From: Orobanche coerulescens
Taxonomy: Eukaryota; Streptophyta; Magnoliopsida; Lamiales; Orobanchaceae
Direction of reading: 5' to 3'
Assembly: GCA_033398695.1 (NCBI GenBank)
Contig: CM065817.1
Location: 68,994,001 to 69,058,000 of the forward strand
DNA length: 64,000 nucleotides
Shown: positions 1 to 64,000 of the stretch, piece by piece
Position numbering within the stretch: position 1 is the stretch's first letter
How the letters are laid out: the number at the start of each line of letters is the position of its first letter
Notes under the pieces: generated by a model
What the model was told of the DNA's origin: nothing
Seen by the model: the letters and a program-made list of their open reading frames with translations, nothing else
Database searches by the model: none
Position numbers and translations under genes: made by a program

Positions 1-1871
1 TGGCACATGCTACCGCGATCAGATCAGAGGACAGAAGGTTCTGGACTCCAGTACTGGGCATCAGATAATTCGTTAGCGCACGCTAACATTTTCGGGTTTG
101 CGCACGCTAAGTGTTCAGCCATAGCGCACGCTACAAGAAGGCACGTAGCGCGCGCTACCGTTTTCAGACAGTGAGTACTGAACTAACCAAAACACCCGTT
201 AGCGCACGCTAAACTGGAATTTCTATAAATTGGACAGTGTAGCCCAGATTTCGGCATTTGTCATTTCTTCTCATTCTCTCATCGGTTCCGGGCGATAGGG
301 AGCGATTTGAAGAGTTTTCTTCGAGGTGTAATCATCAGTCATCATCTTCAAGTCTTTGAGTTTGATTAATCATTACTTCATCATCTCCAAAACATCAAAT
401 CAAAGGTATTAATCTCTTGGATCTAGAATTTCGGATATTTAGGGTTTTCCTTCCGATTTCTTCGTGTAAGCTTGGATTGTTGTTGGAATATGTTAGATAT
501 GGATTATCTACCTTGGATAAATATATTCCTACGGATTTAATGGCTATTCTGGGGATTTATTTCAAGAACCCTTAGGGTTGACTTCGGTTAATTTGGGGAT
601 TTCCGATTGATGTTGTTGTAATCTTGAATTGTGGATTCCTATTGGATTATTGATGCCATTGATATTGTTTTGATGGTTTGAATCAATCATTTGAAGTTGG
701 TTTCGATAATTTGGGTTTGGTTGTAACCAACGGGAAGGATATTTTCAACGTATTCGTTAGAGTGCATCTACGAGTTTGGATATTGTTTTATCGATGTTTG
801 AGTTGGTTATAATCGTGTTTGATGCGTGTATTGATCAAATTTTTGGTAATTGTGTTATTCAAGGTTGTTCGATCAACCGACATTTCATTTAGGACGTTGT
901 TCGTGGACGGACATTCTTCATCGGTGTTGTGTAAGTTAATTCTTACTCTGTTAAAAGGATATTTATTCCTTTCGTTGTTGTTCATTCATAATCATAATTC
1001 ATTCATAAAGTACTAACCGTATTGAAACTTGTAATTGTCTCTTCATTACTTCATTCACGAAGAACGACGGTTCCAATCAATTCATTGAGCTGTCATTCAT
1101 TTCATCATCATTTCATCTTGGTGAGTCATTATTTATTTTCGATATCACTTTTGTTATATCGTGGCATTCCAGGTCATACTGGCGTGCCGGTTGGTATGTG
1201 TAGGATTTTCATGTCGGGCACATTTAAGTCGTGTGTTGGTTGTTGGCCTCACATTGGACTGTGCACACGAGTCGATTGCTTCGTGAGACTGATTAGGTAC
1301 AAGACCACACGTGTATTCGATCGATACTCATTGGTGGGTTGTGCACGGAGACATTTCCATCCCGGACGTAGTGTGGTGCCATTCCTTTGAGCCGTACTGT
1401 TAGTTGATTCATATAGCATGTTTGATTGCGTGTGTTATCAACAGGATTGTGTGTATTCAACTCTTGGGGATTGTTGTTCTGTGTAACTGACCCCGTTGGG
1501 GGATATTGTTTTTCAGGTCATGGCAAGGCAAAAGCACGGGGAGAGCACGTTGACGGCGAGGAGTCCCAATGATACTAGTAGGGGGCCCCAGTCTTTTCAG
1601 TCATTTATGCTTCCTTCATTTTATTCCGCTGCAGACATTCCGTTTGAATACTCATTTTACTCAGTGTTGTATATTTTATCTCCATATAAAATATACATGT
1701 ATTCTGTATTATCTTGGGTGTGTTGTATGAAACTCCTCATCGGAGTAATTAATGTTGTAATGTGGTTCGGTACTACATTTACCCTGTGTAATTCATTCAT
1801 TTTCATTCGCCTGGTGGGTCCCAGTCGGGGGTCCACGGCACTGTAATATCCGCCTAGTTTGGGGTGTTACA
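1..1871 (+). repeat. Element I: Ty3/gypsy (Tekay-like) LTR, 3' end
   Basis: Non-coding, T-rich sequence ending in the chromovirus LTR terminus GGGGTGTTACA, preceded by CACGGCACTGTAATATCC. The same type of ending occurs in G, C and D of this window. A motif array and a TATA box lie at its left side (73-230), so most of the LTR downstream of the TATA box is present while the 5' boundary is outside the window. A possible leader intron is visible: donor GTAAGT at 931 and acceptor TTTTTCAG ending at 1516, with the hairpin ACCCC-GTT-GGGGG at 1490-1502 just before it. Short ORFs here (for example the 122-aa one at 1022-1390) match nothing and look accidental. It abuts an unrelated minus-strand LTR at 1872, so it is probably the 3' LTR of an element inserted into J. 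No target duplication can be checked. Confidence 0.75.
73..230 (+). promoter_or_regulatory. Motif array plus TATA box of LTR I
   Basis: Five copies of TAGCGCACGCTA or close variants (73-86, about 98-110, 122-133, 145-158, 199-212) lie in about 140 bp. The last copy ends 12 bp before TATAAAT at 224-230. The 145-158 copy is a perfect GTAGCGCGCGCTAC palindrome. The placement fits the U3 promoter of the LTR. Binding factors are unknown. Confidence 0.7.
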
Positions 1872-1884
1872 CGCGCTACACCGA

Positions 1885-2075
1885 TTACCTAGCATGCACT
1901 ACCCAAACTACTAGCACGCACTACTTCGTAGCGTACGCTACTACAACTCAACTGCCTTCCAGTGCCTTATGAACTGTCAGCCTGAACCACCGTAGCATGC
2001 GCTAATGCTAAGAGATAGCGTGCGCTACCCGTACTCAATTAGCGCGTGCTAAGGAGAGTACGTAGCGTGCGCTAC
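1885..2075 (-). promoter_or_regulatory. Motif array in the partial LTR of J
   Basis: About eight copies of the TAGCGYRCGCTA family, including TAGCGTGCGCTA at 2063-2074 and others near 1891, 1910, 1926, 1991, 2014 and 2038. Several have decayed at CG, for example TAGCATGCACTA. The TATA box expected on the low-coordinate side is not present because the LTR is interrupted at 1872. Confidence 0.6.
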
Positions 2076-2276
2076 TCCTCACACACAGCCCACTACAAAC
2101 ATGACAATGATAATAATCATGGTCCAATCCAACAATCAGGTAGAAAGACGAACAATAACTGATACACGATACAAATTACTCCGACAATGAATACAATGAA
2201 TGAATACGAATGATGAATGATTATTAATGAGTGAAAAATTACTAGGTGAAAAAATACTGAATGATAATGAGTGAAT

Positions 2277-3542
2277 TTACAGCCGGGTATTACACCCCGC
2301 ACTAGAAGCTCCCCCTCTAGAAGGCTGCCCACGTCCTCGACCTCTGCCAAAACTCTGCTGAGGCTGACCAGCTGTCGGCGAATGATTCACACTCGGTTCT
2401 CTCGTAACTGGGGCTGACACCTGAGTAACTGGTCCCCGAATCACATCTCCACAATACTTAGCACGATTCTGCATCCGACCACAATTAAGACACTATAACG
2501 GCGGCCTGTCACACTCACTTATCATGTGTCCGGGACGACCACAGTTAAAATAGGTAGGACCACGAACAAGAATAGTCGGGGCAGACTTGGAACCATTTCC
2601 TCGCCTAAATAACGGGGACTGATTCACAAAGACTCGTGAACCAAACTGAGCCTTCTAATGCCCGCCAAACTTACCTCCTGAAAACTGACCGGAGGTCTTT
2701 TGTTTCTTACCCTCTGTTGCCACCTCTGTCGCAGAGAAAGACATCTCGTAGGCCATCGCCTTGTTCTGATAGTCCTTCAAGGTTTTACACCCAAGACCAG
2801 ACATGTAGTGGCGAACCCTCGGCTTCATCCACATGTCGAAGTGGAGGATCTTATCTAGCTCATCTCGGACCTGATTCCTTACATAATGTAGCTGCTGATT
2901 GTAGTCCTTGATCGCCTGTGAGATGGGAACATCCTGAGGGTTTGCTTCAAAGAAGGCTCGAATCCTTCCCTGTTTTACCAGCCACAGACAATATCCATCC
3001 TCTATCAGTTCTCGGAACTCGTCCCACGTGGCTGTCCGGTCACGCAGTTTCACTGCTTGCCACCTCGTTGCCGCCTCCTTGGCGAGGAAATACTGAGCGA
3101 TTGGTACTTTCCTCTCCTCAGAGCAGTTAGACGCCTCGAATACTTTCTCCATCTTGAATAACCAACTCTCCCAACCATAAGGGTCGGAAGTACCATCGAA
3201 CTGCAGAGGACATATACGAATCATGTCCTGAAGTAGCTTGTCAGTGCCGGAACTAGTAGGTGGAACTGGGTTATCATTAGCTTGGTTGACCGAAATTGCC
3301 TGAGTCAGTAGCGTCATCTGGTTCGCTACTTGTTGTAGAATATTCGCTACTCCAACGTTATCATAAGCATTACTGAAGCTAGCAGACTGATTCTGCTTTC
3401 CCTTGGCACTAGGCTGGATGCTGTTCGACAAAGAAGGCGTTGCCGAACCAGCCCCAAAACTACCAGACATGGCCGCCCCACCGGCTGCGCCATGTCCCCT
3501 ACTGCGTCCGCTACCGCGTCCGCATCCTCTACCAGCAGGCAT
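2277..3542 (-). pseudogene. gag: J gag (capsid/nucleocapsid), broken
   Basis: Structural protein of a Ty3/gypsy element, which would form cytoplasmic virus-like particles. The frame starts at 3542 with a Gly/Arg-rich leader. The capsid core has FDGTSDPYGWESWLFKMEKVFE, written here only as the stretch around FDGTSDPYGWESWLF, near residue 115, followed by a retrotransposon gag core (WDEFRELIEDGYC). The frame reaches a stop at 2655-2657 and a second near 2497, then stays open in the same frame to 2277. The two CCHC zinc knuckles are both damaged: the first Cys of the first is Tyr (YFNCGRPGHMISEC) and the GH of the second has become QN. The C-terminus ends about where the 3' LTR starts, so pol never follows. 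The homologous gag in C (56200-57446) leads into pol normally. Confidence 0.75.
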
Positions 3543-3765
3543 TTTGAAGAAGTAACTAGTGAGTACAGTTCAAATGCAAAACCCATCATGATATTATGAA
3601 AGGAACAGAACACGATAATGCAACGAGTCAAGTTAGGAAAGACTTACGAGCATCGGCGTATCGAGATGATGGCGTAGTGCTGATACTGTTAAAAAACGAC
3701 ACTCAACTAGACCCAAATAACCGACAGCCTAGGTATCCATAAACCTAAGCTTCGATACAATATTC

Positions 3766-3886
3766 TGTAACACCCCCAAGACGTTCGGGCCATATTACAC
3801 CGCTATGGACCCCACCCCTTGGAATACACTAGGCTAACACGCAAACTTGACATGACAACAGTGATAGACATCATCAACATACGAAC
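3766..3886 (-). repeat. 5' LTR remnant of J
   Basis: Begins on the plus strand with TGTAACACCCCC, the reverse complement of a chromovirus LTR end, next to the degenerate tRNA-iMet primer-binding site at 3747-3765. It is cut after 121 bp by the LTR of F. No ORF. Confidence 0.65.
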
Positions 3887-5113
3887 TGTTGGAATATTTA
3901 TTCCACATTTTAATAAATTATGTTTTGATGATTAAGTTGCTAAACAAACAAAACAACATAAAGACGAAGCAAAACGATAAAGCAGACGAAGACGCAAAAA
4001 GTTGCAATCTGGACTGCATTAGTGCAGCAAGTAATCACAAGTTAGCGCACGCTAACGGGAAGTCATCTGCATGTCAGCCGAGTTCGAAGTTACCTGAAGA
4101 GAAGTTAGCTGATGAGGTAGCGCACGCAACACATAGTCATTAACGCACGCTATCGAAGGATTGTTACCGTTGCGAAGATATTCAAACACAGAACGACGTA
4201 TGCAATGAAGTCAGTATTAGCGCACGCAAGGAATGATATTTAGCGCACGCTAAATATCAGTTTGAATTCTAGTCAATCAGAACGTTGGGAAAAGCAGGTC
4301 AAAGTCAGCATATCAAACGGATACTTTGACAAATGAAGGCAACGGATATATTGCTTAGCGCATGCTATATTGTATTATTAATGCACGCTAAAGCAAGAGT
4401 ATAATGTACATAAGGAAGCAGTCATAATGTATGCTAAAGGAGAAACGAAGCCACTGGACTTAAACTGGGAACAGTCTAGCGCACGCTACGCGCACGCTAC
4501 AGGCACGCTAATGAGTTTAGCGCACGCTATTAAGAAAAGTCTAGCGCACGCTAATTAGTCAAAACAGACTAACGGCTAGTTTGGTGGATGAAGGCTATAA
4601 ATACCACAACTTTGGTATTATTCCACACAAAAACTCCAAGCAATCAAGACATTGATCTTATATTCATATACTTACATTGTTGTTGTGATATTGAGCTTAT
4701 AATGTTAGTTTGAGTGTTTATACATTCAACATTATACACGAGAGGTAAAAGAAAAGATACGATTGGATTCGGTGTTATTAGGATCAAGGATCCGGCATTA
4801 TTAGAATCACAATCGATATCTAAGTGAGGTTTATCTAGTACCAATAGAAAGTTAGAGTGGTTGATTCCTTATCCAATAGAAAAGGAAAAACGGTTTTACT
4901 CAGACCGATAGAAGACGAGCTTATAACGGTAATCCCTCGACCAATAGAAGAGAGGCGTAGAGGTTTTGATCTTATTCCTATAGAAAAAGATACATCGAGA
5001 GAGGACGTAGGCTTCGTTAATAGCCGAACCTCTATAAATCCTTGTGTGATTATTTTCCGCAATTTATTTACTCTTCCGCACAAATGGTGCAAATACCCGA
5101 TTTTATACCAACA
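3887..5113 (+). repeat. F 5' LTR (about 1.2 kb)
   Basis: Starts TGTTGGAATATTTATT and ends TATACCAACA. It contains the motif array and TATA box at 4042-4603. Near its 3' end is the U5 block GGACGTAGGCTTCG...GCCGAACCTCTA (about 5005-5035), also found in the LTRs of A and B. The short ORF at 4857-5150 spans the LTR end and primer-binding site and is accidental. Confidence 0.8.
4042..4603 (+). promoter_or_regulatory. Motif array plus TATA box of LTR F
   Basis: About a dozen copies of TAGCGCACGCTA or half-sites. A tight cluster lies at about 4475-4555, where three copies follow each other almost without spacers. TATAAATA is at 4596-4603, roughly 45 bp after the last copy. The most complete unit is TTAGCGCACGCTAA at 4042-4055. 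Confidence 0.7.
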
Positions 5114-5114
5114 A

Positions 5115-5129
5115 TTGGTATCTGAGTTG
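5115..5129 (+). other. Primer-binding site of F (tRNA-iMet type)
   Basis: TTGGTATCTGAGTTG lies one base after the LTR end; the consensus is TGGTATCAGAGC. One change is at the CG/CA position that also varies in the other elements here. Confidence 0.7.
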
Positions 5130-5171
5130 TTACTCCAATACGCGGCTTAACATACGAGGAGAAGATCCTAA

Positions 5172-6029
5172 ATGGCGTTTCAAATGGCTCCAGTCGAAGG
5201 CCTTGCTCTCAACCGACCACCATTTTTTGATGGATCGAATTTCATGACTTGGAAGAAGAAAATGTCTATTTTCATCCGAGCTTACGATATCGAATTATGG
5301 AAAGTGATATGCCTTGGTCCCAAAATTCCGACGAACTCAAACGGAACTCTCAAAACCTTTGAAGAGTATGATGATGCGGATTGGAAAAACGACCATTATA
5401 ATTGCAAAGCCACGAAATTATTATACTGTGCCTTAAATCCGGAAGAACACAACCAGATATCATCATGTGATAGTGCCAAAGAAATCTAGAAAATGTTTGA
5501 GGTAACACACAAAGGCACGTCTCAAGTCAAAGAGACGAAGATAAACATGCTTCTTCACGATTATGAATTATTCCAAATGAAGGACGACGAATCCATCTCG
5601 ATTATGCTCGACCGTTTTTCGGTCATCACTAATAGATTAGCATGTTTCGGAATACCACTTTCGAGTAGTGAGAAAGTAAAGAAAATTCTCTGATCACTAC
5701 CTCGAGAATGGGACGGTACGGTTAAGGCAATAATGGAATCTAAAGATTTAAATAATCTTGATTTTAATGCTCTCGTTGGTTCTCTTATCAACTACGAGAT
5801 TATTCTAAAATCTCGGAATGCCAAATCAAAACCGAAAGAAAGATCGATAGCCATGAAGGCTAAATTATCGAGAAAGAAAGAAGAAATCCCGGTGGACAAA
5901 AGCGATGAAGAATCGGCATATTATGCCAAGAATATTAATAAGGTCCAACAATTATTAAACCGGAGAAAGAAGGACATCCAAGCGGGCGAATCTAAGAAAT
6001 TCAACAACACCTGTCGATTATGTGGTAAA
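5172..6029 (+). pseudogene. gag: F gag (SIRE-like copia), two stops, truncated
   Basis: Start at ATG 5172 (MAFQMAPVEG). The frame stays in register to the end of the element, interrupted only by TAG at 5487-5489 (the B protein has Trp there, TGG to TAG) and TGA at 5691-5693 (an expected Arg codon, CGA to TGA). Recognisable blocks shared with A and B are FFDGSNFMTWKKKM near residue 20, INMLLHDYELF near residue 125 and SLINYEI near residue 200. The zinc knuckle starts (CRLCGK) but is cut at 6029 by element E. The product would be the capsid protein of a virus-like particle; this copy is dead. Confidence 0.85.
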
Positions 6030-7859
6030 TGTTAGGAGTATGCCCTCGAATGCCACTCAGAGGATGTTGAGTGAGGGCATTGTACTTGTAATTATGTAAA
6101 TCATTAATATAAGACAATGGTTGTTTCTTTATTTACTGGTGGTTACTGGCATTCCTAACTCGTAAATATACATATAAAAACTAGTTCGTGTATTTGAGAG
6201 AAAAATGTTCCACTCCTTATTGGATAAGGGGGTCGGCACTGGAAAGGTTTATAGCTCAAATACTTAATCGTTCGCAAGTTGATGAAACTTGACTGGGCGT
6301 TAAGTTTATGTGAAGACTTGTATGACGTGTTTTTGACATGGAGAGTGTCTGTCGAACACTAATGGTTAGTGGGAGCACACATTATAGGTATGCTAATTGG
6401 ATTAGTATACTCGAACTGACTCACCCTCGATTCGTCAAATGGATTTCACTCCAGGACAGTCAATGACGGAATCGAAAGGTTGTGATAGGTATTCGTGAAC
6501 CTTCGACTTGAGGATTTAGTAGGGATGTGCTTGTGACGTCAAGCTTTTCATTAGAGTAGTTCGACCCTGTAAACCGGTAGGCGGGGGTCAACCTCGACGT
6601 GCATCTTGACGGGCAAGTAGCAGGTCCTACTGAATACCAAGATAGAATTCTTTCTCCCGCTAGTGAGCGGGTTATATGTCCTGTGCAGTTATTGGCAGAT
6701 GAGATCGTAAGTCTTTGGCCAAAGCATTGAAGCTAGTTGTATTGGATACACGAGAGATCGATGATCTCGATTTGCATTAACGCATGCATAGCGTCATGTA
6801 CAGATAGGGTTTGACTGACCGTGACCCTATAACTTGCTCGGGACATGTGAAAGAAGGGTTTATACGTATACTGGTATTCACGATAGAATGGTTCTTGAAT
6901 GATCCCATCATTCGTTTTCAGTTGGGGTACAGTGTAGGCCGTCAGGCTGGCTAGGTGGTGCTACTACTCTTTGGTTCCTCCCATTACTGACTGAGACGGA
7001 CCTACCGAGTCGCGCATTAGGATTGACGATGGAATAAATCACGCTTAATTCTCTCATTATCAATACTAGATATTGGATATCTAATTTGGGACATTGGATG
7101 TCTAAATTGATTTATTGGATAAATTAATTTACGGCCTAATTAATTAAATAAATTACCGGGTGATTAATTTAATTCATGAATATAATTATTTCTTGGAGAA
7201 ATTATTTATGTTATTATGTATTCAATATGATTAATTAATTGGATTAATTAATCGATATAAATACATCGGAACGGAATCGGAGTTTATCTGTTTGGACTCA
7301 CGGGAGTCCGAAACGAACCGAACTCGTCCGGTTTCTACATGGGCCGCCCCCCATTTCAAGCCACCTTTCTTTTGGACTCTTGTCTCCATTCTTGAATGGA
7401 TGATAATTGTATAGGTGGGGTTGATTCTCATTAGCATGAGTTGTTACATGTGGGGAGTTGAATAAAAAGGAAAAAGAAGACAATCACTCACCACCCATTT
7501 TGATTCCAATGTGAGAGAGAGTGAGGGAGAGAGAGAAAACTTTTCTCAAAGTCTTCATCATCTTCTCCAAGTCTTCTTCCATTTTTCTTCACAAATTCTT
7601 GATTTTTCTTGGAGGAAAATTGAGAAATAAAAGAGAGATTGTGAGTTATACACTTAGAGTTTTATAATTTCATATTGGAAGCTTCATCACTTAGCTCTAA
7701 CTGTATCCTCATAGGATATCAAGGTGATCGTCGTTCCGGTCATTTCTACGGCGCGTGGCAAGTAGAGACGCGGTGCTTTCGGCGTTGGATCATTCAAGAG
7801 CTTGGAGCGGATTGAATAGCAGGGAGATCGCCTAAAGCTTGGGGAATAGCTCAAGAGAA
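6030..7859 (+). repeat. Element E: 5' LTR of an Angela/Tork-like Ty1/copia
   Basis: Starts TGTTAGGAGTATGCCCTCGA, close to the Angela/BARE type of LTR start (TGTTGGAAATATGCCC). It contains a TATAAATA at about 7255-7262 and a GA-rich stretch at 7512-7545 in the expected leader. Unlike the other large LTRs here it has no palindromic motif array. It is interrupted at 7859 by G. I join it by inference to the copia coding region at 34240-38171, whose own LTR is otherwise missing. The junction with the gag of F is sharp; the 5-bp left flank is GTAAA (6025-6029). No coding sequence. Confidence 0.6.
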
Positions 7860-10151
7860 TGTAACACCCCCAAAATATCTCGAGGTATTACAGTGCCGTG
7901 AATCCCACGTGGGACCCACAAGGCTAGTTAGAAAAATAGGCATTTTAAGAAAATCGCGATAAAAGATTAAGTTCAAGGTTTACATAACGTGAGTCGAAAA
8001 ATTTAAGGAAAAATATAATTTGAAGTCCAATTATTACACAACAAAAGTTTTTCCAAAGAAAACAATTTATTCCAATTTAAGCAGCGGCTAGAGATAATTC
8101 CAACACCGCTCAAGTCTGACCGGACCCCTCGGGAATGTCCTGCACATGATGAACAATTTTACCTGGTACGACGAATCATACCAGGTAACCAGGGTCAGAG
8201 AATGCATACCAAATAACACCTACTAACAACGATATACGTCATTTTTATAATCACAGTATCTAGTAACCACAGGGAATATTTCATCACTCAACCGACGTTG
8301 TCTCTCTCTTTTATCACATAAGCCCCAAGGTCGCAACCAATGGTCACGGAAGTATCCACTCGGGAATACCCCGGAACATAGGCGCCCAATTCGGGTCTTA
8401 CCCCCTAACACATTTCCACACGGGTACCATACAGGTTTTATCCCCAACACATCGGCCCATTTATAACATTTTTAGAGAAAGACAAACGTCGGCATTTATC
8501 AGAATGGCACATACGCACATACGGTATAACATTAATATTAGAAAATTCTCGAGCAAGATTTCACTTGCCTGTGATCCGAAAGTAGGTGCTTTGTGATAAC
8601 GGAGTCCCCACGCCCGCTCGAGCTTAACCTAGCCACGTAATATCCGATTAACACCTCGTACGGATTATGATGAATAAAATTAGTCTCCCTTTCCTAATCG
8701 GATTCCTAGTGTAGTTTTAATTGTCGATATAAGTATCGTTTCTAAGTTTTTAAGTATTGTGTACCATTATCCCGTTCAATCCTATAATTAACATTAGGTA
8801 TATCGATTTACTCAAGAAGATAATCCTATCATTCTTCGGTTGTCAACGAATTATTATGGCGTAATCGAATCTCATGCTTTCTAATTCAATTCTATATTCT
8901 GAATACTACAATCGACGGATTCTATTGCACAATAACTTTGGTGGTTTGATATCCAATATTGATTATACTATCGAATTATTTTCCTTAGTTTGCTAAGTGT
9001 CAAAAATCACAAGGTAAGGGTGGCTACGAACAATGGAACATACGGTGACGGATTACTACGAATTTTCCCACAATTGATTCATCAAATTTTACATTCCTAG
9101 CGATGATTTGAAGTGAAATTTCGTATGATAGATATGATTTGCATGAACGAAACATATGAGAAACGATAATTCCGGTTACTACAATTCCATCCGACAAGAT
9201 TGTCTACGAAGTTTAGCAAAAATCTACCCAATACCCGCAATCTAATAAGTATAAATAAGAAAACATCGAAGATATAACTCCAGGGATTGGTGGCTTACCT
9301 TATTGGAAGAAGAATAATGAAGATAGTTGACGGATTAACAAGAACTACGAGGAGAACGAGAAGTGACTTGAACGACTTGGATAATCTTCACCGGAGCTCA
9401 AGAATCCACCTCCTCAATGTTAATTCAAGTGTATAAGAGGCTTAAGAACCGGGTATAGGGCTAGGAATCTCTCCAAGGGTGATAGCATATAATGTTGGGT
9501 CGTGCAAATGAAGAAGGGAATTGCCATTTTATAAAACTTGGTTTTGGTAACGTACGTTAATGATAAGAGTGTTACGTACGTAAGGTGTATTACGTACGTA
9601 ACAGTGTAATGATAACGTACGTAAAGAACTTACTGCCCGAAATGTGCCCAAGTGTTACGTACGTTAAATTTGGGACATAACGTACGTTACGAATAGTTGA
9701 CTCGTTAGTCCTCTAGCCCGCCGAAAGTAGCTCTGTCCGTGTCAAAAGAAAGATTCTGGTCGGGAGACCGACCCACCCGTTACGTACCTAATATGGCTAC
9801 CCTAATGTACATAACAATCGAAATATAGCGTACGTTAGGCATGAGTTATAGTGCGCGTTAGACAGAACACTAACGTGCGTTAGACATAAATTCTTTAGCC
9901 TCATACCACATTCTAACCATCTCGGGATGACCACCCCTTCCACTCGTCAACAATTATCGGGGAACAAGACGTTGGCCACCGTCTTATTCGCACCGACGAT
10001 CGTCCAACGGCGTCAAGGCGCGTCACCCCCGTTTCATTTACATCGTACAATTATATAGCACTCAATGGAATACATAAATAGAAATGACGTCATATTACCA
10101 AACATTCACACAGTACAAAGTAATCAAGCATGGAATACCGGATGTATTACA
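7860..10151 (-). repeat. G 3' LTR (about 2.3 kb)
   Basis: On the element strand it starts TGTAATACATCC, next to the polypurine tract, and ends GATATTTTGGGGGTGTTACA. The matching copy starts at 15018. It contains the array and TATA box at 9527-9885, and an AG/GCAAGT splice-donor-like site at 8563-8570 with a TGTGCAG acceptor-like site near 8141. It is otherwise non-coding; the 75-aa ORF at 8223-8450 recurs in the other LTR only because the LTRs are copies. Confidence 0.85.
9527..9885 (-). promoter_or_regulatory. Motif array plus TATA box of LTR G
   Basis: About nine copies of TAACGTACGTTA or TTACGTACGTAA, with diverged TAGCGTACGTTAGG and TAACGTGCGTTAG toward the distal end (about 9827 and 9872). 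The nearest copy (9547-9560) lies 13 bp from a minus-strand TATAAAA (9527-9533). The dialect is that of copia B, not that of the other gypsy elements. Confidence 0.7.
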
Positions 10152-10186
10152 TATCACCCCTCTTAAAAATAGTTTCGTCACGAAAC
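10152..10186 (-). other. G polypurine tract and upstream hairpin
   Basis: Minus-strand TTTTTAAGAGGGGTGATA borders the 3' LTR and is the plus-strand primer. Immediately upstream is the perfect inverted repeat GTTTCG-TGA-CGAAAC (10172-10186). The same arrangement is seen in C (60861-60895) and D (63660-63694). Confidence 0.75.
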
Positions 10187-10768
10187 TTAAGAAAATAACT
10201 CGGGATGACTCCTTCATGCTCGACTCGGTTTCCCAAGTCGCTTCTTCCGTGCCGTGGTGCGACCACTGAATCTTCACGAGGTGTATGGCTTTATTTCTTA
10301 ACATCTTCATACGCCGATCCAAAATGGCGGTCGGTATCTCTCTAAAGGTAGCGTCATCGGAAATTTCCACTTCTTCGAAATTGAGCTTGTGACTCGGGTC
10401 ATAGACATACTTCCTTAACTGGGAGACGTGAAAAACGTTATGCACTCCATCCAGATGAGGCGGTAGAGCTAATCGATATGCGAGTTTCCCTACCCGGTCC
10501 AATATCTCAAACGGACCTATAAATCTCGGGCTTAACTTGCCCTTCGGCGGCTTGCCGGATACCTCGCATAGGTGATACTTTGACCCAAACATGATCCCGA
10601 CCGTAAATTCTAACAGTCAGTCGGTTCGGCATAAGATTTCTGCCGGCTCTGTGCGGCTAGCATGTGTTTCCGAACGATAGAGATCTTCTTAATGGACTCC
10701 TGGATAAGATCCAACTTGGTAACCGCAGTGTCGGAGGCATCATCCCAGCATAACGGTGACTTGCATCT
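10187..10768 (-). pseudogene. pol: G integrase C-terminus and chromodomain, frameshifted
   Basis: The last part of the polyprotein is shifted relative to the integrase core by a frameshift downstream of position 10769. Seen: the [19 protein letters not shown] block of the integrase C-terminal (GPY/F) domain, then HVSQLRKY, then a chromodomain-like end (LVKIQWSHHGTEEATWE). Chromodomains of chromoviruses bind histone marks and steer integration. The normal end (YPELF) is lost by a further frameshift, so the open frame runs on into the LTR. The homologous intact-looking end is in C (60195-60860). Confidence 0.75.
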
Positions 10769-11497
10769 TCACCCATACAGGGCCTCGAATGGTGCCATGC
10801 CTATGCTTGCATGCCAGCTGTTGTTGTGCGAGAACTCCACTAATCCCAAATGTCTAGCCCAATCCTTTCCCCAATCGAGCACGCATGCCCTCAACATATC
10901 TTCCAAGGTTTGAATCGTACGCTCGGTCTGTCCATCTTTCTGAGGATGATAAGCCATGCTAAAATGTATTTGGGTCCCCATAGCTTTATGGATGGCTTTC
11001 CAAAAAAGAGACACATATCTGGTGTCCCTATCCGAAATGATGGATGAGGGAACACCATGTAGCCTTACGATCTCTCTGATGAAAATGACGGCCAGCTGCT
11101 CTGTCCCGGTTGTCTCTTGAATAGAAATGAAATGTGCTGATTTTGTCAATCGATCAACAATGACCCAAATTGTATCCTTTCCTCCCATCGCCGTAGGTAG
11201 CTTAGTGACAAAGTCCATTGATATGCTCTCCCATTTCCACTCTGGGATGGGTAGGGGTTGCATAATTCCGGCTGGTCTGCGGTGTTCAATTTTCACTTAT
11301 TGGCACGTCATACATCGGGCGATGAACCTAGCAAATTCCCATTTCATATTCTTCCACCAAAAACTCTGTCGCAAATCTTTGTACATCTTGCTTGCTCCGG
11401 GGTGAATAGAATAGGGAGTGGAGTGCGCCTCCTTCAGTATAGTTTGCTTCAGCCCGTCATTCGGTGGAATACATATCCTGTTTTTGAACCTCACCAA
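10769..11497 (-). pseudogene. pol: G integrase: zinc finger and catalytic core
   Basis: Inserts the cDNA into host DNA. The HHCC zinc finger lies at 11297-11497 (H in KEAHSTPY and SIHPGAS, then CMTC). The catalytic core at 10769-11296 has the first Asp in SMDFVTKLP, the second in SDRDTRYVS and the Glu in DGQTERTIQTLEDML, the DDE triad of Ty3/gypsy integrases. One in-frame stop separates the two parts at about 11297, and one ends the core at 10769. They are in the same frame as RT upstream, so the original polyprotein is still easy to follow. Confidence 0.85.
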
Positions 11498-11533
11498 ATC
11501 ACCCTGAATCTTATAGTCGGAAACATCTCCTTC

Positions 11534-13336
11534 CTAGATTCTTGCACCAATCGCACGTAATTCAGGATCTTCCATCTGTGCTAGACGTATCTCATCTAGT
11601 AAGGACGAAAGTATATTGATTGAGCATAATTGTCCTTGCCTACGTTGTACCCATACTTCGGTGTTGCTTCTCCTGATATCTTGCTGCAGTTTGGGCTGAA
11701 CTGTTATGCTGGATACCATTACCTCTTGTGTAGTTTTCCGACTAAGAGCATGAGCTACCACGTTGGCTTTTCCGGGATGATAGGAGATTTCCACATCGTA
11801 GTCCTTGATTAGCTCCAACCAACGCCTCTGTCTCATGTTTAATTCTCTCTGCGTGAAGATATATTTCAAACTCTTATGATCCGTGAAAACTTTGCAAGTA
11901 ACTCCGTAAAGATAGTGCCTCCAAATCTTGAGGGCATGCAACACCGCGGCTAGCTCCAAGTCATGTGTCGGGTAATTTACTTCGTACGGCTTCAGTTGTC
12001 GGGATGCATACACAACGACTCTGCCATTCTGCATGAAGACACACCCTAGTCCATGCTTGGATGCATCCGTGTATATAATGAATCCTTCTGTACCCTGTGG
12101 TAACACTAGTACTGGGGCAGTAGTTAGCCTACTCTTTAGCTCGTCGAAGCTCTGCTGGCAGTCTACAGTCCATACAAATTTGGTGCTCTTTCTCAGTAGG
12201 TTCGTTAACGGTCGGGCGATACAGGAAAAAGCCTCGATGAATCTTCGATAGTAACCTGCCAGTCCTAGGAAGCTCCTAACCTCCTTGACATTCTTCGGCG
12301 GTTCCCAACTCGTTATTGTCTCGATCTTTTGTGGGTCGACCTTGACACCTTCTGCCGAGACAACATGTCCGAGAAAAATTACCTCCGGCATCCAGAATTC
12401 GCACTTGGATAGTTTCGCATAAAGTTGGTGTTGCCTTAACACGCTCAGCACTTGCCTCAAATGTTCCTCGTGTTCCTGTCGGCTTCAAGAATATATCAGG
12501 ATGTCGTCGAGAAAAACCACCATGCATTTATCGAGGAAATCAATCAAAACTCTATTCATCAGTTCCATGAAAACGGCTGGGGCATTAGTCAACCCGAATG
12601 ATACCACGATATACTCGTAATGCCCATACCTCGACCAAAATGCAGTCTTGGGTATATCTTCCTCCCGAATCCTTAATTGGTGATATCCGAACCGTAAATC
12701 GATCTTTGAAAACACGACTGCCCCTTGTAACTAATCCAAGAGGTCATCAATTCTTGGTAGTGGATAACGATTCTTGATAGTAACCTTATTCAGCTCCCTG
12801 TAGTCGATGCACAAGCGTAGAGAGTTGTCTTTCTTCTTAACGAAAAGTACCGGCGCGCCCCACGGCGAGGGGCTTGGGCGGATCAACCCTTTCTCCAACA
12901 GATCTTCGAGCTGTATCTTTAATTCCTTCATCTCGGCCGGTGCCATCCTGTAAGGATCTTTGGAAATAGGTCTCGTCCCCGGCTCGAGTTCAATGGAAAG
13001 TTCAACTTCTCGGTGCGGTGGCAGCCCTGGTAGTTCATCAGGAAAAACGTCTGGAAACTCATTCACCACCGGAATGTTTGTGATTGTAAGTTTTGAAGTG
13101 TCCTCTTGAAGAACATAACACCAATAGTACTCACTTCGAGAGCTGCAGAAGGCTTCTGATGCGATAATGCTGAGAGACCCTTTCGTACTAAAGTGTTCAC
13201 GTCTGCTGATGACATGTGTGGTTCCGTCATGAGCCGAAATGGAAATAGTCAAGTGGTAGGTATCCAAGATCGTTCTGTGCAATGGCATCCAGTCCATACC
13301 TAATATGATATCTTCATTCTGGAGCGGAAAGATCAT
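11534..13336 (-). pseudogene. pol: G reverse transcriptase and RNase H
   Basis: Copies element RNA to DNA. From 13336 down: the protease tail, then the RT start ([38 protein letters not shown]), the palm motif FLDDILIYS at about 12490-12520 (equivalent of YVDD), the thumb ([10 protein letters not shown]), then RNase H ([36 protein letters not shown], Asp/Glu catalytic residues). The stop codons at 12731 and 12485 are in the same frame, so there is no frameshift over about 1.8 kb. One of them replaces an expected Gln codon. One chromovirus-typical residue is changed near the RNase H end ([10 protein letters not shown] has VVADALSRK). Confidence 0.9.
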
Positions 13337-13461
13337 AAGATTAGCGGTCCAACTATGATTGTTGATGCAGATCTGACAGTCTCAAACCTTTTGATTGCCG
13401 CTTAATCTACTACCCTCGGGTAGTTTAACAGTAAAGGGCTCACAAGGTACACAAACAAGAT

Positions 13462-13740
13462 TTAAGCGTTCACACATTCCACAGATATAAACGAATGGGT
13501 GGCTCCGGTATCAAATAGTACATGCACTGGCTGAGAGTTAACAAGAAGAGTACCTGAGATAGCTGGCGCAGACTGACCATCCGTAGCCCTCAGCTCAAAT
13601 ACACGAGACAGCACTGACTCCGAAAAGGACGAGGAACCTCCGCCGCGCCCACGGCCTCGTCCGGCACCGTGTAGTGGTGGTTGGTTCTGGTGGGATGGAG
13701 CTCGGTAGTTGGAAACAGCAGGCGTCCTAGGGTATTGCAC
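13462..13740 (-). pseudogene. pol: G aspartic protease
   Basis: Retropepsin that cuts the Gag-Pol polyprotein. The active site LFDTGATHSFIS is near the end of this piece, preceded by a Gly/Arg-rich linker. A stop follows soon after (VECVNA*), and the rest of the protease is in another frame (13337-13461 holds the shift). It resumes as [13 protein letters not shown] in the piece starting at 13336. Confidence 0.8.
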
Positions 13741-13791
13741 AGAGCCTTGTTGACTTGGTTGGGAAGCTGGGCTCTGAGTGGAATTGGCCCA

Positions 13792-14827
13792 CTAGCAGTA
13801 ACGAGACATGTGTCCACTCTTTCCGCAAGTGAAACATTTGGTAGCCGTCTTCTGACACCGATCCTTAGTATGCCCGGTCATGCCAAAATTGAAATAGTCC
13901 CTACAGTAAGGCCGATCAGATACACCCTTCTGTTGGTACGAAACCGCCGACTTAAAAGAAGATGCGGGCCCCGAATTCGTTTTGTTGTTGCTCCCAAGCT
14001 GAACTGATGTCTTCTGCTTCTTCGAGTTATGCCCGATGTCGGTATTAACAACTGTACCGGCATATGCTGTGACTACGTCTTCGTATGCTCTCAGGGTCAT
14101 GCAGTGAAATCCGGCGGCATAGCGTTGTACATCCTCCGATAACCTCTGTGCAAGATGGCATATTCGTTGATCTTTTGATGGAACCATCTAGGAGATGTAA
14201 CTTAGCTCGGTTCGGTAGGCCCGAATGATCTCGAAATCTTGGCATGTTACGAGGCCCGACCGAAAAGTCTCGTGCGCGAGCGGTTCGGGCTGATCTGGGA
14301 CAGTACTCGCTCCGTAGCAGTCGGGCAAATTCGGTCCACCCGACCACTCGGTCCTCTGGCCTGTAAGTCCTCCACCAACGTGCAGCAGTGTCACGGAGTT
14401 GATTAATTCCGAGCGGCACCTTTCTGTTTTCTGGGCATCCGATTACTTCGAAGGCAGTCACCATTTCAGAAATCCAGTCGTCCACGTGTTTCTCTCCTGT
14501 CCCGTCAAATAGTGGAGGCCTAGCTTTCAACATCTCACCCAACCATCGATCTCTTCCTGCGTTTTCTTCCACATTGATGACCGGTATCCATTCCGCCTGA
14601 TTGACCTGAGCAATTCCCATGGCGATAGCCTGGGCAAGGGCCTGAACAAAAGCTGGATCCATGCCTCCCGGGTTGTTATTCCGGCGTTCCGCCTCCTGAT
14701 CATTTTGATTAACTGGTGGCGGCTGGCCCCCAGCAGGATGGGTCTCGGCAGTGTTCCCATCCTCATTGTGGTTCGCGGCGGAACCCTGAGCGTCGTTCAC
14801 CACCCTCCTAGCTCCTCGGCGTGCCAT
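13792..14827 (-). pseudogene. gag: G gag, frameshifted
   Basis: I choose the start at 14827 (MARRGARRVV), where the Ala/Gln/Asn-rich leader typical of chromoviral gag begins; the frame is open 12 codons further upstream without similarity. The capsid core has FDGTGEKHVDDWISEM and RWWRTYRPEDRVVGWTEF. A frameshift falls near 14270 and a stop at 14188-14190. The zinc region shows a degenerate first knuckle (both leading Cys lost) and an intact CFTCGKSGHMSRYC at the end. Confidence 0.8.
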
Positions 14828-14999
14828 CACTAACGGTATTAATCTAAAGCCAGTTCCACGCACGGTTTACAATTAAATGTTGTACAAAAACAGAAACACA
14901 CATATCACTTACTTGCATTCCCATGAGGAGTTTCGATCGCTTGGGGTGTTGGACTTTGAAAAAAAAAATTAGGAGAAAGTTTATTCAAACCAGGAGATT

Positions 15000-15012
15000 A
15001 GCTCTGATATCA
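15000..15012 (-). other. G primer-binding site (tRNA-iMet type)
   Basis: Minus-strand TGATATCAGAGCT lies five bases from the 5' LTR end and matches TGGTATCAGAGC except for one base. Confidence 0.75.
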
Positions 15013-15017
15013 TTTTC

Positions 15018-15638
15018 TGTAACACCCCCAAAATATCTCGAGGTATTACAGTGCCGTGAATCCCACGTGGGACCCACAAGGCTAGTTAGAAAAATAGGCA
15101 TTTTAAGAAAATCGCGATAAAACATTAAGTTCAAGGTTTACATAACGTGAGTCGAAAAATTTAAGGAAAAATGTAATTTGAAGTCCAATTATTACACAAC
15201 AAAAGTTTTTCCAAAGAAAACAATTTATTCCAATTTAGCAGCGGCTAGAGATAATTTCAACACCGCTCAAGTCTGACCGGACCCCTCGGGAATGTCCTGC
15301 ACATGATTAACAATTTTACCTGGTATGACGAATCATACCATGTAACCAGGGTCAGAGAATGCATACCAAATAACAGCTACTAACAACGATATACGTCATT
15401 TTTACAATCACAGTATCTAGTAACCACATGGAATATTTCATCACTCAACCGACGTTGTCTCTCTCTTTTATCACATAAGCCCCAAGGTCGCACCCAAGGG
15501 TCACGGAAGTATCCACACGGGAATACCCCGGAACATAGGCGCCCAATTCGGGTCTTACCCCCTAACACATTTCCACACGGGTACCATACAGGTTTTATCC
15601 CCAACACATCGGCCCATTTATAACATTTTTAGAGAAAG
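15018..15638 (-). repeat. G 5' LTR fragment
   Basis: Near-identical copy of 7860-8481. After that the match stops abruptly and Athila-like LTR sequence begins. About 1.7 kb of this LTR, including its array and TATA box, is missing. Confidence 0.85.
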
Positions 15639-16508
15639 GGTTATAAATAAGGGTTTAAGGTCATAATTAGGGAGAATGATCGGAGGATCGATCATCATAA
15701 AGGAAGAGAAGCAGAAACCACCAAGGAGCAGAGAGCGGAAGCTAGAGAATGGAGGAATCCGAGCTCTTCAACTGCGTTTGATCTTTATGCTTTCTTCAAT
15801 TACTTCTGTATTTTTATTCCTTAGCATATCAGGCTAAAACCATGTTCTAGGATTTTGATGAAACTGAGGTTTTGACGGATTTACTTTGATTATCTATATA
15901 ATTCCCTTTTCTGTTGAGTTTTCCCAAATTTTTTTAATGCTTTCAATTGTGTGGCCTATAATTGAATTGTTTTAATTACGCAACTCGAATCGGGAGAGGA
16001 GAGTTGCTAAGGAAATATTGGTGAGAACCGTTTTATCTTGTGAGATAGGAATATACTCATAGGAACTACGTGGCCTTTTTGAAGATTTTGTGCCTTTTGC
16101 CTATTGTCGAATTAATTCACCTAGGGTTAGAGTGTATTATTCGCCTTAGAAAAATCTACTGACCTCGGGAGAGGTGGTAGAGTACTTTAGCAACCTTCGC
16201 TTTCAATAAATTGGGAAATCATTAATTTCAGATAATCGAGACTAAATTCGGATAAACCGAGGTGGATTCACAATCCTAGATTTATTTCTTATTTGATTTT
16301 CTTTCTTCAATCGATCGTTTTTACTATTTATTCTTTTATTGGTTTTCTTTAGTTATTACGTGCAACTCAACTTTTGACATTTCAAATAAAATTAGAATAC
16401 ATATAAATCGATAATTAGTAATTCAGTCCTCGTGGGAACGATATCTTACTCATCATTTTATTACTTGTCTACGATAACGTGCACTTGCGTTAAACGAAAT
16501 TCGCAACA
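15639..16508 (+). repeat. H 5' LTR, 5'-truncated
   Basis: Aligns to 33371-34239 of the 3' LTR. The first 375 bp (33-kb copy 32996-33370), which hold the motif array, are missing. The fragment starts practically at the TATA box (TATAAATA 15642-15649) and ends TTCGCAACA. Confidence 0.85.
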
Positions 16509-16511
16509 AGT

Positions 16512-16533
16512 TTTTCGCGCCATTGCTGGGGAC
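16512..16533 (+). other. H primer-binding site (Athila type, tRNA-Asp)
   Basis: CGCGCCATTGCTGGGGA just after the LTR resembles TGGCGCCGTTGCCGGGGA, the usual Athila primer-binding site, with three or so changes. Confidence 0.7.
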
Positions 16534-16649
16534 TGATTATTCTACTAATATCGATTTCAGTAATTCTAGTCTTAGTTTGAACATTTTTTTTATTATTTTT
16601 GTGTAATTTTATTTATTTGTTTTTCCTTGCAGGAATTTCCGGTTAGTGC

Positions 16650-17993
16650 ATGAGAAAATTCGGTAACGAAGGCCTACTACCTTTGGATACCGAACTCGAG
16701 CACACTCTTCGGAGAAGCAAGAAGGAGAAACGAGAGCTACCAGCAAAAGTCACCATGGCCGATAACATGGGAAATCACGAAGCGGACAACCCCATTCAGC
16801 AAGCTAAACCGGCATTAGCACTCCGCGATTATGCTATGCCGCAAATCAATGCGAACTTTTCGGGAATTCGGCGTACAACCATCCAGGCGAACAATTTCGA
16901 AATCAAGCCAGCTATTATTCATATGGTGCAAGCAAGCCAGTTTTGTGGATTGGCAAACGATGACCCCAACGCACATATTGCTTCGTTTCTTGAGATTTGT
17001 GACACCTTTAAAAATAATGGTGTCACCGATGATGCTATTCGTCTGAGGCTTTTCCCTTTCTCTTTGAGGGACAAAGCCAAATTTTGGTTGAATTCTTTTC
17101 CGCCGGGTTATATCACGACTTGGGCGGAATTAGCGCAAGCCTTCCTAGCTAAATTCTTCCCACCATCAAAGACAGCGAGACTGAGGAACGAAATCACTAC
17201 CTTTGGGCAATTTGATATGGAGTCGCTTCACGAGGCTTGGGAGCGATACAAGGATTTATTACGGAGATGCCCACACCATGGCCTACCGGACTGGCTACAA
17301 ATTCAGACTTTTTATAACGGATTGAGTTCTTCTACACGCACTCTTGTTGATGCAGCCGCTGGAGGCGCCTTAATGGGAAAAACGATGGCCGAAGCACACT
17401 CTCTATTGGAAGCTATGGCTGCGAATGCTTATCAATGGCCGTCCGAACGAGTAAACCCGAAACGAGTTATGGAAATCTCCAATAACGATCCGATCTCTAC
17501 ATTATCAGCTCAAGTCGCCGCATTAACTCAGCAACTTCAAGCCTTTTCACATGCTCCTTCCCCCGTTACCATTGAATCGTGCAATTGGTGCAACAGATCT
17601 CATCCTAGCACAGAGTGCCAAGTCGGAAACCCTTTCGAGCAACCTCTGATGGAACAAGCTCAGTTCGTGGGGAATGGAAACCGGAAAAATAATCCGTACT
17701 CAAACACTTATAATCCGGGATGGCGTAATCATCCTAACTTTTCATGGAAGAACGGACAAAATTTAAACCAACCTCCGTTTTCTCAACACCAACAACAACC
17801 TCCTCCCGCTCCAAAAATTTCTCTAGAGGAAGTAATGGCGAAATTGGCATCAAACTCGAGTCAGTTCATGGCCCGCACGGAAGCGACCTTGCAAAACCAT
17901 TCCGCTTCTATTCGCAACTTGGAAGTCCAATTGGGCCAAATTGCTAATGTATTAACAGATCGCCCGGAGGGTACCTTGCCAAGTACGACTTAA
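16650..17993 (+). CDS. gag: H gag (Athila-type), open frame of 447 aa
   Basis: Capsid protein. Start ATG 16650 lies 17 bases after a splice-acceptor-like TTTTTCCTTGCAG (ending 16632), so the leader may be spliced. The conserved Athila capsid core is clear: NPNAHI-like DDPNAHIASFLEICDTF near residue 110, LRLFPFSLRDKAKFWLNSFP near 130, AFLAKFFPPSKTARLRNEI near 165 and FYNGLSSSTRTLVDAAAGGALM near 220. A poor Cys region (CNWCNRSHPSTEC) sits near 310 in place of a full zinc knuckle, then an Asn/Pro/Gln-rich tail and a coiled segment. It ends at TAA 17991-17993. Protease continues in the same frame 33 bases on, so the stop may be read through, may have arisen by mutation, or may separate two proteins. 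Confidence 0.85.
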   Translation: MRKFGNEGLLPLDTELEHTLRRSKKEKRELPAKVTMADNMGNHEADNPIQQAKPALALRDYAMPQINANFSGIRRTTIQANNFEIKPAIIHMVQASQFCGLANDDPNAHIASFLEICDTFKNNGVTDDAIRLRLFPFSLRDKAKFWLNSFPPGYITTWAELAQAFLAKFFPPSKTARLRNEITTFGQFDMESLHEAWERYKDLLRRCPHHGLPDWLQIQTFYNGLSSSTRTLVDAAAGGALMGKTMAEAHSLLEAMAANAYQWPSERVNPKRVMEISNNDPISTLSAQVAALTQQLQAFSHAPSPVTIESCNWCNRSHPSTECQVGNPFEQPLMEQAQFVGNGNRKNNPYSNTYNPGWRNHPNFSWKNGQNLNQPPFSQHQQQPPPAPKISLEEVMAKLASNSSQFMARTEATLQNHSASIRNLEVQLGQIANVLTDRPEGTLPSTT

Positions 17994-18026
17994 ACGAATC
18001 CTAGAGAGAGTATTAATGCCATTAGT

Positions 18027-19259
18027 TTGAGAAGCGGCAAAGAAGTGTGTAACCAGCCCGAGATGAATGAGAAGAGAAGTGAGCATGAGGAGAAGAAAAA
18101 CTCGGTGAGCAAGGAATCACAAAATTCGAGACCCTCGATACTGTTTCCTGACAATCCAAAGGCATATGTGCCACCCGTCCCGTTTCCACAGCATTTGCAA
18201 AAGCAGAAATTGGACAAGCAATTTTCCATGTTTCTTGACGTTTTCAAGAAACTGCATATAAATATTTCATTTGCTTATGCCTTGGAACAAATGCCGAGCT
18301 ATGTGAAGTTTACGAAAGAGATCTTATCTAACAAACGGAAGCTCGAGGAATATGAGACAGTGGCATTGACGGAGGAGTGCAGCGCTATTCTACAGAAGAA
18401 GCTCCCACCAAAATTGAAGGATCCGGGAAGCTTTAATATACTGTGCACCATAGGAAACCTCTCTTTTTATAGGGCATTGTGCGATCTCGGCGCTAGCATT
18501 AATCTGATGCCCCTTTCTATATTTAAGAAGCTAGGCATTGGGGAAGTAAATCCGACGACAATCTCGCTGCAATTAGCGGATCGATCTATCAAGTACCCGA
18601 GGGGGGTAATAGAAAACGTTTTAGTCAAGGTAGATAAGTTCATCTTTCCATCTGATTTCATTGTGCTCGATATGGATGAGGATCAAGACATTCCAATTAT
18701 TTTGGGAAGACCATTCTTAGCTACCGGCCGAACTCTCATAGACGTGGAAAAAGGGAGACTCACTCTGCTGGTTCAAGATGAGCAAGTCACTTTCCAAGTG
18801 TTTAAATCCTTTCCGTGTCCAAGTAGTGTTGAGAAGAGTTCACAAATTCAAAGTGTAGATACCTTTGCGAAGGACGCACACCGGGAGAGTTGTCGGTCGA
18901 AGTGTTCAGAATCCGTTTCAGATGCTCCGACTTCTGAGAAAAATGTAGAACGAGTTGCATATCTTAGGCATTTGGACATGTCGTCTTCATCAACCGTTCA
19001 TACACCAATGAAAAATCCTAATGCTATCATAAGTTCGTTCGAGAAAAAAGAGAATAAGCCGGAAGTAAAACGGATGCCAAGTCATGTGAAAAATGGGTGT
19101 TTCGGAAAGTTGTTTTTCTTGAAATCTTTTCGCAAGGAACATTGGGTGTCCAAACCGAAAATCGGATTGTTAAAGACTAATGGTCAAAAATTTAAAACAC
19201 ACTTTAACGGTTCGATGAACGGGGCGGAGTTCAAATGGTGTTTGCGAAAAGCGAACTGA
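18027..19259 (+). CDS. pol: H protease joined to a probable pol C-terminal tail
   Basis: In frame with gag. The retropepsin region is in the middle of the 410-aa frame: LCDLGASINLMPLSIFKKLG (active site D-L-G-A, the Athila form of DTGA) near residue 150, IILGRPFLATGRTLIDVEKG near 230. Upstream is a Lys/Glu-rich linker. After the protease comes about 130 aa of low-complexity sequence, and the last 30 aa (LKTNGQKFKTHFNGSMN) resemble the very end of Athila pol (VNGQR-type motif). RT, RNase H and integrase, normally about 1,000 aa, are missing between them. Inference: an internal in-frame deletion fused protease to the pol tail. No stop interrupts it. Confidence 0.75.
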   Translation: MRSGKEVCNQPEMNEKRSEHEEKKNSVSKESQNSRPSILFPDNPKAYVPPVPFPQHLQKQKLDKQFSMFLDVFKKLHINISFAYALEQMPSYVKFTKEILSNKRKLEEYETVALTEECSAILQKKLPPKLKDPGSFNILCTIGNLSFYRALCDLGASINLMPLSIFKKLGIGEVNPTTISLQLADRSIKYPRGVIENVLVKVDKFIFPSDFIVLDMDEDQDIPIILGRPFLATGRTLIDVEKGRLTLLVQDEQVTFQVFKSFPCPSSVEKSSQIQSVDTFAKDAHRESCRSKCSESVSDAPTSEKNVERVAYLRHLDMSSSSTVHTPMKNPNAIISSFEKKENKPEVKRMPSHVKNGCFGKLFFLKSFRKEHWVSKPKIGLLKTNGQKFKTHFNGSMNGAEFKWCLRKAN

Positions 19260-19299
19260 TTTTCAAAAAGTCCGACTGAAGACTATAAACTTAGCGCTT

Positions 19300-19317
19300 C
19301 TCGGGAGGCAACCCGAG
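19300..19317 (+). other. Hairpin after pol of H
   Basis: CTCGGG-AGGCAA-CCCGAG, preceded by TTAGCGCTT. A GGGAGGCAACCC hairpin of this kind usually follows the pol stop codon in Athila-like elements; here it follows the shortened pol frame by about 40 bp. This supports the view that the pol end is present although its middle is not. Confidence 0.6.
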
Positions 19318-19472
19318 TATTAGTTGTAGATTTTTGTGTGTCAGTATTTTCTTGCATTTTTGGATCTTTATTTTTCGTCATTGTTTGCTTTGATACGCTA
19401 ATCCCGCACGTTCTTGGTGTTTTCTTTTGAAAGTTCTGTGCAGAAATCACCCCAGGGGAAGAAATCAGCAAT

Positions 19473-19845
19473 GAGCCGCTGCACAAGGATAGTGAGCCGC
19501 GGCACACACTAGTTGAAAGAAAAAGGCCAAACAAACTGTACTCTGTGCCACGGCACGACCTTACTGAGCCGCGGCACACTAGATCCCTGAGCCGCAGCAC
19601 ATATTCATTGAGCCGCAGCACACCAAATGTCCAAGAAATGCCCTATAGGCTGTACTCCGTGCCGCGGCACAGACCAAATGAGCCGCGAAACACTAACATG
19701 CAGAGCCGCGGCACCCGCATTCTGAGCCGCGGCACATGGCGACATAGCATACACACCCAGGCGGACTGTACTCTGGGCCACGGCTCACTTAAGTTGTGCC
19801 GCGGCCCCCGTTCGGAAGTTCAAAGGCCCAGGTACCTTTATAACA
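19473..19845 (+). promoter_or_regulatory. Motif array plus TATA box upstream of the H third ORF
   Basis: About twelve copies of GAGCCGCGGCAC or GTGCCGCGGCAC (for example 19494-19505, and near 19566, 19588, 19609, 19660, 19703, 19723), spaced irregularly 20-50 bp apart in AT-richer DNA. Some have lost CG (CCGCAGCAC). About 33 bp after the last copy is TTTATAACA (TATAA at 19839-19843). The same dialect lies in the LTR of H (33164-33319). Interpreted as an internal promoter for the ORF at 20485. Confidence 0.65.
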
Positions 19846-19949
19846 GGGATCAGCCGGCTCCCCAGGTAACTTCTTCCCCTTCCTTTGCACAAGCGATTGG
19901 CCGATATCCTCTTCTTCTCCTTCTTCTTGCATTCTTCATTCCAAGTCAG

Positions 19950-20474
19950 GTAAGCCTAAATCCCTTAATCCTTATTCATACATGATTTGACAAGTAAGGT
20001 ATGGTTATGATTATATTGTTAGTTTTTCTTTTTCAAAGTCCTATCAAGAATTGAGTTGGGAATAAGAAGTTTTTGATTGATTATTGATGTTATCAGCCGA
20101 TTATGAATAAATTGTGTATGTTATATATCGTTTGTCATGATGATCGAATTGAGGATGTTATTTTTGGGGATTAAATCAAGCTATTACAATGTTTGTTCTT
20201 CATTGGAACTCATGCATTCAAGGTGTTTGATGAAATGCATGAATGAAAATTTTTCTTTGTTAAGTCAATATTTTGAAACTATGTGCAACCGAAAATGTTT
20301 ATGGATTTACAGCACACCCCAACCCTTACGTCAAGTTTAAAACGAAAGCTCAATTTTAATGATCTCTCACAGCGGTGCTAGCTCGTTAAACTCTTTATTC
20401 ACGTTTTGCATATCTTTAGTTAAGTGATGTCGTTTTACTTACAGCTTAAGTAGTTTCCGTTGTTTATCTTTTCA
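19950..20474 (+). other. Predicted 5'-UTR intron of the H third ORF
   Basis: Donor AAGTCAG/GTAAGCC at 19949/19950 and acceptor TTTATCTTTTCAG/GAAC ending 20474 bracket 525 AT-rich bases with no coding potential. The ATG of the ORF is 10 bases after the acceptor, in a good plant start context (GCCATGG). Both sites match the plant consensus well; no transcript evidence is available. Confidence 0.5.
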
Positions 20475-20484
20475 GGAACTCGCC

Positions 20485-21804
20485 ATGGCCAGAAAAAGAA
20501 AGGTTAGCACAAGGGCTAGGACGCAATCGTCCCCCACACGAGGGGAAACTTCACAAAGCCGAGCCGAGTTGGAGTCGCACCAATTCTCCGATCCGGATAT
20601 TCATAAAATATTCAATGAAAAGATCCGTCCTCGACCTTTGATTCCGGATCGGGGATTCACTCCAGCCCCCCAGGACAGGGAGCTTCTGACCATGATAGAC
20701 AATATGGGGTAGGCCCGTTTCGCTGCACCTCCCGAGCCGGCAGTGATCTCCATTGTACAGGAGTTTTATGCTAGCGCTCTGCTGAAGCATATCTGAGCAG
20801 GGCAGATGATATCGCAGTCAGATACTCGGACTCAGGTCGTCGTCCGAGGCATTACAGTGGATTTTTCGGTGGCTGCTATTCGGAGATTATTCGAGCTGCC
20901 TGTGGTGGATGAGACGGCATATACGCGAGCTATGAGTGGCCTCACGAGGGAGGCCCTGCTCGAGACACTTACACAGCCCGGCTCCATCTGGGAGATGCAC
21001 GCCCCGGGTTCCTCGGCCTTCTACTTTAAGAGCTCGCGCCTCAGTCGGCTTGGGCGAGCCTGGTTGTATTTCATCTGCGCTCGTGTAGATCCTACCTCAC
21101 AGATTCGTTCTGTTTTACTCTCTCGTGCCCGTACACTATATGCCATCACTTCCGGGCTAAGATTGATTTGTGGCCCCTCTTATGGTCCGATCTATTCTGC
21201 TGTGTATTCAAGGAGGGGCCAAGACGGGGCTGAAGCACCCCTCTCTCATCTGCGCTCTATGCCGCCAGTCGGGCGTGACGTGGTCGGATGATGAGCCGAT
21301 GCTAGCCCCCCAGGGTCCGATTGATCATCGCATAATTTTGCACTTCGACCAGTGGGGTAGAGCGCCGGCACACGCTCGGGGGCGAGGATTTCTTCTAGAT
21401 GAGGCACACGAGCAGTCCCCCGAGCCTCTTCTGCTGACGCATGGGCAGGCAGAGTCCTGCCCGCCGCCCGACAGAGAGCATTTGCAGGCGATGTTCGACG
21501 GCCTGAGAGAGTAGATGAGGAGAGAGAGAGAGAGAGAGAGAGCCATCTGGCTGCTTGGAGAGAGGAGATGCGGACGGAGAGAGAGAGAGAGAGCATCCTC
21601 GCAGCTGTCCGAGATGAGATGAGAGAACAGGCCCGCCGGGCCAACCGACGTGAGACGAGGCACTGGGCAGCGAGGGATGCTTTCCACCAAGATTACCTTA
21701 CTGCGTGGACGAGCCATATTATGCACCCGGACGGGCCATTCATTCCACCAGTTCGGCCAGCCACACCACCCTCCTCGCCGGACGACGCCAGCACCAGTTC
21801 ATGA
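20485..21804 (+). pseudogene. H third ORF: putative plant transposon protein domain, broken
   Basis: Starts MARKRKVSTRARTQSS, a basic N-terminus like a nuclear localisation signal. Then come RPLIPDRGFTP, an AVISIVQEFYASAL block, VVVRGITVDFSVAAIRRLFELP, and LGRAWLYFICARVDPTSQI...LYAITSG. After a frameshift near 21190 it continues with HPSLICALCRQSGV. This order of blocks matches the family annotated in plant genomes as putative plant transposon protein (often associated with Athila-like elements), function unknown. Two in-frame stops (20710-20712 and near 20794) and the frameshift break it. The C-terminal part (21500-21804) is Arg/Glu-rich and contains GA-repeat-coded residues, possibly a coiled coil. 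The ORF sits in the env position of the element. A and B carry homologues. Confidence 0.7.
21518..21592 (+). repeat. GA microsatellites inside the third ORF of H
   Basis: Two GA runs (about 21520-21541 and 21577-21592) inside the Arg/Glu-coding end of the ORF. Length change here would shift the frame, and the stop before this segment is consistent with that. Confidence 0.8.
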
Positions 21805-22357
21805 GCGGACAGTAGGGGAGTACTTGACCTTGTCTCTTATTTCATTTTACTATTTTATGTCCATTGAGATCAATGTACGTCCTATGTTTTTGGGGGGAGG
21901 GGTTTACTTTTTGTTGCTTTACTTATTCGTTTGCATTTTTTGTTATTTTTCACGTTTTTGTTGCTAGCCTTGCTTGTCGTGATATTATTTGCATTCGTGA
22001 ATTTTTCGTGCTTCTTTTTGTGTAAAACTGATGTTACGACACTGATTTCTCTCTGAAGAAACGGTTGAGTTTTAGTTGAGTTGTAGTCATCGATATCTGT
22101 TTCTATTGATTATTCATTTAGGTCCGAAATTTTTTCATTTTTGTAGAAATCTTAGCAGATAAGAAAGGAGACATACGTGTTTTCAAATCGCCGTTTATAC
22201 GTTTGGTTACATTTTTCGGTTAGCTAGTCGTCCAGTAACATATATCTTGTGGGCACTTAAATTGAGTTTAGAGTCGGACAGTTTTTCCCAAAAAGTCGAG
22301 ATATTATTTGGTCTATGATGGGAAGTCTAGTAACCGGGAGTATTCGCGTGACCCGTT
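21805..22357 (+). other. H 3' non-coding region, left of A
   Basis: AT-rich, no ORF of note. It contains a long polypurine run (GGGGGGAGGGG at about 21892-21902). From 22319 there is the first unit of a diverged repeat (AGTCTAGTAACCGGGAGTAT) that continues beyond A. Ends with target duplication CCGTT (22353-22357). Confidence 0.6.
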
Positions 22358-23902
22358 TGAAGAGATAAATTCACCACTAGAAGGGGGGTTGAATAGTGGT
22401 GATGCGGAATACCGAAATTTCTTGCGAGTAAAAAGAAAATAATGCGGAAAGTAAAGACTCAAGAATTTATAGAGGTTCGGCAACTTGCCTACGTCCTCTC
22501 TCCGACTTTCTTTTTCTATTGGCTAAAGAAAAACCACAACCTTAACTCGTCTTCTATCGGTCCGAGTTCACAACCGTTACAATCCGCTTGTCTTCTATCG
22601 GTCCAAGCTCAACCTTTCCCTCAATATGAATAATTGTTTATCTAGTGTTCTATAGGAACTAGATAATCCTCACTATACGAATATGGGAGTATAATCCTAA
22701 TAATGCCGGATCAAAGATCCTAATAACACCGGATTAGTGACTCTTGATTCGTTTCTTTTTCGCTCAAGTGTAAGTGATGCAACACTTACAACCAAATGAA
22801 AGAATACAAGGAATAATGTATAATACAATTGAAAATCGCTCTTGTATCTTCCTTTTCTCACAACTTGTAATACAATAAGATATGTAAATCTGAGCTCAAG
22901 AATGCTTTGATTGCTTGTATGCTAGAATGCTTGAATGCTTGAAGTTGTGTATTTGATACTCAAGTCCTTCGGATATTTATAGGAGTGAGACAGCCTTCAA
23001 AATCTGAAAAAATATACTATTAGCGTGCGCTAATAGATCCTTGTAGCGTGCGTTAGCGAATTTTGACTTGAGTTCTCCGAACGGTCACAAAGACTGTTGT
23101 AACGGTAAAATTCTGTGTTTAGCGTGCGCTAGTACTGATATGGTAGCGTGCGCTATCGTCTTGGTCAACTAGTCTTTGATCTTGACTTTGACAAAATCCG
23201 ATTTCCTCTCCAACGTCTCTTTTTCCAACGGCTAAATCATGATTAGCGTGCGCTAGCAAGTATGCATAGCGTGCGCTAGCATTAATTAAATCCAATATTT
23301 CCAGATTTTCCGGATCTGCATTGACTTTTGCTTCCAACGGTTGAATTTCAAACGGTAAACTGCATATTCCATTTAGCGTGCGTGCGCTACTTTACTTTAG
23401 CGTGCGCTCTTCAATTATTTCAATAACGTCGTTGCCTTGTGTAGCGTACGTAAAGACCTGACGAAGTGAGTCCGGTGGCTACCGGACTACCGACCATTAT
23501 TTCGATAGCGTGCGCTAGATATGAAAATTAGCGTGCGCTAAGTCTTCACTTTAACGTCGTAAGAATATGTCCGTAGCGTGCGCAACGTCCAGTCGAATTC
23601 CTTTTATCGACTTACGGAGACTTGCGATAGCGTGCGTTATGTATGTTGTATAGCGTCGCTATCTATAGTTTATTAGCGTACGCTATCATTCAATAGTTTG
23701 CGTGCGCTATCGATTCAGGCGACTTGAGTAGGCTGCAGCTGACTTGACTGGGCTGTGTATGAGAGTCTCGATAGCGTGCGCTACGGTATGATACGTAGCG
23801 TGCGCTAGCCATATTGTGTCCCTTCAAAATATTATCGAGCCGAGATAGATTCAATTAAATGTTTTGTATGTAACCATCATCAAAATACATTTTGTGTCAA
23901 CA
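22358..23902 (-). repeat. A 3' LTR
   Basis: On the element strand TGTTGACACAAAATG...TTATCTCTTCA. It has about 20 TAGCGTGCGCTA-type motifs (23020-23805), TATA box at 22974-22981, and a U5 block AGAGGTTCGGCAACTTGCCT (plus strand, about 22471) shared with F and B. The first 740 bp and last 240 bp look identical to the other LTR; the differences concentrate in 23101-23660. Confidence 0.95.
22974..23805 (-). promoter_or_regulatory. Motif array plus TATA box of LTR A (3' copy)
   Basis: Roughly 20 copies of TAGCGTGCGCTA and variants, often in close pairs 15-25 bp apart. The nearest (23020-23033, TTAGCGTGCGCTAA) is 38 bp upstream, in element orientation, of TATAAATA at 22974-22981. This is the densest array in the window. 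Confidence 0.7.
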
Positions 23903-24311
23903 ATCTCCCCCTTTTTGATGATGTCAAAACATTTAATTAATACCTGCAAAAACGTTTTGAAATGATTCGAATCAAGATAAACTTGTTCGATATGTTAGTC
24001 GGTTTTCGTTTTTGGAGTTTTCTCCCCCTTTTTGACAGAAACAAAAAGGAACTCCCCCTGAATTGTTGCATTATTAATAAACATTAACTAAATTTTGCCA
24101 TTACTCAATGGTGCAATCAACAATGATAGTAACAACGATAGTAACAATACTAGGAGATATTAAGTACGAGTACATAATAAATGCCAAATTTGAGAAATGC
24201 GAATTTCATTAATAATAAAATGCAGTGAATACAACTAGTTTTCCATGACAGACGAAACATATAGCTTGTTCGAACACAAGTGTCTACATCAAACATCAAA
24301 GATCATTAAGT
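23903..24311 (-). other. A 3' non-coding region with two polypurine tracts
   Basis: AAAAAGGGGGAGATTG (minus strand, 23903-23918) borders the LTR and is the likely plus-strand primer. A second set of runs (AAAAAGGGGGAG and CAGGGGGAG) lies at about 24022-24060. Repeated polypurine runs are usual in SIRE-like elements. No gene. Confidence 0.7.
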
Positions 24312-25573
24312 CTAAGGATCGGAGGAGGATGAAGGAAAGGGAAACGAGGGGTGAGTGTAGCGTATGAACTCGGATAACAGTCCACGAACTTCCCGGACTT
24401 CCGAATGCACATCTCTGACTTCCGAACGCAGAGCCCGAAAGTCCTCTCGTAACTCAGCGTGTGAAGTCTCGATGCCCCGCATCCGAGCAAAGAGATCACT
24501 CTCTTCTTCCTCCGTCACCACATTTCGCATGGTGCTTGCCTTTCAAGTAGGTTTCTGATGAATTCCCAGGTTGCATTTCTCGAAGGGTGTGAGGTCCCGA
24601 CGAGTGATCATTTCTTCGGCAGAGGGCTTCCGTGACCCTTTCTCAACTTGGTCATCATCGCGAAGGTACGGAAGAGAATCCGACCTCTGTTGATCGTACG
24701 GACGTAATGCATTGCTTTAAGTGACGCGTCCGAGATCTCATGCCCGAGGGAGAGGGGGACTGCCTTGTCCTTCGACAAGTCCACTTGATGGAAGCTAAAG
24801 ATAGCCGACAAGATAGAGCCATAAGGCATTCCAGCCTTGCGAGAGCGAGTGGCGTAATTTTTCGACCGGAACAGATCTCCTTTCACCTTCATCCAACTAA
24901 TGATGATGTCGGAGAAGTCAACCTTATCGTCATTTAGAATGCGGTAAACCACGTGCTTGTCCACGCCTACAAGTTTATGCTGCGAATTGACCTTTGGCAT
25001 AAGACATTTTGTGAGGGCTACCAAAAGCAAACGAATGTTAATTCCGAAGTCGTTGTTCTCAAAAAAATCATCCGTTATGTCAATAACGGCTTTCGTGCTC
25101 AGAAATTCTTTCACGTCAATTTCACCAATTTCATTATCGTCGACCAATGATTTTCCAGTGCAAATCAAGCCATCTCTGGGCAAACCAAAAATTTGAAACA
25201 GGATATCGGAAGAAACTTTCACCTTGGTTCCTCCGACAAGGCTACCTAGCACAAGGGCTGAAGAACCTTCACTCTCGGCCACGTGAAGGTTAGCATAGAA
25301 TTCCCGGACGAGCTCAGGAAACACAGGGTTTTTGCATTCAACGAAGCGAGAAATACCGAGTGAGGAGAAAAAATTGGAGATGTTAACGTTTACCCGTTCG
25401 AGACTTAGAAGATTGAAAAAGTAGCAATCCGTGATGTGTTCTTGAGGAAGTATGTCGAAGAACACTCTTGAAGCAGTGGCTGAGACGAATCGATCCGAAT
25501 CGAATTGGGCGTTTAGAGGGCGCTTCAAATTGTTGTATTGCTTGCCCATAGCCGTTCGATTCTTGCTAGACAT
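24312..25573 (-). CDS. A third ORF: putative plant transposon protein, env position
   Basis: 321-aa open frame from ATG 25573 to a stop at 24608, followed in another frame by a short coiled-coil tail (24312-24530, Glu/Arg-rich heptads). The N-terminus is basic. Blocks homologous to B: FFNLLSLERVNVNISNFFSS near residue 50, LVREFYANLHV near 90, FGLPRDG near 130, ENNDFGINIRLLLVALTKC near 170, CLMPKVNSQHKLVGVDKHV, MPYGSILSAIF near 260, LKAMHYVRTINRGRI near 295. The EFYAN and FGLP blocks also occur in H. The family has no known function. I see no signal peptide or membrane helix, so it is not envelope-like despite its position. A single frameshift before the tail is the only lesion, in contrast to gag-pol. 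Confidence 0.8.
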
Positions 25574-25706
25574 GATCGGAGAAGGAGAAAAACGAAGGGA
25601 ATCGAAGATTTTTTAGGAAGAAGATCGCAGATAGGATCGGACGCTGTCTAGGGTTTTTGCAAGAGAGAAGACGATTGCGTGCGTTAAGGGATGTGTTTGT
25701 ACGGCA

Positions 25707-25909
25707 TATATATAGTCAGCGAGTTTTAAGTTAGCGTACGCTAGGATTTATAAGGTTAGCGTACGTTAGGCAAAAAATAGAGGCTCACTGGACTGTTCAG
25801 TGAAAATCGAAGAAACTTTAATTAGCGTACGCAAGAAGGAAAAGTTTAACGTACGCAAGCGAAATAAAATTTTAGCGCGCGTTAAGAATATGAAGCTAGC
25901 GCGCGCTAG
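25707..25909 (-). promoter_or_regulatory. Motif array plus TATA box upstream of the A third ORF
   Basis: Six motifs in 180 bp: TTAGCGTACGCTAG (25731-25744), TTAGCGTACGTTAG (25756-25769), two half-sites ending CGCAAG near 25822 and 25847, TTTAGCGCGCGTTAA (25871-25885) and CTAGCGCGCGCTAG (25896-25909). About 16 bp downstream, in element orientation, is TATATATA (25707-25714), and the ATG follows about 134 bp later. The layout matches that of B (48507-48650). Confidence 0.7.
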
Positions 25910-25949
25910 CGATTGATCTGACTCACCGATTTTGATGTTTTGAGTAGAA

Positions 25950-28075
25950 GCTTATTTCAAAAATTGTCTATATGTCCCATGCCAAGTTGTAAACGAATGG
26001 AATTAATAGATTCTTCGGGAAGAGGTTTCGTAAAGATGTCAGCAAGTTGATCCTTCGTCCCGACAAAAATTAAACAGATATCTTTCTTTTGAACATGATC
26101 ACGTAAAAAGTGATGTCTGATATCTATATGCTTGGTTATTTATGCGAGCAGGATTTTTGCTCAAATTAATAGCACTAGTGTTATCACATAAAATAGGGGT
26201 ATTTTCAAAATGAATGCCGTAGTCGCGTAGTTGATTTTTAATCCATAGCACTTGAGCACAGGCGCTCCCTGCAGCGACATATTCGGCCTCAGCTGTAGAC
26301 AATGCTACGCTGGTTTGCTTTTTACTTCCCCAAGATATTAAGCAAGATCCAATAAAATGACATGTACCACTAGTACTCTTTTTATCAATTTTGCATCCGC
26401 CGAAATCGGCGTCACTATAGGCAATTAAATTAAAATCCAAGCAAGAAGGATACCATAGACCTAGTCCAATAGTTCCTTTCAAATAACGAAAAATATGGTT
26501 ACAAGCAATTAAATGTGATTCCTTGGGATTAGCTTGGAATCGAGCACATAGACATGTAGCAAATATTATATCTGGCCTAGATGCAGTCAAATATAACAAA
26601 GATCCGATCATACCTCGATATAGTTTTTGATCTACGGATTTGCCATTTTCATCTTTCTCGAGCTTTAATGATGACGACATTGGCGTAGATATCACCTTGC
26701 TATTTTCCATATTGAATTTCTTGAGGAGGTCGTTTGAGTACTTCGTTTGATGGATAAAAATTCCATCTTCGCATTGCTTGATTTGAAGTCCGAGGAAGAA
26801 CGTTAATTCTCCCATCATACTCATTTCGAATTCTCCTTTCATAAGATTAGAAAAATCTTGGCACAAGGATTCATTAGTAGCTCCAAAAACAATGTCATCA
26901 ACGTAAATTTGGCAAACAAGTATATCATCATTTAGTACTTTAACGAACAAGGTATTATCGACTTTGCCTCTTTTATAGTCATTTGCTATTAAAAATTGAC
27001 TTAAACGATCATACCATGCTCGGGGTGCTTGTTTCAACCCGTAGAGTGCCTTGTTGAGCTTGTAGACATGATCCGGAAAATGATGGTCTTCAAAACCGGG
27101 AGGTTGCTTGACGTAGACTTCTTCTTGAATGAAACCATTCAAGAATGCACTTTTGACATCCATTTGAAATAGTTTTATCTTCTTATGAGCGGCAAATGCA
27201 CAAAGCAAGCGAATGGCTTCGAGTCGAGCCACGGGAGCAAAACTTTCCTCGTAATCAAGACCTTCTTCTTGATTATATCCTTGAGCGACCAAACGAGATT
27301 TATTTCGAATAGGATAGCCGTCTTCGTCACTCTTGATTTTATGCACCCATTTAGTTCCGATAATTGTTTTATCTTTAGGCGCGGGAACTAAATTCCATAC
27401 ATTATTGTGCTTGAATTGCACAAGCTCTTCTTGCATTGCCATTACCCAACTTTCATCATCGAGAGCTTCCGATATATTTTTGGGAACTATTTCGGATACA
27501 AAAGCACAATGAGCCATAAACTCGGTGGTCCTCCTTCGGGTTTGAACACCGTCTTCAATGTTTCCGATCACGAGATCCTTCGGATGGTCCTTGATGTGCC
27601 TCCAATCTTTCGGTAAATCAACGATTGTGTTCGTTTCGATTTCCGAAATTTTCTTCACTTCGGGTGAGGGATCCGGAAAGGTACCTGCATCATCAAAATA
27701 TTCTACCTTTCTCGGGGGTGAGATCATATCGTTGAATTTAACGTGTATGGACTCTTCAACTTTATTTGTTCTAATATTATACACACGATACGCTTTGCTA
27801 TTAGTACAATAACCAAGAAAAATTCCGGAGTCGGATTTGGCATCAAACTTGCCCAAGTTATCCTTGCCATTGTTCAAAATAAATACATTGCAACCAAAAG
27901 GATGAAAGTAAGCAATATTAGGCTTTTTGCCCTTCCATAATTCATAAGGCGTTTTAAGATGAGTTCTACGAACGTGAACTCGGTTAATCACATAGCATGC
28001 CGTAAAAATTGCTTCGGCCCAAAAGTATCGTGGAAGAGAGTATTCATTAAGCATTGTTCTCGACATTTCTTCCAA
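25950..28075 (-). pseudogene. pol: A integrase C-terminus, reverse transcriptase, RNase H
   Basis: A 658-aa open frame (28075-26099), the longest in the window. The integrase end ([28 protein letters not shown]) takes the first 100 residues. RT starts near residue 205 ([11 protein letters not shown]). Catalytic Asp are in QMDVKSAF (about 304) and YVDD (391-394). RNase H follows ([19 protein letters not shown]). A short deletion near 26150 shifts the end; the normal tail ([22 protein letters not shown]) can still be read in another frame down to about 25950. Confidence 0.9.
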
Positions 28076-28189
28076 AGATCGGTTTTTCCTTTCAACAACT
28101 CCATTTTGTTGAGGCGTTCTAGGAGCCGAAAATTGTGATTAATACCGTATTTATCGCATAAAAGTTCAAACGGGTGCAATCAAATTCAC

Positions 28190-28989
28190 CTCCGTGGTCG
28201 GTGCGAATAGAAATTATGGAGAGGTTTTCTCATTTGATACCAAGCGACACCATTTAGAAAACTCGGAAAATGCATCATCTTTATGAGCTAAAAATCTAAC
28301 CCAAGTAAATCGAGAGAAATCATCAACAATAACCAAAGTATAAAGTTTACCATTTAAACTAACATGTCTAGATGGTCCAATCAAATCCATATGCACGAGT
28401 TCAAGAACTCGACTAGTGGAAACCTCGAATTTTGGTTTAAACGATTCTCGAGTATGTTTCCCTTTAATGCATGATTCACACAAATGTTTTCTATCGAATT
28501 TGAGTTTGGGTAGTCCACGAACAAGGTCGTGTCTAGATAAAATAGAGATAATGGGTAGAGAAGTATGCCCCAATTTTCGATGCCATAAATATGCATTGTC
28601 ATCCAAGGTAATAAGGCATTTTTCATTGAATGAACTCTTATCATTAAGATCAACAATATAGATGTTTCCGCATCTCAAGCCAATGAATGCAATTTTATTA
28701 TTTCTAAATGCCGTGCAATGCGTTTGCTCAAATAGAATTTTAAAACTTTCATCACAAAGTTGCGAAACGCTAAGGAGATTATGATGCAAACCTTAAACAA
28801 AAAGTACTTTGTTGATAGAAGGAGAAGGTTCCTTACCGACTTTGCCGATTCCTTTGATTTTTCCCTTTTGATTATCTCCAAAGGTCACATGTCCTTGATC
28901 TTGATATTCGAGGTCCTCAAATAGGTCCTCGGAACCGCACATGTGCCTTGAGCATCCGCTATCAATGTACCACTTGTTTTTCCTTGGTG
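28190..28989 (-). pseudogene. pol: A protease motif and integrase core
   Basis: The protease site WYIDSGCSRHM is coded around 28960, right after a frameshift that ends the gag frame. A TAA near 28793 replaces the Asp seen in B (VLFVDGL). Then a 191-aa open frame holds the integrase zinc finger (WHRKLGHTSL, CESCIKGKH) and the first catalytic Asp (HMDLIGPSRH) plus VDDFSRFTWV. Another frameshift near 28190 separates it from RT; the second Asp block (RTDHGGEF) lies at that break. Confidence 0.85.
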
Positions 28990-30665
28990 CCGGTACCTAC
29001 AAAAGTAGAATTTCTCGGTTGTTTCGGTACCCAAGCCCGTTTGGGTCCTCCAAAGTTAATTATGCTTATAGCATTCGGAACAATTGTCCCTTTCGGAACC
29101 CATATTTGCTTAACTTTGATAGTTCTTAACTTTGAATGAGGATTAACATTGTGAACTCGTTTGAGCGGAACTTTTGAGTTCTCGGTTTCGGTTTTCTTTA
29201 TTTTGTCGAGATTAATAAGGGATTGTTCCCGTTTAAAAGGGTCGAAACCAAGACCGTGTTTGAGCAAGGGCGATTTTTGAATAGATAGGAGCCTTTCGAA
29301 TTTCTCGTTTAGAGTAAATTTGTTCAAAATATATTTTAGCTCCTTTTGAGTTTTTGTTAACTCAATTTTCAAAACATTTTCTTTTTCAATACATGATGTA
29401 TGGTCGATCTCAATAGCTTTGCCCTTGTTTTGAAGCGAGGAGTTTTCGAGTTCTAGAGATTTTATTTTTCTCTTTAAAGATATATTTAACTTGACCATCT
29501 CGTCATACTCCGTATTTAACGATTCAAACGCACTTAACAACTCATCATCTTGATGAACTTCTTGTGAATCACAAAAATCAAAAGCATCATATTCATCGTC
29601 ATTGAGTTTAGAGCTTACCTCGATATTGCTTTCGGAGTCGAGGGCCATGAATGCAAGTTTTGCGTCTAGAGATCTTTCTATCTCCTCCTCGTCATCACTC
29701 CAAGAAGCGATTAGAACCTCCTTCTTTTTGAATCTTTCCATTTGCGGTTTTGAAGAGGATCCTCGGCATTCTTTGGCATAATGACCGGCCTGACCACATT
29801 TTCGACAATTATTGTCGAACTTCTTAACAGTGTAGCCACTTTTCTTTTGCTCCGGTTTGCCATCCCGACCAAGAAAACTTCGCCTCTTTTGAATTAGGTT
29901 TTTGTACCTTCTAAAGTTTTTGGCATAAAGAGCGAGTTCCTCGTCTTCATCTACGGCAACATCTTCCTCAACGTCGCTATCAACATTGAATGCGACTACT
30001 CTTTCCCGAGGCTTTGGTTTTGTGCCTCTAGACTTGAGAACGATCTCATAGTTGATGAGTGACCCGATGAGGGCACTAAATTCGAGCTTATTGAGATCCT
30101 TGGATTCCATGATCGCGGTGACCGTGGCATCCCATTCTCGTGGCAACGATCGCGAAATTTTCTTAGCTTTGTCATTGCTCGATATAGGCTTTCAAAAGAT
30201 GCAAGACCGTTTGTTATAGCCGAAAATCGATCCAACATATTTGTGATCGTTTCCTCGTCTTTCATGGAAAATAATTCGTAGTCATGGAGTAACATATTAA
30301 TCTTGGTCTCCTTGACTTGAGTGGTTCCCTCGTGAGTGACTTCGAGAATTTCCCAAATTTCTTTGGCACTTTCATAGGATGATATCCTATTAAGTTCTTC
30401 GGGATTGAGAGCGCAATAGAGAAGTTGAGTAGCTCGGGAGTTGACATGCGTGTTTCTCCAATCCTCATCATTGAATTCTTGATCTTTTCAACGATCCATC
30501 TTCTTTCTTAGCAAGTTTAGGACCGAGAGCAATAACTTTCCAGATTTCAATATCGTAGGCTTGAACGAAGATCGCCATCTTCTTTTTCCACGTCATGAAA
30601 TTGGAGCCGTCGAAGAAAGGAGGACGGTTGAGAGCATTTCCTTCAATTTGGCCTAGAAGTGCCAT
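28962..30665 (-). pseudogene. gag: A gag, with compensating frameshifts
   Basis: Start ATG 30665 (MALLGQIEGNALNRPP). Capsid block FFDGSNFMTWKKKM near residue 18. A frameshift near 30480 moves the middle part (INMLLHDYELFSMKDEE) to another frame, and a second near 30170 restores the first. Then a 394-aa open frame contains the zinc knuckle CRKCGQAGHYAKEC near residue 115, an acidic stretch and a long Glu/Lys coiled coil (residues about 215-300), as is usual for SIRE-like gag. Confidence 0.85.
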
Positions 30666-30713
30666 TTGCGGATCTTTTTCTCCTAGGTGGTTAAACCTAT
30701 AAAAAAGTGACCC

Positions 30714-30727
30714 GCTCCGATACCAAC
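30714..30727 (-). other. A primer-binding site (tRNA-iMet type)
   Basis: Minus-strand GTTGGTATCGGAGC directly abuts the 5' LTR. Matches TGGTATCAGAGC with one A-to-G difference that recurs in B, C and D. Confidence 0.85.
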
Positions 30728-32272
30728 TGAAGAGATAAATTCACCACTAGAAGGGGGGTTGAATAGTGGTGATGCGGAATACCGAAATTTCTTGCGAGTA
30801 AAAAGAAAATAATGCGGAAAGTAAAGACTCAAGAATTTATAGAGGTTCGGCAACTTGCCTACGTCCTCTCTCCGACTTTCTTTTTCTATTGGCTAAAGAA
30901 AAACCACAACCTTAACTCGTCTTCTATCGGTCCGAGTTCACAACCGTTACAATCCGCTTGTCTTCTATCGGTCCAAGCTCAACCTTTCCCTCAATATGAA
31001 TAATTGTTTATCTAGTGTTCTATAGGAACTAGATAATCCTCACTATACGAATATGGGAGTATAATCCTAATAATGCCGGATCAAAGATCCTAATAACACC
31101 GGATTAGTGACTCTTGATTCGTTTCTTTTTCGCTCAAGTGTAAGTGATGCAACACTTACAACCAAATGAAAGAATACAAGGAATAATGTATAATACAATT
31201 GAAAATCGCTCTTGTATCTTCCTTTTCTCACAACTTGTAATACAATAAGATATGTAAATCTGAGCTCAAGAATGCTTTGATTGCTTGTATGCTAGAATGC
31301 TTGAATGCTTGAAGTTGTGTATTTGATACTCAAGTCCTTCGGATATTTATAGGAGTGAGACAGCCTTCAAAATCTGAAAAAATATACTATTAGCGTGCGC
31401 TAATAGATCCTTGTAGCGTGCGTTAGCGAATTTTGACTTGAGTTCTCCGAACGGTCACAAAGACTGTTGTAGCGTAAAATTACGTGTTTAGCGTGCGCTA
31501 GTACGATATGGTAGCGTGCGCTATCGTCTTGGTCAACTAGTCTTTGATCTTGACTTTGACAAAATCCGATTTCCTCTCCAACGTCTCTTTTTCCAACGGC
31601 TAAATCATGATTAGCGTGCGCTAGCAAGTATGCATAGCGTGCGCTAGCATTAATTAAATCCAATATTTCCGCATTTTCCGGATGCATTGACTTTTGCTTC
31701 CAACGGTTGAATTTCAAGCGGTGGCGCATATTCCATTTAGCGTGCGCTAGCACCTTTACTTTAGCGTGCGCTACTGAATTATTTCAATAACGTACGTTTC
31801 CTTGTGTAGCGTACGTAAAGACCTAGACGAAGTGAGTCCAGTGGCTACTGGACTACTGACCATTATTTCGGTAGCGTGCGCTAGATATGAAAATTAGCGT
31901 GCGCTAAGTCTTCACTTTAACGTACGTAAGAATATGTCTGTAGCGTGCGCAACGTCCAATTATGAATTCCTTTTACTGACTTCTGGAGACTTGCGATAGC
32001 GTGCGTTATGTATGTTGTATAGCGTGCGCTATCTATAGTTTATTAGCGTACGCTATCATTCAATAGTTTGCGTGCGCTATCGATTCAGGCGACTTGAGTA
32101 GGCTGCAGCTGACTTGACTGGGCTGTGTATGAGAGTCTCGATAGCGTGCGCTACGGTATGATACGTAGCGTGCGCTAGCCATATTGTGTCCCTTCAAAAT
32201 ATTATCGAGCCGAGATAGATTCAATTAAATGTTTTGTATGTAACCATCATCAAAATACATTTTGTGTCAACA
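30728..32272 (-). repeat. A 5' LTR
   Basis: Partner of 22358-23902, same length. TATA box at 31344-31351; array to about 32180. Between about 31471 and 32030 it differs from the 3' LTR in some 16 clustered places while the rest looks identical. Confidence 0.95.
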
Positions 32273-32995
32273 CCGTTGTTTACTCTCGCGTGAAACGACA
32301 ACCCTGATTAGACTAGTGGTTTAGAGATTTCGCATGTGCCGATGAAGGGAAGCCTAGTAACCGGGGGTATTCGCGTGACTCGTTGTTTACTCTCGCATAA
32401 AACAGCGACCTTGAATCGGACATGTAGGAATAGCTATTCGAGTTGTTTCTCCGCTGTGGAGGGGAACTTAGTAACTAGAAGCATCCATGTGCCCCATGAG
32501 TGTCTTTTACGTCAAATGGTTCCCTAATACATGAGAATGGACTTCCACCCTAGGATTATCCCGATGAAACATCCCGAGATCCGAACCTAGTGGTCAACTC
32601 GAATCATCTTATTGAGCATATATAAGTGAATACTGTCCGAGGGTTAATTTTGATGATGAAACTCTTGAAATTTTTGCCACTAGACTGTGGGACTGGGCGA
32701 GTTGGCTTGTTTATTTTTAACCCTTCATAGTGACGGTCGGTTAAATTCACGCTTGTTAATCTTTGAGCTTGATTTTCTTCATGCACGATTGATTAGGACT
32801 GAAATTGGTTACTTTGTGGAATCAGTGTCCTGGATGTGACTCACTATTACGATACTTGTATTATTCTTTGAGGATTTCAGGGTAGTATTGATTAAGTTGA
32901 GAACTATGGATTTGCATGATCATTCAGGATATTCTTTTATTTGTAATCAATTCTTTTTGCTTGAGGACAAGGAAAGGCTCAAATTTGGGTGTATT
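32273..32995 (+). repeat. H 3' non-coding region, right of A, with diverged tandem repeats
   Basis: Continues the H sequence after A. At least three diverged units share GGGAAGYCTAGTAACCGGG, a GTATTCGCGTGAC block and CGTTGTTTACTCTCGC: 22319 onward (interrupted by A), 32343 onward and 32461 onward. The run TTGAGGACAAGGAAAGGCTC before the 3' LTR is the Athila-type polypurine region. No ORF. Confidence 0.6.
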
Positions 32996-34239
32996 TGTTA
33001 GGCGTATTTTTATACGCTTATTTATCATTATTCTTTATCCATTTTTATGTCTAAACCTGCATAAATGAGCCTTTAATGCACTATTCTTTTATGTTTGGCA
33101 GGAAATTGGAGTCCGGAAGCTCAAATGATAAAAACGAGCGAAAACGGCAAATTTTGGCCTGGGGCCGCGGCACAAGGAAAGCGGGCCGCGACACACGAAT
33201 GTGACCTGAAAGTGCCGAACCAACTGTACCCTGAGCCGCGGCACAAGGATGCTGAGCCGCGGCCCAGAAGGAAAATGTCGCGCCCAGGCAACTCGCTGAA
33301 AGTCAGGGGCCGCGGCACAGATTAAGTAATTAGGGAGAATGATCGGAGGATCGTTTTGGAGGCTGATGAGAGTTATAAATAAAGGTTTAAGGTCATAATT
33401 AGGGAGAATGATCGGAGGATCGATCATCATCAAGGAAGAGAAGCAGAAACCACCAAGGAGCAGAGAGCGGAAGCTAGAGAATGGAGGAATCCGAGCTCTT
33501 CAACTGCGTTTGATCTTTATGCTTTCTTCAATTACTTCTGTATTTTTATTCCTTAGCATGTCAGGCTAAAACCTTGTTCTAGGATTTTGATGAAACTGAG
33601 GTTTTGACGGATTTACTTTGATTATCTATATAATTCCCTTTTCTGTTGAGTTTTCCCAATTTTTTTTAATGTTTTCAATTGTGTGGCCTATAATTGAATT
33701 GTTTTAATTACGCAACTCGAATCGGGAGAGGAGAGTTGGTGAGGAAATATTGGTGAGAACCGTTTTATCTTGTGAGATAGGAATATACTCATAGGAACTA
33801 CGTGGCCTTTTTGAAGATTCTGTGCCTTTTGCCTATTGTCGAATTAATTCACCTAGGGATAGAGTGTATTATTCGCCTTAGAAAAATCTACTGACCTCGG
33901 GAGAGACGGTAGAGTACTTTAGCAACCTTCGCCTTAAATAAATTGGGAAATGATTAACTTCAGATAATCGAGAGTAAATTTGGATAAAACGAGGTGGATC
34001 ACAATCCTAGATTTATTTCTTATTTGATTTTCTTTCTTCAATCGATCGTTTTTACTATTTATTATTTTATTGGTTTTCTTTAGTTATTACGTGCAACTCA
34101 ACCTTCGACAGTTCAAATAAAATTAGAATACATATAAATCGATAATTAGTAATTCAGTCCTCGTGGGAACGATATCTTACTCATCATTTTATTACTTGTC
34201 TACGATAACGTGCACTTGCGTTAAATGAAATTCGCAACA
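32996..34239 (+). repeat. H 3' LTR (complete, about 1.24 kb)
   Basis: TGTTAGGCGTATTTTTATAC...AAATTCGCAACA. The array is at 33164-33319 and TATAAATA at 33374-33381. A 27-bp duplication (TTAGGGAGAATGATCGGAGG, at about 33339 and 33401) flanks the TATA box. No ORF. Confidence 0.85.
33164..33381 (+). promoter_or_regulatory. Motif array plus TATA box of LTR H
   Basis: Five copies of GCCGCGGCAC or close variants (33164-33173, about 33183, 33232-33243, 33253, 33306-33319), then TATAAATA at 33374-33381. The dialect equals that of the array at 19473-19845 in the same element. The duplicated 27-bp segment lengthens the gap between array and TATA box. Confidence 0.65.
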
Positions 34240-34723
34240 TGTAGTGATTCGGGGAGGACGGATAAATTACTAGGAGAGCATTAGATGCCTTCGGTTGGAG
34301 CAAATTTTATCCCTAGAAACCTGATAGGTTGCTAGATAAGATTCAATTGTGAAACTGATTTGCGTCGATGGTATAAACTAAACTTGTTCACGAACCATAG
34401 AAACCGTATAGGTTGAGGGGAGTGAACAAGGGGAAAAAGAAGATTGAATCATCTATTAGATGGGTTGGTGTGGGACACCATTTATGAAAATTAATAGACT
34501 AGAAACCTGTTCGGTTGCCCTCTATTAAGATTTATAAAGAACTCGATCACCACTATGAAGTAGTGCAACGATACTTCCGGATTTCACATGGGAGTGTGTT
34601 GTTCCGATAAAAATAGTGGGAGCTGGGTAACAAGAATAGAAAAGACCTTAATTCTATACTCAGAACATAATATAACAAGTCACTAATTAATCTGTTATAC
34701 TTAATGAAGACATAACTCTCAAT
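34240..34723 (+). other. E untranslated leader
   Basis: 484 bases without ORF or motif array, upstream of the E gag. Contains repeated short phrases (AGAAACCTGATAGG, AGAAACCTGTTCGG, AGAAACCGTATAGG). No primer-binding site is visible, so the LTR end and primer site of E were lost around the junction with G and H. Confidence 0.5.
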
Positions 34724-35560
34724 ATGACAATGAATCCACTCGCAATTCTACTCGAAAAGAACACCCTGATTGGACCTAACTTTGTGCACTGGCTCCGAAA
34801 TCTGATGATTTTCCTCACTATGGAGGCACTGGATACGTCTTGGAGACAGACATTCCGACGACTCCTATGCGGACCAGAGCCAATCAGGAAGAGATTGAAA
34901 ACCTCAAAAAGTGGGTTAAGGATGACATAAAAGTCTGTGCGTACATGATGGCTTCTATGTCTAATGATCTTCAGAGAGATCATGAGAAAATGACTTCTGC
35001 TAGGAAGATTCTATCTCACTTAACCGAACTTTATGATGAGCACAGCTGAACTGCTAGATATGAGATATCCAAGCAACTGTTCGGTGCAAGGATGAAGGAT
35101 GGTGAGAAGGTTGGGGAACACATCCTTAAAATAATATCCATGATCAAGAGATTGGAGGCTCTTGATTTTAAAATGGATACTTCTTTCAAAACCGACCTTA
35201 TCCTACAGTCTCTGCCTAATTCCTTCTCACAGTTTGTTATGAACTTCAAGTGCAATGAGATTGCATGTAACTTAGCCGGGCTAATGAACAAACCGGTGAC
35301 CGCTCAGTCTCAGATGAAGACCCCGCGGATGAAGGAGTCTGCCCTTGTGATTTTTTATGGACCTCGGAGGTCTAAGAACAAGAAGAAAAAGGCCAAGAAG
35401 CAAACTGGACCACATGTCAAGGACTTCAAGGGCAAGGGCAAGGCCCCAACAGTTCCGAAGAACAAGAAGAAGAAGAAGGATGCTTGTCTCAAGTGCGGTG
35501 AGCTGGGCCACTGGGCTAGAGACTGTCCGATTCTTCCTGGCACTTCAGGTATAGAACTTT
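34724..35560 (+). pseudogene. gag: E gag (Angela/Tork-like copia), frameshifted
   Basis: Begins MTMNPLAILLEKNTLIGPNF at 34724; a frameshift near 34840 moves the frame to KKWVKDDIKVCAYMMASMSN, a TGA follows at 35047-35049, and the last part (35092 on) has GEHILKIISMIKRLEALDF, a Lys-rich stretch and an intact zinc knuckle CLKCGELGHWARDC near 35490-35530. This is a gag of UBN2 type. It is distinct from the SIRE-like gags of A, B and F. Confidence 0.8.
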
Positions 35561-36834
35561 TATTTTTGGAAACAAATTGTTACGCACTCGTATTTTCTAC
35601 TTCTGGATCTTTGGATTACGTGCTAGTTCTCATATTTGTACCGTGAATCAGGATTTGGAACAAAGTAGGAATCTTGGAGCTAGAGAAGTTATGATCACAG
35701 TCGGAAGCGGGCATAGTGTCGAGGCGACCGACATAGGATCACTTATTTTGGGGTTTAGAATACGGCTTTGTTTTGGCTTTAGAAGATGTACATGTTTTGA
35801 ACAAGGGGCACAAAAACATTGTATCCATTCCGGTCATGGACCAAAAGAGCTTTTCATTTTTCATTGGTGATGGTTCCTGCAAAATTTATTTCAGAAATAA
35901 ACAAGTGGGTACTGCTACATTATTTAAAGGATTGTATCATCTGAATCTCAGCAACAAAGTAGTTGTGAATACTATGACTAGAAAACGTGGTAGGGATGAA
36001 ACCAATGAAGTTTTGAAATGGGATCTTAGACTTGGTCATGTTGGTCAGACCAAGGTTTACAAGATGGAAAAAGATGGACTTATGGGTCTATTGGGATTAG
36101 ATCCCTTTCCTACTTGTGAATCTTGCCTTAAAGGCAAAATGACTAAGTCCCCCTTCACATGGTCTTTTGAAAGAGCCGCTGATAAACTGGGATTAATCCA
36201 TACCGACGTATGTGGTGCTTTGGAAGCAGCACGTGACGGATATCAATATTTCATTACGTTTACAGATGATCATACTAGGTATGGTTATGTATACTCAATG
36301 AAACATAAATCCGAGGCTTTTGAGAAATTACAGGAATTCCAAGACCTAGTCGAGAAACGAACTGGTAATCATATCAAATCACTTCGGTCGGACCGAGGTG
36401 GTGAGTATATGAGTTCGGAGTTTGACAAGTTCCTTAAAGAACATGGAATAGTATCACAACTAACACCTACAGGTACTCCTCAGTTAAATGGTGTGTCAGA
36501 AAGAAGGAACCGGACATTGTTGAACATGGTCCGTTTCATGCTGGGCTATACTGACTTACCGATTTACTTCTGGGGGTATGCACTCCTGACTGCCGCCTAT
36601 ATCTTGAACAGATGTCCTTCCAATTCCGTTCCTAAAACTCCACATGAGATGTGGGAGGGCAGGAAACCAAGTCTTAATCATATTAGGATTTGGGGATGTC
36701 CCGCCTATGTCAAGAAGACTAAGGTGGAGAAGTTGGAAGCTAGGTCCGCGAAAGGACGTTTCATTGGATTCCCGTCTGGGATGATGGGATATCTATTCAA
36801 CATGTCCGAAGATCGAAAGATCGTTGTTGCTTAA
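35561..36834 (+). pseudogene. pol: E integrase
   Basis: A 353-aa open frame from 35773. It carries the pre-integrase HHCC finger (RLGHVGQTKVY, CESCLKGKMTKSPF), the catalytic core with first Asp in HTDVCGALE, second in SDRGGEYMSSEF and Glu in NGVSERRNRTLL, and the C-terminal WGCPAYVKK block. Between the gag zinc knuckle and this frame the protease region (35561-35772) is degraded: only GSGHSVEATDIGS-like remnants can be read. Ends in a stop at 36832-36834. Confidence 0.85.
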
Positions 36835-38165
36835 CAAGCACACTTCCTGGAAGAAGAGATTCATTCAGGAAGGCGGAGCAGGTAGAAATATTTCTTTGGA
36901 AGAATACAATGAAACTCCTCAGGAGACACCTGTGTAAGAAAATGAAACCAAACCTTCTGGAACACAAGTACAACAACCTCGTAGGTCTAGTAGGGTATCT
37001 CATTTACCTGAGAGGTATAGTTTTATGCACTTGGAGGAATTGGGTTTCCACGAGGTTCCAGGTGATAAACAAGGGATCGATCCACGACCAATGACCTAGC
37101 AATGGTGGATGTAGACTCCATGAAATAGACTGTAGCAGTCTTCATGTAGTTGGGACATTCGTTTTGACAAGGCAGTCAAAGATTTTGACTTCGTGCAAAA
37201 TGAAGAGGAACATTGTGTATACAAGAGCGTTAGTGGGAGCTAGATTGCATCCTTAGTACTATATGTAGATGACATTCTACTAATAGGAAATGATGTGGGA
37301 ATGCTCAGTTCTGGGAAAGCTTGGCTTTCGAGTAATTTCCCCATGAAAGACTTGGGAGAAGAAACCTATATTCTTGGTATTCGAATCTACTAGTATAGAT
37401 CGAAGAGAATGATAAGTTTTTCCCAAGCCCTCTATATAGATTAGATCTTAAAGAGGGTTCCTTCCGATGCGACATGGAATAAAACTCACCTTGAAGATGT
37501 GTCCTCATAGTTATGAACAATGAAAGGAAATGAGTTATATACCATATGCTTCGACAGTGGATAGCCTTACATATACTTTATTGTGTACAAGACCTGACAT
37601 TGCGCATGTTGGAAGCGTGGTAAGTAGGTTTCGGGCTAACCCAGTCAAGGAACATTAGACCGCCGTAAAGAATGTTCTCAAGTACTTTAGAAGTACTAAG
37701 AGATCTGATTCTTATATATGGTGGTGGAGAACAGAATGTGGTGGGATTCACTGTATTGGACTTCCAAGGACAGAAAGACGATTATATGTCTATTTCTGGA
37801 TACATTTACTCTTAATGGAATAGCAGTATCTTGGCATAGTGCCAAGTATAGCGCGACTGCTGATTCCACCAGTTAGGCTGAGTATAAAGTGGCCTTGGAG
37901 GCCTCCAAAGGAAGGGTTAAGAAGTTACTAGGTGAAATTCTCATGACACTTTGTGTTACGCTGCCTGAGCGGTAGCACAGGCCTAGGAGCAAAGGTTTCA
38001 CAACAGTACAAAACATATTGAGAGAGAGTATCAACTCGTAAGATAATTTGTTCGCATAGAAATACATTGTACTGCATAGAGTAGAGTCATCCGACTACAT
38101 CGCTGATCCACTTACCAAGACACATTCTTAGATTAGCTTGGAGCGTATTCTGGAGAACATGGGTA
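36835..38165 (+). pseudogene. pol: E reverse transcriptase and RNase H, heavily decayed
   Basis: Only pieces remain: an integrase-RT linker (SHLPERYSFMHLEELG), RT fragments (WDIRFDKAVKDFDF and LVLYVDDILLIGNDV at about 37258), and RNase H (LLCTRPDIAHVGSVVSRF, ADPLTKT at about 38103). The finger and first palm part of RT, roughly 100 aa or more, is absent near 37100-37140. Multiple stops and shifts. The final ENMGIRL is the usual copia pol end and is followed at once by D. Confidence 0.75.
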
Positions 38166-38690
38166 TTAGATTGTAATACCCGTAATTTCGATTTCCGGTA
38201 ATTTCTTTTATTTCGGCGAACGTCCACTTTGACGACTCGCTCATGACCGTTTCGTCATTACGAGAATGATTAATTCTACACTTTTTGTCATCCGAGTTCG
38301 TTTCGGTGTTGTTTTGTTGAGTTCCGTGCTTTTTGGCGACTTTTCCGCACTTGAGCTTGATTCTTGCGAATCTCGTTTGAAACTGCTGTTTCGATCCCGT
38401 AAGTCCGTTTAACTTTGTTATACGTGTTGTGAACTTCGGTTTGGTTATTCGATCACGTATCGTGATTTTCGGGCATTTTGGGCCATTCTGTAATTTACCC
38501 AAAGTTGGGGGTATCCGCATTCGTATTTGTTGTTTTGACCTTTTTCATGGTCGAGTACGATATATTGTTGCATGGTATTTCTTTTCGGATCGATGTTGTT
38601 GTCCGAGAGCATTTTGTCGTGTTCGTTTCGTGCGTTTTCGGGAAATCGAGTCGTCGAGTCTTGGCGGCTAGGCACTGGCCGGCCACGTGC

Positions 38691-40116
38691 GGCAGGGACC
38701 GGCCAGGTGCGCACGAGCGTGGTGCACGAGCTGCACGCACGAGCGAGTTGTCACAACCCGATATGCCGTGTCTGTGTTGACCGTCCAAATGAGCCGTGCC
38801 TCCTGGTTAGCTTGCCACACGAGGGGTAAAAGGGGGCGACATTAGTCCGGAGAGCTTGTCACTGGTCGAGGACTTGACAATGAAGGGGATCGTTGCGGGT
38901 AGGGCACAACTGGTCGGGGGCTACTTCCGTCTCCCTGATGAGCCCATGGCAGGGCGAAACCAGTTGGCATGCTATGTGGGATAGGCTGGCCCCGGGGTGT
39001 GAGGGCCCCCGGGACGCCGCACGGGCTTCGGAACTCCCGTCCCGTGACAAATGGTATTAGAGCTGAAACCTCTCTCAGTACGACATGGTTCGGGTGTGGT
39101 CAAGTTCTACCGAAACCGATGAGGGCGGGGAGTGAACGCCGGTGAAAAGAGGGCACGGTCAAAGTGCGGCTCCCGACAAGGCTTCTAGGCGGAGAACATG
39201 AACCGATTTTATGCGGGAATGAGAGGTGGTCCTAGGCTTGTGAGATCAGACGGTCCGGAATGTGGACACACTTGTATTGCGCACTTTTGGTAGCTCCACC
39301 TTTCGGTGACTGGGGTGTAAGAGCGTGGATCATCGTGGGCCATTGTGGGAACCTCGACATGCGGGAAAAATGCTGCGGCTGAGGGAATGTCGTTCAACCG
39401 AGGTACTAACGCCAGGAAGCGCATAGGGTGAAGGTTGATGTCGATCGGTGATGCGGTATGTGCGTGGCGCACTGCGGGCTAGCGCGAGGCGTGCGAGTGA
39501 AGAGCCTTTCCATCAAGGGTATGGTGTCGTATGTGTATGGGCACGATCGTTTTGTGTGCGTGGGACAATACAGTGTGCGGAAAGAAACATTCTTCCCCAG
39601 CACGAGGACGTGCTGCGATTTGAGTGGGGGAGGATGTCACGACCCGATATGTCGTGTCTGTGTTGACCGTCCAAATGAGGCGTGCCTTCTGGTTAGCTTG
39701 CCACAAGAGGGGTAAAAGGGGGCGACATTAGCATTAAGGCGTTGTTTGCCCGGATGCATCGGTCTGGCCGAGTCAGGCATGCTCACCCGGTTTAGTCCAG
39801 AGAGCTTGTCACTGGTCGAGGACTTGACAATGAAGGGGATCATTGCGGGTAGGGCACAACTGGTCGGGGGCTACTGCTGTCTCCCTGATGAGCCCATGGC
39901 AGGGCGAAACCAGTTGGCATGCTATTTGGGATAGAGTGGTCCCGGGGTGTGAGGGCCCCCGGGACGCCGCACGGGCTTCGGAACTCCCGTCCCGTGACAG
40001 AGTGTTCGTGCCCGGTGCTCGTGCGTTCCGGCAGTTGGCCGACAGTGGGCGCGCACGACCTGGCGCATGACCGGCCGCTCGTGCGTGCCTGCTCGTGCGT
40101 GCTGGGCAGTATATAT
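38691..40116 (+). promoter_or_regulatory. D motif array (split by the TRIM) plus TATA box
   Basis: Repeated GCACGAGC or GCTCGTGC with CGTGCG overlaps: 38711-38748 on the left of the TRIM and 40004-40105 on the right. TATATAT at 40110-40116 follows a few bases after the last copies. Rich in CG, unlike the surrounding LTR. A fourth dialect of the array-TATA layout. Confidence 0.5.
38749..39999 (+). mobile_element. TRIM: miniature LTR retrotransposon inside the D LTR
   Basis: Two direct repeats TGTCACRACCCGAT...CCCGTGACA at 38749-39049 (301 bp) and 39635-39999 (365 bp), each with short inverted ends TGTCAC/GTGACA. TGGTATTAGAGC, a tRNA-iMet primer-binding site, is at 39052-39063, and a polypurine tract GAGTGGGGGAGGA ends at 39634. 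The internal 585 bp have no coding sequence. The left LTR lacks 64 bp present in the right one, a deletion between short TTAG repeats. Flanking GAGT (38745-38748 and 40000-40003) is a 4-bp target duplication. Confidence 0.85.
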
Positions 40117-40830
40117 GATCGAGCAGACGTGTTTTTCACCCATTTTCTCATTCTTTTCCTTCTATTTTGCGGCTGGAGGTGTGGTAAACGTGTATAGATG
40201 TTGTTCAACTATCAATCCACGAAGTTATTGAGTTCATATCATTGATTGATCATCCTATATCCTCCTTTGATCCAGCGAATCAAGGTAATCTCTTCCTAGA
40301 ACCCTAGTTTCTTGAATTTTGGTGTTTTTGCATTTTTGTCCGATTCGTTCCGTATTGTTGATTAATTCATGATGGGTATGATTAATCTTGGTAGTATTCT
40401 TGTGTTTAACATCATTTAATCCATTGTTCTTCGTCGAATCGAAGTATAATTCTTGATTTCCTTCGAATCGACTTTTTGGGGGATTTGTTCTTGATTTCCT
40501 TTTCCATCCGTTTTTGATGGATCGATTGTTGTTAAATGATGTTGTTAAACATATCCTATGGATTGTATATCTATATTTCGTTTTGAAATTCCGTTTTCAT
40601 GTTTTGACGGGACGAATCGTGTTCTTGGCCATTTTGGGGGAAACACTTGAACTTTCGTTATTCATTCTTTGAATTCAACGGCTTTGAGTCGTGCTATGGA
40701 ATTCATTTTCATTGTTGTTATTGTCCTTCGTAGTTTATTATTGCGAATTGGCGTTCGGTGGAGTCGGCAGGTTCATAGTCGGTTCGTGCCAACCTACTTC
40801 GGTCGATTCTCCGCGTTGTGGTTATTAGAG

Positions 40831-41978
40831 GCAAGTACCTTGTCCATACTTTTCTTGTTTTGTGGATATGATGATTGGTGATCGTCTTGGTATGTTTGTT
40901 TGTTTGTTTGAAATGAGTTTTCAAAAGATTCGGTTAGCCTCGTTAAAGGCTCTCTTTCAAAACCGTGTGTATTTTGTGATTGGTGTGTCTCATAAACGAT
41001 TATGTGAATCCTTTGGATATATTTGGTGTTGATGTTGCGCTTAATAATGCGTGTGTACGTATATTACCTCTTTTCGGTGCGTTATGGTTTGACGTGCTGT
41101 TTTTCTAAGTGTTTGATGCCTCTAGGTGAATTGTTTGGATATCCTCGGTGTGATATGTTATTTGCGCATGATTCCTTCGCTCACCTCGGGGGGTCCGACG
41201 GGATCACGGAGGGAATTCCAATGGCTTCAACCTGGATTCACGAGTGGTGAATGTATTTTACTCACCTCGGGGGGTCCAACGGGATCACGGAGGGAATTCC
41301 AATGGCTTCGACCTGGATTCATGAGTAAAAACTTCACGAGTTGCTGTGTGTGTTGTGTGAATGTATTTTGCTCACCTCGGGAGGGTTCGACGGGGCCACA
41401 GAGGGAATTCCAATGGCTTTGACCTGGATTCACGAGTAAAAACTTCACGAGTGCATATGTATATTTTGTGAATGTGTTTGCTCACCTCGGGAGGGTTCGA
41501 CAGGGCCACGGAGGGAATTCCAATGTCTTCGACCTGGATTCACGAGTGAAACTTCACGAGTTGGTGTTGATGTTATGTCTGTCGAGGACGCATGATGTGG
41601 GTTTTAACCTTGTTTGTTGTTGTTGGTTTCATTTGTGAAAACAAAACCTTTGGGTTGTGACCCTGTTGATTTTGGGAAGAGAAGGATTCGGTAATCCTAA
41701 ATTGTTTTCTAGTAAAACCCTCGATGGCATTTTAAACTGTTTTATAAATTGTTTTCCCTTGATTTGTGATCTTTCGGTTTTGGAATATTTTACTCAAACT
41801 CTTCCTCGGGAAGTATTCGTTTCGTTGTATTTGAATCTTTGAGGATTCGTGGTTATTGTTATTCGTGGAATATGAATTGTATGGCTCGTATTTTTGCACT
41901 TGTACTTGCACTAGCAAAACAGTGGAGTTTTGCTAACCCCCGAGTATTCGGGGGGTAGATGTCTATTTTTGCATTCAG
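40831..41978 (+). other. Possible leader intron in the D LTR (GC-AG)
   Basis: AG/GCAAGTACCTT at 40829 onward matches the rare GC donor consensus. The acceptor-like TTTTTGCATTCAG ends at 41978, just after the CCCCC/GGGGG hairpin. The same donor and acceptor blocks occur in the LTR of C. Prediction only. Confidence 0.35.
41180..41560 (+). repeat. Four tandem repeats in the D LTR
   Basis: Units start at 41180, 41261, 41371 and 41481 with CTCACCTCGGG, followed by a GACGGG-ATCACGGAGGG block, GGAATTCCAATG, a GACCTGGATTCACGAGT block and, in most units, AAACTTCACGAG. Unit lengths are 81, 110 and 110 bp. A related CCACCTCG...GGTCCGACGGGATCATCG unit is present twice in the LTR of C (about 55284 and 55368). 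Confidence 0.85.
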
Positions 41979-42317
41979 GTTTGGGAGCATAACACAGGGT
42001 CGGCACGAAGGATGATGAAAGATGAACGATACTAATCACACGGGGATCCGTATGATGTCATATTGGTTTAGTTGTATTTTATTTCTGCTGCAGTATTCTT
42101 TCCCCCTTGTACGGGAGTGTGTTGTATCCGACCCCTGCGTGGGCATGTATTGTAATTGAGTTGTATGTATTTATTGAAAGACCAAATCGGTCTAGTGAGT
42201 CATTTTAGCCTTAAAGGCATCGTTGAGTTGTTCGGTTTTGTTACCAGCCTGGTAGAACCTTGAGGAAAGGTTCTACGGCGTGTAATATCCCTGAGCGGAT
42301 TGGGGGTGTTACATAAA

Positions 42318-42330
42318 TGGTATCGGAGCT
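42318..42330 (+). other. D primer-binding site (tRNA-iMet type)
   Basis: TGGTATCGGAGCT lies four bases after the LTR end. The following 200 bp are non-coding leader up to the insertion of B. Confidence 0.8.
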
Positions 42331-42539
42331 TAGGTTGTGGAAACCTAGGCTGTCGGGTCAGTGGTGTCTGTTGAGTTTTTGTCTCGTCAGATTTTATCTG
42401 ATTGAGTCATGTCGCGATGCGTCGTATGAGTTTGTTGGTCGTGATTAGTATCGTGGGCGATCATCATCTTCGTGCGACCTGTGGATGTAAGTCTCCCTTC
42501 TTTGTGTTTGTGCTTCGTCTGATGCGAGTTACAGGTATG

Positions 42540-43598
42540 GGTTGGAACAATAATTTTTAGATAATTTTATACATTTTGATGATGTGTTATTAAAACCAAA
42601 ATTTACTTAAAACATATTTTTCCTTCAGTTAACGTACGTAAATCAAACCATCTTAACGTACGTAATATTCATAGTTGTTTGCAAGAATTTCAGTACAGTT
42701 AACGTCCGTTACTCGCCTATCATAACGTACGTAACACTCATTATTTTCATAAGTTTTTCTGTACAGGTAACGTACGTAACCAGCTCTAGCTAACGTACGT
42801 AAGGTTTGAAATATTCTGACCGTTGGAAAAGTCATTAGCCGTTACAACAAGTCGTCACACTCAACGGATCTCTGACTGGAAGACTACGTACGTAACCATA
42901 CAGTTCATAACATAGGTAACGTATATTGTCAGATCTCACTGAACCAGTTCTTCACTGATCGTTATGGCCGCTACGCAAAGCATATAACGTACGTAACATT
43001 CATAACGTACGTAACCAACAGCGCCTAACGTACGTAAGCAGTGAAACTGCTCCAACGGGAATATGAGCTCAAGAAGGCTATAAATAGGTCACTTCAAGGA
43101 GATGGAAGACGCACAAGTATTCTGAGCTTCCAAGCATACTCAAGCAATTCCAAGCATATATTTTGAGAGTTATACTTATTCCATATTGTGATACGAGAAG
43201 ATTTGTTCTATAATTTCCAATCTTCATTCTTGTATCAAAGAGCGATATATCGTGTAAAGTCAAGTTCCTACTCGCATTTGTTTTTGAAAAGGTTATCTTG
43301 TACCCGGAAAAACAAGAGAGTTTTTAGTGAGGTTGTTCTTGAGCCCAGAAATCAAGAAATTGTAAGAAGTTGGCACTAAACTAGAAAGTGCAATTCTAAG
43401 TTCTAAGAAAAGTCCTAGTCGATAAAACTAGGTAGGGGACGTAGGCTTCGTTAATAGCCGAACCTCTCGAACAATTTCTTGTGTTCTTTCTTTTCCGTAT
43501 TTTATTTACTCCGATATTTTTGCTTCCGCACAAAAAGAATTCAATACTCTTATCCGCACTATTCAACCCCCCCTTCTAGTGGCGGTACCAATCTAACA
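42540..43598 (+). repeat. B 5' LTR
   Basis: GTTGGAACAATAATTTTTAG...CCAATCTAACA. Array at 42629-43038, TATAAATA at 43079-43086, U5 block GGGGACGTAGGCTTCG near 43435, and ATTCAACCCCCCCTTCTAG near the 3' end, the usual SIRE U5 phrase. Confidence 0.95.
42629..43086 (+). promoter_or_regulatory. Motif array plus TATA box of LTR B
   Basis: About ten copies of TAACGTACGTAA (first 42629-42641, last 43025-43038), spaced 20-90 bp apart, then TATAAATA at 43079-43086, 40 bp on. The 3' LTR copy (50459-50928) has the same layout with several CG-to-TG changes. Confidence 0.7.
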
Positions 43599-43599
43599 A

Positions 43600-43614
43600 T
43601 TGGTATCGGAGCAG
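43600..43614 (+). other. B primer-binding site (tRNA-iMet type)
   Basis: TTGGTATCGGAGCAG starts two bases after the LTR end. Confidence 0.85.
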
Positions 43615-43659
43615 TCTCTTTATCACTGGATTAACACCCGCTAGAGAAAAGATCCAGAA

Positions 43660-45355
43660 ATAGCCTTTATCCACTCCTCCGTTGAAGGTAACGCTCTAAA
43701 TTGCCCTCCCTTATTCGATGGTTCAAACTTTATGACATGGAAGAAGAAGATGTCCATATTCATCCGAGCTCACGACATTGAAATATGGAAGGTCATTGCC
43801 CTTGGACCTACCATTCCTAAGAACACGGATGGCTCTCTCAAAAGTTTTGAAGAGTACGACGATGCCGACTGGAAGAACGATCACTTCAATAGTAAAGCCA
43901 CTCAATTGCTTTACTGTGCTCTCAATCCACAAGATCACAATAGAATTTCTTCTTGCGAGACGGCGAAAGAAATCTGGAAAATGTTAGAGATCACCCATGA
44001 AGGTACGAGTCAACTTAAGGAAACCAAAATCAATATGCTTCTTCACGATTATGAACTCTTCACCATGAAAGAAGAAGAAAGCATTACCACTATGCTTGAC
44101 CGTTTCTCGGCAATCACTAATGGCTAGCTTCATTCGGGAAACAGATATCAAGGAGTGATAAAGCCAAGAAAATCCTTCGGTCTCTACCAAGAGAATGGGA
44201 CGCTACTGTTACGGCTATCATGGAGTCGAAAGACCTCAACACCATAGAATTCAGCGCTCTCATCGGATCTCTCATTAATTATGAGATTGTCATTAAATCT
44301 CGAAGTTCAAAACCAAAACCCAAGGAGAGAGAAAGGACAATCGCCTTCAAAGCCAAAGAAGAAAGCGATCTAGAGGATGAACCTATCGAAGAAGAGGACG
44401 AAGAAATCGCCTTTTATGCCAAAAACATAAAGAAATTCAAAAATCTTCTACAAAGGCGCCGGAGAGACATCAAGCAAGAATCAAGGGATGAATCCAAAAA
44501 GACTCACTTCCCTCAGAATAAAAAGTTCGACAACACTTGTCGAAGGTGCGGCGTTCCAGGCCATTTTGCGAAAGATTGTCATGCAGCTGCTCCCATAAGT
44601 TCATCAAAAACACCTCATGAAAAGTTCAAAAAGAAGGAAGTTTATGTCGCCACATGGAGCGATGATGATGAGGATGATGAACCACAAGTCCAAACCAATC
44701 TTGCCTTAATGGCCCGAGCATCCGAAGATAGTGACGATGAAGTTGAGGTTAGTGATTCTCATGAAGAACTACTTGATGCTTTTGAATCCCTAAATAATGA
44801 ATACGAAAAGGCTTGCAATAGTAATAAAGATTTGAAAAAGAAAATAAAACTCCTTGAAAATGAAAATGCTAAATTATTGAAAAACAAGGAAGTTTCGATT
44901 GATCATACGAATTGTTTGGAAACCGAGAAAATTCTGAGAGATGAATTGCACAAAACTCAGAAAGAGTTAAACTTTATGTTAGAAAATTCTCATATGGTAA
45001 TGACAAATTCGAGCAACTATTATTTGGTCAAAAATTTTCTCTTTCAAAACAAGGACTTGGATATAATTCATTTCCAATGAAAAAGTCCTTAGAAATTACC
45101 ACGGAAGATTCGGACACTTTAAAAACGGGAATTCCTTCAGGTCCAAAATGTTTAAAACCTGGACATACCGAAGCTTACTGTCGTAATTCTAGACGTACAA
45201 TAAGGATCAAGCAAATTTGGGTACCAAAAGGGACCATTGTTAAAAATCAAGTTTTTGTATCTAACTCCTCAGGACCCAAATTAGCCTGGGTACCTATAGA
45301 ACGGAAGAAAATTGTTTTTGTAGGTACAAGAAAGGAAGGCAACATTATCAAATAA
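43660..45355 (+). pseudogene. gag: B gag, start codon lost and frameshifted
   Basis: The expected ATG is ATA at 43660-43662; the frame then reads to LFDGSNFMTWKKKM and INMLLHDYELF, and stops after a short deletion at 44127. It resumes at 44220 in another frame (MESKDLNTIEFSALIGSLINYEI), with zinc knuckle CRRCGVPGHFAKDC near residue 115 and a long Lys/Glu coiled coil. A second knuckle follows at about 45145-45180 (GPKCLKPGHTEAYC) in which the first Cys has become Gly (TGT to GGT). Stops at 45078-45080 and 45353-45355. Confidence 0.85.
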
Positions 45356-48300
45356 ATGGTATGTTGATAATGGATGTTCAAATCACATGAGTGGAAATGA
45401 ACATCTCTTCACGGAGATGAAAAAGGAAGATTGTGGCTGTGTTACCTTTCGCGATAATAAAAAGGGCCAAATAAAAGGGACAGGTAAAATTGGTAAGAAA
45501 CCTCTACCTACTATTGAAAATGTTCTATTTGTTGATGGACTTTGCCATAATCTTCTAAGTGTTTCCCAACATTGTGACACCGGTTTTAAATTAATTTTTG
45601 AAATTACGCATTGCACGACAATGAGAAAAGACCAAATCGTTTTTATTGGTTTGCGTTATGGAAATATTTACATTGTTGATCTCCAAGATGAATCTTCTTT
45701 CAACAAAAAATGTCTACTTTCATACGATGAAAATGCCGTTATTTGGCACCGAAAATTGGGACATGCCTCTTTACCACTTCTTTCAAAATTGGCCAAAAAT
45801 GATATTGTCCGTGGTCTACCAAAATTAAATTTCAGAAAAGACCACATTTGTGAGGCTTGTATTAAAGGTAAACATGCAAGAGGCTCGTTCAAACCAAAAA
45901 TGGAAATTTCCACTAGTCGCATTCTTGAATTAATTCATATGGATTTAATTGGTCCGTCTCGACATGCCAATCTAACAGGTAAACTTTATACTTTAGTTCT
46001 TGTCGATGATTTTTCGAGATTTACTTGGGTAAAATTCTTAGCTAATAAAGATGATGCTTTTAACGAGTTTGTTAAGTGGTGTAAGGTTACCTAGAAGGAA
46101 AAATAATTACCAGTTATCGCCATTCGAACCGATCATGGTGGAGAATTTGATTCTAATCTCTTTGAAGATTGGTGCGATAAATATGGTATTGGACACAACT
46201 TTTCGGCACCTCGGACACCTCAATAAAATGGAGTTGTCGAGAGGAAGAATCGCTCTCTAGAAGAAATGAGCCGGACAATGCTCAATGAGTATGGTCTTCC
46301 TAAATATTTTTGGGCCGAAGCCGTTAACACTGCTTGTTATGTTATTAATCGTGTCCATCTCAGGAGAAACAAAATGATGACTCCCTATGAGATTTTTAAA
46401 GGTAAAAAGCCCAATTTATCCTATTTTCATCCTTTTGGTTGTAAAGTGTTTATTCATAATAATGGTAAGGATAATTTGGGTAAATTCGATTCAAAATTAG
46501 ATATTGGAATATTTCTTGGTTATTCTACTAACAGTAAAGCGTATCGTGTATTTAATTATAGAAGAGACTCGGTAGAAGAGTCTATTCATGTAAAATTCGA
46601 TGATACAGTTTTACCCCCGAGAAAGGTTGTTTTTTATGATGATGCAGGTATGGTTCTAGCTAACGAAGTATCCGAAGTATCATAGGAGTTGGAGAAACTC
46701 GACGTAAGCTCGGACAAGCAGGAGGAAAATTCTTACAACCTTCCTAAAGATTGGGCAAATGTGAAAGGCCATCCGATGAAACAAATTCTTGGAAAAATCG
46801 ATGAAGTTGTACGAACTAGGAGGAATATAAATGAATGTATTAACAATATTGTATTTATTTCTCTTACAAAACCAAAGAATATCGATGAGGCCATAAATGA
46901 TGAGAACTGGGCTATTGCTATGCAAGAAGAGCTAAACCAATTCGAAAGAAATAATGTTTGGGAATTAGTTCCGGCACCGGTAGACAAATCAGTCATTGGC
47001 ACCAAATGGGTTCATAAAATCAAAACCGATGATGATGGTCTCCGTATTAAAAATAAATCGAGGTTGGTTGCCCAAGGTTACAATCAAGAAGAAGGGTTGG
47101 ACTATGAAGAAACATTTGCTCCTGTTGCTCGTCTTGAAGCTATTCGTCTTCTCTGTGCTTTTGCCGCATACAAGAAGATCAAACTCCATCAAATGGATGT
47201 AAAAAGTGTGTTCCTAAATGGAATCATCCAGGAGGAAGTGTATGTCAAGCAACCTCCGGGTTTTGAAGATTATGATCATCCGGATAATGTGCACAAGCTC
47301 CATAAAGCTCTCTATGGATTAAAACAAGCTCCGAGAGTATGGTATGATCGTTTAAGCTCTTTTCTTATTTCAAATGGGTATAAAAGAGGTAATGTTGATA
47401 ATACCTTATTCATTAAAATTTTAAGTGATGATATGCTAATTTGTCAAATTTATGTGGACGATATTGTTTTTGGTGCAACTAACGAATCTCTGTCCAAAGA
47501 ATTTTCAAATCTTATGAAGGGAGACTTCGAAATGAGTATGATGGGAGAGTTGAAAAACTTTCTCGGACTCCAAATAAGGTAACTCAATGACGGAATTTTC
47601 ATTCACCAATCCAAGTACGTCAATGAGATCCTAAAGAAATTTAAGATTGAAGATTGCAAAGAAATATCCACTCCTATGTCTTCTACTCTTAAACTCGACA
47701 AAGATGAAAAAGGTAAATCTGTTGACCAAAAACAGTATCGAGGTATGATCGGCTCTTTACTTTATTTAACTGCATCTAGACCCGATATAATGTTTGCTAC
47801 TTGTCTATGTGCTCGCTTTCAAGCAAATCCTAAAGAATCTCATCTCATTGCATGCAAAAGGATTTTTCGATATTTAAAATATACTGCTTGCTTAGGCCTG
47901 TGGTATCCCTCTAGCATTGATTTTCAATTTTTTTCATATAGTGATGCCGTCTTCGGTGGATGTAAAATTGATAGAAAAAGCACCACCGGAACTTGTCATT
48001 TTATGAGTTCGTGTTTAATTTCATGGGGGAGTAAGAAACAGACTAGTGTCGCTACTTCCACACCTGTGCGAATATGTGGTCATGGGAAGTGCATGTGCAC
48101 AAGTCCTTTGGATCAAAAATCAATTACTTGATTATGGCATCGAACTTAAAAATACTCATATTTTTTGTGACAATACGAGTGCCATTAATTTAAGCAAAAA
48201 CCCCATTTTGCATAGTAGGATAAAACCCATAGAAATTCGTCACCATTTTATTCGTGACCATGTCCAAAATGGGAATGTTCGTCTCCAATTTGTTGGTACT

Positions 48301-48399
48301 AATGAACAATTGGCGGATATTTTTACAAAACCATTACCCGAAGAGGCTTTCAATTTTATTCGCATAAATTTAAGAATGGGACATGTTGATCATTTTTAA
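45356..48399 (+). pseudogene. pol: B protease, integrase, RT and RNase H
   Basis: One frame (phase of 45387) holds almost all of it. The protease site is WYVDNGCSNHM, with Asn for the usual Ser of D-S-G. Then come integrase ([47 protein letters not shown]), RT ([17 protein letters not shown]) and RNase H (YSDAVFGGC, with V where A has D). Stops at 46092, 46104, about 46222, 46683 and 47580 are single codons, several fitting Gln-to-stop change (CAA/CAG to TAA/TAG). A frameshift near 48070 displaces the end (ADIFTKPLPEE), which stays open to 48399. Confidence 0.9.
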
Positions 48400-48506
48400 A
48401 TGTTGCATAATCATCATAGTTACATTAAATGGTCATTTAAATCGGGACATCATCGAAAGGAAAAGACTGTTCATTTGGTCTTGCTTACGGACATTAAGAA
48501 GGGTCC

Positions 48507-48650
48507 ATTACGTACGTAATAGGACCTTACGTACGTTACAGGACGTAACAAATCGCAGGATTTCGCCCAGAGACATCAGATTTTCATGCTACGTACGTTA
48601 CAGATAGGGTATAACGTACGTAATCTGCCTATGACCCTAATACTTATAAA
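48507..48650 (+). promoter_or_regulatory. Motif array plus TATA box upstream of the B third ORF
   Basis: Four motifs in 118 bp: ATTACGTACGTAAT (48507-48520, a perfect 14-bp palindrome), CTTACGTACGTTAC (48526-48539), CTACGTACGTTAC (48589-48601) and ATAACGTACGTAAT (48610-48623). TATAAA at 48645-48650 comes about 20 bp later, and the ATG 128 bp after that. Same dialect as the LTR of B. Confidence 0.7.
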
Positions 48651-48777
48651 CCCCTTTCGATCGTCTCCTTTCATTTCACTTCAATCCCTAGCATCTACGG
48701 CGAAGAACTCTCTACAAAATCGACCGAAACTTCAATTTCATCCATCAATCTTCACTTTTCCGGCCGATTCACTCAAG

Positions 48778-49977
48778 ATGGCAACCAGAACCGGAAAGAA
48801 GCGAAGAGGAGAAACCTCTCAAACGTCTTCCTCGACTTCCGGCGAACCATTCTTTCGGAACGCTCAAGCTATCAATATTTTCAACGAAATCCTTATTGAT
48901 GAAGAGGTAACTCTGAGTCACCATTTTGATTTCGAATCCCTGAATTCTGTTGGTGTTGCTATCGAAGAATTTTTCGATATGCTTGGAATAAATCGTTTTG
49001 TTAGCCTTGCTCGTCCGATATATGTGGATTGTGTGAAAGAGTTTTATGCCAATTTTTTTGTCACGTATGATTCCGATAGACTCGCTGTGGTTAACTCTCT
49101 TGTCCGTGGCAAACCTATATCTTTTGATGCCGCAAAACTTTCGGAACTCTTTGGTCTCCCTAATAAGGGATTTCGTTGTAAAGGAGAGTTTGCCGCTCCA
49201 GATGAAGTCATTGACAACTTTTCTGACGATGAAAGCTATGGTGTTTATGAGTCTAAGGTCCGTGATTTCTTGACGGACAAAGCCGTTCTAGATGTTCATT
49301 CGGGGCATTTTGAGAACAATGACTTTGGGATAAACATCCGCTTGCTTCACGATGCTATCACTCGATGCCTAATGCCTAAAGTCAATGCTCAGATTCGTCT
49401 TGTAAATATGGACATGGAAATCATCTATCACGTGTTGAAAGATCATCAAGTCAACTTTGCGTTTATTGTGCTTAAATGGTTCATGGAAAAAGGACAAATT
49501 TTCCACAAAAAGAGTTACGCGAAAGTTGATCGCCAAAGAAAATCTAGAATGCCGTTTGGGTCGATCTTAACAGAAATATTTGAGAATGCAGGAGTTGATT
49601 TATCTGTACTTCATGGGGTTCCTATTCCTAGGGGCAGCTTAGTCACCGAGGGGACTATACGGATGATGAGGTATATTCGCACAAGAAACCGAGGGTGGAT
49701 ATACTTTGCGTACCTCAAGGATGACGATCGGCTTGTAGATGGGGGTGCTCTTCCGAGACCGGAGGAGAGGATCATGTCTAGTGGAATTGAACATACTAGA
49801 CCCCGTCCTTCATCTCAGCACGGTTCCTCTCGACCTCATCAGGAATCCTCCTCATCTCAGATGGCTACTCGGATGGATAGACTCGAGAAAGATATGAGCG
49901 AAATCAAAATCATGGTCAAAAGCATCTGCACTCACTTTGGGATTCCACTGATGCCTCCGGATGGGGACCTTGATTAG
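48778..49977 (+). CDS. B third ORF: putative plant transposon protein, intact (399 aa)
   Basis: I choose ATG 48778 (AAGATGGC context), since it follows the TATA box and begins with a basic segment (MATRTGKKRRGETSQ) like that of A and H; the frame is open further upstream into the array. Blocks shared with A: FFDMLGINRFVSLARP, CVKEFYANFFV near residue 90, LFGLPNKGF near 130, ENNDFGINIRLL near 185, AITRCLMPKVNAQIRLVNMD, MPFGSILTEIFENAGVDLS near 265, MMRYIRTRNRGWI near 305. A Ser/Pro/His-rich linker and a short coiled-coil tail (RMDRLEKDMSEIKIMVKSI) follow, as in A. No signal peptide or membrane segment. Function unknown. It has no stop or frameshift although the gag-pol of the same element has about ten lesions. 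Confidence 0.8.
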   Translation: MATRTGKKRRGETSQTSSSTSGEPFFRNAQAINIFNEILIDEEVTLSHHFDFESLNSVGVAIEEFFDMLGINRFVSLARPIYVDCVKEFYANFFVTYDSDRLAVVNSLVRGKPISFDAAKLSELFGLPNKGFRCKGEFAAPDEVIDNFSDDESYGVYESKVRDFLTDKAVLDVHSGHFENNDFGINIRLLHDAITRCLMPKVNAQIRLVNMDMEIIYHVLKDHQVNFAFIVLKWFMEKGQIFHKKSYAKVDRQRKSRMPFGSILTEIFENAGVDLSVLHGVPIPRGSLVTEGTIRMMRYIRTRNRGWIYFAYLKDDDRLVDGGALPRPEERIMSSGIEHTRPRPSSQHGSSRPHQESSSSQMATRMDRLEKDMSEIKIMVKSICTHFGIPLMPPDGDLD

Positions 49978-50369
49978 TCATATTATCTTTCATTATGATG
50001 ATGTTCCCTTTTCTATTAAGACCAAACATTTCATTTTCGTGCATAAACTCTATTGGTGTTTTATTTTAAATGTGTTTTGTTTGTATTAACCATCTTTGTC
50101 TTTATGAATTCTTGTGGTTATTGTCTTGAATTTTGTTGATTATTCTGTGTATCGCTGATTTTTTGCAGGATCTCTCAATTTTTTGTTAATGACAAAAAGG
50201 GGGAGAAAAATATGTATCATTTTTGAATTCGTTTGAAATAACCCTTGCTCGTTTTCAGGGGGAGCCTTATACAAAGAAAAAGGGATATTAAATCTTTTGA
50301 AATCTTCCTAAACTCATTTTTTCAAAAACTCCCATACTTAAATTTTGTCATCATCGAAAAGGGGGAGAT
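49978..50369 (+). other. B 3' non-coding region with polypurine tracts
   Basis: No ORF. Polypurine runs AAAAAGGGGGAGAAAAA (about 50196) and CAGGGGGAG (about 50258) precede the LTR-adjacent AAAAGGGGGAGAT that ends at 50369. Confidence 0.75.
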
Positions 50370-51427
50370 TGTTGGAACAATAATTTTTAGATCATTTTAT
50401 ACATTTTGATGATGTGTTATTAAAACCAAAATTTACTTAAAACATATTTTTCCTCCAGTTAACGTATGTAAATCAAACCATCTTAACGTACCTAACATTC
50501 ATAGTTGTTTGCAAGAATTTCAGTTTAGTTAACGTACGTAACTCGCCTATCATAACGTACGTAACACTCATTGTTTTCATAAGTTTTTCTGTACAGGTAA
50601 CGTACGTAACCATCTCTAGCTAACGTATGTAAGTTTTGAAATATTCTGACCATTGGAAAAGTCATTAGCCGTTACAACAAGTCGTCACACTCAACGGATC
50701 TCTGACTGGAAGATTACGTACGTAACCATACAGTTCATAACGTACGTAACGTATATTATCAGATCTCACTGAACCAGTTCTTCACTGATCGTTACGGCCA
50801 CTACGCAAAGCATATAACGTACGTAACGTTCATAACGTATGTAACCAACAGCGCCTAACGTACGTAAGCAGTGAAACTGCTCCAACGGGAAAATGAGCTC
50901 ATGAAGGCTATAAATAGCTCACTTCAAGGAGATGGAAGACACACAAGTATTCTGAGCTTCCAAGCATACTCAAGAAATTCCAAGCATATATTTTGAGAGT
51001 TATACTTATTCCATATTGTGATACGAGAAGATTTGTTCTATAATTTCCAATCTTCATTCTTGTATCAAAAAGCGATATATCGTGTAAAGTCGAGTTCCTA
51101 CTCGCATTTGTTTTTGAAAAGGTTATCTTGTACCCGGAAAAACAAGAGAGTTTTTAGTGAGGTTGTTCTTGAGCCCGGAAATCAAGAAATTGTAAGAAGT
51201 TGGCACTAAACTAGAAAGTGCAATTCTATGTTCTAAGAAAAGTCCTAGTCGATAAAACTAGGTAGGGGACGTAGGCTTCGTTAATAGCCGAATCTCTCGA
51301 ACAGTTTCTTGTGTTCTTTCTTTTCCGCATTTTATTTACTCCGATATTTTTGCTTATGCACAAAAAGAGTTCAATACTCTTATCCGCACTATTCAACCCC
51401 CCTTCTAGTGGCGGTACCAATCTAACA
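50370..51427 (+). repeat. B 3' LTR
   Basis: Matches the 5' LTR with a few percent of differences, many of them CG to TG or CA inside the TAACGTACGTAA motifs (for example TAACGTATGTAA). Confidence 0.95.
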
Positions 51428-53585
51428 GTTTGATTATGAGTTAATTGACGGAATCCTCCTATGGATTTTGATTTCGTGATATTTGGTTATTTGACCCTGA
51501 TATTTCGTTCATATGAGGAGTAGTGTTGCTGGATTGTGCTTATTGAACTGTATTTCTTTTATCCGCTGCGTGAGTTCTTTTGTAATGGATTTCGGTATTT
51601 TACCGACTGAGTTTTATTTCGAAAACCGATTCCCTTAACCGAGTTTTTGGCATTATGGCCTTGATCGTTTTGGCAAACTTCTTATGACGGTATTTAGTAT
51701 TTTGTAAATGGCTTTTGTGAGTTTTTGAAATATTACCGTCATCGGCCTTTTTGGCGTTTTGGTAAATGTTTTTAGTCTGGTGGGTTCCGGCGTGGCACCC
51801 ACGGCGCTATAATATTCCGTGTAATTACCTGAAATTTTTTTGGGCATTCTAGCCCATTGAATTATCTTTGAAAACCTTGAGTATCTTAGAAAATAAATTT
51901 TGAGACGTACTTTTAAAATGAATTATTTTCTCGTGGTACATCCAAGGTGCCACAATATGTTTCAAAAATTCTTCTACCTCGAGGACCAAAATGTTTTGAG
52001 ATATTTTCAATGTTTTATAAACACTTTTACTTAGACCCGAGGGTCGAATATTTCTGAAAGTTTTTCACCAAAAGAAAAGTGTCCTCATTTTTGTTCAAAT
52101 GCAAGATGATTTTCAAAGTCTCGACAATGATGTTTGTTCAACTTTTTGTAAAATGATACACAAGATCAACTGGTGTTTCCAAACTGTTTTCAAAAGGTGG
52201 TTTTCGTTTTTAAAACCTATCATTCCTGTTTGCAGACCAGAAATGCATGTATGGTTTTCAAACTTTCGTTACGGTGATAACCCCGATTTGTGATTGAATT
52301 GGTGGTGTGAACGTTGAGTCGTTCGCCACGCATATGTTTTGTTAGCCCTTTGTGGGAGGTGTGATGACGATCTTTAATGTTGTCATTTCGTGGTGATTTG
52401 CGTGTTATCGCACCTGTGTGAGCTGTTAAAGCTTGAGTTGGTACGTTTGTGTACATGCGGATTGTTTCATGATGTTTGTAATTATGTGCTGGTTATTGTT
52501 CGGGCCGTTGAGGTCGCCGAACGATACCGTCGTTGCTGTAGTGTTTGTGTGTGTATTACTTTACGATGGTAATTGTTGTATATGATATGTGTTATGATTC
52601 TTTGTTGTGCTGAGTTGGCATCTCTGCTATGTTGTTTTGCGATGCTATGCCCCATTGTATCTAGCATTTGTTTTTTCGGTATGCCGAGCCGAGGCGTTTC
52701 AACCGTGGTGTGCCGGGGGCATGCACGTACAAATTCTCCTTCTCGTCAGTGACACATTTCAAGTGTGGACTCGAGGGACACAGAATTCAGTTTTGCGAAT
52801 TGGTTTACCGAGACTTCCGGAGTTCGCGCTTAGCACAGTCATCAGAATCGACTTTGAGAGGCCTTTGAAGGATGTTTCTGTCGGTTGCTTATTGTGTTGT
52901 CACCTTGATTTCGTGTTGTGAGTTTCGGGAATGACACTTCTTTTAGAAGAGGTCGAATATAATACCCGTATTATTTTTGGCTTCTGCAATTTCTCTTTCT
53001 CAAGTCTATCGACTCGCTCGTGTTTGTTGATATTTTCTGAATTTGTTCTGTGTTTCGGTTTCATCGATCAAACGAGCTGTGATCTTGTTTTGGGTCGATC
53101 TGGTTATCGCTGTGACCTTTCCGAGTTCGGTTCGATTCTTGTGAACCTTGTTCGGAAGTAACATCTTTTGATTCTACTAATTCTTTTATTCGAAGTGGAT
53201 CGGACTTGGAACTTCTGTATTTTCAACTCTGTCGACTCGTTTATGTTCGTTGACATTTTCTGAGCTTGTCCTGCCCCTTGCTTTTGTTGATCGAACGAGT
53301 GTGGTATTGTTTCGGGATAACTCGTTTGTCGTTGTGACTTTTCAATTGCTATTCCCTTTCCTGTGGATCTTATGTGAATGCACATCCTGTTGTTTTCACC
53401 GGATCATATATTGTCTCGAGTCGAGATGTGAACCTTGGAGTTGTTGTTTGAATTTTATTGTTCTTCGTGATTCGAACATGATTGTTCGATTTTTGTTGTC
53501 TCGACCATTATGGTTCGATCGTTTGATTGTTCGGTTTTTGTTGATCACGTCTCGTGATTGTTGAACGTTCAGACTCCTTCCTAAT
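51428..53585 (+). other. D internal region between B and C
   Basis: Mostly T-rich, non-coding. An LTR-end-like phrase (GTGGGTTCCGGCGTGGCACC, about 51781, then CGCTATAATATTCCG) suggests part of it is an old LTR fragment. The only protein trace is the zinc knuckle at 52752-52795. Short ORFs in this stretch resemble nothing. Ends in the CTAAT target site of C. Confidence 0.6.
52728..52868 (+). pseudogene. gag: Trace of a gypsy gag zinc knuckle in D
   Basis: Reads VTHFKCGLEGHRIQFC in one frame; with His for the first Cys it would be a CCHC knuckle (compare VTCFDCGREGHRAVFC in C). The surroundings show no further similarity. It indicates that D descends from a coding gypsy element. Confidence 0.5.
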
Positions 53586-53739
53586 TGTAATATCCGGATT
53601 TATTATGGTGTATTTCATCTGTATTCAAATCCTGTATTATTCGGATTTGTGGTTTTGATTATTGGAGTATGATATTTCTTTCATTGATATCTTTGTACAT
53701 AAGTATAACAACATGCAAAATTTCTCATGCAAACTCATG

Positions 53740-53993
53740 ATAGCGCACGCTAAGAATGTAGCTTAACGCGCGCTATCGGGCTACTACTAGCGCACACTAT
53801 GCATGTATGAGTTGCGTGCGCTAAGAACTCAATTATTGAGCGGTACGGCTAGCACATGCGCCAGCCGGGACATGGGTCCGGATAAGATTCCCGCGGGCGA
53901 ACCTGGATAGTTTCGAAGTCAACTCTTATTGGTGCGCGCTAAGGAAAGCTTAGTAGCGTGCGCTAATTAGTTTAAATGCAGAATATTATAAAT
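53740..53993 (+). promoter_or_regulatory. Motif array plus TATA box of LTR C
   Basis: Six or seven TAGCGCACGCTA-type copies (ATAGCGCACGCTAA 53740-53753 to TAGCGTGCGCTAAT 53954-53967), then TATAAAT at 53987-53993. The 3' LTR copy is at 61050-61303. Confidence 0.7.
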
Positions 53994-54818
53994 GGGACAA
54001 CAACCCATTTTGGCTTACATTTCATTCGTCCATTCTTCATTCTTGAGAGGCCAGAGAGCTATAATAATCCTTCTACACACTTAGAACAAATCTTGTTGGT
54101 CTTTGTATATTGGTTATCACTTGTGAGTGATCATTGAAGTGGAATAGCACCTTGGAGTGGCATACAACCAACCGGAGTCGGATTCTACCTTACGGTTCAG
54201 TGATTTTCGTCATATTAATGTATGTTCAACCTATCTACAGACTTAGAGTTGGATTCTAAAGAATTAGATGATCATGTTATCAAGATATTGATTTTTCATT
54301 AGTGAATTATTCAACATGCATCATGTTTGGAATATAGAGATGTTTATGCCTCAAGTACCTTGATTATGAACATCATGATTCGAATCTTATTACATTGAAC
54401 AAGTAGAGGAAGCTTCTAACATTGGTAATCCGAATCTAGTAGATGACTTCATAACAACCATGGACTTGACTTTAACATCATTATTGTTAGATGAATCTAA
54501 GGGATTGATCATGGAAGGATTTATCTAGTATAGAGGGAATGTTAAACAACTACAGTATGATAATTTTGATTGATATAAAGGTGTCGATATCAACCGTAAA
54601 GCCTTTCGAATTGTCGTATGAAGATTTGTAGTCGAAATGGAATATGGTTTTATAATGGTATACATATCCCTGAATCCGGAGTTGTTGTTATCCGTAAAAT
54701 CATTCATAATCGTATGAACATGATATTCATGGAGGTAACATGAATTATCACGGAAGATTTCATTGTTTTGATTATGATGAGAACAGTTTACTGCCCAGCA
54801 GTAAACTACAATGCACAG

Positions 54819-55035
54819 ATAGCGCACGCTAAGCTATGAAGATTATCGTGCGCTATCGAGCACGAGTTAGCGTACGCTACGTTTGGTACGTAACGTACGC
54901 TAGGCCATCGACGAAGTCGATCGATCGGTGATCGGTAATCGACCATGCATAGTTAGCGTCGCTAGCTTTGTTGTTTGCGTGCGCTATCGAAGCGAACTTA
55001 ACGCACGCTACATAGAGTACTTAGCGTGCGCTAAG
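54819..55035 (+). promoter_or_regulatory. Second motif array of LTR C, downstream of the TATA box
   Basis: Eight copies in 217 bp, from ATAGCGCACGCTAA (54819-54832) to CTTAGCGTGCGCTAAG (55020-55035). I see no clear TATA box after it, and it lies within the presumed transcribed leader. The 3' LTR copy is at 62129-62345. Confidence 0.6.
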
Positions 55036-55221
55036 CGATTCGAGCATTACATTTTATGAACTTTTGGCCGTAAATCGAATTGTTAAACATTAAATGCGGA
55101 CGTGAGATAAATCCTATATCATTTCTTTTGTTAAGGTTTGATCTTGTTACGTGATTGATTGAGGAGGACGACCTTCGAGTGTTCATTTTCGTGGAAGTAT
55201 TGTTCTTGTCTTCAAATCGAG

Positions 55222-55627
55222 GCAAGTACCTTAATTGTTTTATGTATTGATGTTATACATATTGTCGTGCATGTATGTCATTGTTGTATGTCCACCTCGT
55301 GTTGGTCCGACGGGATCATCGGGGGATCTATGCTAGCGTGCGCTGGATCATCGGACGGGTTTTTCCACCACGGGTTGGTCTGACGGGATCATCGTGGGTT
55401 CTAGGCAGTGAACGCTGGATCGACGGAATTACCATGTGTATGTTATGATATCATGTTGTGATTATCAGTTGTGTATGTCATTTATAAGTTTCTCGTAGGA
55501 GAAGACTCATTGGTATTTTTGTCGTTTACGTTATTATTCTTCGTGAGATATGAATAATATGTTGTGGTACTTGTACTAGCATCGTTGTGCTAACCCCTTC
55601 GGGGGTGAACATTATGTTTATGTTCAG
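55222..55627 (+). other. Possible leader intron in the C LTR (GC-AG)
   Basis: Donor CGAG/GCAAGTACC at 55221/55222; acceptor TTTATGTTCAG ending 55627. Contains two copies of the GGTCYGACGGGATCATCG unit and the CCCC/GGGG hairpin. Prediction only. Confidence 0.35.
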
Positions 55628-55969
55628 GATCCAGGAGAGCGGGAAAACAACCACTGGAGCTGCATGACGACGAGGGTGCAGAGTGATGATTCGGCCGGGT
55701 TTATTTGTCTGTTGTTTATTGGTTATTTCAATAAGTACTCGAGTATGAAGTCATTTATGATGAATTTTAATTTGGTGATGTATTATTAAGTTCCTGTTGA
55801 ACAATTGTATTATTTTTAGTATTTGTTCAGAACTGTTGTATCGTAATTTCGTTATTTCCATTCGTTAGTACCTTTTAATGTCTGTTCAATTCTTCAGCCT
55901 TGTAAATCCTTATGTAAAGGATTTACGGCGCTGTAATATTCCTGAATATATCGGGGGTGTTACAGAATA

Positions 55970-55982
55970 TGGTATCGGAGCT
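55970..55982 (+). other. C primer-binding site (tRNA-iMet type)
   Basis: TGGTATCGGAGCT, five bases after the LTR end. Confidence 0.85.
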
Positions 55983-56199
55983 AAGATTATGGATATCTTG
56001 GCCGTTGGGTTAAAATAGGGGTCATTTATGTCTTTTGAGGTAACCGGCAGTCAATGACATCACTGCACTGCCTACGTCTTCATGCGAACGGTGGTTGTAA
56101 GTTCCTAAACTCTATCTCGTTCTTTACATGTTATGTCCCTTTATACTCAAATATTAGAACGATGTTGTTTCCTGTATATTGAGTATTTAAGCTTACAGT

Positions 56200-57446
56200 A
56201 TGTTGAGAGGCGGACGTGGACGTGGTCGCGGTCGTGGACGCGGATGAAGAAATGCTGAAAGGGAAGCGTCGCCTTCTAATCAGGCCAGTCATAGCTCAGG
56301 CGAGCCGCAACAATATATTAACAACGAACCAGAACCTCCTGTACCAGAGATCCTTCGTCAAGTGGTGAACCAGATGACTCAGTTCGCCCAAGTCGTGAAC
56401 CGAATGCAAGTGGCGGTGGGACTACAGTAGGGAGAGAGACAGCAAGGGATCCCAGACATGGGAAATCGAGGTGACCGGTGGCTGCAAGAGGTAGCGAAGA
56501 TGCAACCACCCAAATTCGACGGTATTTCTGAGACTCCCACCTGGGACCATTGGTTGAAGGAACTGGAGAAAATATTTGCCGGAATTAATCGCCTGGATAA
56601 TGGAGAGCCTCTATCGCGCAATACTTTCTGATAGGGGAAGCGTCCGAATAGTGGGAAGCCATCCGGCCTGTAGACCATGATGCTGATTGGACAGAGTTTA
56701 GATTGATGATGGAAGCTCAGTATTGCCCTCGTCCTGTGAGGGAAGCCAAAGTTCGGAAGTTTTTCTCCGCTCAGCATTCTGATGTGCCAGTATCTCAGGC
56801 AATTAAGACGTTTAACCAGCAGCTGGCATTTGTTCGACATCTGGTCAGAACAGATGCAGAAATGATGATCCATTTCGATATGAGGATGAAACCAGAAATC
56901 CAGAGGTACATGTCCGGATTTGAATGTACCACACTCCGTCAATACCAGGATAAGGCGTTGGCGTATGAGATTAAGGAAGCAGCTATGGAGAAATTTTCGG
57001 AAACCAAGAAACAGAAAGTCTATGGTACTTTTACAGAGCACAAGAATAGCGGGCCCCATAAGGCCCAGTCATCCTTTCACTCTTTCAAGAAACCTCCGCA
57101 CCCGGTTAGGAACGGAGAGAACTTCGGAGCGACATCAACTATTACTGATGTTACGAGGAAATGCTTTAACTGCGCCCAGACGGGGCACTATCGACGGAAT
57201 TGCCCCCTACCTGTCGTGACTTGTTTTGATTGTGGACGAGAGGGACATCGGGCAGTGTTTTGTGAAGAGGCTGCAAAGTCTTTTAGAGCCCGTACACCAC
57301 GGCCGATCAGAAGGAAGCCGATATCAAGCAGACACGGCAAAGTGTTCGAGATGCCTCGGAAATTTTGGCGCGGACGAGGCGAGAGGACAATGGGACCGAA
57401 AAGGGACATCGAGTGCCGATCTGCTCCCTACGTGCATGCGAGATGA
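56200..57446 (+). pseudogene. gag: C gag, two stops and one frameshift
   Basis: Start at ATG 56200 with a Gly/Arg leader (MLRGGRGRGRGRGRG) cut by TGA at 56245-56247, an expected Arg codon. A further TAG is at 56428-56430. The capsid core starts PPKFDGISETPTWDHWLKELE; a frameshift lies between about 56590 and 56700, then the frame is open for 247 aa (RYMSGFECTTLRQYQDKALA). Two intact zinc knuckles: CFNCAQTGHYRRNC and CFDCGREGHRAVFC. Confidence 0.85.
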
Positions 57447-57468
57447 GGAGGATAGATGATCGGGATCT

Positions 57469-59652
57469 TTGCCGCATCAGTCTTGTCAGATCCTTTCCCG
57501 GCCGGTTAGCATTTTATTCGATACAGGAGCTACGCATTCTTTTATATCTTTGTCTTGTGTAAATCGTTTGAATATTTCCGGTTTTCATACTTGTGAACCT
57601 TATGTTGTTGGTTTACCGAGTGGAGAGAGGATTGTCGGAAACTTAGAAACTAGAAATTTCCCTGTATCATTTGGAGGCAGAGAGTGGCTCTCAAATCTGA
57701 TCGTGATAGAAATGCAAGGAGACGACCTGATACTCGGAGACGATTGGCTTAATCGGTATGGAGCAATTGTAAACTACCGAAGGAGGAATATCTCGCTGAT
57801 CGCTGACGATGGTTCCGAAATATTGTTCGAGGGGTGGAAACCGGGAAGCTCAGGAAAATTGATCAAGGCGATGAAAGCTGTCAAATTGTTGAAACAGGGC
57901 TGTATCGGGTACTGGTGCTATGCAATGAAGAAAGAAGACGAAATTATGGAACTTTCATCCATTCCTGTTGTGAACGAATTTCCAGATGTATTTCCTAACG
58001 AGTTACCTAGACTACCTCCACGAAGGGATGTAGAATTTACCATTGAGCTGGAACCCGGAGCTACACCAATTTCTAAGGCGCCGTATCGTATGGCACCTAC
58101 TGAGATGTACGAACTGAAGAAGCAGCTGGAGGAGTTACTGGACAAGGGCTATATTCAGCCAAGCGTTTCACCCTGGGGAGCGCCAGTTCTTTTTGTCTGA
58201 AAGAAAGATGGATCGCTTCGACTGTGTATTGACTACCGAGAGCTGAACAAAATGACGATTAAGAACAAATATCCATTGCCACGGATTGATGATTTATTTG
58301 ACCAGTTGCAAGGAGCAACAGTATTTTCTAAAATCGATCTGAGATCAGGATACCATCAGCTGAGGATTAAGGAATCAGATGTTCCAAAGTCAGCATTCAG
58401 AACTCGCTACGGACATTATGAGTTTGTAGTGATGCCGTTTGGTCTCACTAACGCACCTGCTGTATTTATGCAATTGATGAACCGAGTGTTCATCGAATTT
58501 TTGGATAAATTTGTGGTCGTGTTCATTGATGACATTCTGGTGTATTCTAAGAGCCCGGAAGAACATGCACAGCATTTGCGGATTGTATTGGAACTTTTGA
58601 GAAGCGAGCAATTGTACGCCAAACTTTCTAAGTGTGAATTCTGGCTAAAGGAAGTAATGTTCCTCGGCCATGTGGTGTCAGCTAAAGGAGTCCGAGTAGA
58701 TCCTCAGAAGATTGAAGCAATTATGGATTGGAAGCTTCCAAAGAACGTGAAAGAAGTCCGAAGCTTCTTAGGACTTGCTGGATATTATCGTCGATTCGTG
58801 GAAGGGTTTTCTAAAATCTCCCGCCCACTTACTCGACTCCTGTAGAAAACTCAAAAGTTTGAGTGGAATGAGTTGTGTCAGGTTAGCTTTGATGAATTGA
58901 AGAAGAGATTGACGACGGCACCGATTCTATCACTTCCACAGGGAACTGGAGGATTTATAGTTTACAGTGATGCTTCGAACCAAGGACTCGGGTGCGTATT
59001 GATGCAGAATGATAAGGTGATCACTTATGCGTCACGACAGCTGAAACCTTATGAAGTGAATTACCCAACACATGATTTGGAGCTAGCAGCAGTGGTTTTT
59101 GCTTTGAAGATCTGGAGGCATTATCTGTACGGGACTCACTGTCAGATCTTTACGGATCACAAGAGTCTCAAGTACATATTCAGTCAGAAAGAGTTGAACA
59201 TGCGGCAAAGAAGATGGTTAGAGCTGATTAAGGACTATGACTTGGAGATTTTGTATCATCCAAGCAAAGCGAATGTAGTGGCCGATGCACTCAGCCGCAA
59301 GCCTGTTTCTATTCAGATGCTGGAGATGCTGACCTCCCAACTTAGCCTTCAACGAGAGATGATTCAAAAAGGAATTGAAGTGTGGTTACAAAGAGTCCAA
59401 GGACAACTGTGCGTGATGGATATAACTTCATCATTAACCGAAGAAATCAAATCTAGACAGGAAGATGATCCTCTGATGATTCGGTTACGTGATGAAGTGA
59501 TCAAAGGAAAGGCCCCCGGATTCATAATTCATGATGATGGAGTTTTGAGATTTCAGAACCGACTCTGCATTCCCGATGTTGATGTTCTGAAACAGACGAT
59601 TATGAAGGAAGCTCACAGTTCGCCCTATTCTATCCACCTGTGCACCAAGTAA
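57469..59652 (+). pseudogene. pol: C protease, reverse transcriptase, RNase H
   Basis: One frame throughout. Protease: ILFDTGATHSFISL near the start and [27 protein letters not shown] (then TGA 58198-58200), [27 protein letters not shown] (palm), [15 protein letters not shown] at 58843-58845. RNase [46 protein letters not shown]. The integrase zinc-finger start ([11 protein letters not shown]) is followed by a frameshift and stop at 59652. Closely similar to G across the whole region, so both belong to one clade. Confidence 0.9.
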
Positions 59653-60860
59653 GATGTATAAAGACTTGAAGCAGAATTTACGGTGGGGCAACATGAAGAA
59701 AGATGTAGCGGACTATGTTTCAAATGCTTGACTTGTCGTGAGTTAAGATCGAGCATCAACGGCCTGCCGGAATGTTGAAGCCACTCCCAATTCCTGAATG
59801 GAAGTGGGAGGACATATCGATGGACTTTATCACTAATATGCCGAGAACCAGGACAGGAATGAACATGATTTGGGTGATAGTTGATCGTTTAACTAAATCA
59901 GCTCATTTTCTAGGCATTAAGGATACGTGGGGACCAGAGAGGCTGGCACGAGTATTTATTTCGGAGATAGTTCGATTGCATGGTACGCCGAAGACCATTG
60001 TTTCTGATCGAGACGGACATTTTGTGTCTCACTTTTGGAAAGCAGTTCATAAGGCCTTGGGGACCGAATTGAACTTCAGCAGAGCTTATCACCCGCAGAC
60101 TGACGGACAATCCGAGAGGACTATTCAAACGGTGGAAGACATGCTAAGGGCCTGTGCCTTAGATTGGTCAAACGATTAGGAAGTTCATCTACCATTGATT
60201 GAATTTACCTACAACAATAGTTGGCATGCTTCCATTAAGATGGCACCATTTGAGGCATTATACGGGAGGAGATGTAGATCGCCCCTATGTTGGGATGATT
60301 CGTCAGACTTGATCGGGACAGAACCAGAGTTGATCGTGCAGACTCGAGAAAAGATAGTCGTGATTCGTGAAAGGCTGTTGACCGCCCAGAGTCGCCAGAA
60401 ATCTTACGCAGACGTACGTCGTCGCCCATTGGAGTTCAATACTGGAGACCACGTACTTTTGAAGGTTTCTCCTACTCAGGGAATCTTTCGTTTCGGAAGG
60501 AAAGGAAAGCTGAGTCCGAGATATATCGGACCATTTGAGATCCTTGAGAGAGTTGGGGAGTTGGCATACAGATTGGCATTGCCGTCATTGTGCCATGTTC
60601 ATAACGTGTTCCACGTATCCCAGCTACGGAAGTATATACCAGATCCCAGTCATATCATTGATTTCGGCGAGATCGAAGTCGCGCAGGATGGGACATTTGA
60701 AGAAAGACCGGTCAAGATACTCGAGAGTCGAGTTAAGCAGTTGAGGAACAAACCAATCGTTTTGGTCAAAGTTCAATGGTCACCTCACGGAAAGGAAGAA
60801 GCCACATGGGAAACGGAAGCTGATATGAATTCCAGATATCCCGAGTTATTTTCGTCTTGA
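59653..60860 (+). pseudogene. pol: C integrase and chromodomain
   Basis: Catalytic core from about 59772: SMDFITNMP, SDRDGHFVSHFW, DGQSERTIQTVEDML (DDE). TAG at 60177-60179 sits where Trp is expected (ND-W-EVHLP, TGG to TAG). Then GPY/F block ([19 protein letters not shown]) and chromodomain ([19 protein letters not shown]), ending normally at 60860 with RYPELFSS. The zinc-finger part (59653-59770) is out of frame and decayed. Confidence 0.9.
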
Positions 60861-60895
60861 GTTTCGGGACGAAACTCCTTTTTAGTAGGAGAGTA
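60861..60895 (+). other. C hairpin and polypurine tract
   Basis: Inverted repeat GTTTCG-GGA-CGAAAC (60861-60875), starting right after the pol stop codon, then TTTTTAGTAGGAGAGTA leading into the 3' LTR. Confidence 0.75.
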
Positions 60896-63276
60896 TGTAA
60901 TATCCGGATTTATTATGGTGTATTTCATCTGTATTCAAACCCTGTATTATTCAGATTTGTGGTTTTGATTATTGGAGTATGATATTTCTTGCATTGATAT
61001 CTTTGTACATAAGTATAACAACATGCAAAATTTCTCATGCAAACTCGTGATAGCGCACGCTAAGAATGTAGCTTAACGCGCGCTATCGGGCTACTACTAG
61101 CGCACGCTATGCATGTATGAGTTGCGTGCGCTAAGAACTCAATTATTGAGCGGGACGGCTAGCACATGCGCCAGCCGGGACATGGGTCTGGATAAGATTC
61201 CCGCGGGCGAACCTGGACAGTTTCGAAGTCAACTCTTATTAGCGCGCGCTAAGGAAAGCTTAGTAGCGTGCGCTAAATAGTTTAAATGCAGAATATTATA
61301 AATGGGACAATAACCCGTTTTGGCTTACATTTCATTCATCCATTCTTCATTCTTGAGAGGCCAGAGAGCTATAATAATCCTTCTACACACTTAGAACACA
61401 TCTTGTTGGTCTTTGTATATTGGTTATCACTTGTGAGTGATCATTGAAGTGGAATAGCACCTTGGAGTGGCATACAACCAACCGGAGTCGGATTCTACCT
61501 TACGGTTCAGTGATTTTCGTCATATTAAGGTATGTTCAACCTATCTACAGACTTAGAGTTGGATTCTAAAGAATTAGATGATCATGTTATCAAGATATTG
61601 ATTTTTCATTAGTGAATTATTCAATATGCATCATGTTTGGAATATAGAGATGGTTATGCCTCAAGTACCTTGATTATGAACATCATGATTCGAATCTTAT
61701 TACATTGAACAAGTAGAGGAAGCTTCTATCATTGGTAATCCGAATCTAGTAGATGACTTCATAACAACCATGGACTTGACTTTAACATCATTATTGTTAG
61801 ATGAATCTAAGGGATTGATCATGGAAGGATTTATCTAGTATAGAGGGAATGTTAAACAAATACAGTATGATAATTTTGATTGATATAAAGGTGTCGATAT
61901 CAACCGTAAAGCCTTTCGAATTGTCGTATGAAGATTTGTAGTCGAAATGGAATATGGTTTTATAATGGTATACATATCCCTGAATTCGGAGTTGTTCTTA
62001 TCCGTAAAATCATTCATAATCGTATGAACATGATATTCATGGAGGTAACATGAATTATCATGGAAGATTTCATTGTTTTGATCATGATGAGAACAGTTTA
62101 CTGCACAGCAGTAAACTGCCATGCACAGATAGCGCACGCTAAGCTATGAAGATTAACGTGCGCTATCGAGCACGAGATAGCGTACGCTACGTTTGGTACG
62201 TAACGTACGCTAGGCCATCAGACGAGTCAGTCGACTGATCAGTGAAGTACTGACCATGCATAGTTAGCGTACGCTAGGCTTTGTTGTTTGCGTGCGCTAT
62301 CGAGCAGACTTAACGCACGCTACACAGAGTACTTAATGTGCGCTAAGCAGTTCAGGAAGATTACATTTTATGAACTTTTGGCCGTAAATCGAATTGTTAA
62401 ACATTCGTACAACGTGAGATAAATCCTATATCATTTCTTTTGTTAAGGTTTGATCTTGTTACATGATTGATTGAGGAGGACGACCTTCGAGTGTTCGTTT
62501 TCGTGGAAGTATTGTTCTTGTCTTCAAATCGAGGCAAGTACCTTAATTGTTTTATGTATTGATGTTATACATATTGTCGTGCATGTATGTCATTGTTGTA
62601 TGTCCACCTCGTGTTGGTCCGACGGGATCATCGGGGGATCTATGCTAGCGTGCGCTGGATCATCGGACGGGTTTTTCCACCACGGGTTGGTCTGACGGGA
62701 TCATCGTGGGTTCTAGGCAGTGAACGCTGGATCGACGGAATTACCATGTGTATGTTATGATATCATGTTGTGATTATCAGTTGTGTATGTCATTTATGAG
62801 TTTCTCGTAGGAGAAGACTCGTTGGTATTTTTGTCGTTTACGTTATTATTCTTCGTGAGATATGAATAATATGTTGTGGTACTTGTACTAGCATCGTTGT
62901 GCTAACCCCTTCGGGGGTGAACATTGTGTTTATGTTCAGGATCCAGGAGAGTGGGAAAACAACCACTGGAGCTGCATGACGGCGAGGGTGCAGAGTGATG
63001 ATTCGGCCGGGTTTATTTGTTTGTTGTTTATTGGTTATTTCAATAAGTACTCGAGTACGAAGTCATTTATGATGAATTTGAATTTGGTGATGTATTATTT
63101 AGTTCCTGTTGAACAATTGTATTATTTTTAGTATTTGGTCAGAACTGTTGTATCGTAATTCCGTTATTTCCATTCGTTAGTACCTTTTAATGTCTGTTCA
63201 ATTCTTCAGCCTTGTAAATCCTTATGTAAAGGATTTACGACGCTGTAATATTCCTGAATATATCGGGGGTGTTACA
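60896..63276 (+). repeat. C 3' LTR
   Basis: Copy of 53586-55964 with scattered single differences plus one dense cluster at about 62215-62420. Confidence 0.95.
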
Positions 63277-63694
63277 CTAATTCCCTTAAGTTCAGGAAAT
63301 TAGTCTCGTTTTCGATCTTTCAACCCTTGGGCGGTGGAATTCCGTATTTGTTCAGCGAATGGCTCGCGTTTTGATTGATGTACCGATGGGTTGGTCAATC
63401 ATATTGATTTTCGTTCGTTGTGTTTTGTGATTGTTCAGATAATGGACTTGATTGTATTGTCTGTTTGATGACGCTTGTCACTTGTTGATTTTATTATGTC
63501 GCTACCAGTGGCGTTGTGTTAGTCGCCGTGGAGCGTATTTCACACTGTATATTCCTTCGAGTTGTTTGTAATATTTCGCCGTTGGGCGTTAGTTACGCAT
63601 TCTTGTGTATCTCATTGAAATATTCCTGGTGGTATACTTCTTCTCTCTACTTGTTTTAAGTTTCGGAACGAAACTTCTTTTAAGGAGGGTAGAA
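63277..63694 (+). other. D internal region, 3' end
   Basis: Non-coding, ends with inverted repeat GTTTCG-GAA-CGAAAC (63660-63674) and polypurine tract TTTTAAGGAGGGTAGAA next to the 3' LTR of D. The location and hairpin match the pol-LTR junction of chromoviruses, but no coding sequence is recognisable. Confidence 0.75.
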
Positions 63695-64000
63695 TGTAAT
63701 ACCTGTAATTTCGATTTCCGGTAATTTCTTTTTTCGGTGAAAGTCCGTTTTGACGAATCGCTCATGACCGTTTCGTTATTCCGAGAATGATTAATTCTAC
63801 ACTTTTTGTCATCCGAGTTCGTTTCGGTGTTGTTTTGTTGAGTTCCGTGCTTTTTAGCGACTTTTCCGCACTTGAGCTCGATTCTTGCGAATCTCGTTCG
63901 AAACTGCTATTTCGAGTTTCCTGTAAGTCCGTTTAAAATTGTTATACGTGTTGTGAACTTCGGTTTGGTTATTCGATCACGTATCGTGATTTTCGGGCAT
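63695..64000 (+). repeat. D 3' LTR (start only)
   Basis: TGTAATACCTGTAATTTCG... matches 38172 onward with several single differences and continues past the window end. Confidence 0.9.

Follow-up and report, generated by a model that had tools for sequence, protein, structure and literature searches.

Three LTR retrotransposons of Orobanche coerulescens, copia A, copia B and Athila-like H, carry the same module twice: an array of short CG-containing motifs followed by a TATA box stands in the LTR, and a second array in the same motif dialect, again followed by a TATA box, stands upstream of the third open reading frame (ORF3). This layout, put forward in a preliminary description, was confirmed and extends further than had been claimed. 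Judging from the sequences, we propose, with a probability of roughly 0.55, that the internal array and its TATA box form ORF3's own promoter, and that both promoters answer to a single factor, most likely the ORF3 protein.

Array layout, dialects and spacing

The window is a 64,000-nt stretch of contig CM065817.1 (68,994,001-69,058,000), and all coordinates refer to it (Table 1). Copia A has a seventh internal motif match at 25675, beyond the TATA box. The 5' LTR of Athila-like H is truncated, so that the LTR array ascribed to this element is present but visible in the 3' LTR only. Elements E, F and G are truncated elements with A-dialect LTR arrays. In the elements read in the window, no array was found outside an LTR except before an ORF3.

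Table 1. Motif arrays, TATA boxes and third ORFs in the window
Feature	Position	Strand	Details
Copia A LTR U3 array	23021..23807	-	17 TAGCGYRCGCTA-type sites; TATA 22976-22981
Copia A internal array	25732..25908	-	six sites; TATATA 25709-25714
Copia A ORF3	24608..25573	-	PF20167, slightly below cut-off
Copia B LTR U3 array	42629..43037	+	TWACGTACGTWA-type sites; TATA 43079-43084
Copia B internal array	48507..48623	+	four sites; TATA 48645-48650
Copia B ORF3	48778..49977	+	399 aa, open, PF20167
Athila-like H 3' LTR array	33162..33317	+	GTGCCGCGGCAC-type sites; TATA 33374-33379
Athila-like H internal array	19473..19807	+	TATAAC 19839-19844
Athila-like H ORF3	20485..21804	+	stop-interrupted; one piece over PF20167 cut-off
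Chromovirus-like C LTR array	9548..9883	-	B dialect; TATA 9528-9533
Chromovirus-like D LTR array 1	53741..53965	+	A dialect; TATA 53987-53992
Chromovirus-like D second LTR array	54820-55033	+	
Chromovirus-like D arrays again in other LTR	from 61051 and 62130		
Copia E LTR array	4043..4553	+	A dialect; TATA 4596-4601
LTR F array	74..211	+	A dialect; TATA 224-229

Own-dialect sites were counted against dinucleotide shuffles. Copia A has 17 such sites in the LTR (shuffle mean 0.30, max 2) and 7 internally (0.17, max 2), copia B has 9 (0.17, max 2) and 4 (0.06, max 1), and Athila-like H has 5 (0.11, max 1) and 12 (0.25, max 2). All six arrays lie where the preliminary description had placed them and are enriched over shuffled sequence. 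Each element uses one dialect in both arrays, as claimed, and own-dialect sites are nearly absent from gag-pol (0 in A, 0 in B and 1 in H, where the shuffle mean is 0.30). A motif-blind 8-mer count of the internal array alone gave 5 in A (shuffle max 6) and 5 in B (shuffle max 5), neither exceeding the best shuffle, and the internal signal of A and B rests on the LTR motif as a prior together with the copies elsewhere in the genome.

Exact 8-mer cores gave a similar separation of dialects. The internal array of A holds 5 own and 2 B-dialect cores and its LTR 18 own and 1 B-dialect core, while only own cores, and 0 of other dialects, were found in B (4 internal, 9 LTR), H (7 and 4) and a further family, K (6 and 4). 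The dialects do differ between A, B and H as claimed, but the half-sites of A and B (TAGCG and TWACG) are only about one base apart, and a dialect is not private to one element, since A's is common to D, E, F and G and B's to C. Within the A and B half-sites the CG varies least, and the half-sites of H retain it. At least four dialects were recognized, each matched between the LTR and the internal array of its ORF3 family. Little beyond the motif is common to internal and LTR arrays, the longest exact match being 15 bp among the matches listed.

The sites are pairs of CG-containing 10-12 bp palindromes, with a spacing of 23-24 bp in A and B and of 21 bp in H. With the second LTR copies of A, B and D excluded, 48 of 88 intervals fall at 20-25 bp (null mean 12.6, max 23 in 2000 trials), and the linkers between sites resemble one another about as much as shuffled linkers do. 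A TATA box lies 12-56 bp past the last site in 10 of 11 arrays from seven elements (A, B, C, D, E, F and H; second LTR copies excluded), where about 0.08 TATA words per 80 bp are expected by chance; the second array of D has no TATA box within 110 bp. From the first base of the TATA box to the ATG we measured 141 bp in A and 133 bp in B; the distances are nearly equal, as reported there with values of about 134 and 128 bp. These short stretches fit a promoter, when weighed against an env-like spliced 3' ORF. In Athila-like H the distance, read by eye, is about 650 bp and the leader holds a probable intron of about 525 bp (19950-20475; splice sites by eye).

Copies across the genome and site conservation

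Copies were sought in the 3.65-Gb genome. The preliminary description had named absence of the internal array from other copies of the families as a refutation, and this check did not refute it: 7 of 8 A loci retain the array, as do all 12 B loci and 19 of 20 B-relative stretches, and internal arrays were found at 26 H-type loci. An own-dialect array also stands on the 3' side at all A (8/8), B (12/12) and H-type (10/10) loci. Where the internal array is missing at L070, a deletion fuses pol to the TATA region; it is also absent at L084. No array was found in the first 1.2 kb upstream at L025 and L038, which carry PF20167 of another clade. L060 shows no array at the threshold used, and L061 has an A-dialect array. 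A B-dialect array upstream of an H-type ORF3 (L018) was rejected as an exception, being by eye a B-dialect copia LTR inserted in the ORF, and an A-dialect array 1.1 kb upstream at L028/L055 was attributed, also by eye, to the promoter of a reversed LTR nearby, whose TATA box lies on the far side.

In family K, examined after the idea had been formed, the LTR and the stretch before ORF3 both carry a dialect of the family's own, although the array was not seen at 3 of 8 K loci. Its words are single, not paired, and occur as direct and inverted half-site copies.

In the internal promoter region, site columns are better conserved than linker columns in B with its relatives (0.850 vs 0.559), A (0.986 vs 0.893) and H (0.928 vs 0.739), but not measurably in K (0.942 vs 0.949; a value as high as that observed arises in 65 of 124 rotations). 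In A, B and H, CpG columns are likewise more conserved within sites than elsewhere, and the order is reversed in K (0.950 vs 0.967). A chance origin of the arrays was rejected on the shuffle enrichment, the spacing null and the linker and conservation tests.

The ORF3 protein family

We know of no settled function for the extra ORFs of plant LTR retrotransposons. By their Pfam matches, the third ORFs of A, B and H are assigned to one family, PF20167 (Transposase_32; curated cut-off 45 bits), across copia and Athila-like elements. B scores 55 bits and one piece of H 46.7 bits, both above the cut-off; A, at 42 bits (E 1.2e-10), falls slightly under it but aligns over most of its length with PF20167-bearing proteins. 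The C-terminal part of the A ORF3 goes on in another frame (24315-24542). The ORF3 layout comprises a basic N-terminus, a core domain and a coiled-coil-like C-terminus. This common protein family and the fixed 21-24 bp pairing of sites are additions to the preliminary description.

Median dN/dS of ORF3 is 0.15 in B (66 pairs), 0.19 in A (28) and 0.25 in K (28), showing that purifying selection acts on ORF3 in these families. Between A and B, identity is 41% in ORF3, 73% in the main pol stretch, and 54% and 40% in two gag stretches. RT and IN were searched for in H and not found, and one K copy consists of LTR-ORF3-LTR (roughly 6.4 kb); ORF3 is thus retained where pol is not. A search of C and D with an ORF3 profile found none, and the same profile missed the broken ORF3 pieces of H, which were recovered by Pfam and tblastn; one weak match (E 0.64) lies in the D LTR. 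Because the pol of C runs into the LTR and that of D ends at most 40 bp from it, neither has room for an ORF3 behind pol.

A PDB search run to E 10 gave no useful relative of the ORF3 core: its 48 sequences, with a best E of 0.011, are mostly coiled coils and 14-3-3 proteins, and the listed matches all fall in profile positions 297-412 of 418. DUF1985 was absent from the ORF3s in a Pfam scan (E up to 1) that found PF20167. Among viral contigs, six pattern matches were obtained and an ORF3 relative was confirmed in none; one pair-pattern match, in a G+C-rich contig, was taken as unrelated.

A predicted self-controlling circuit

That ORF3 has its own promoter under the LTR's factor, as first suggested in the preliminary description, is supported by the four matched dialects, the site conservation in A, B and H and the selected ORF3s. 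The internal promoter would be built on the plan of the LTR promoter, with a TATA box after palindrome pairs spaced at about two turns of the helix, and a single sequence-specific factor would bind both promoters of an element. We infer that the arrays are bound by a factor, with the ORF3 protein as the candidate binder and activation or anti-silencing as the probable outcome. In that case the ORF3 protein would switch on both its own gene and the LTR, or lift silencing from them, giving a positive feedback loop, while C and D, in which no ORF3 was found, would borrow the factors of ORF3-bearing families via common sites. More tentatively, at slightly short of even odds, PF20167 ORF3s may be a family of self-addressed activators or anti-silencers that bind, and co-evolve with, CG-containing sites of their own dialect in the LTR and in the ORF3 promoter, with C and D, as elements that lost the gene or never had it, exploiting the dialects of others in a trans network among unrelated retrotransposons.

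Several observations count against this explanation: the A and B ORF3s have diverged to the identity given above although each half-site differs by only about one base between their dialects, divergence is as rapid in part of gag, and the arrays of C and D would be equally explained by a host factor. The failure of the PDB search to match the core, the array-less loci L025, L038, L070 and L084, the three K loci at which the array was not seen and the flat site/linker comparison in K also speak against it. Host factors might bind the arrays, with ORF3 merely co-expressed via the LTR enhancer and serving another role such as particle transport. Some known plant factors read CGT-type half-sites, and A- and B-dialect arrays occur in LTRs without a found ORF3 (C, D) and in the truncated E, F and G. 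We consider this possible but not probable, as it is at odds with the existence of four or more dialects that each agree between the arrays of one ORF3 family, with the restriction of non-LTR arrays, among the elements read in the window, to sites before ORF3, and with the return of the same protein family in copia and Athila-like elements.

As a sub-case of the reading with ORF3 as binder, ORF3 might act mainly against silencing by removing CG methylation, as VANC does. The constancy of the CG and the better keeping of CpG columns within sites in A, B and H (reversed in K) are in keeping with this, and, according to excerpts of PMC5735166, VANC targets are non-coding motif arrays and VANC6 motifs occur in the unrelated AT9TSD1, much as arrays occur in C and D; however, ten of eleven arrays lie directly upstream of a TATA box, like an upstream activating sequence, and we regard this sub-case as unlikely. 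A role in RNA, in which palindromes of the genomic RNA aid dimerisation or packaging, is very improbable: 12-nt palindromes could pair between two RNAs, and the internal array and the 3' U3 would both lie within genomic RNA, but ten arrays of seven elements adjoin a TATA box, the pairs hold helical spacing, and the K words are single, in direct and inverted half-site copies. We give hardly any credence to the idea that a 21-24 bp unit was duplicated in tandem and left the arrays behind without function; regular spacing would be expected of it, but the linkers are unrelated and, in A, B and H, less conserved than the sites, and it was rejected on these grounds.

The preliminary description knew of no account of such a paired layout in both copia and Athila-like elements, a statement that has to be narrowed in view of excerpts of earlier accounts. 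Foamy viruses (spumaviruses) have an LTR promoter and an internal one before the 3' accessory genes, both trans-activated by Tas (PMC12789967), and so resemble these elements, for which a second, internal promoter ahead of an accessory ORF is proposed. The elements here differ in being plant copia and Athila-like, in their PF20167 protein and in their regular paired palindromes, the predicted binding sites. In Arabidopsis VANDALs, an element-encoded VANC goes with family-specific non-coding motif arrays, and protein and motif diverge (PMC5735166, in part); as here, such sites also occur in unrelated elements. Unlike the present elements, VANDALs are DNA transposons, VANC has DUF1985/DUF287 rather than PF20167, and the VANC21 motif YAGTATTAY has no CG.

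Among plant LTR retrotransposons, maize Grande has an extra ORF, gene23, between pol and the 3' LTR with a reported promoter of its own (cited in PMC7264820), and the protein of the Retand TRP28 antisense ORF is thought to be DNA-binding, with a suggested regulatory role (PMC11963269). Both are antisense and carry another domain (Transposase_28, TRP28), and the excerpts of these two accounts do not mention a matched LTR and internal array. The 3' aORF of sunflower Athila 14 has the Pfam family (Transposase_32, PF20167) and place of the ORF3s here; the excerpts of PMC11728184 report predicted nuclear localisation, leave its function open and do not mention a motif array.

A predicted ORF3 promoter carrying the LTR's family-specific signal suggests, by analogy with some viruses, a self-controlling circuit, which might account for the activation of these elements. 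For one large family of extra ORFs, the matched arrays supply a concrete target for experiments. Each ORF3 is paired with a predicted binding site in two places, and the four dialects offer specificity controls. If the proposal is true, plant retrotransposons would possess a Tas-like or VANC-like circuit, a trans-network may link unrelated elements, and the ORF3 proteins would be a set of new CG-reading DNA-binding proteins.

Elements of the window and their motif arrays

The window consists of nested LTR retrotransposons, as resolved by self-comparison and Pfam searches on ten ORFs (see table). Copia element A is inserted within H, which we take to be Athila-like from its primer-binding-site region and LTR start. 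H is missing the array in its 5' LTR, which is truncated at 15637. Searching H with pol pieces from the chromovirus-like elements C and D, which do find each other, gave neither reverse transcriptase nor integrase, and H thus looks non-autonomous. Both C and D belong to the gypsy elements: Pfam gives matches to Tf2-1-like SH3 and, weakly, to a chromodomain, and pol extends to the LTR in each. By eye, LTR F sits inside the presumed 3' LTR of the gag-only element G.

Features of the window and, with locus or genome prefix, of family K and its surroundings
Feature	Position	Strand	Remarks
G, chromovirus-like	1875-3770		gag only
G, A-dialect array	1890-2074		in presumed 3' LTR; by eye
H, gag	16647-17990		Athila-like
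H, protease	17994-19256
H, ORF3	from 20485
Copia A, LTRs	22358-23902 and 30728-32272	minus	self-comparison
CTCGTGCG-type word array	39990-40115		then TATATA near 40113 (by eye); apparently in chromovirus-type LTR with end near 42312
Copia B, LTRs	42541-43601 and 50371-51430	plus	self-comparison
D, second A-dialect array	54820-55033 and 62130-62345		in each LTR, ~0.8 kb past first TATA; no own TATA
CTATCGGCCGATAG palindrome array	L042:596-802		same TNNCGNNCGNNA form; beside reversed TATA
K-family copy	G000:C1:175107424-175113699		~6.4 kb; near-identical LTRs, ORF3, too little space for gag-pol
K, LTR partner copies	C1:175107424 and 175112699		flanking same ORF3, at 175109767

The preliminary description held that A, B and H each carry one motif both in the LTR and before the third ORF (ORF3). 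Counting with each element's LTR motif as prior bore this out, with practically no occurrences elsewhere in each element. The half-sites are TAGCGY (A), TWACGT (B) and GNGCCG (H), so that the claimed difference in dialect, the motif version of an element, stands for H, which is far from A and B, but shrinks to about one base per half-site between A and B. A or B dialects are also present in the LTRs of C, D, E (a further copia element), F and G. A motif-blind 8-mer count recovered the LTR arrays and the internal array of H; in this count neither the array of G nor the internal arrays of A and B, which are small, rose above their best shuffles. The CTCGTGCG-type array is possibly another dialect.

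Sites are paired: 48 of 88 intervals, with a single LTR copy counted for each of A, B and D, measure 20-25 bp (mostly 23-24, 21 in H), whereas 2000 random placements averaged 12.6 such intervals and never exceeded 23. A gap of ~11-12 bp separates the paired palindromes in A, B and H. Pairing as a leftover of duplication is ruled out, since linkers between sites differ about as much as shuffled linkers and, among the matches listed (which do not include H), internal and LTR arrays have little in common beyond the motif. A TATA box lies 12-56 bp past the array in 10 of 11 arrays from seven elements (A-F and H); the exception is the second array of D.

Internal arrays in other copies

Further copies were fetched from the 3.65-Gb genome by best score, a sample therefore biased to intact copies, and the internal arrays proved to be retained in most of them. 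In the A family (best 124 of 9195 candidates scored, 110 without a stop by our count), seven of eight fetched loci keep the array, which a deletion removed from the eighth; the best 40 of 1414 candidates for the A internal promoter are 96-100% identical. In the B family (best 104 of 11556 scored; 85-92% identical, window copy excepted; match stop-free in 72/104 by our count), all 12 fetched loci keep array and TATA 126-133 bp upstream of the ATG, and 19 of 20 promoter stretches fetched from B relatives keep the array (best 104 of 10598 scored, Orobanche protein as query). A search with PF20167 (best 150 of 16053 scored, 30 loci fetched) yielded 26 H-type loci with GCCGCGGC-type arrays upstream, in 21 of which a site is followed by a TATA word at no more than 80 bp. 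In a further locus, a B-dialect copia LTR interrupts the H-type ORF3. For two loci of another PF20167 clade, the nearest 1.2 kb upstream contained no array. Farther upstream of one of these, 1.6-1.9 kb ahead of the ORF, a 22-bp unit containing CACGATCG words is tandemly repeated and may be a promoter array.

Own-dialect arrays are also present on the 3' side, presumably in the LTR, in 8/8 A, 12/12 B and 10/10 H-type stretches. The A loci additionally show 3-7 B-type matches at two mismatches, as the two dialects are close.

The remaining PF20167 locus belongs to a fourth family, K, which came up after the idea had been formed. Upstream of K copy L042 and in five of eight K loci, ACACGGCG-type repeats directly precede a TATA-like box, with the matched ORF following ~600-700 bp downstream; the other three have an A-dialect array or none. 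A K element has the same words in its 3' LTR, whose partner copy lies across the same ORF3 (see table); in the K LTR the last site is ~180 bp from the TATA, farther than in other families. In an exact-core cross-count, K regions score for K only, and A, B and H regions score zero for K. Judged from its layout, the K copy in the table is a young non-autonomous derivative that retained ORF3. The CTATCGGCCGATAG array is another dialect, in a neighbouring element.

Conservation of ORF3 and of the sites

ORF3 of A, B and H all match PF20167 ('putative plant transposon protein'), A 3 bits below cut-off, and by eye all three start with a basic stretch. B has 399 open codons, A loses the frame ahead of the C-terminal part, and stops interrupt H. 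The protein relatives of A are all from Orobanche (28/28), those of B from Orobanche (13 of 17) and Cephalotus (4), a distribution that points to a host in the Orobanchaceae. Identity between A and B is 41% in ORF3, 73% in the main pol stretch and 54% and 40% in two gag stretches, indicating that ORF3 diverged faster than pol, though not faster than all of gag. Median dN/dS of ORF3 is 0.15 in B (66 pairs, range 0.06-0.96), 0.19 in A (28 pairs) and 0.25 in K (28 pairs).

Pairwise identity, measured with one real copy as the reference and compared with rotations of the site mask, was higher in sites than in linkers for B with its relatives (0.850 vs 0.559; 31 copies, L084 excluded; 0/138 rotations as extreme), B alone (0.950 vs 0.829; 12 copies; 0/152), A (0.986 vs 0.893; 7 copies, L070 excluded; 0/245) and H-type loci (0.928 vs 0.739; 24 of 26 copies, L011 and L015 excluded; 2/288). 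No site effect was found among five of the eight K copies, which are nearly identical (0.942 vs 0.949; 65/124). The low dN/dS together with the site conservation indicates that in A and B the protein and its promoter's sites are both maintained.

A putative reader of the arrays

An ORF behind gag-pol would require a message of its own, and the internal module would be its promoter, linked by dialect to the LTR. We put the probability of such an internal promoter, with a factor common to the LTR, at about 0.85. Matched, family-specific dialects and fixed pair geometry in two superfamilies make ORF3, a protein family common to both, the simplest candidate for the reader. Arrays of A or B dialect in the LTRs of C, D, E, F and G may, by analogy, reflect hijacking of others' dialects, for which VANC6 and AT9TSD1 offer a precedent (PMC5735166), or may be a sign of a host factor. 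A profile search, which also missed the broken ORF3 pieces of H, detected no PF20167 relative in C and D. With hijacking and a host factor both fitting the arrays, we favour ORF3 as the reader at only slightly better than even odds.

The preliminary description knew of no such paired layout. In principle it is familiar from foamy viruses, in which Tas drives both the LTR and an internal promoter (excerpts of PMC12789967); for plant retrotransposons, we found no description of matched arrays in the LTR and the additional-ORF promoter among titles and abstract openings of the open-access papers listed, which leave most subscription journals outside. A sunflower Athila aORF is reported to carry PF20167 (PMC11728184), and the excerpted text of PMC12844716 leaves open whether the epigenetic landscape of Athila and Tork is modulated by such additional ORFs. 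With ORF3 as the reader, the circuit predicted here from sequence would resemble that of foamy viruses, one element-encoded protein driving LTR and internal promoter. Alternatively, as CG is present in the half-sites of A, B and H, the effect of ORF3 may be anti-silencing, as for VANC.
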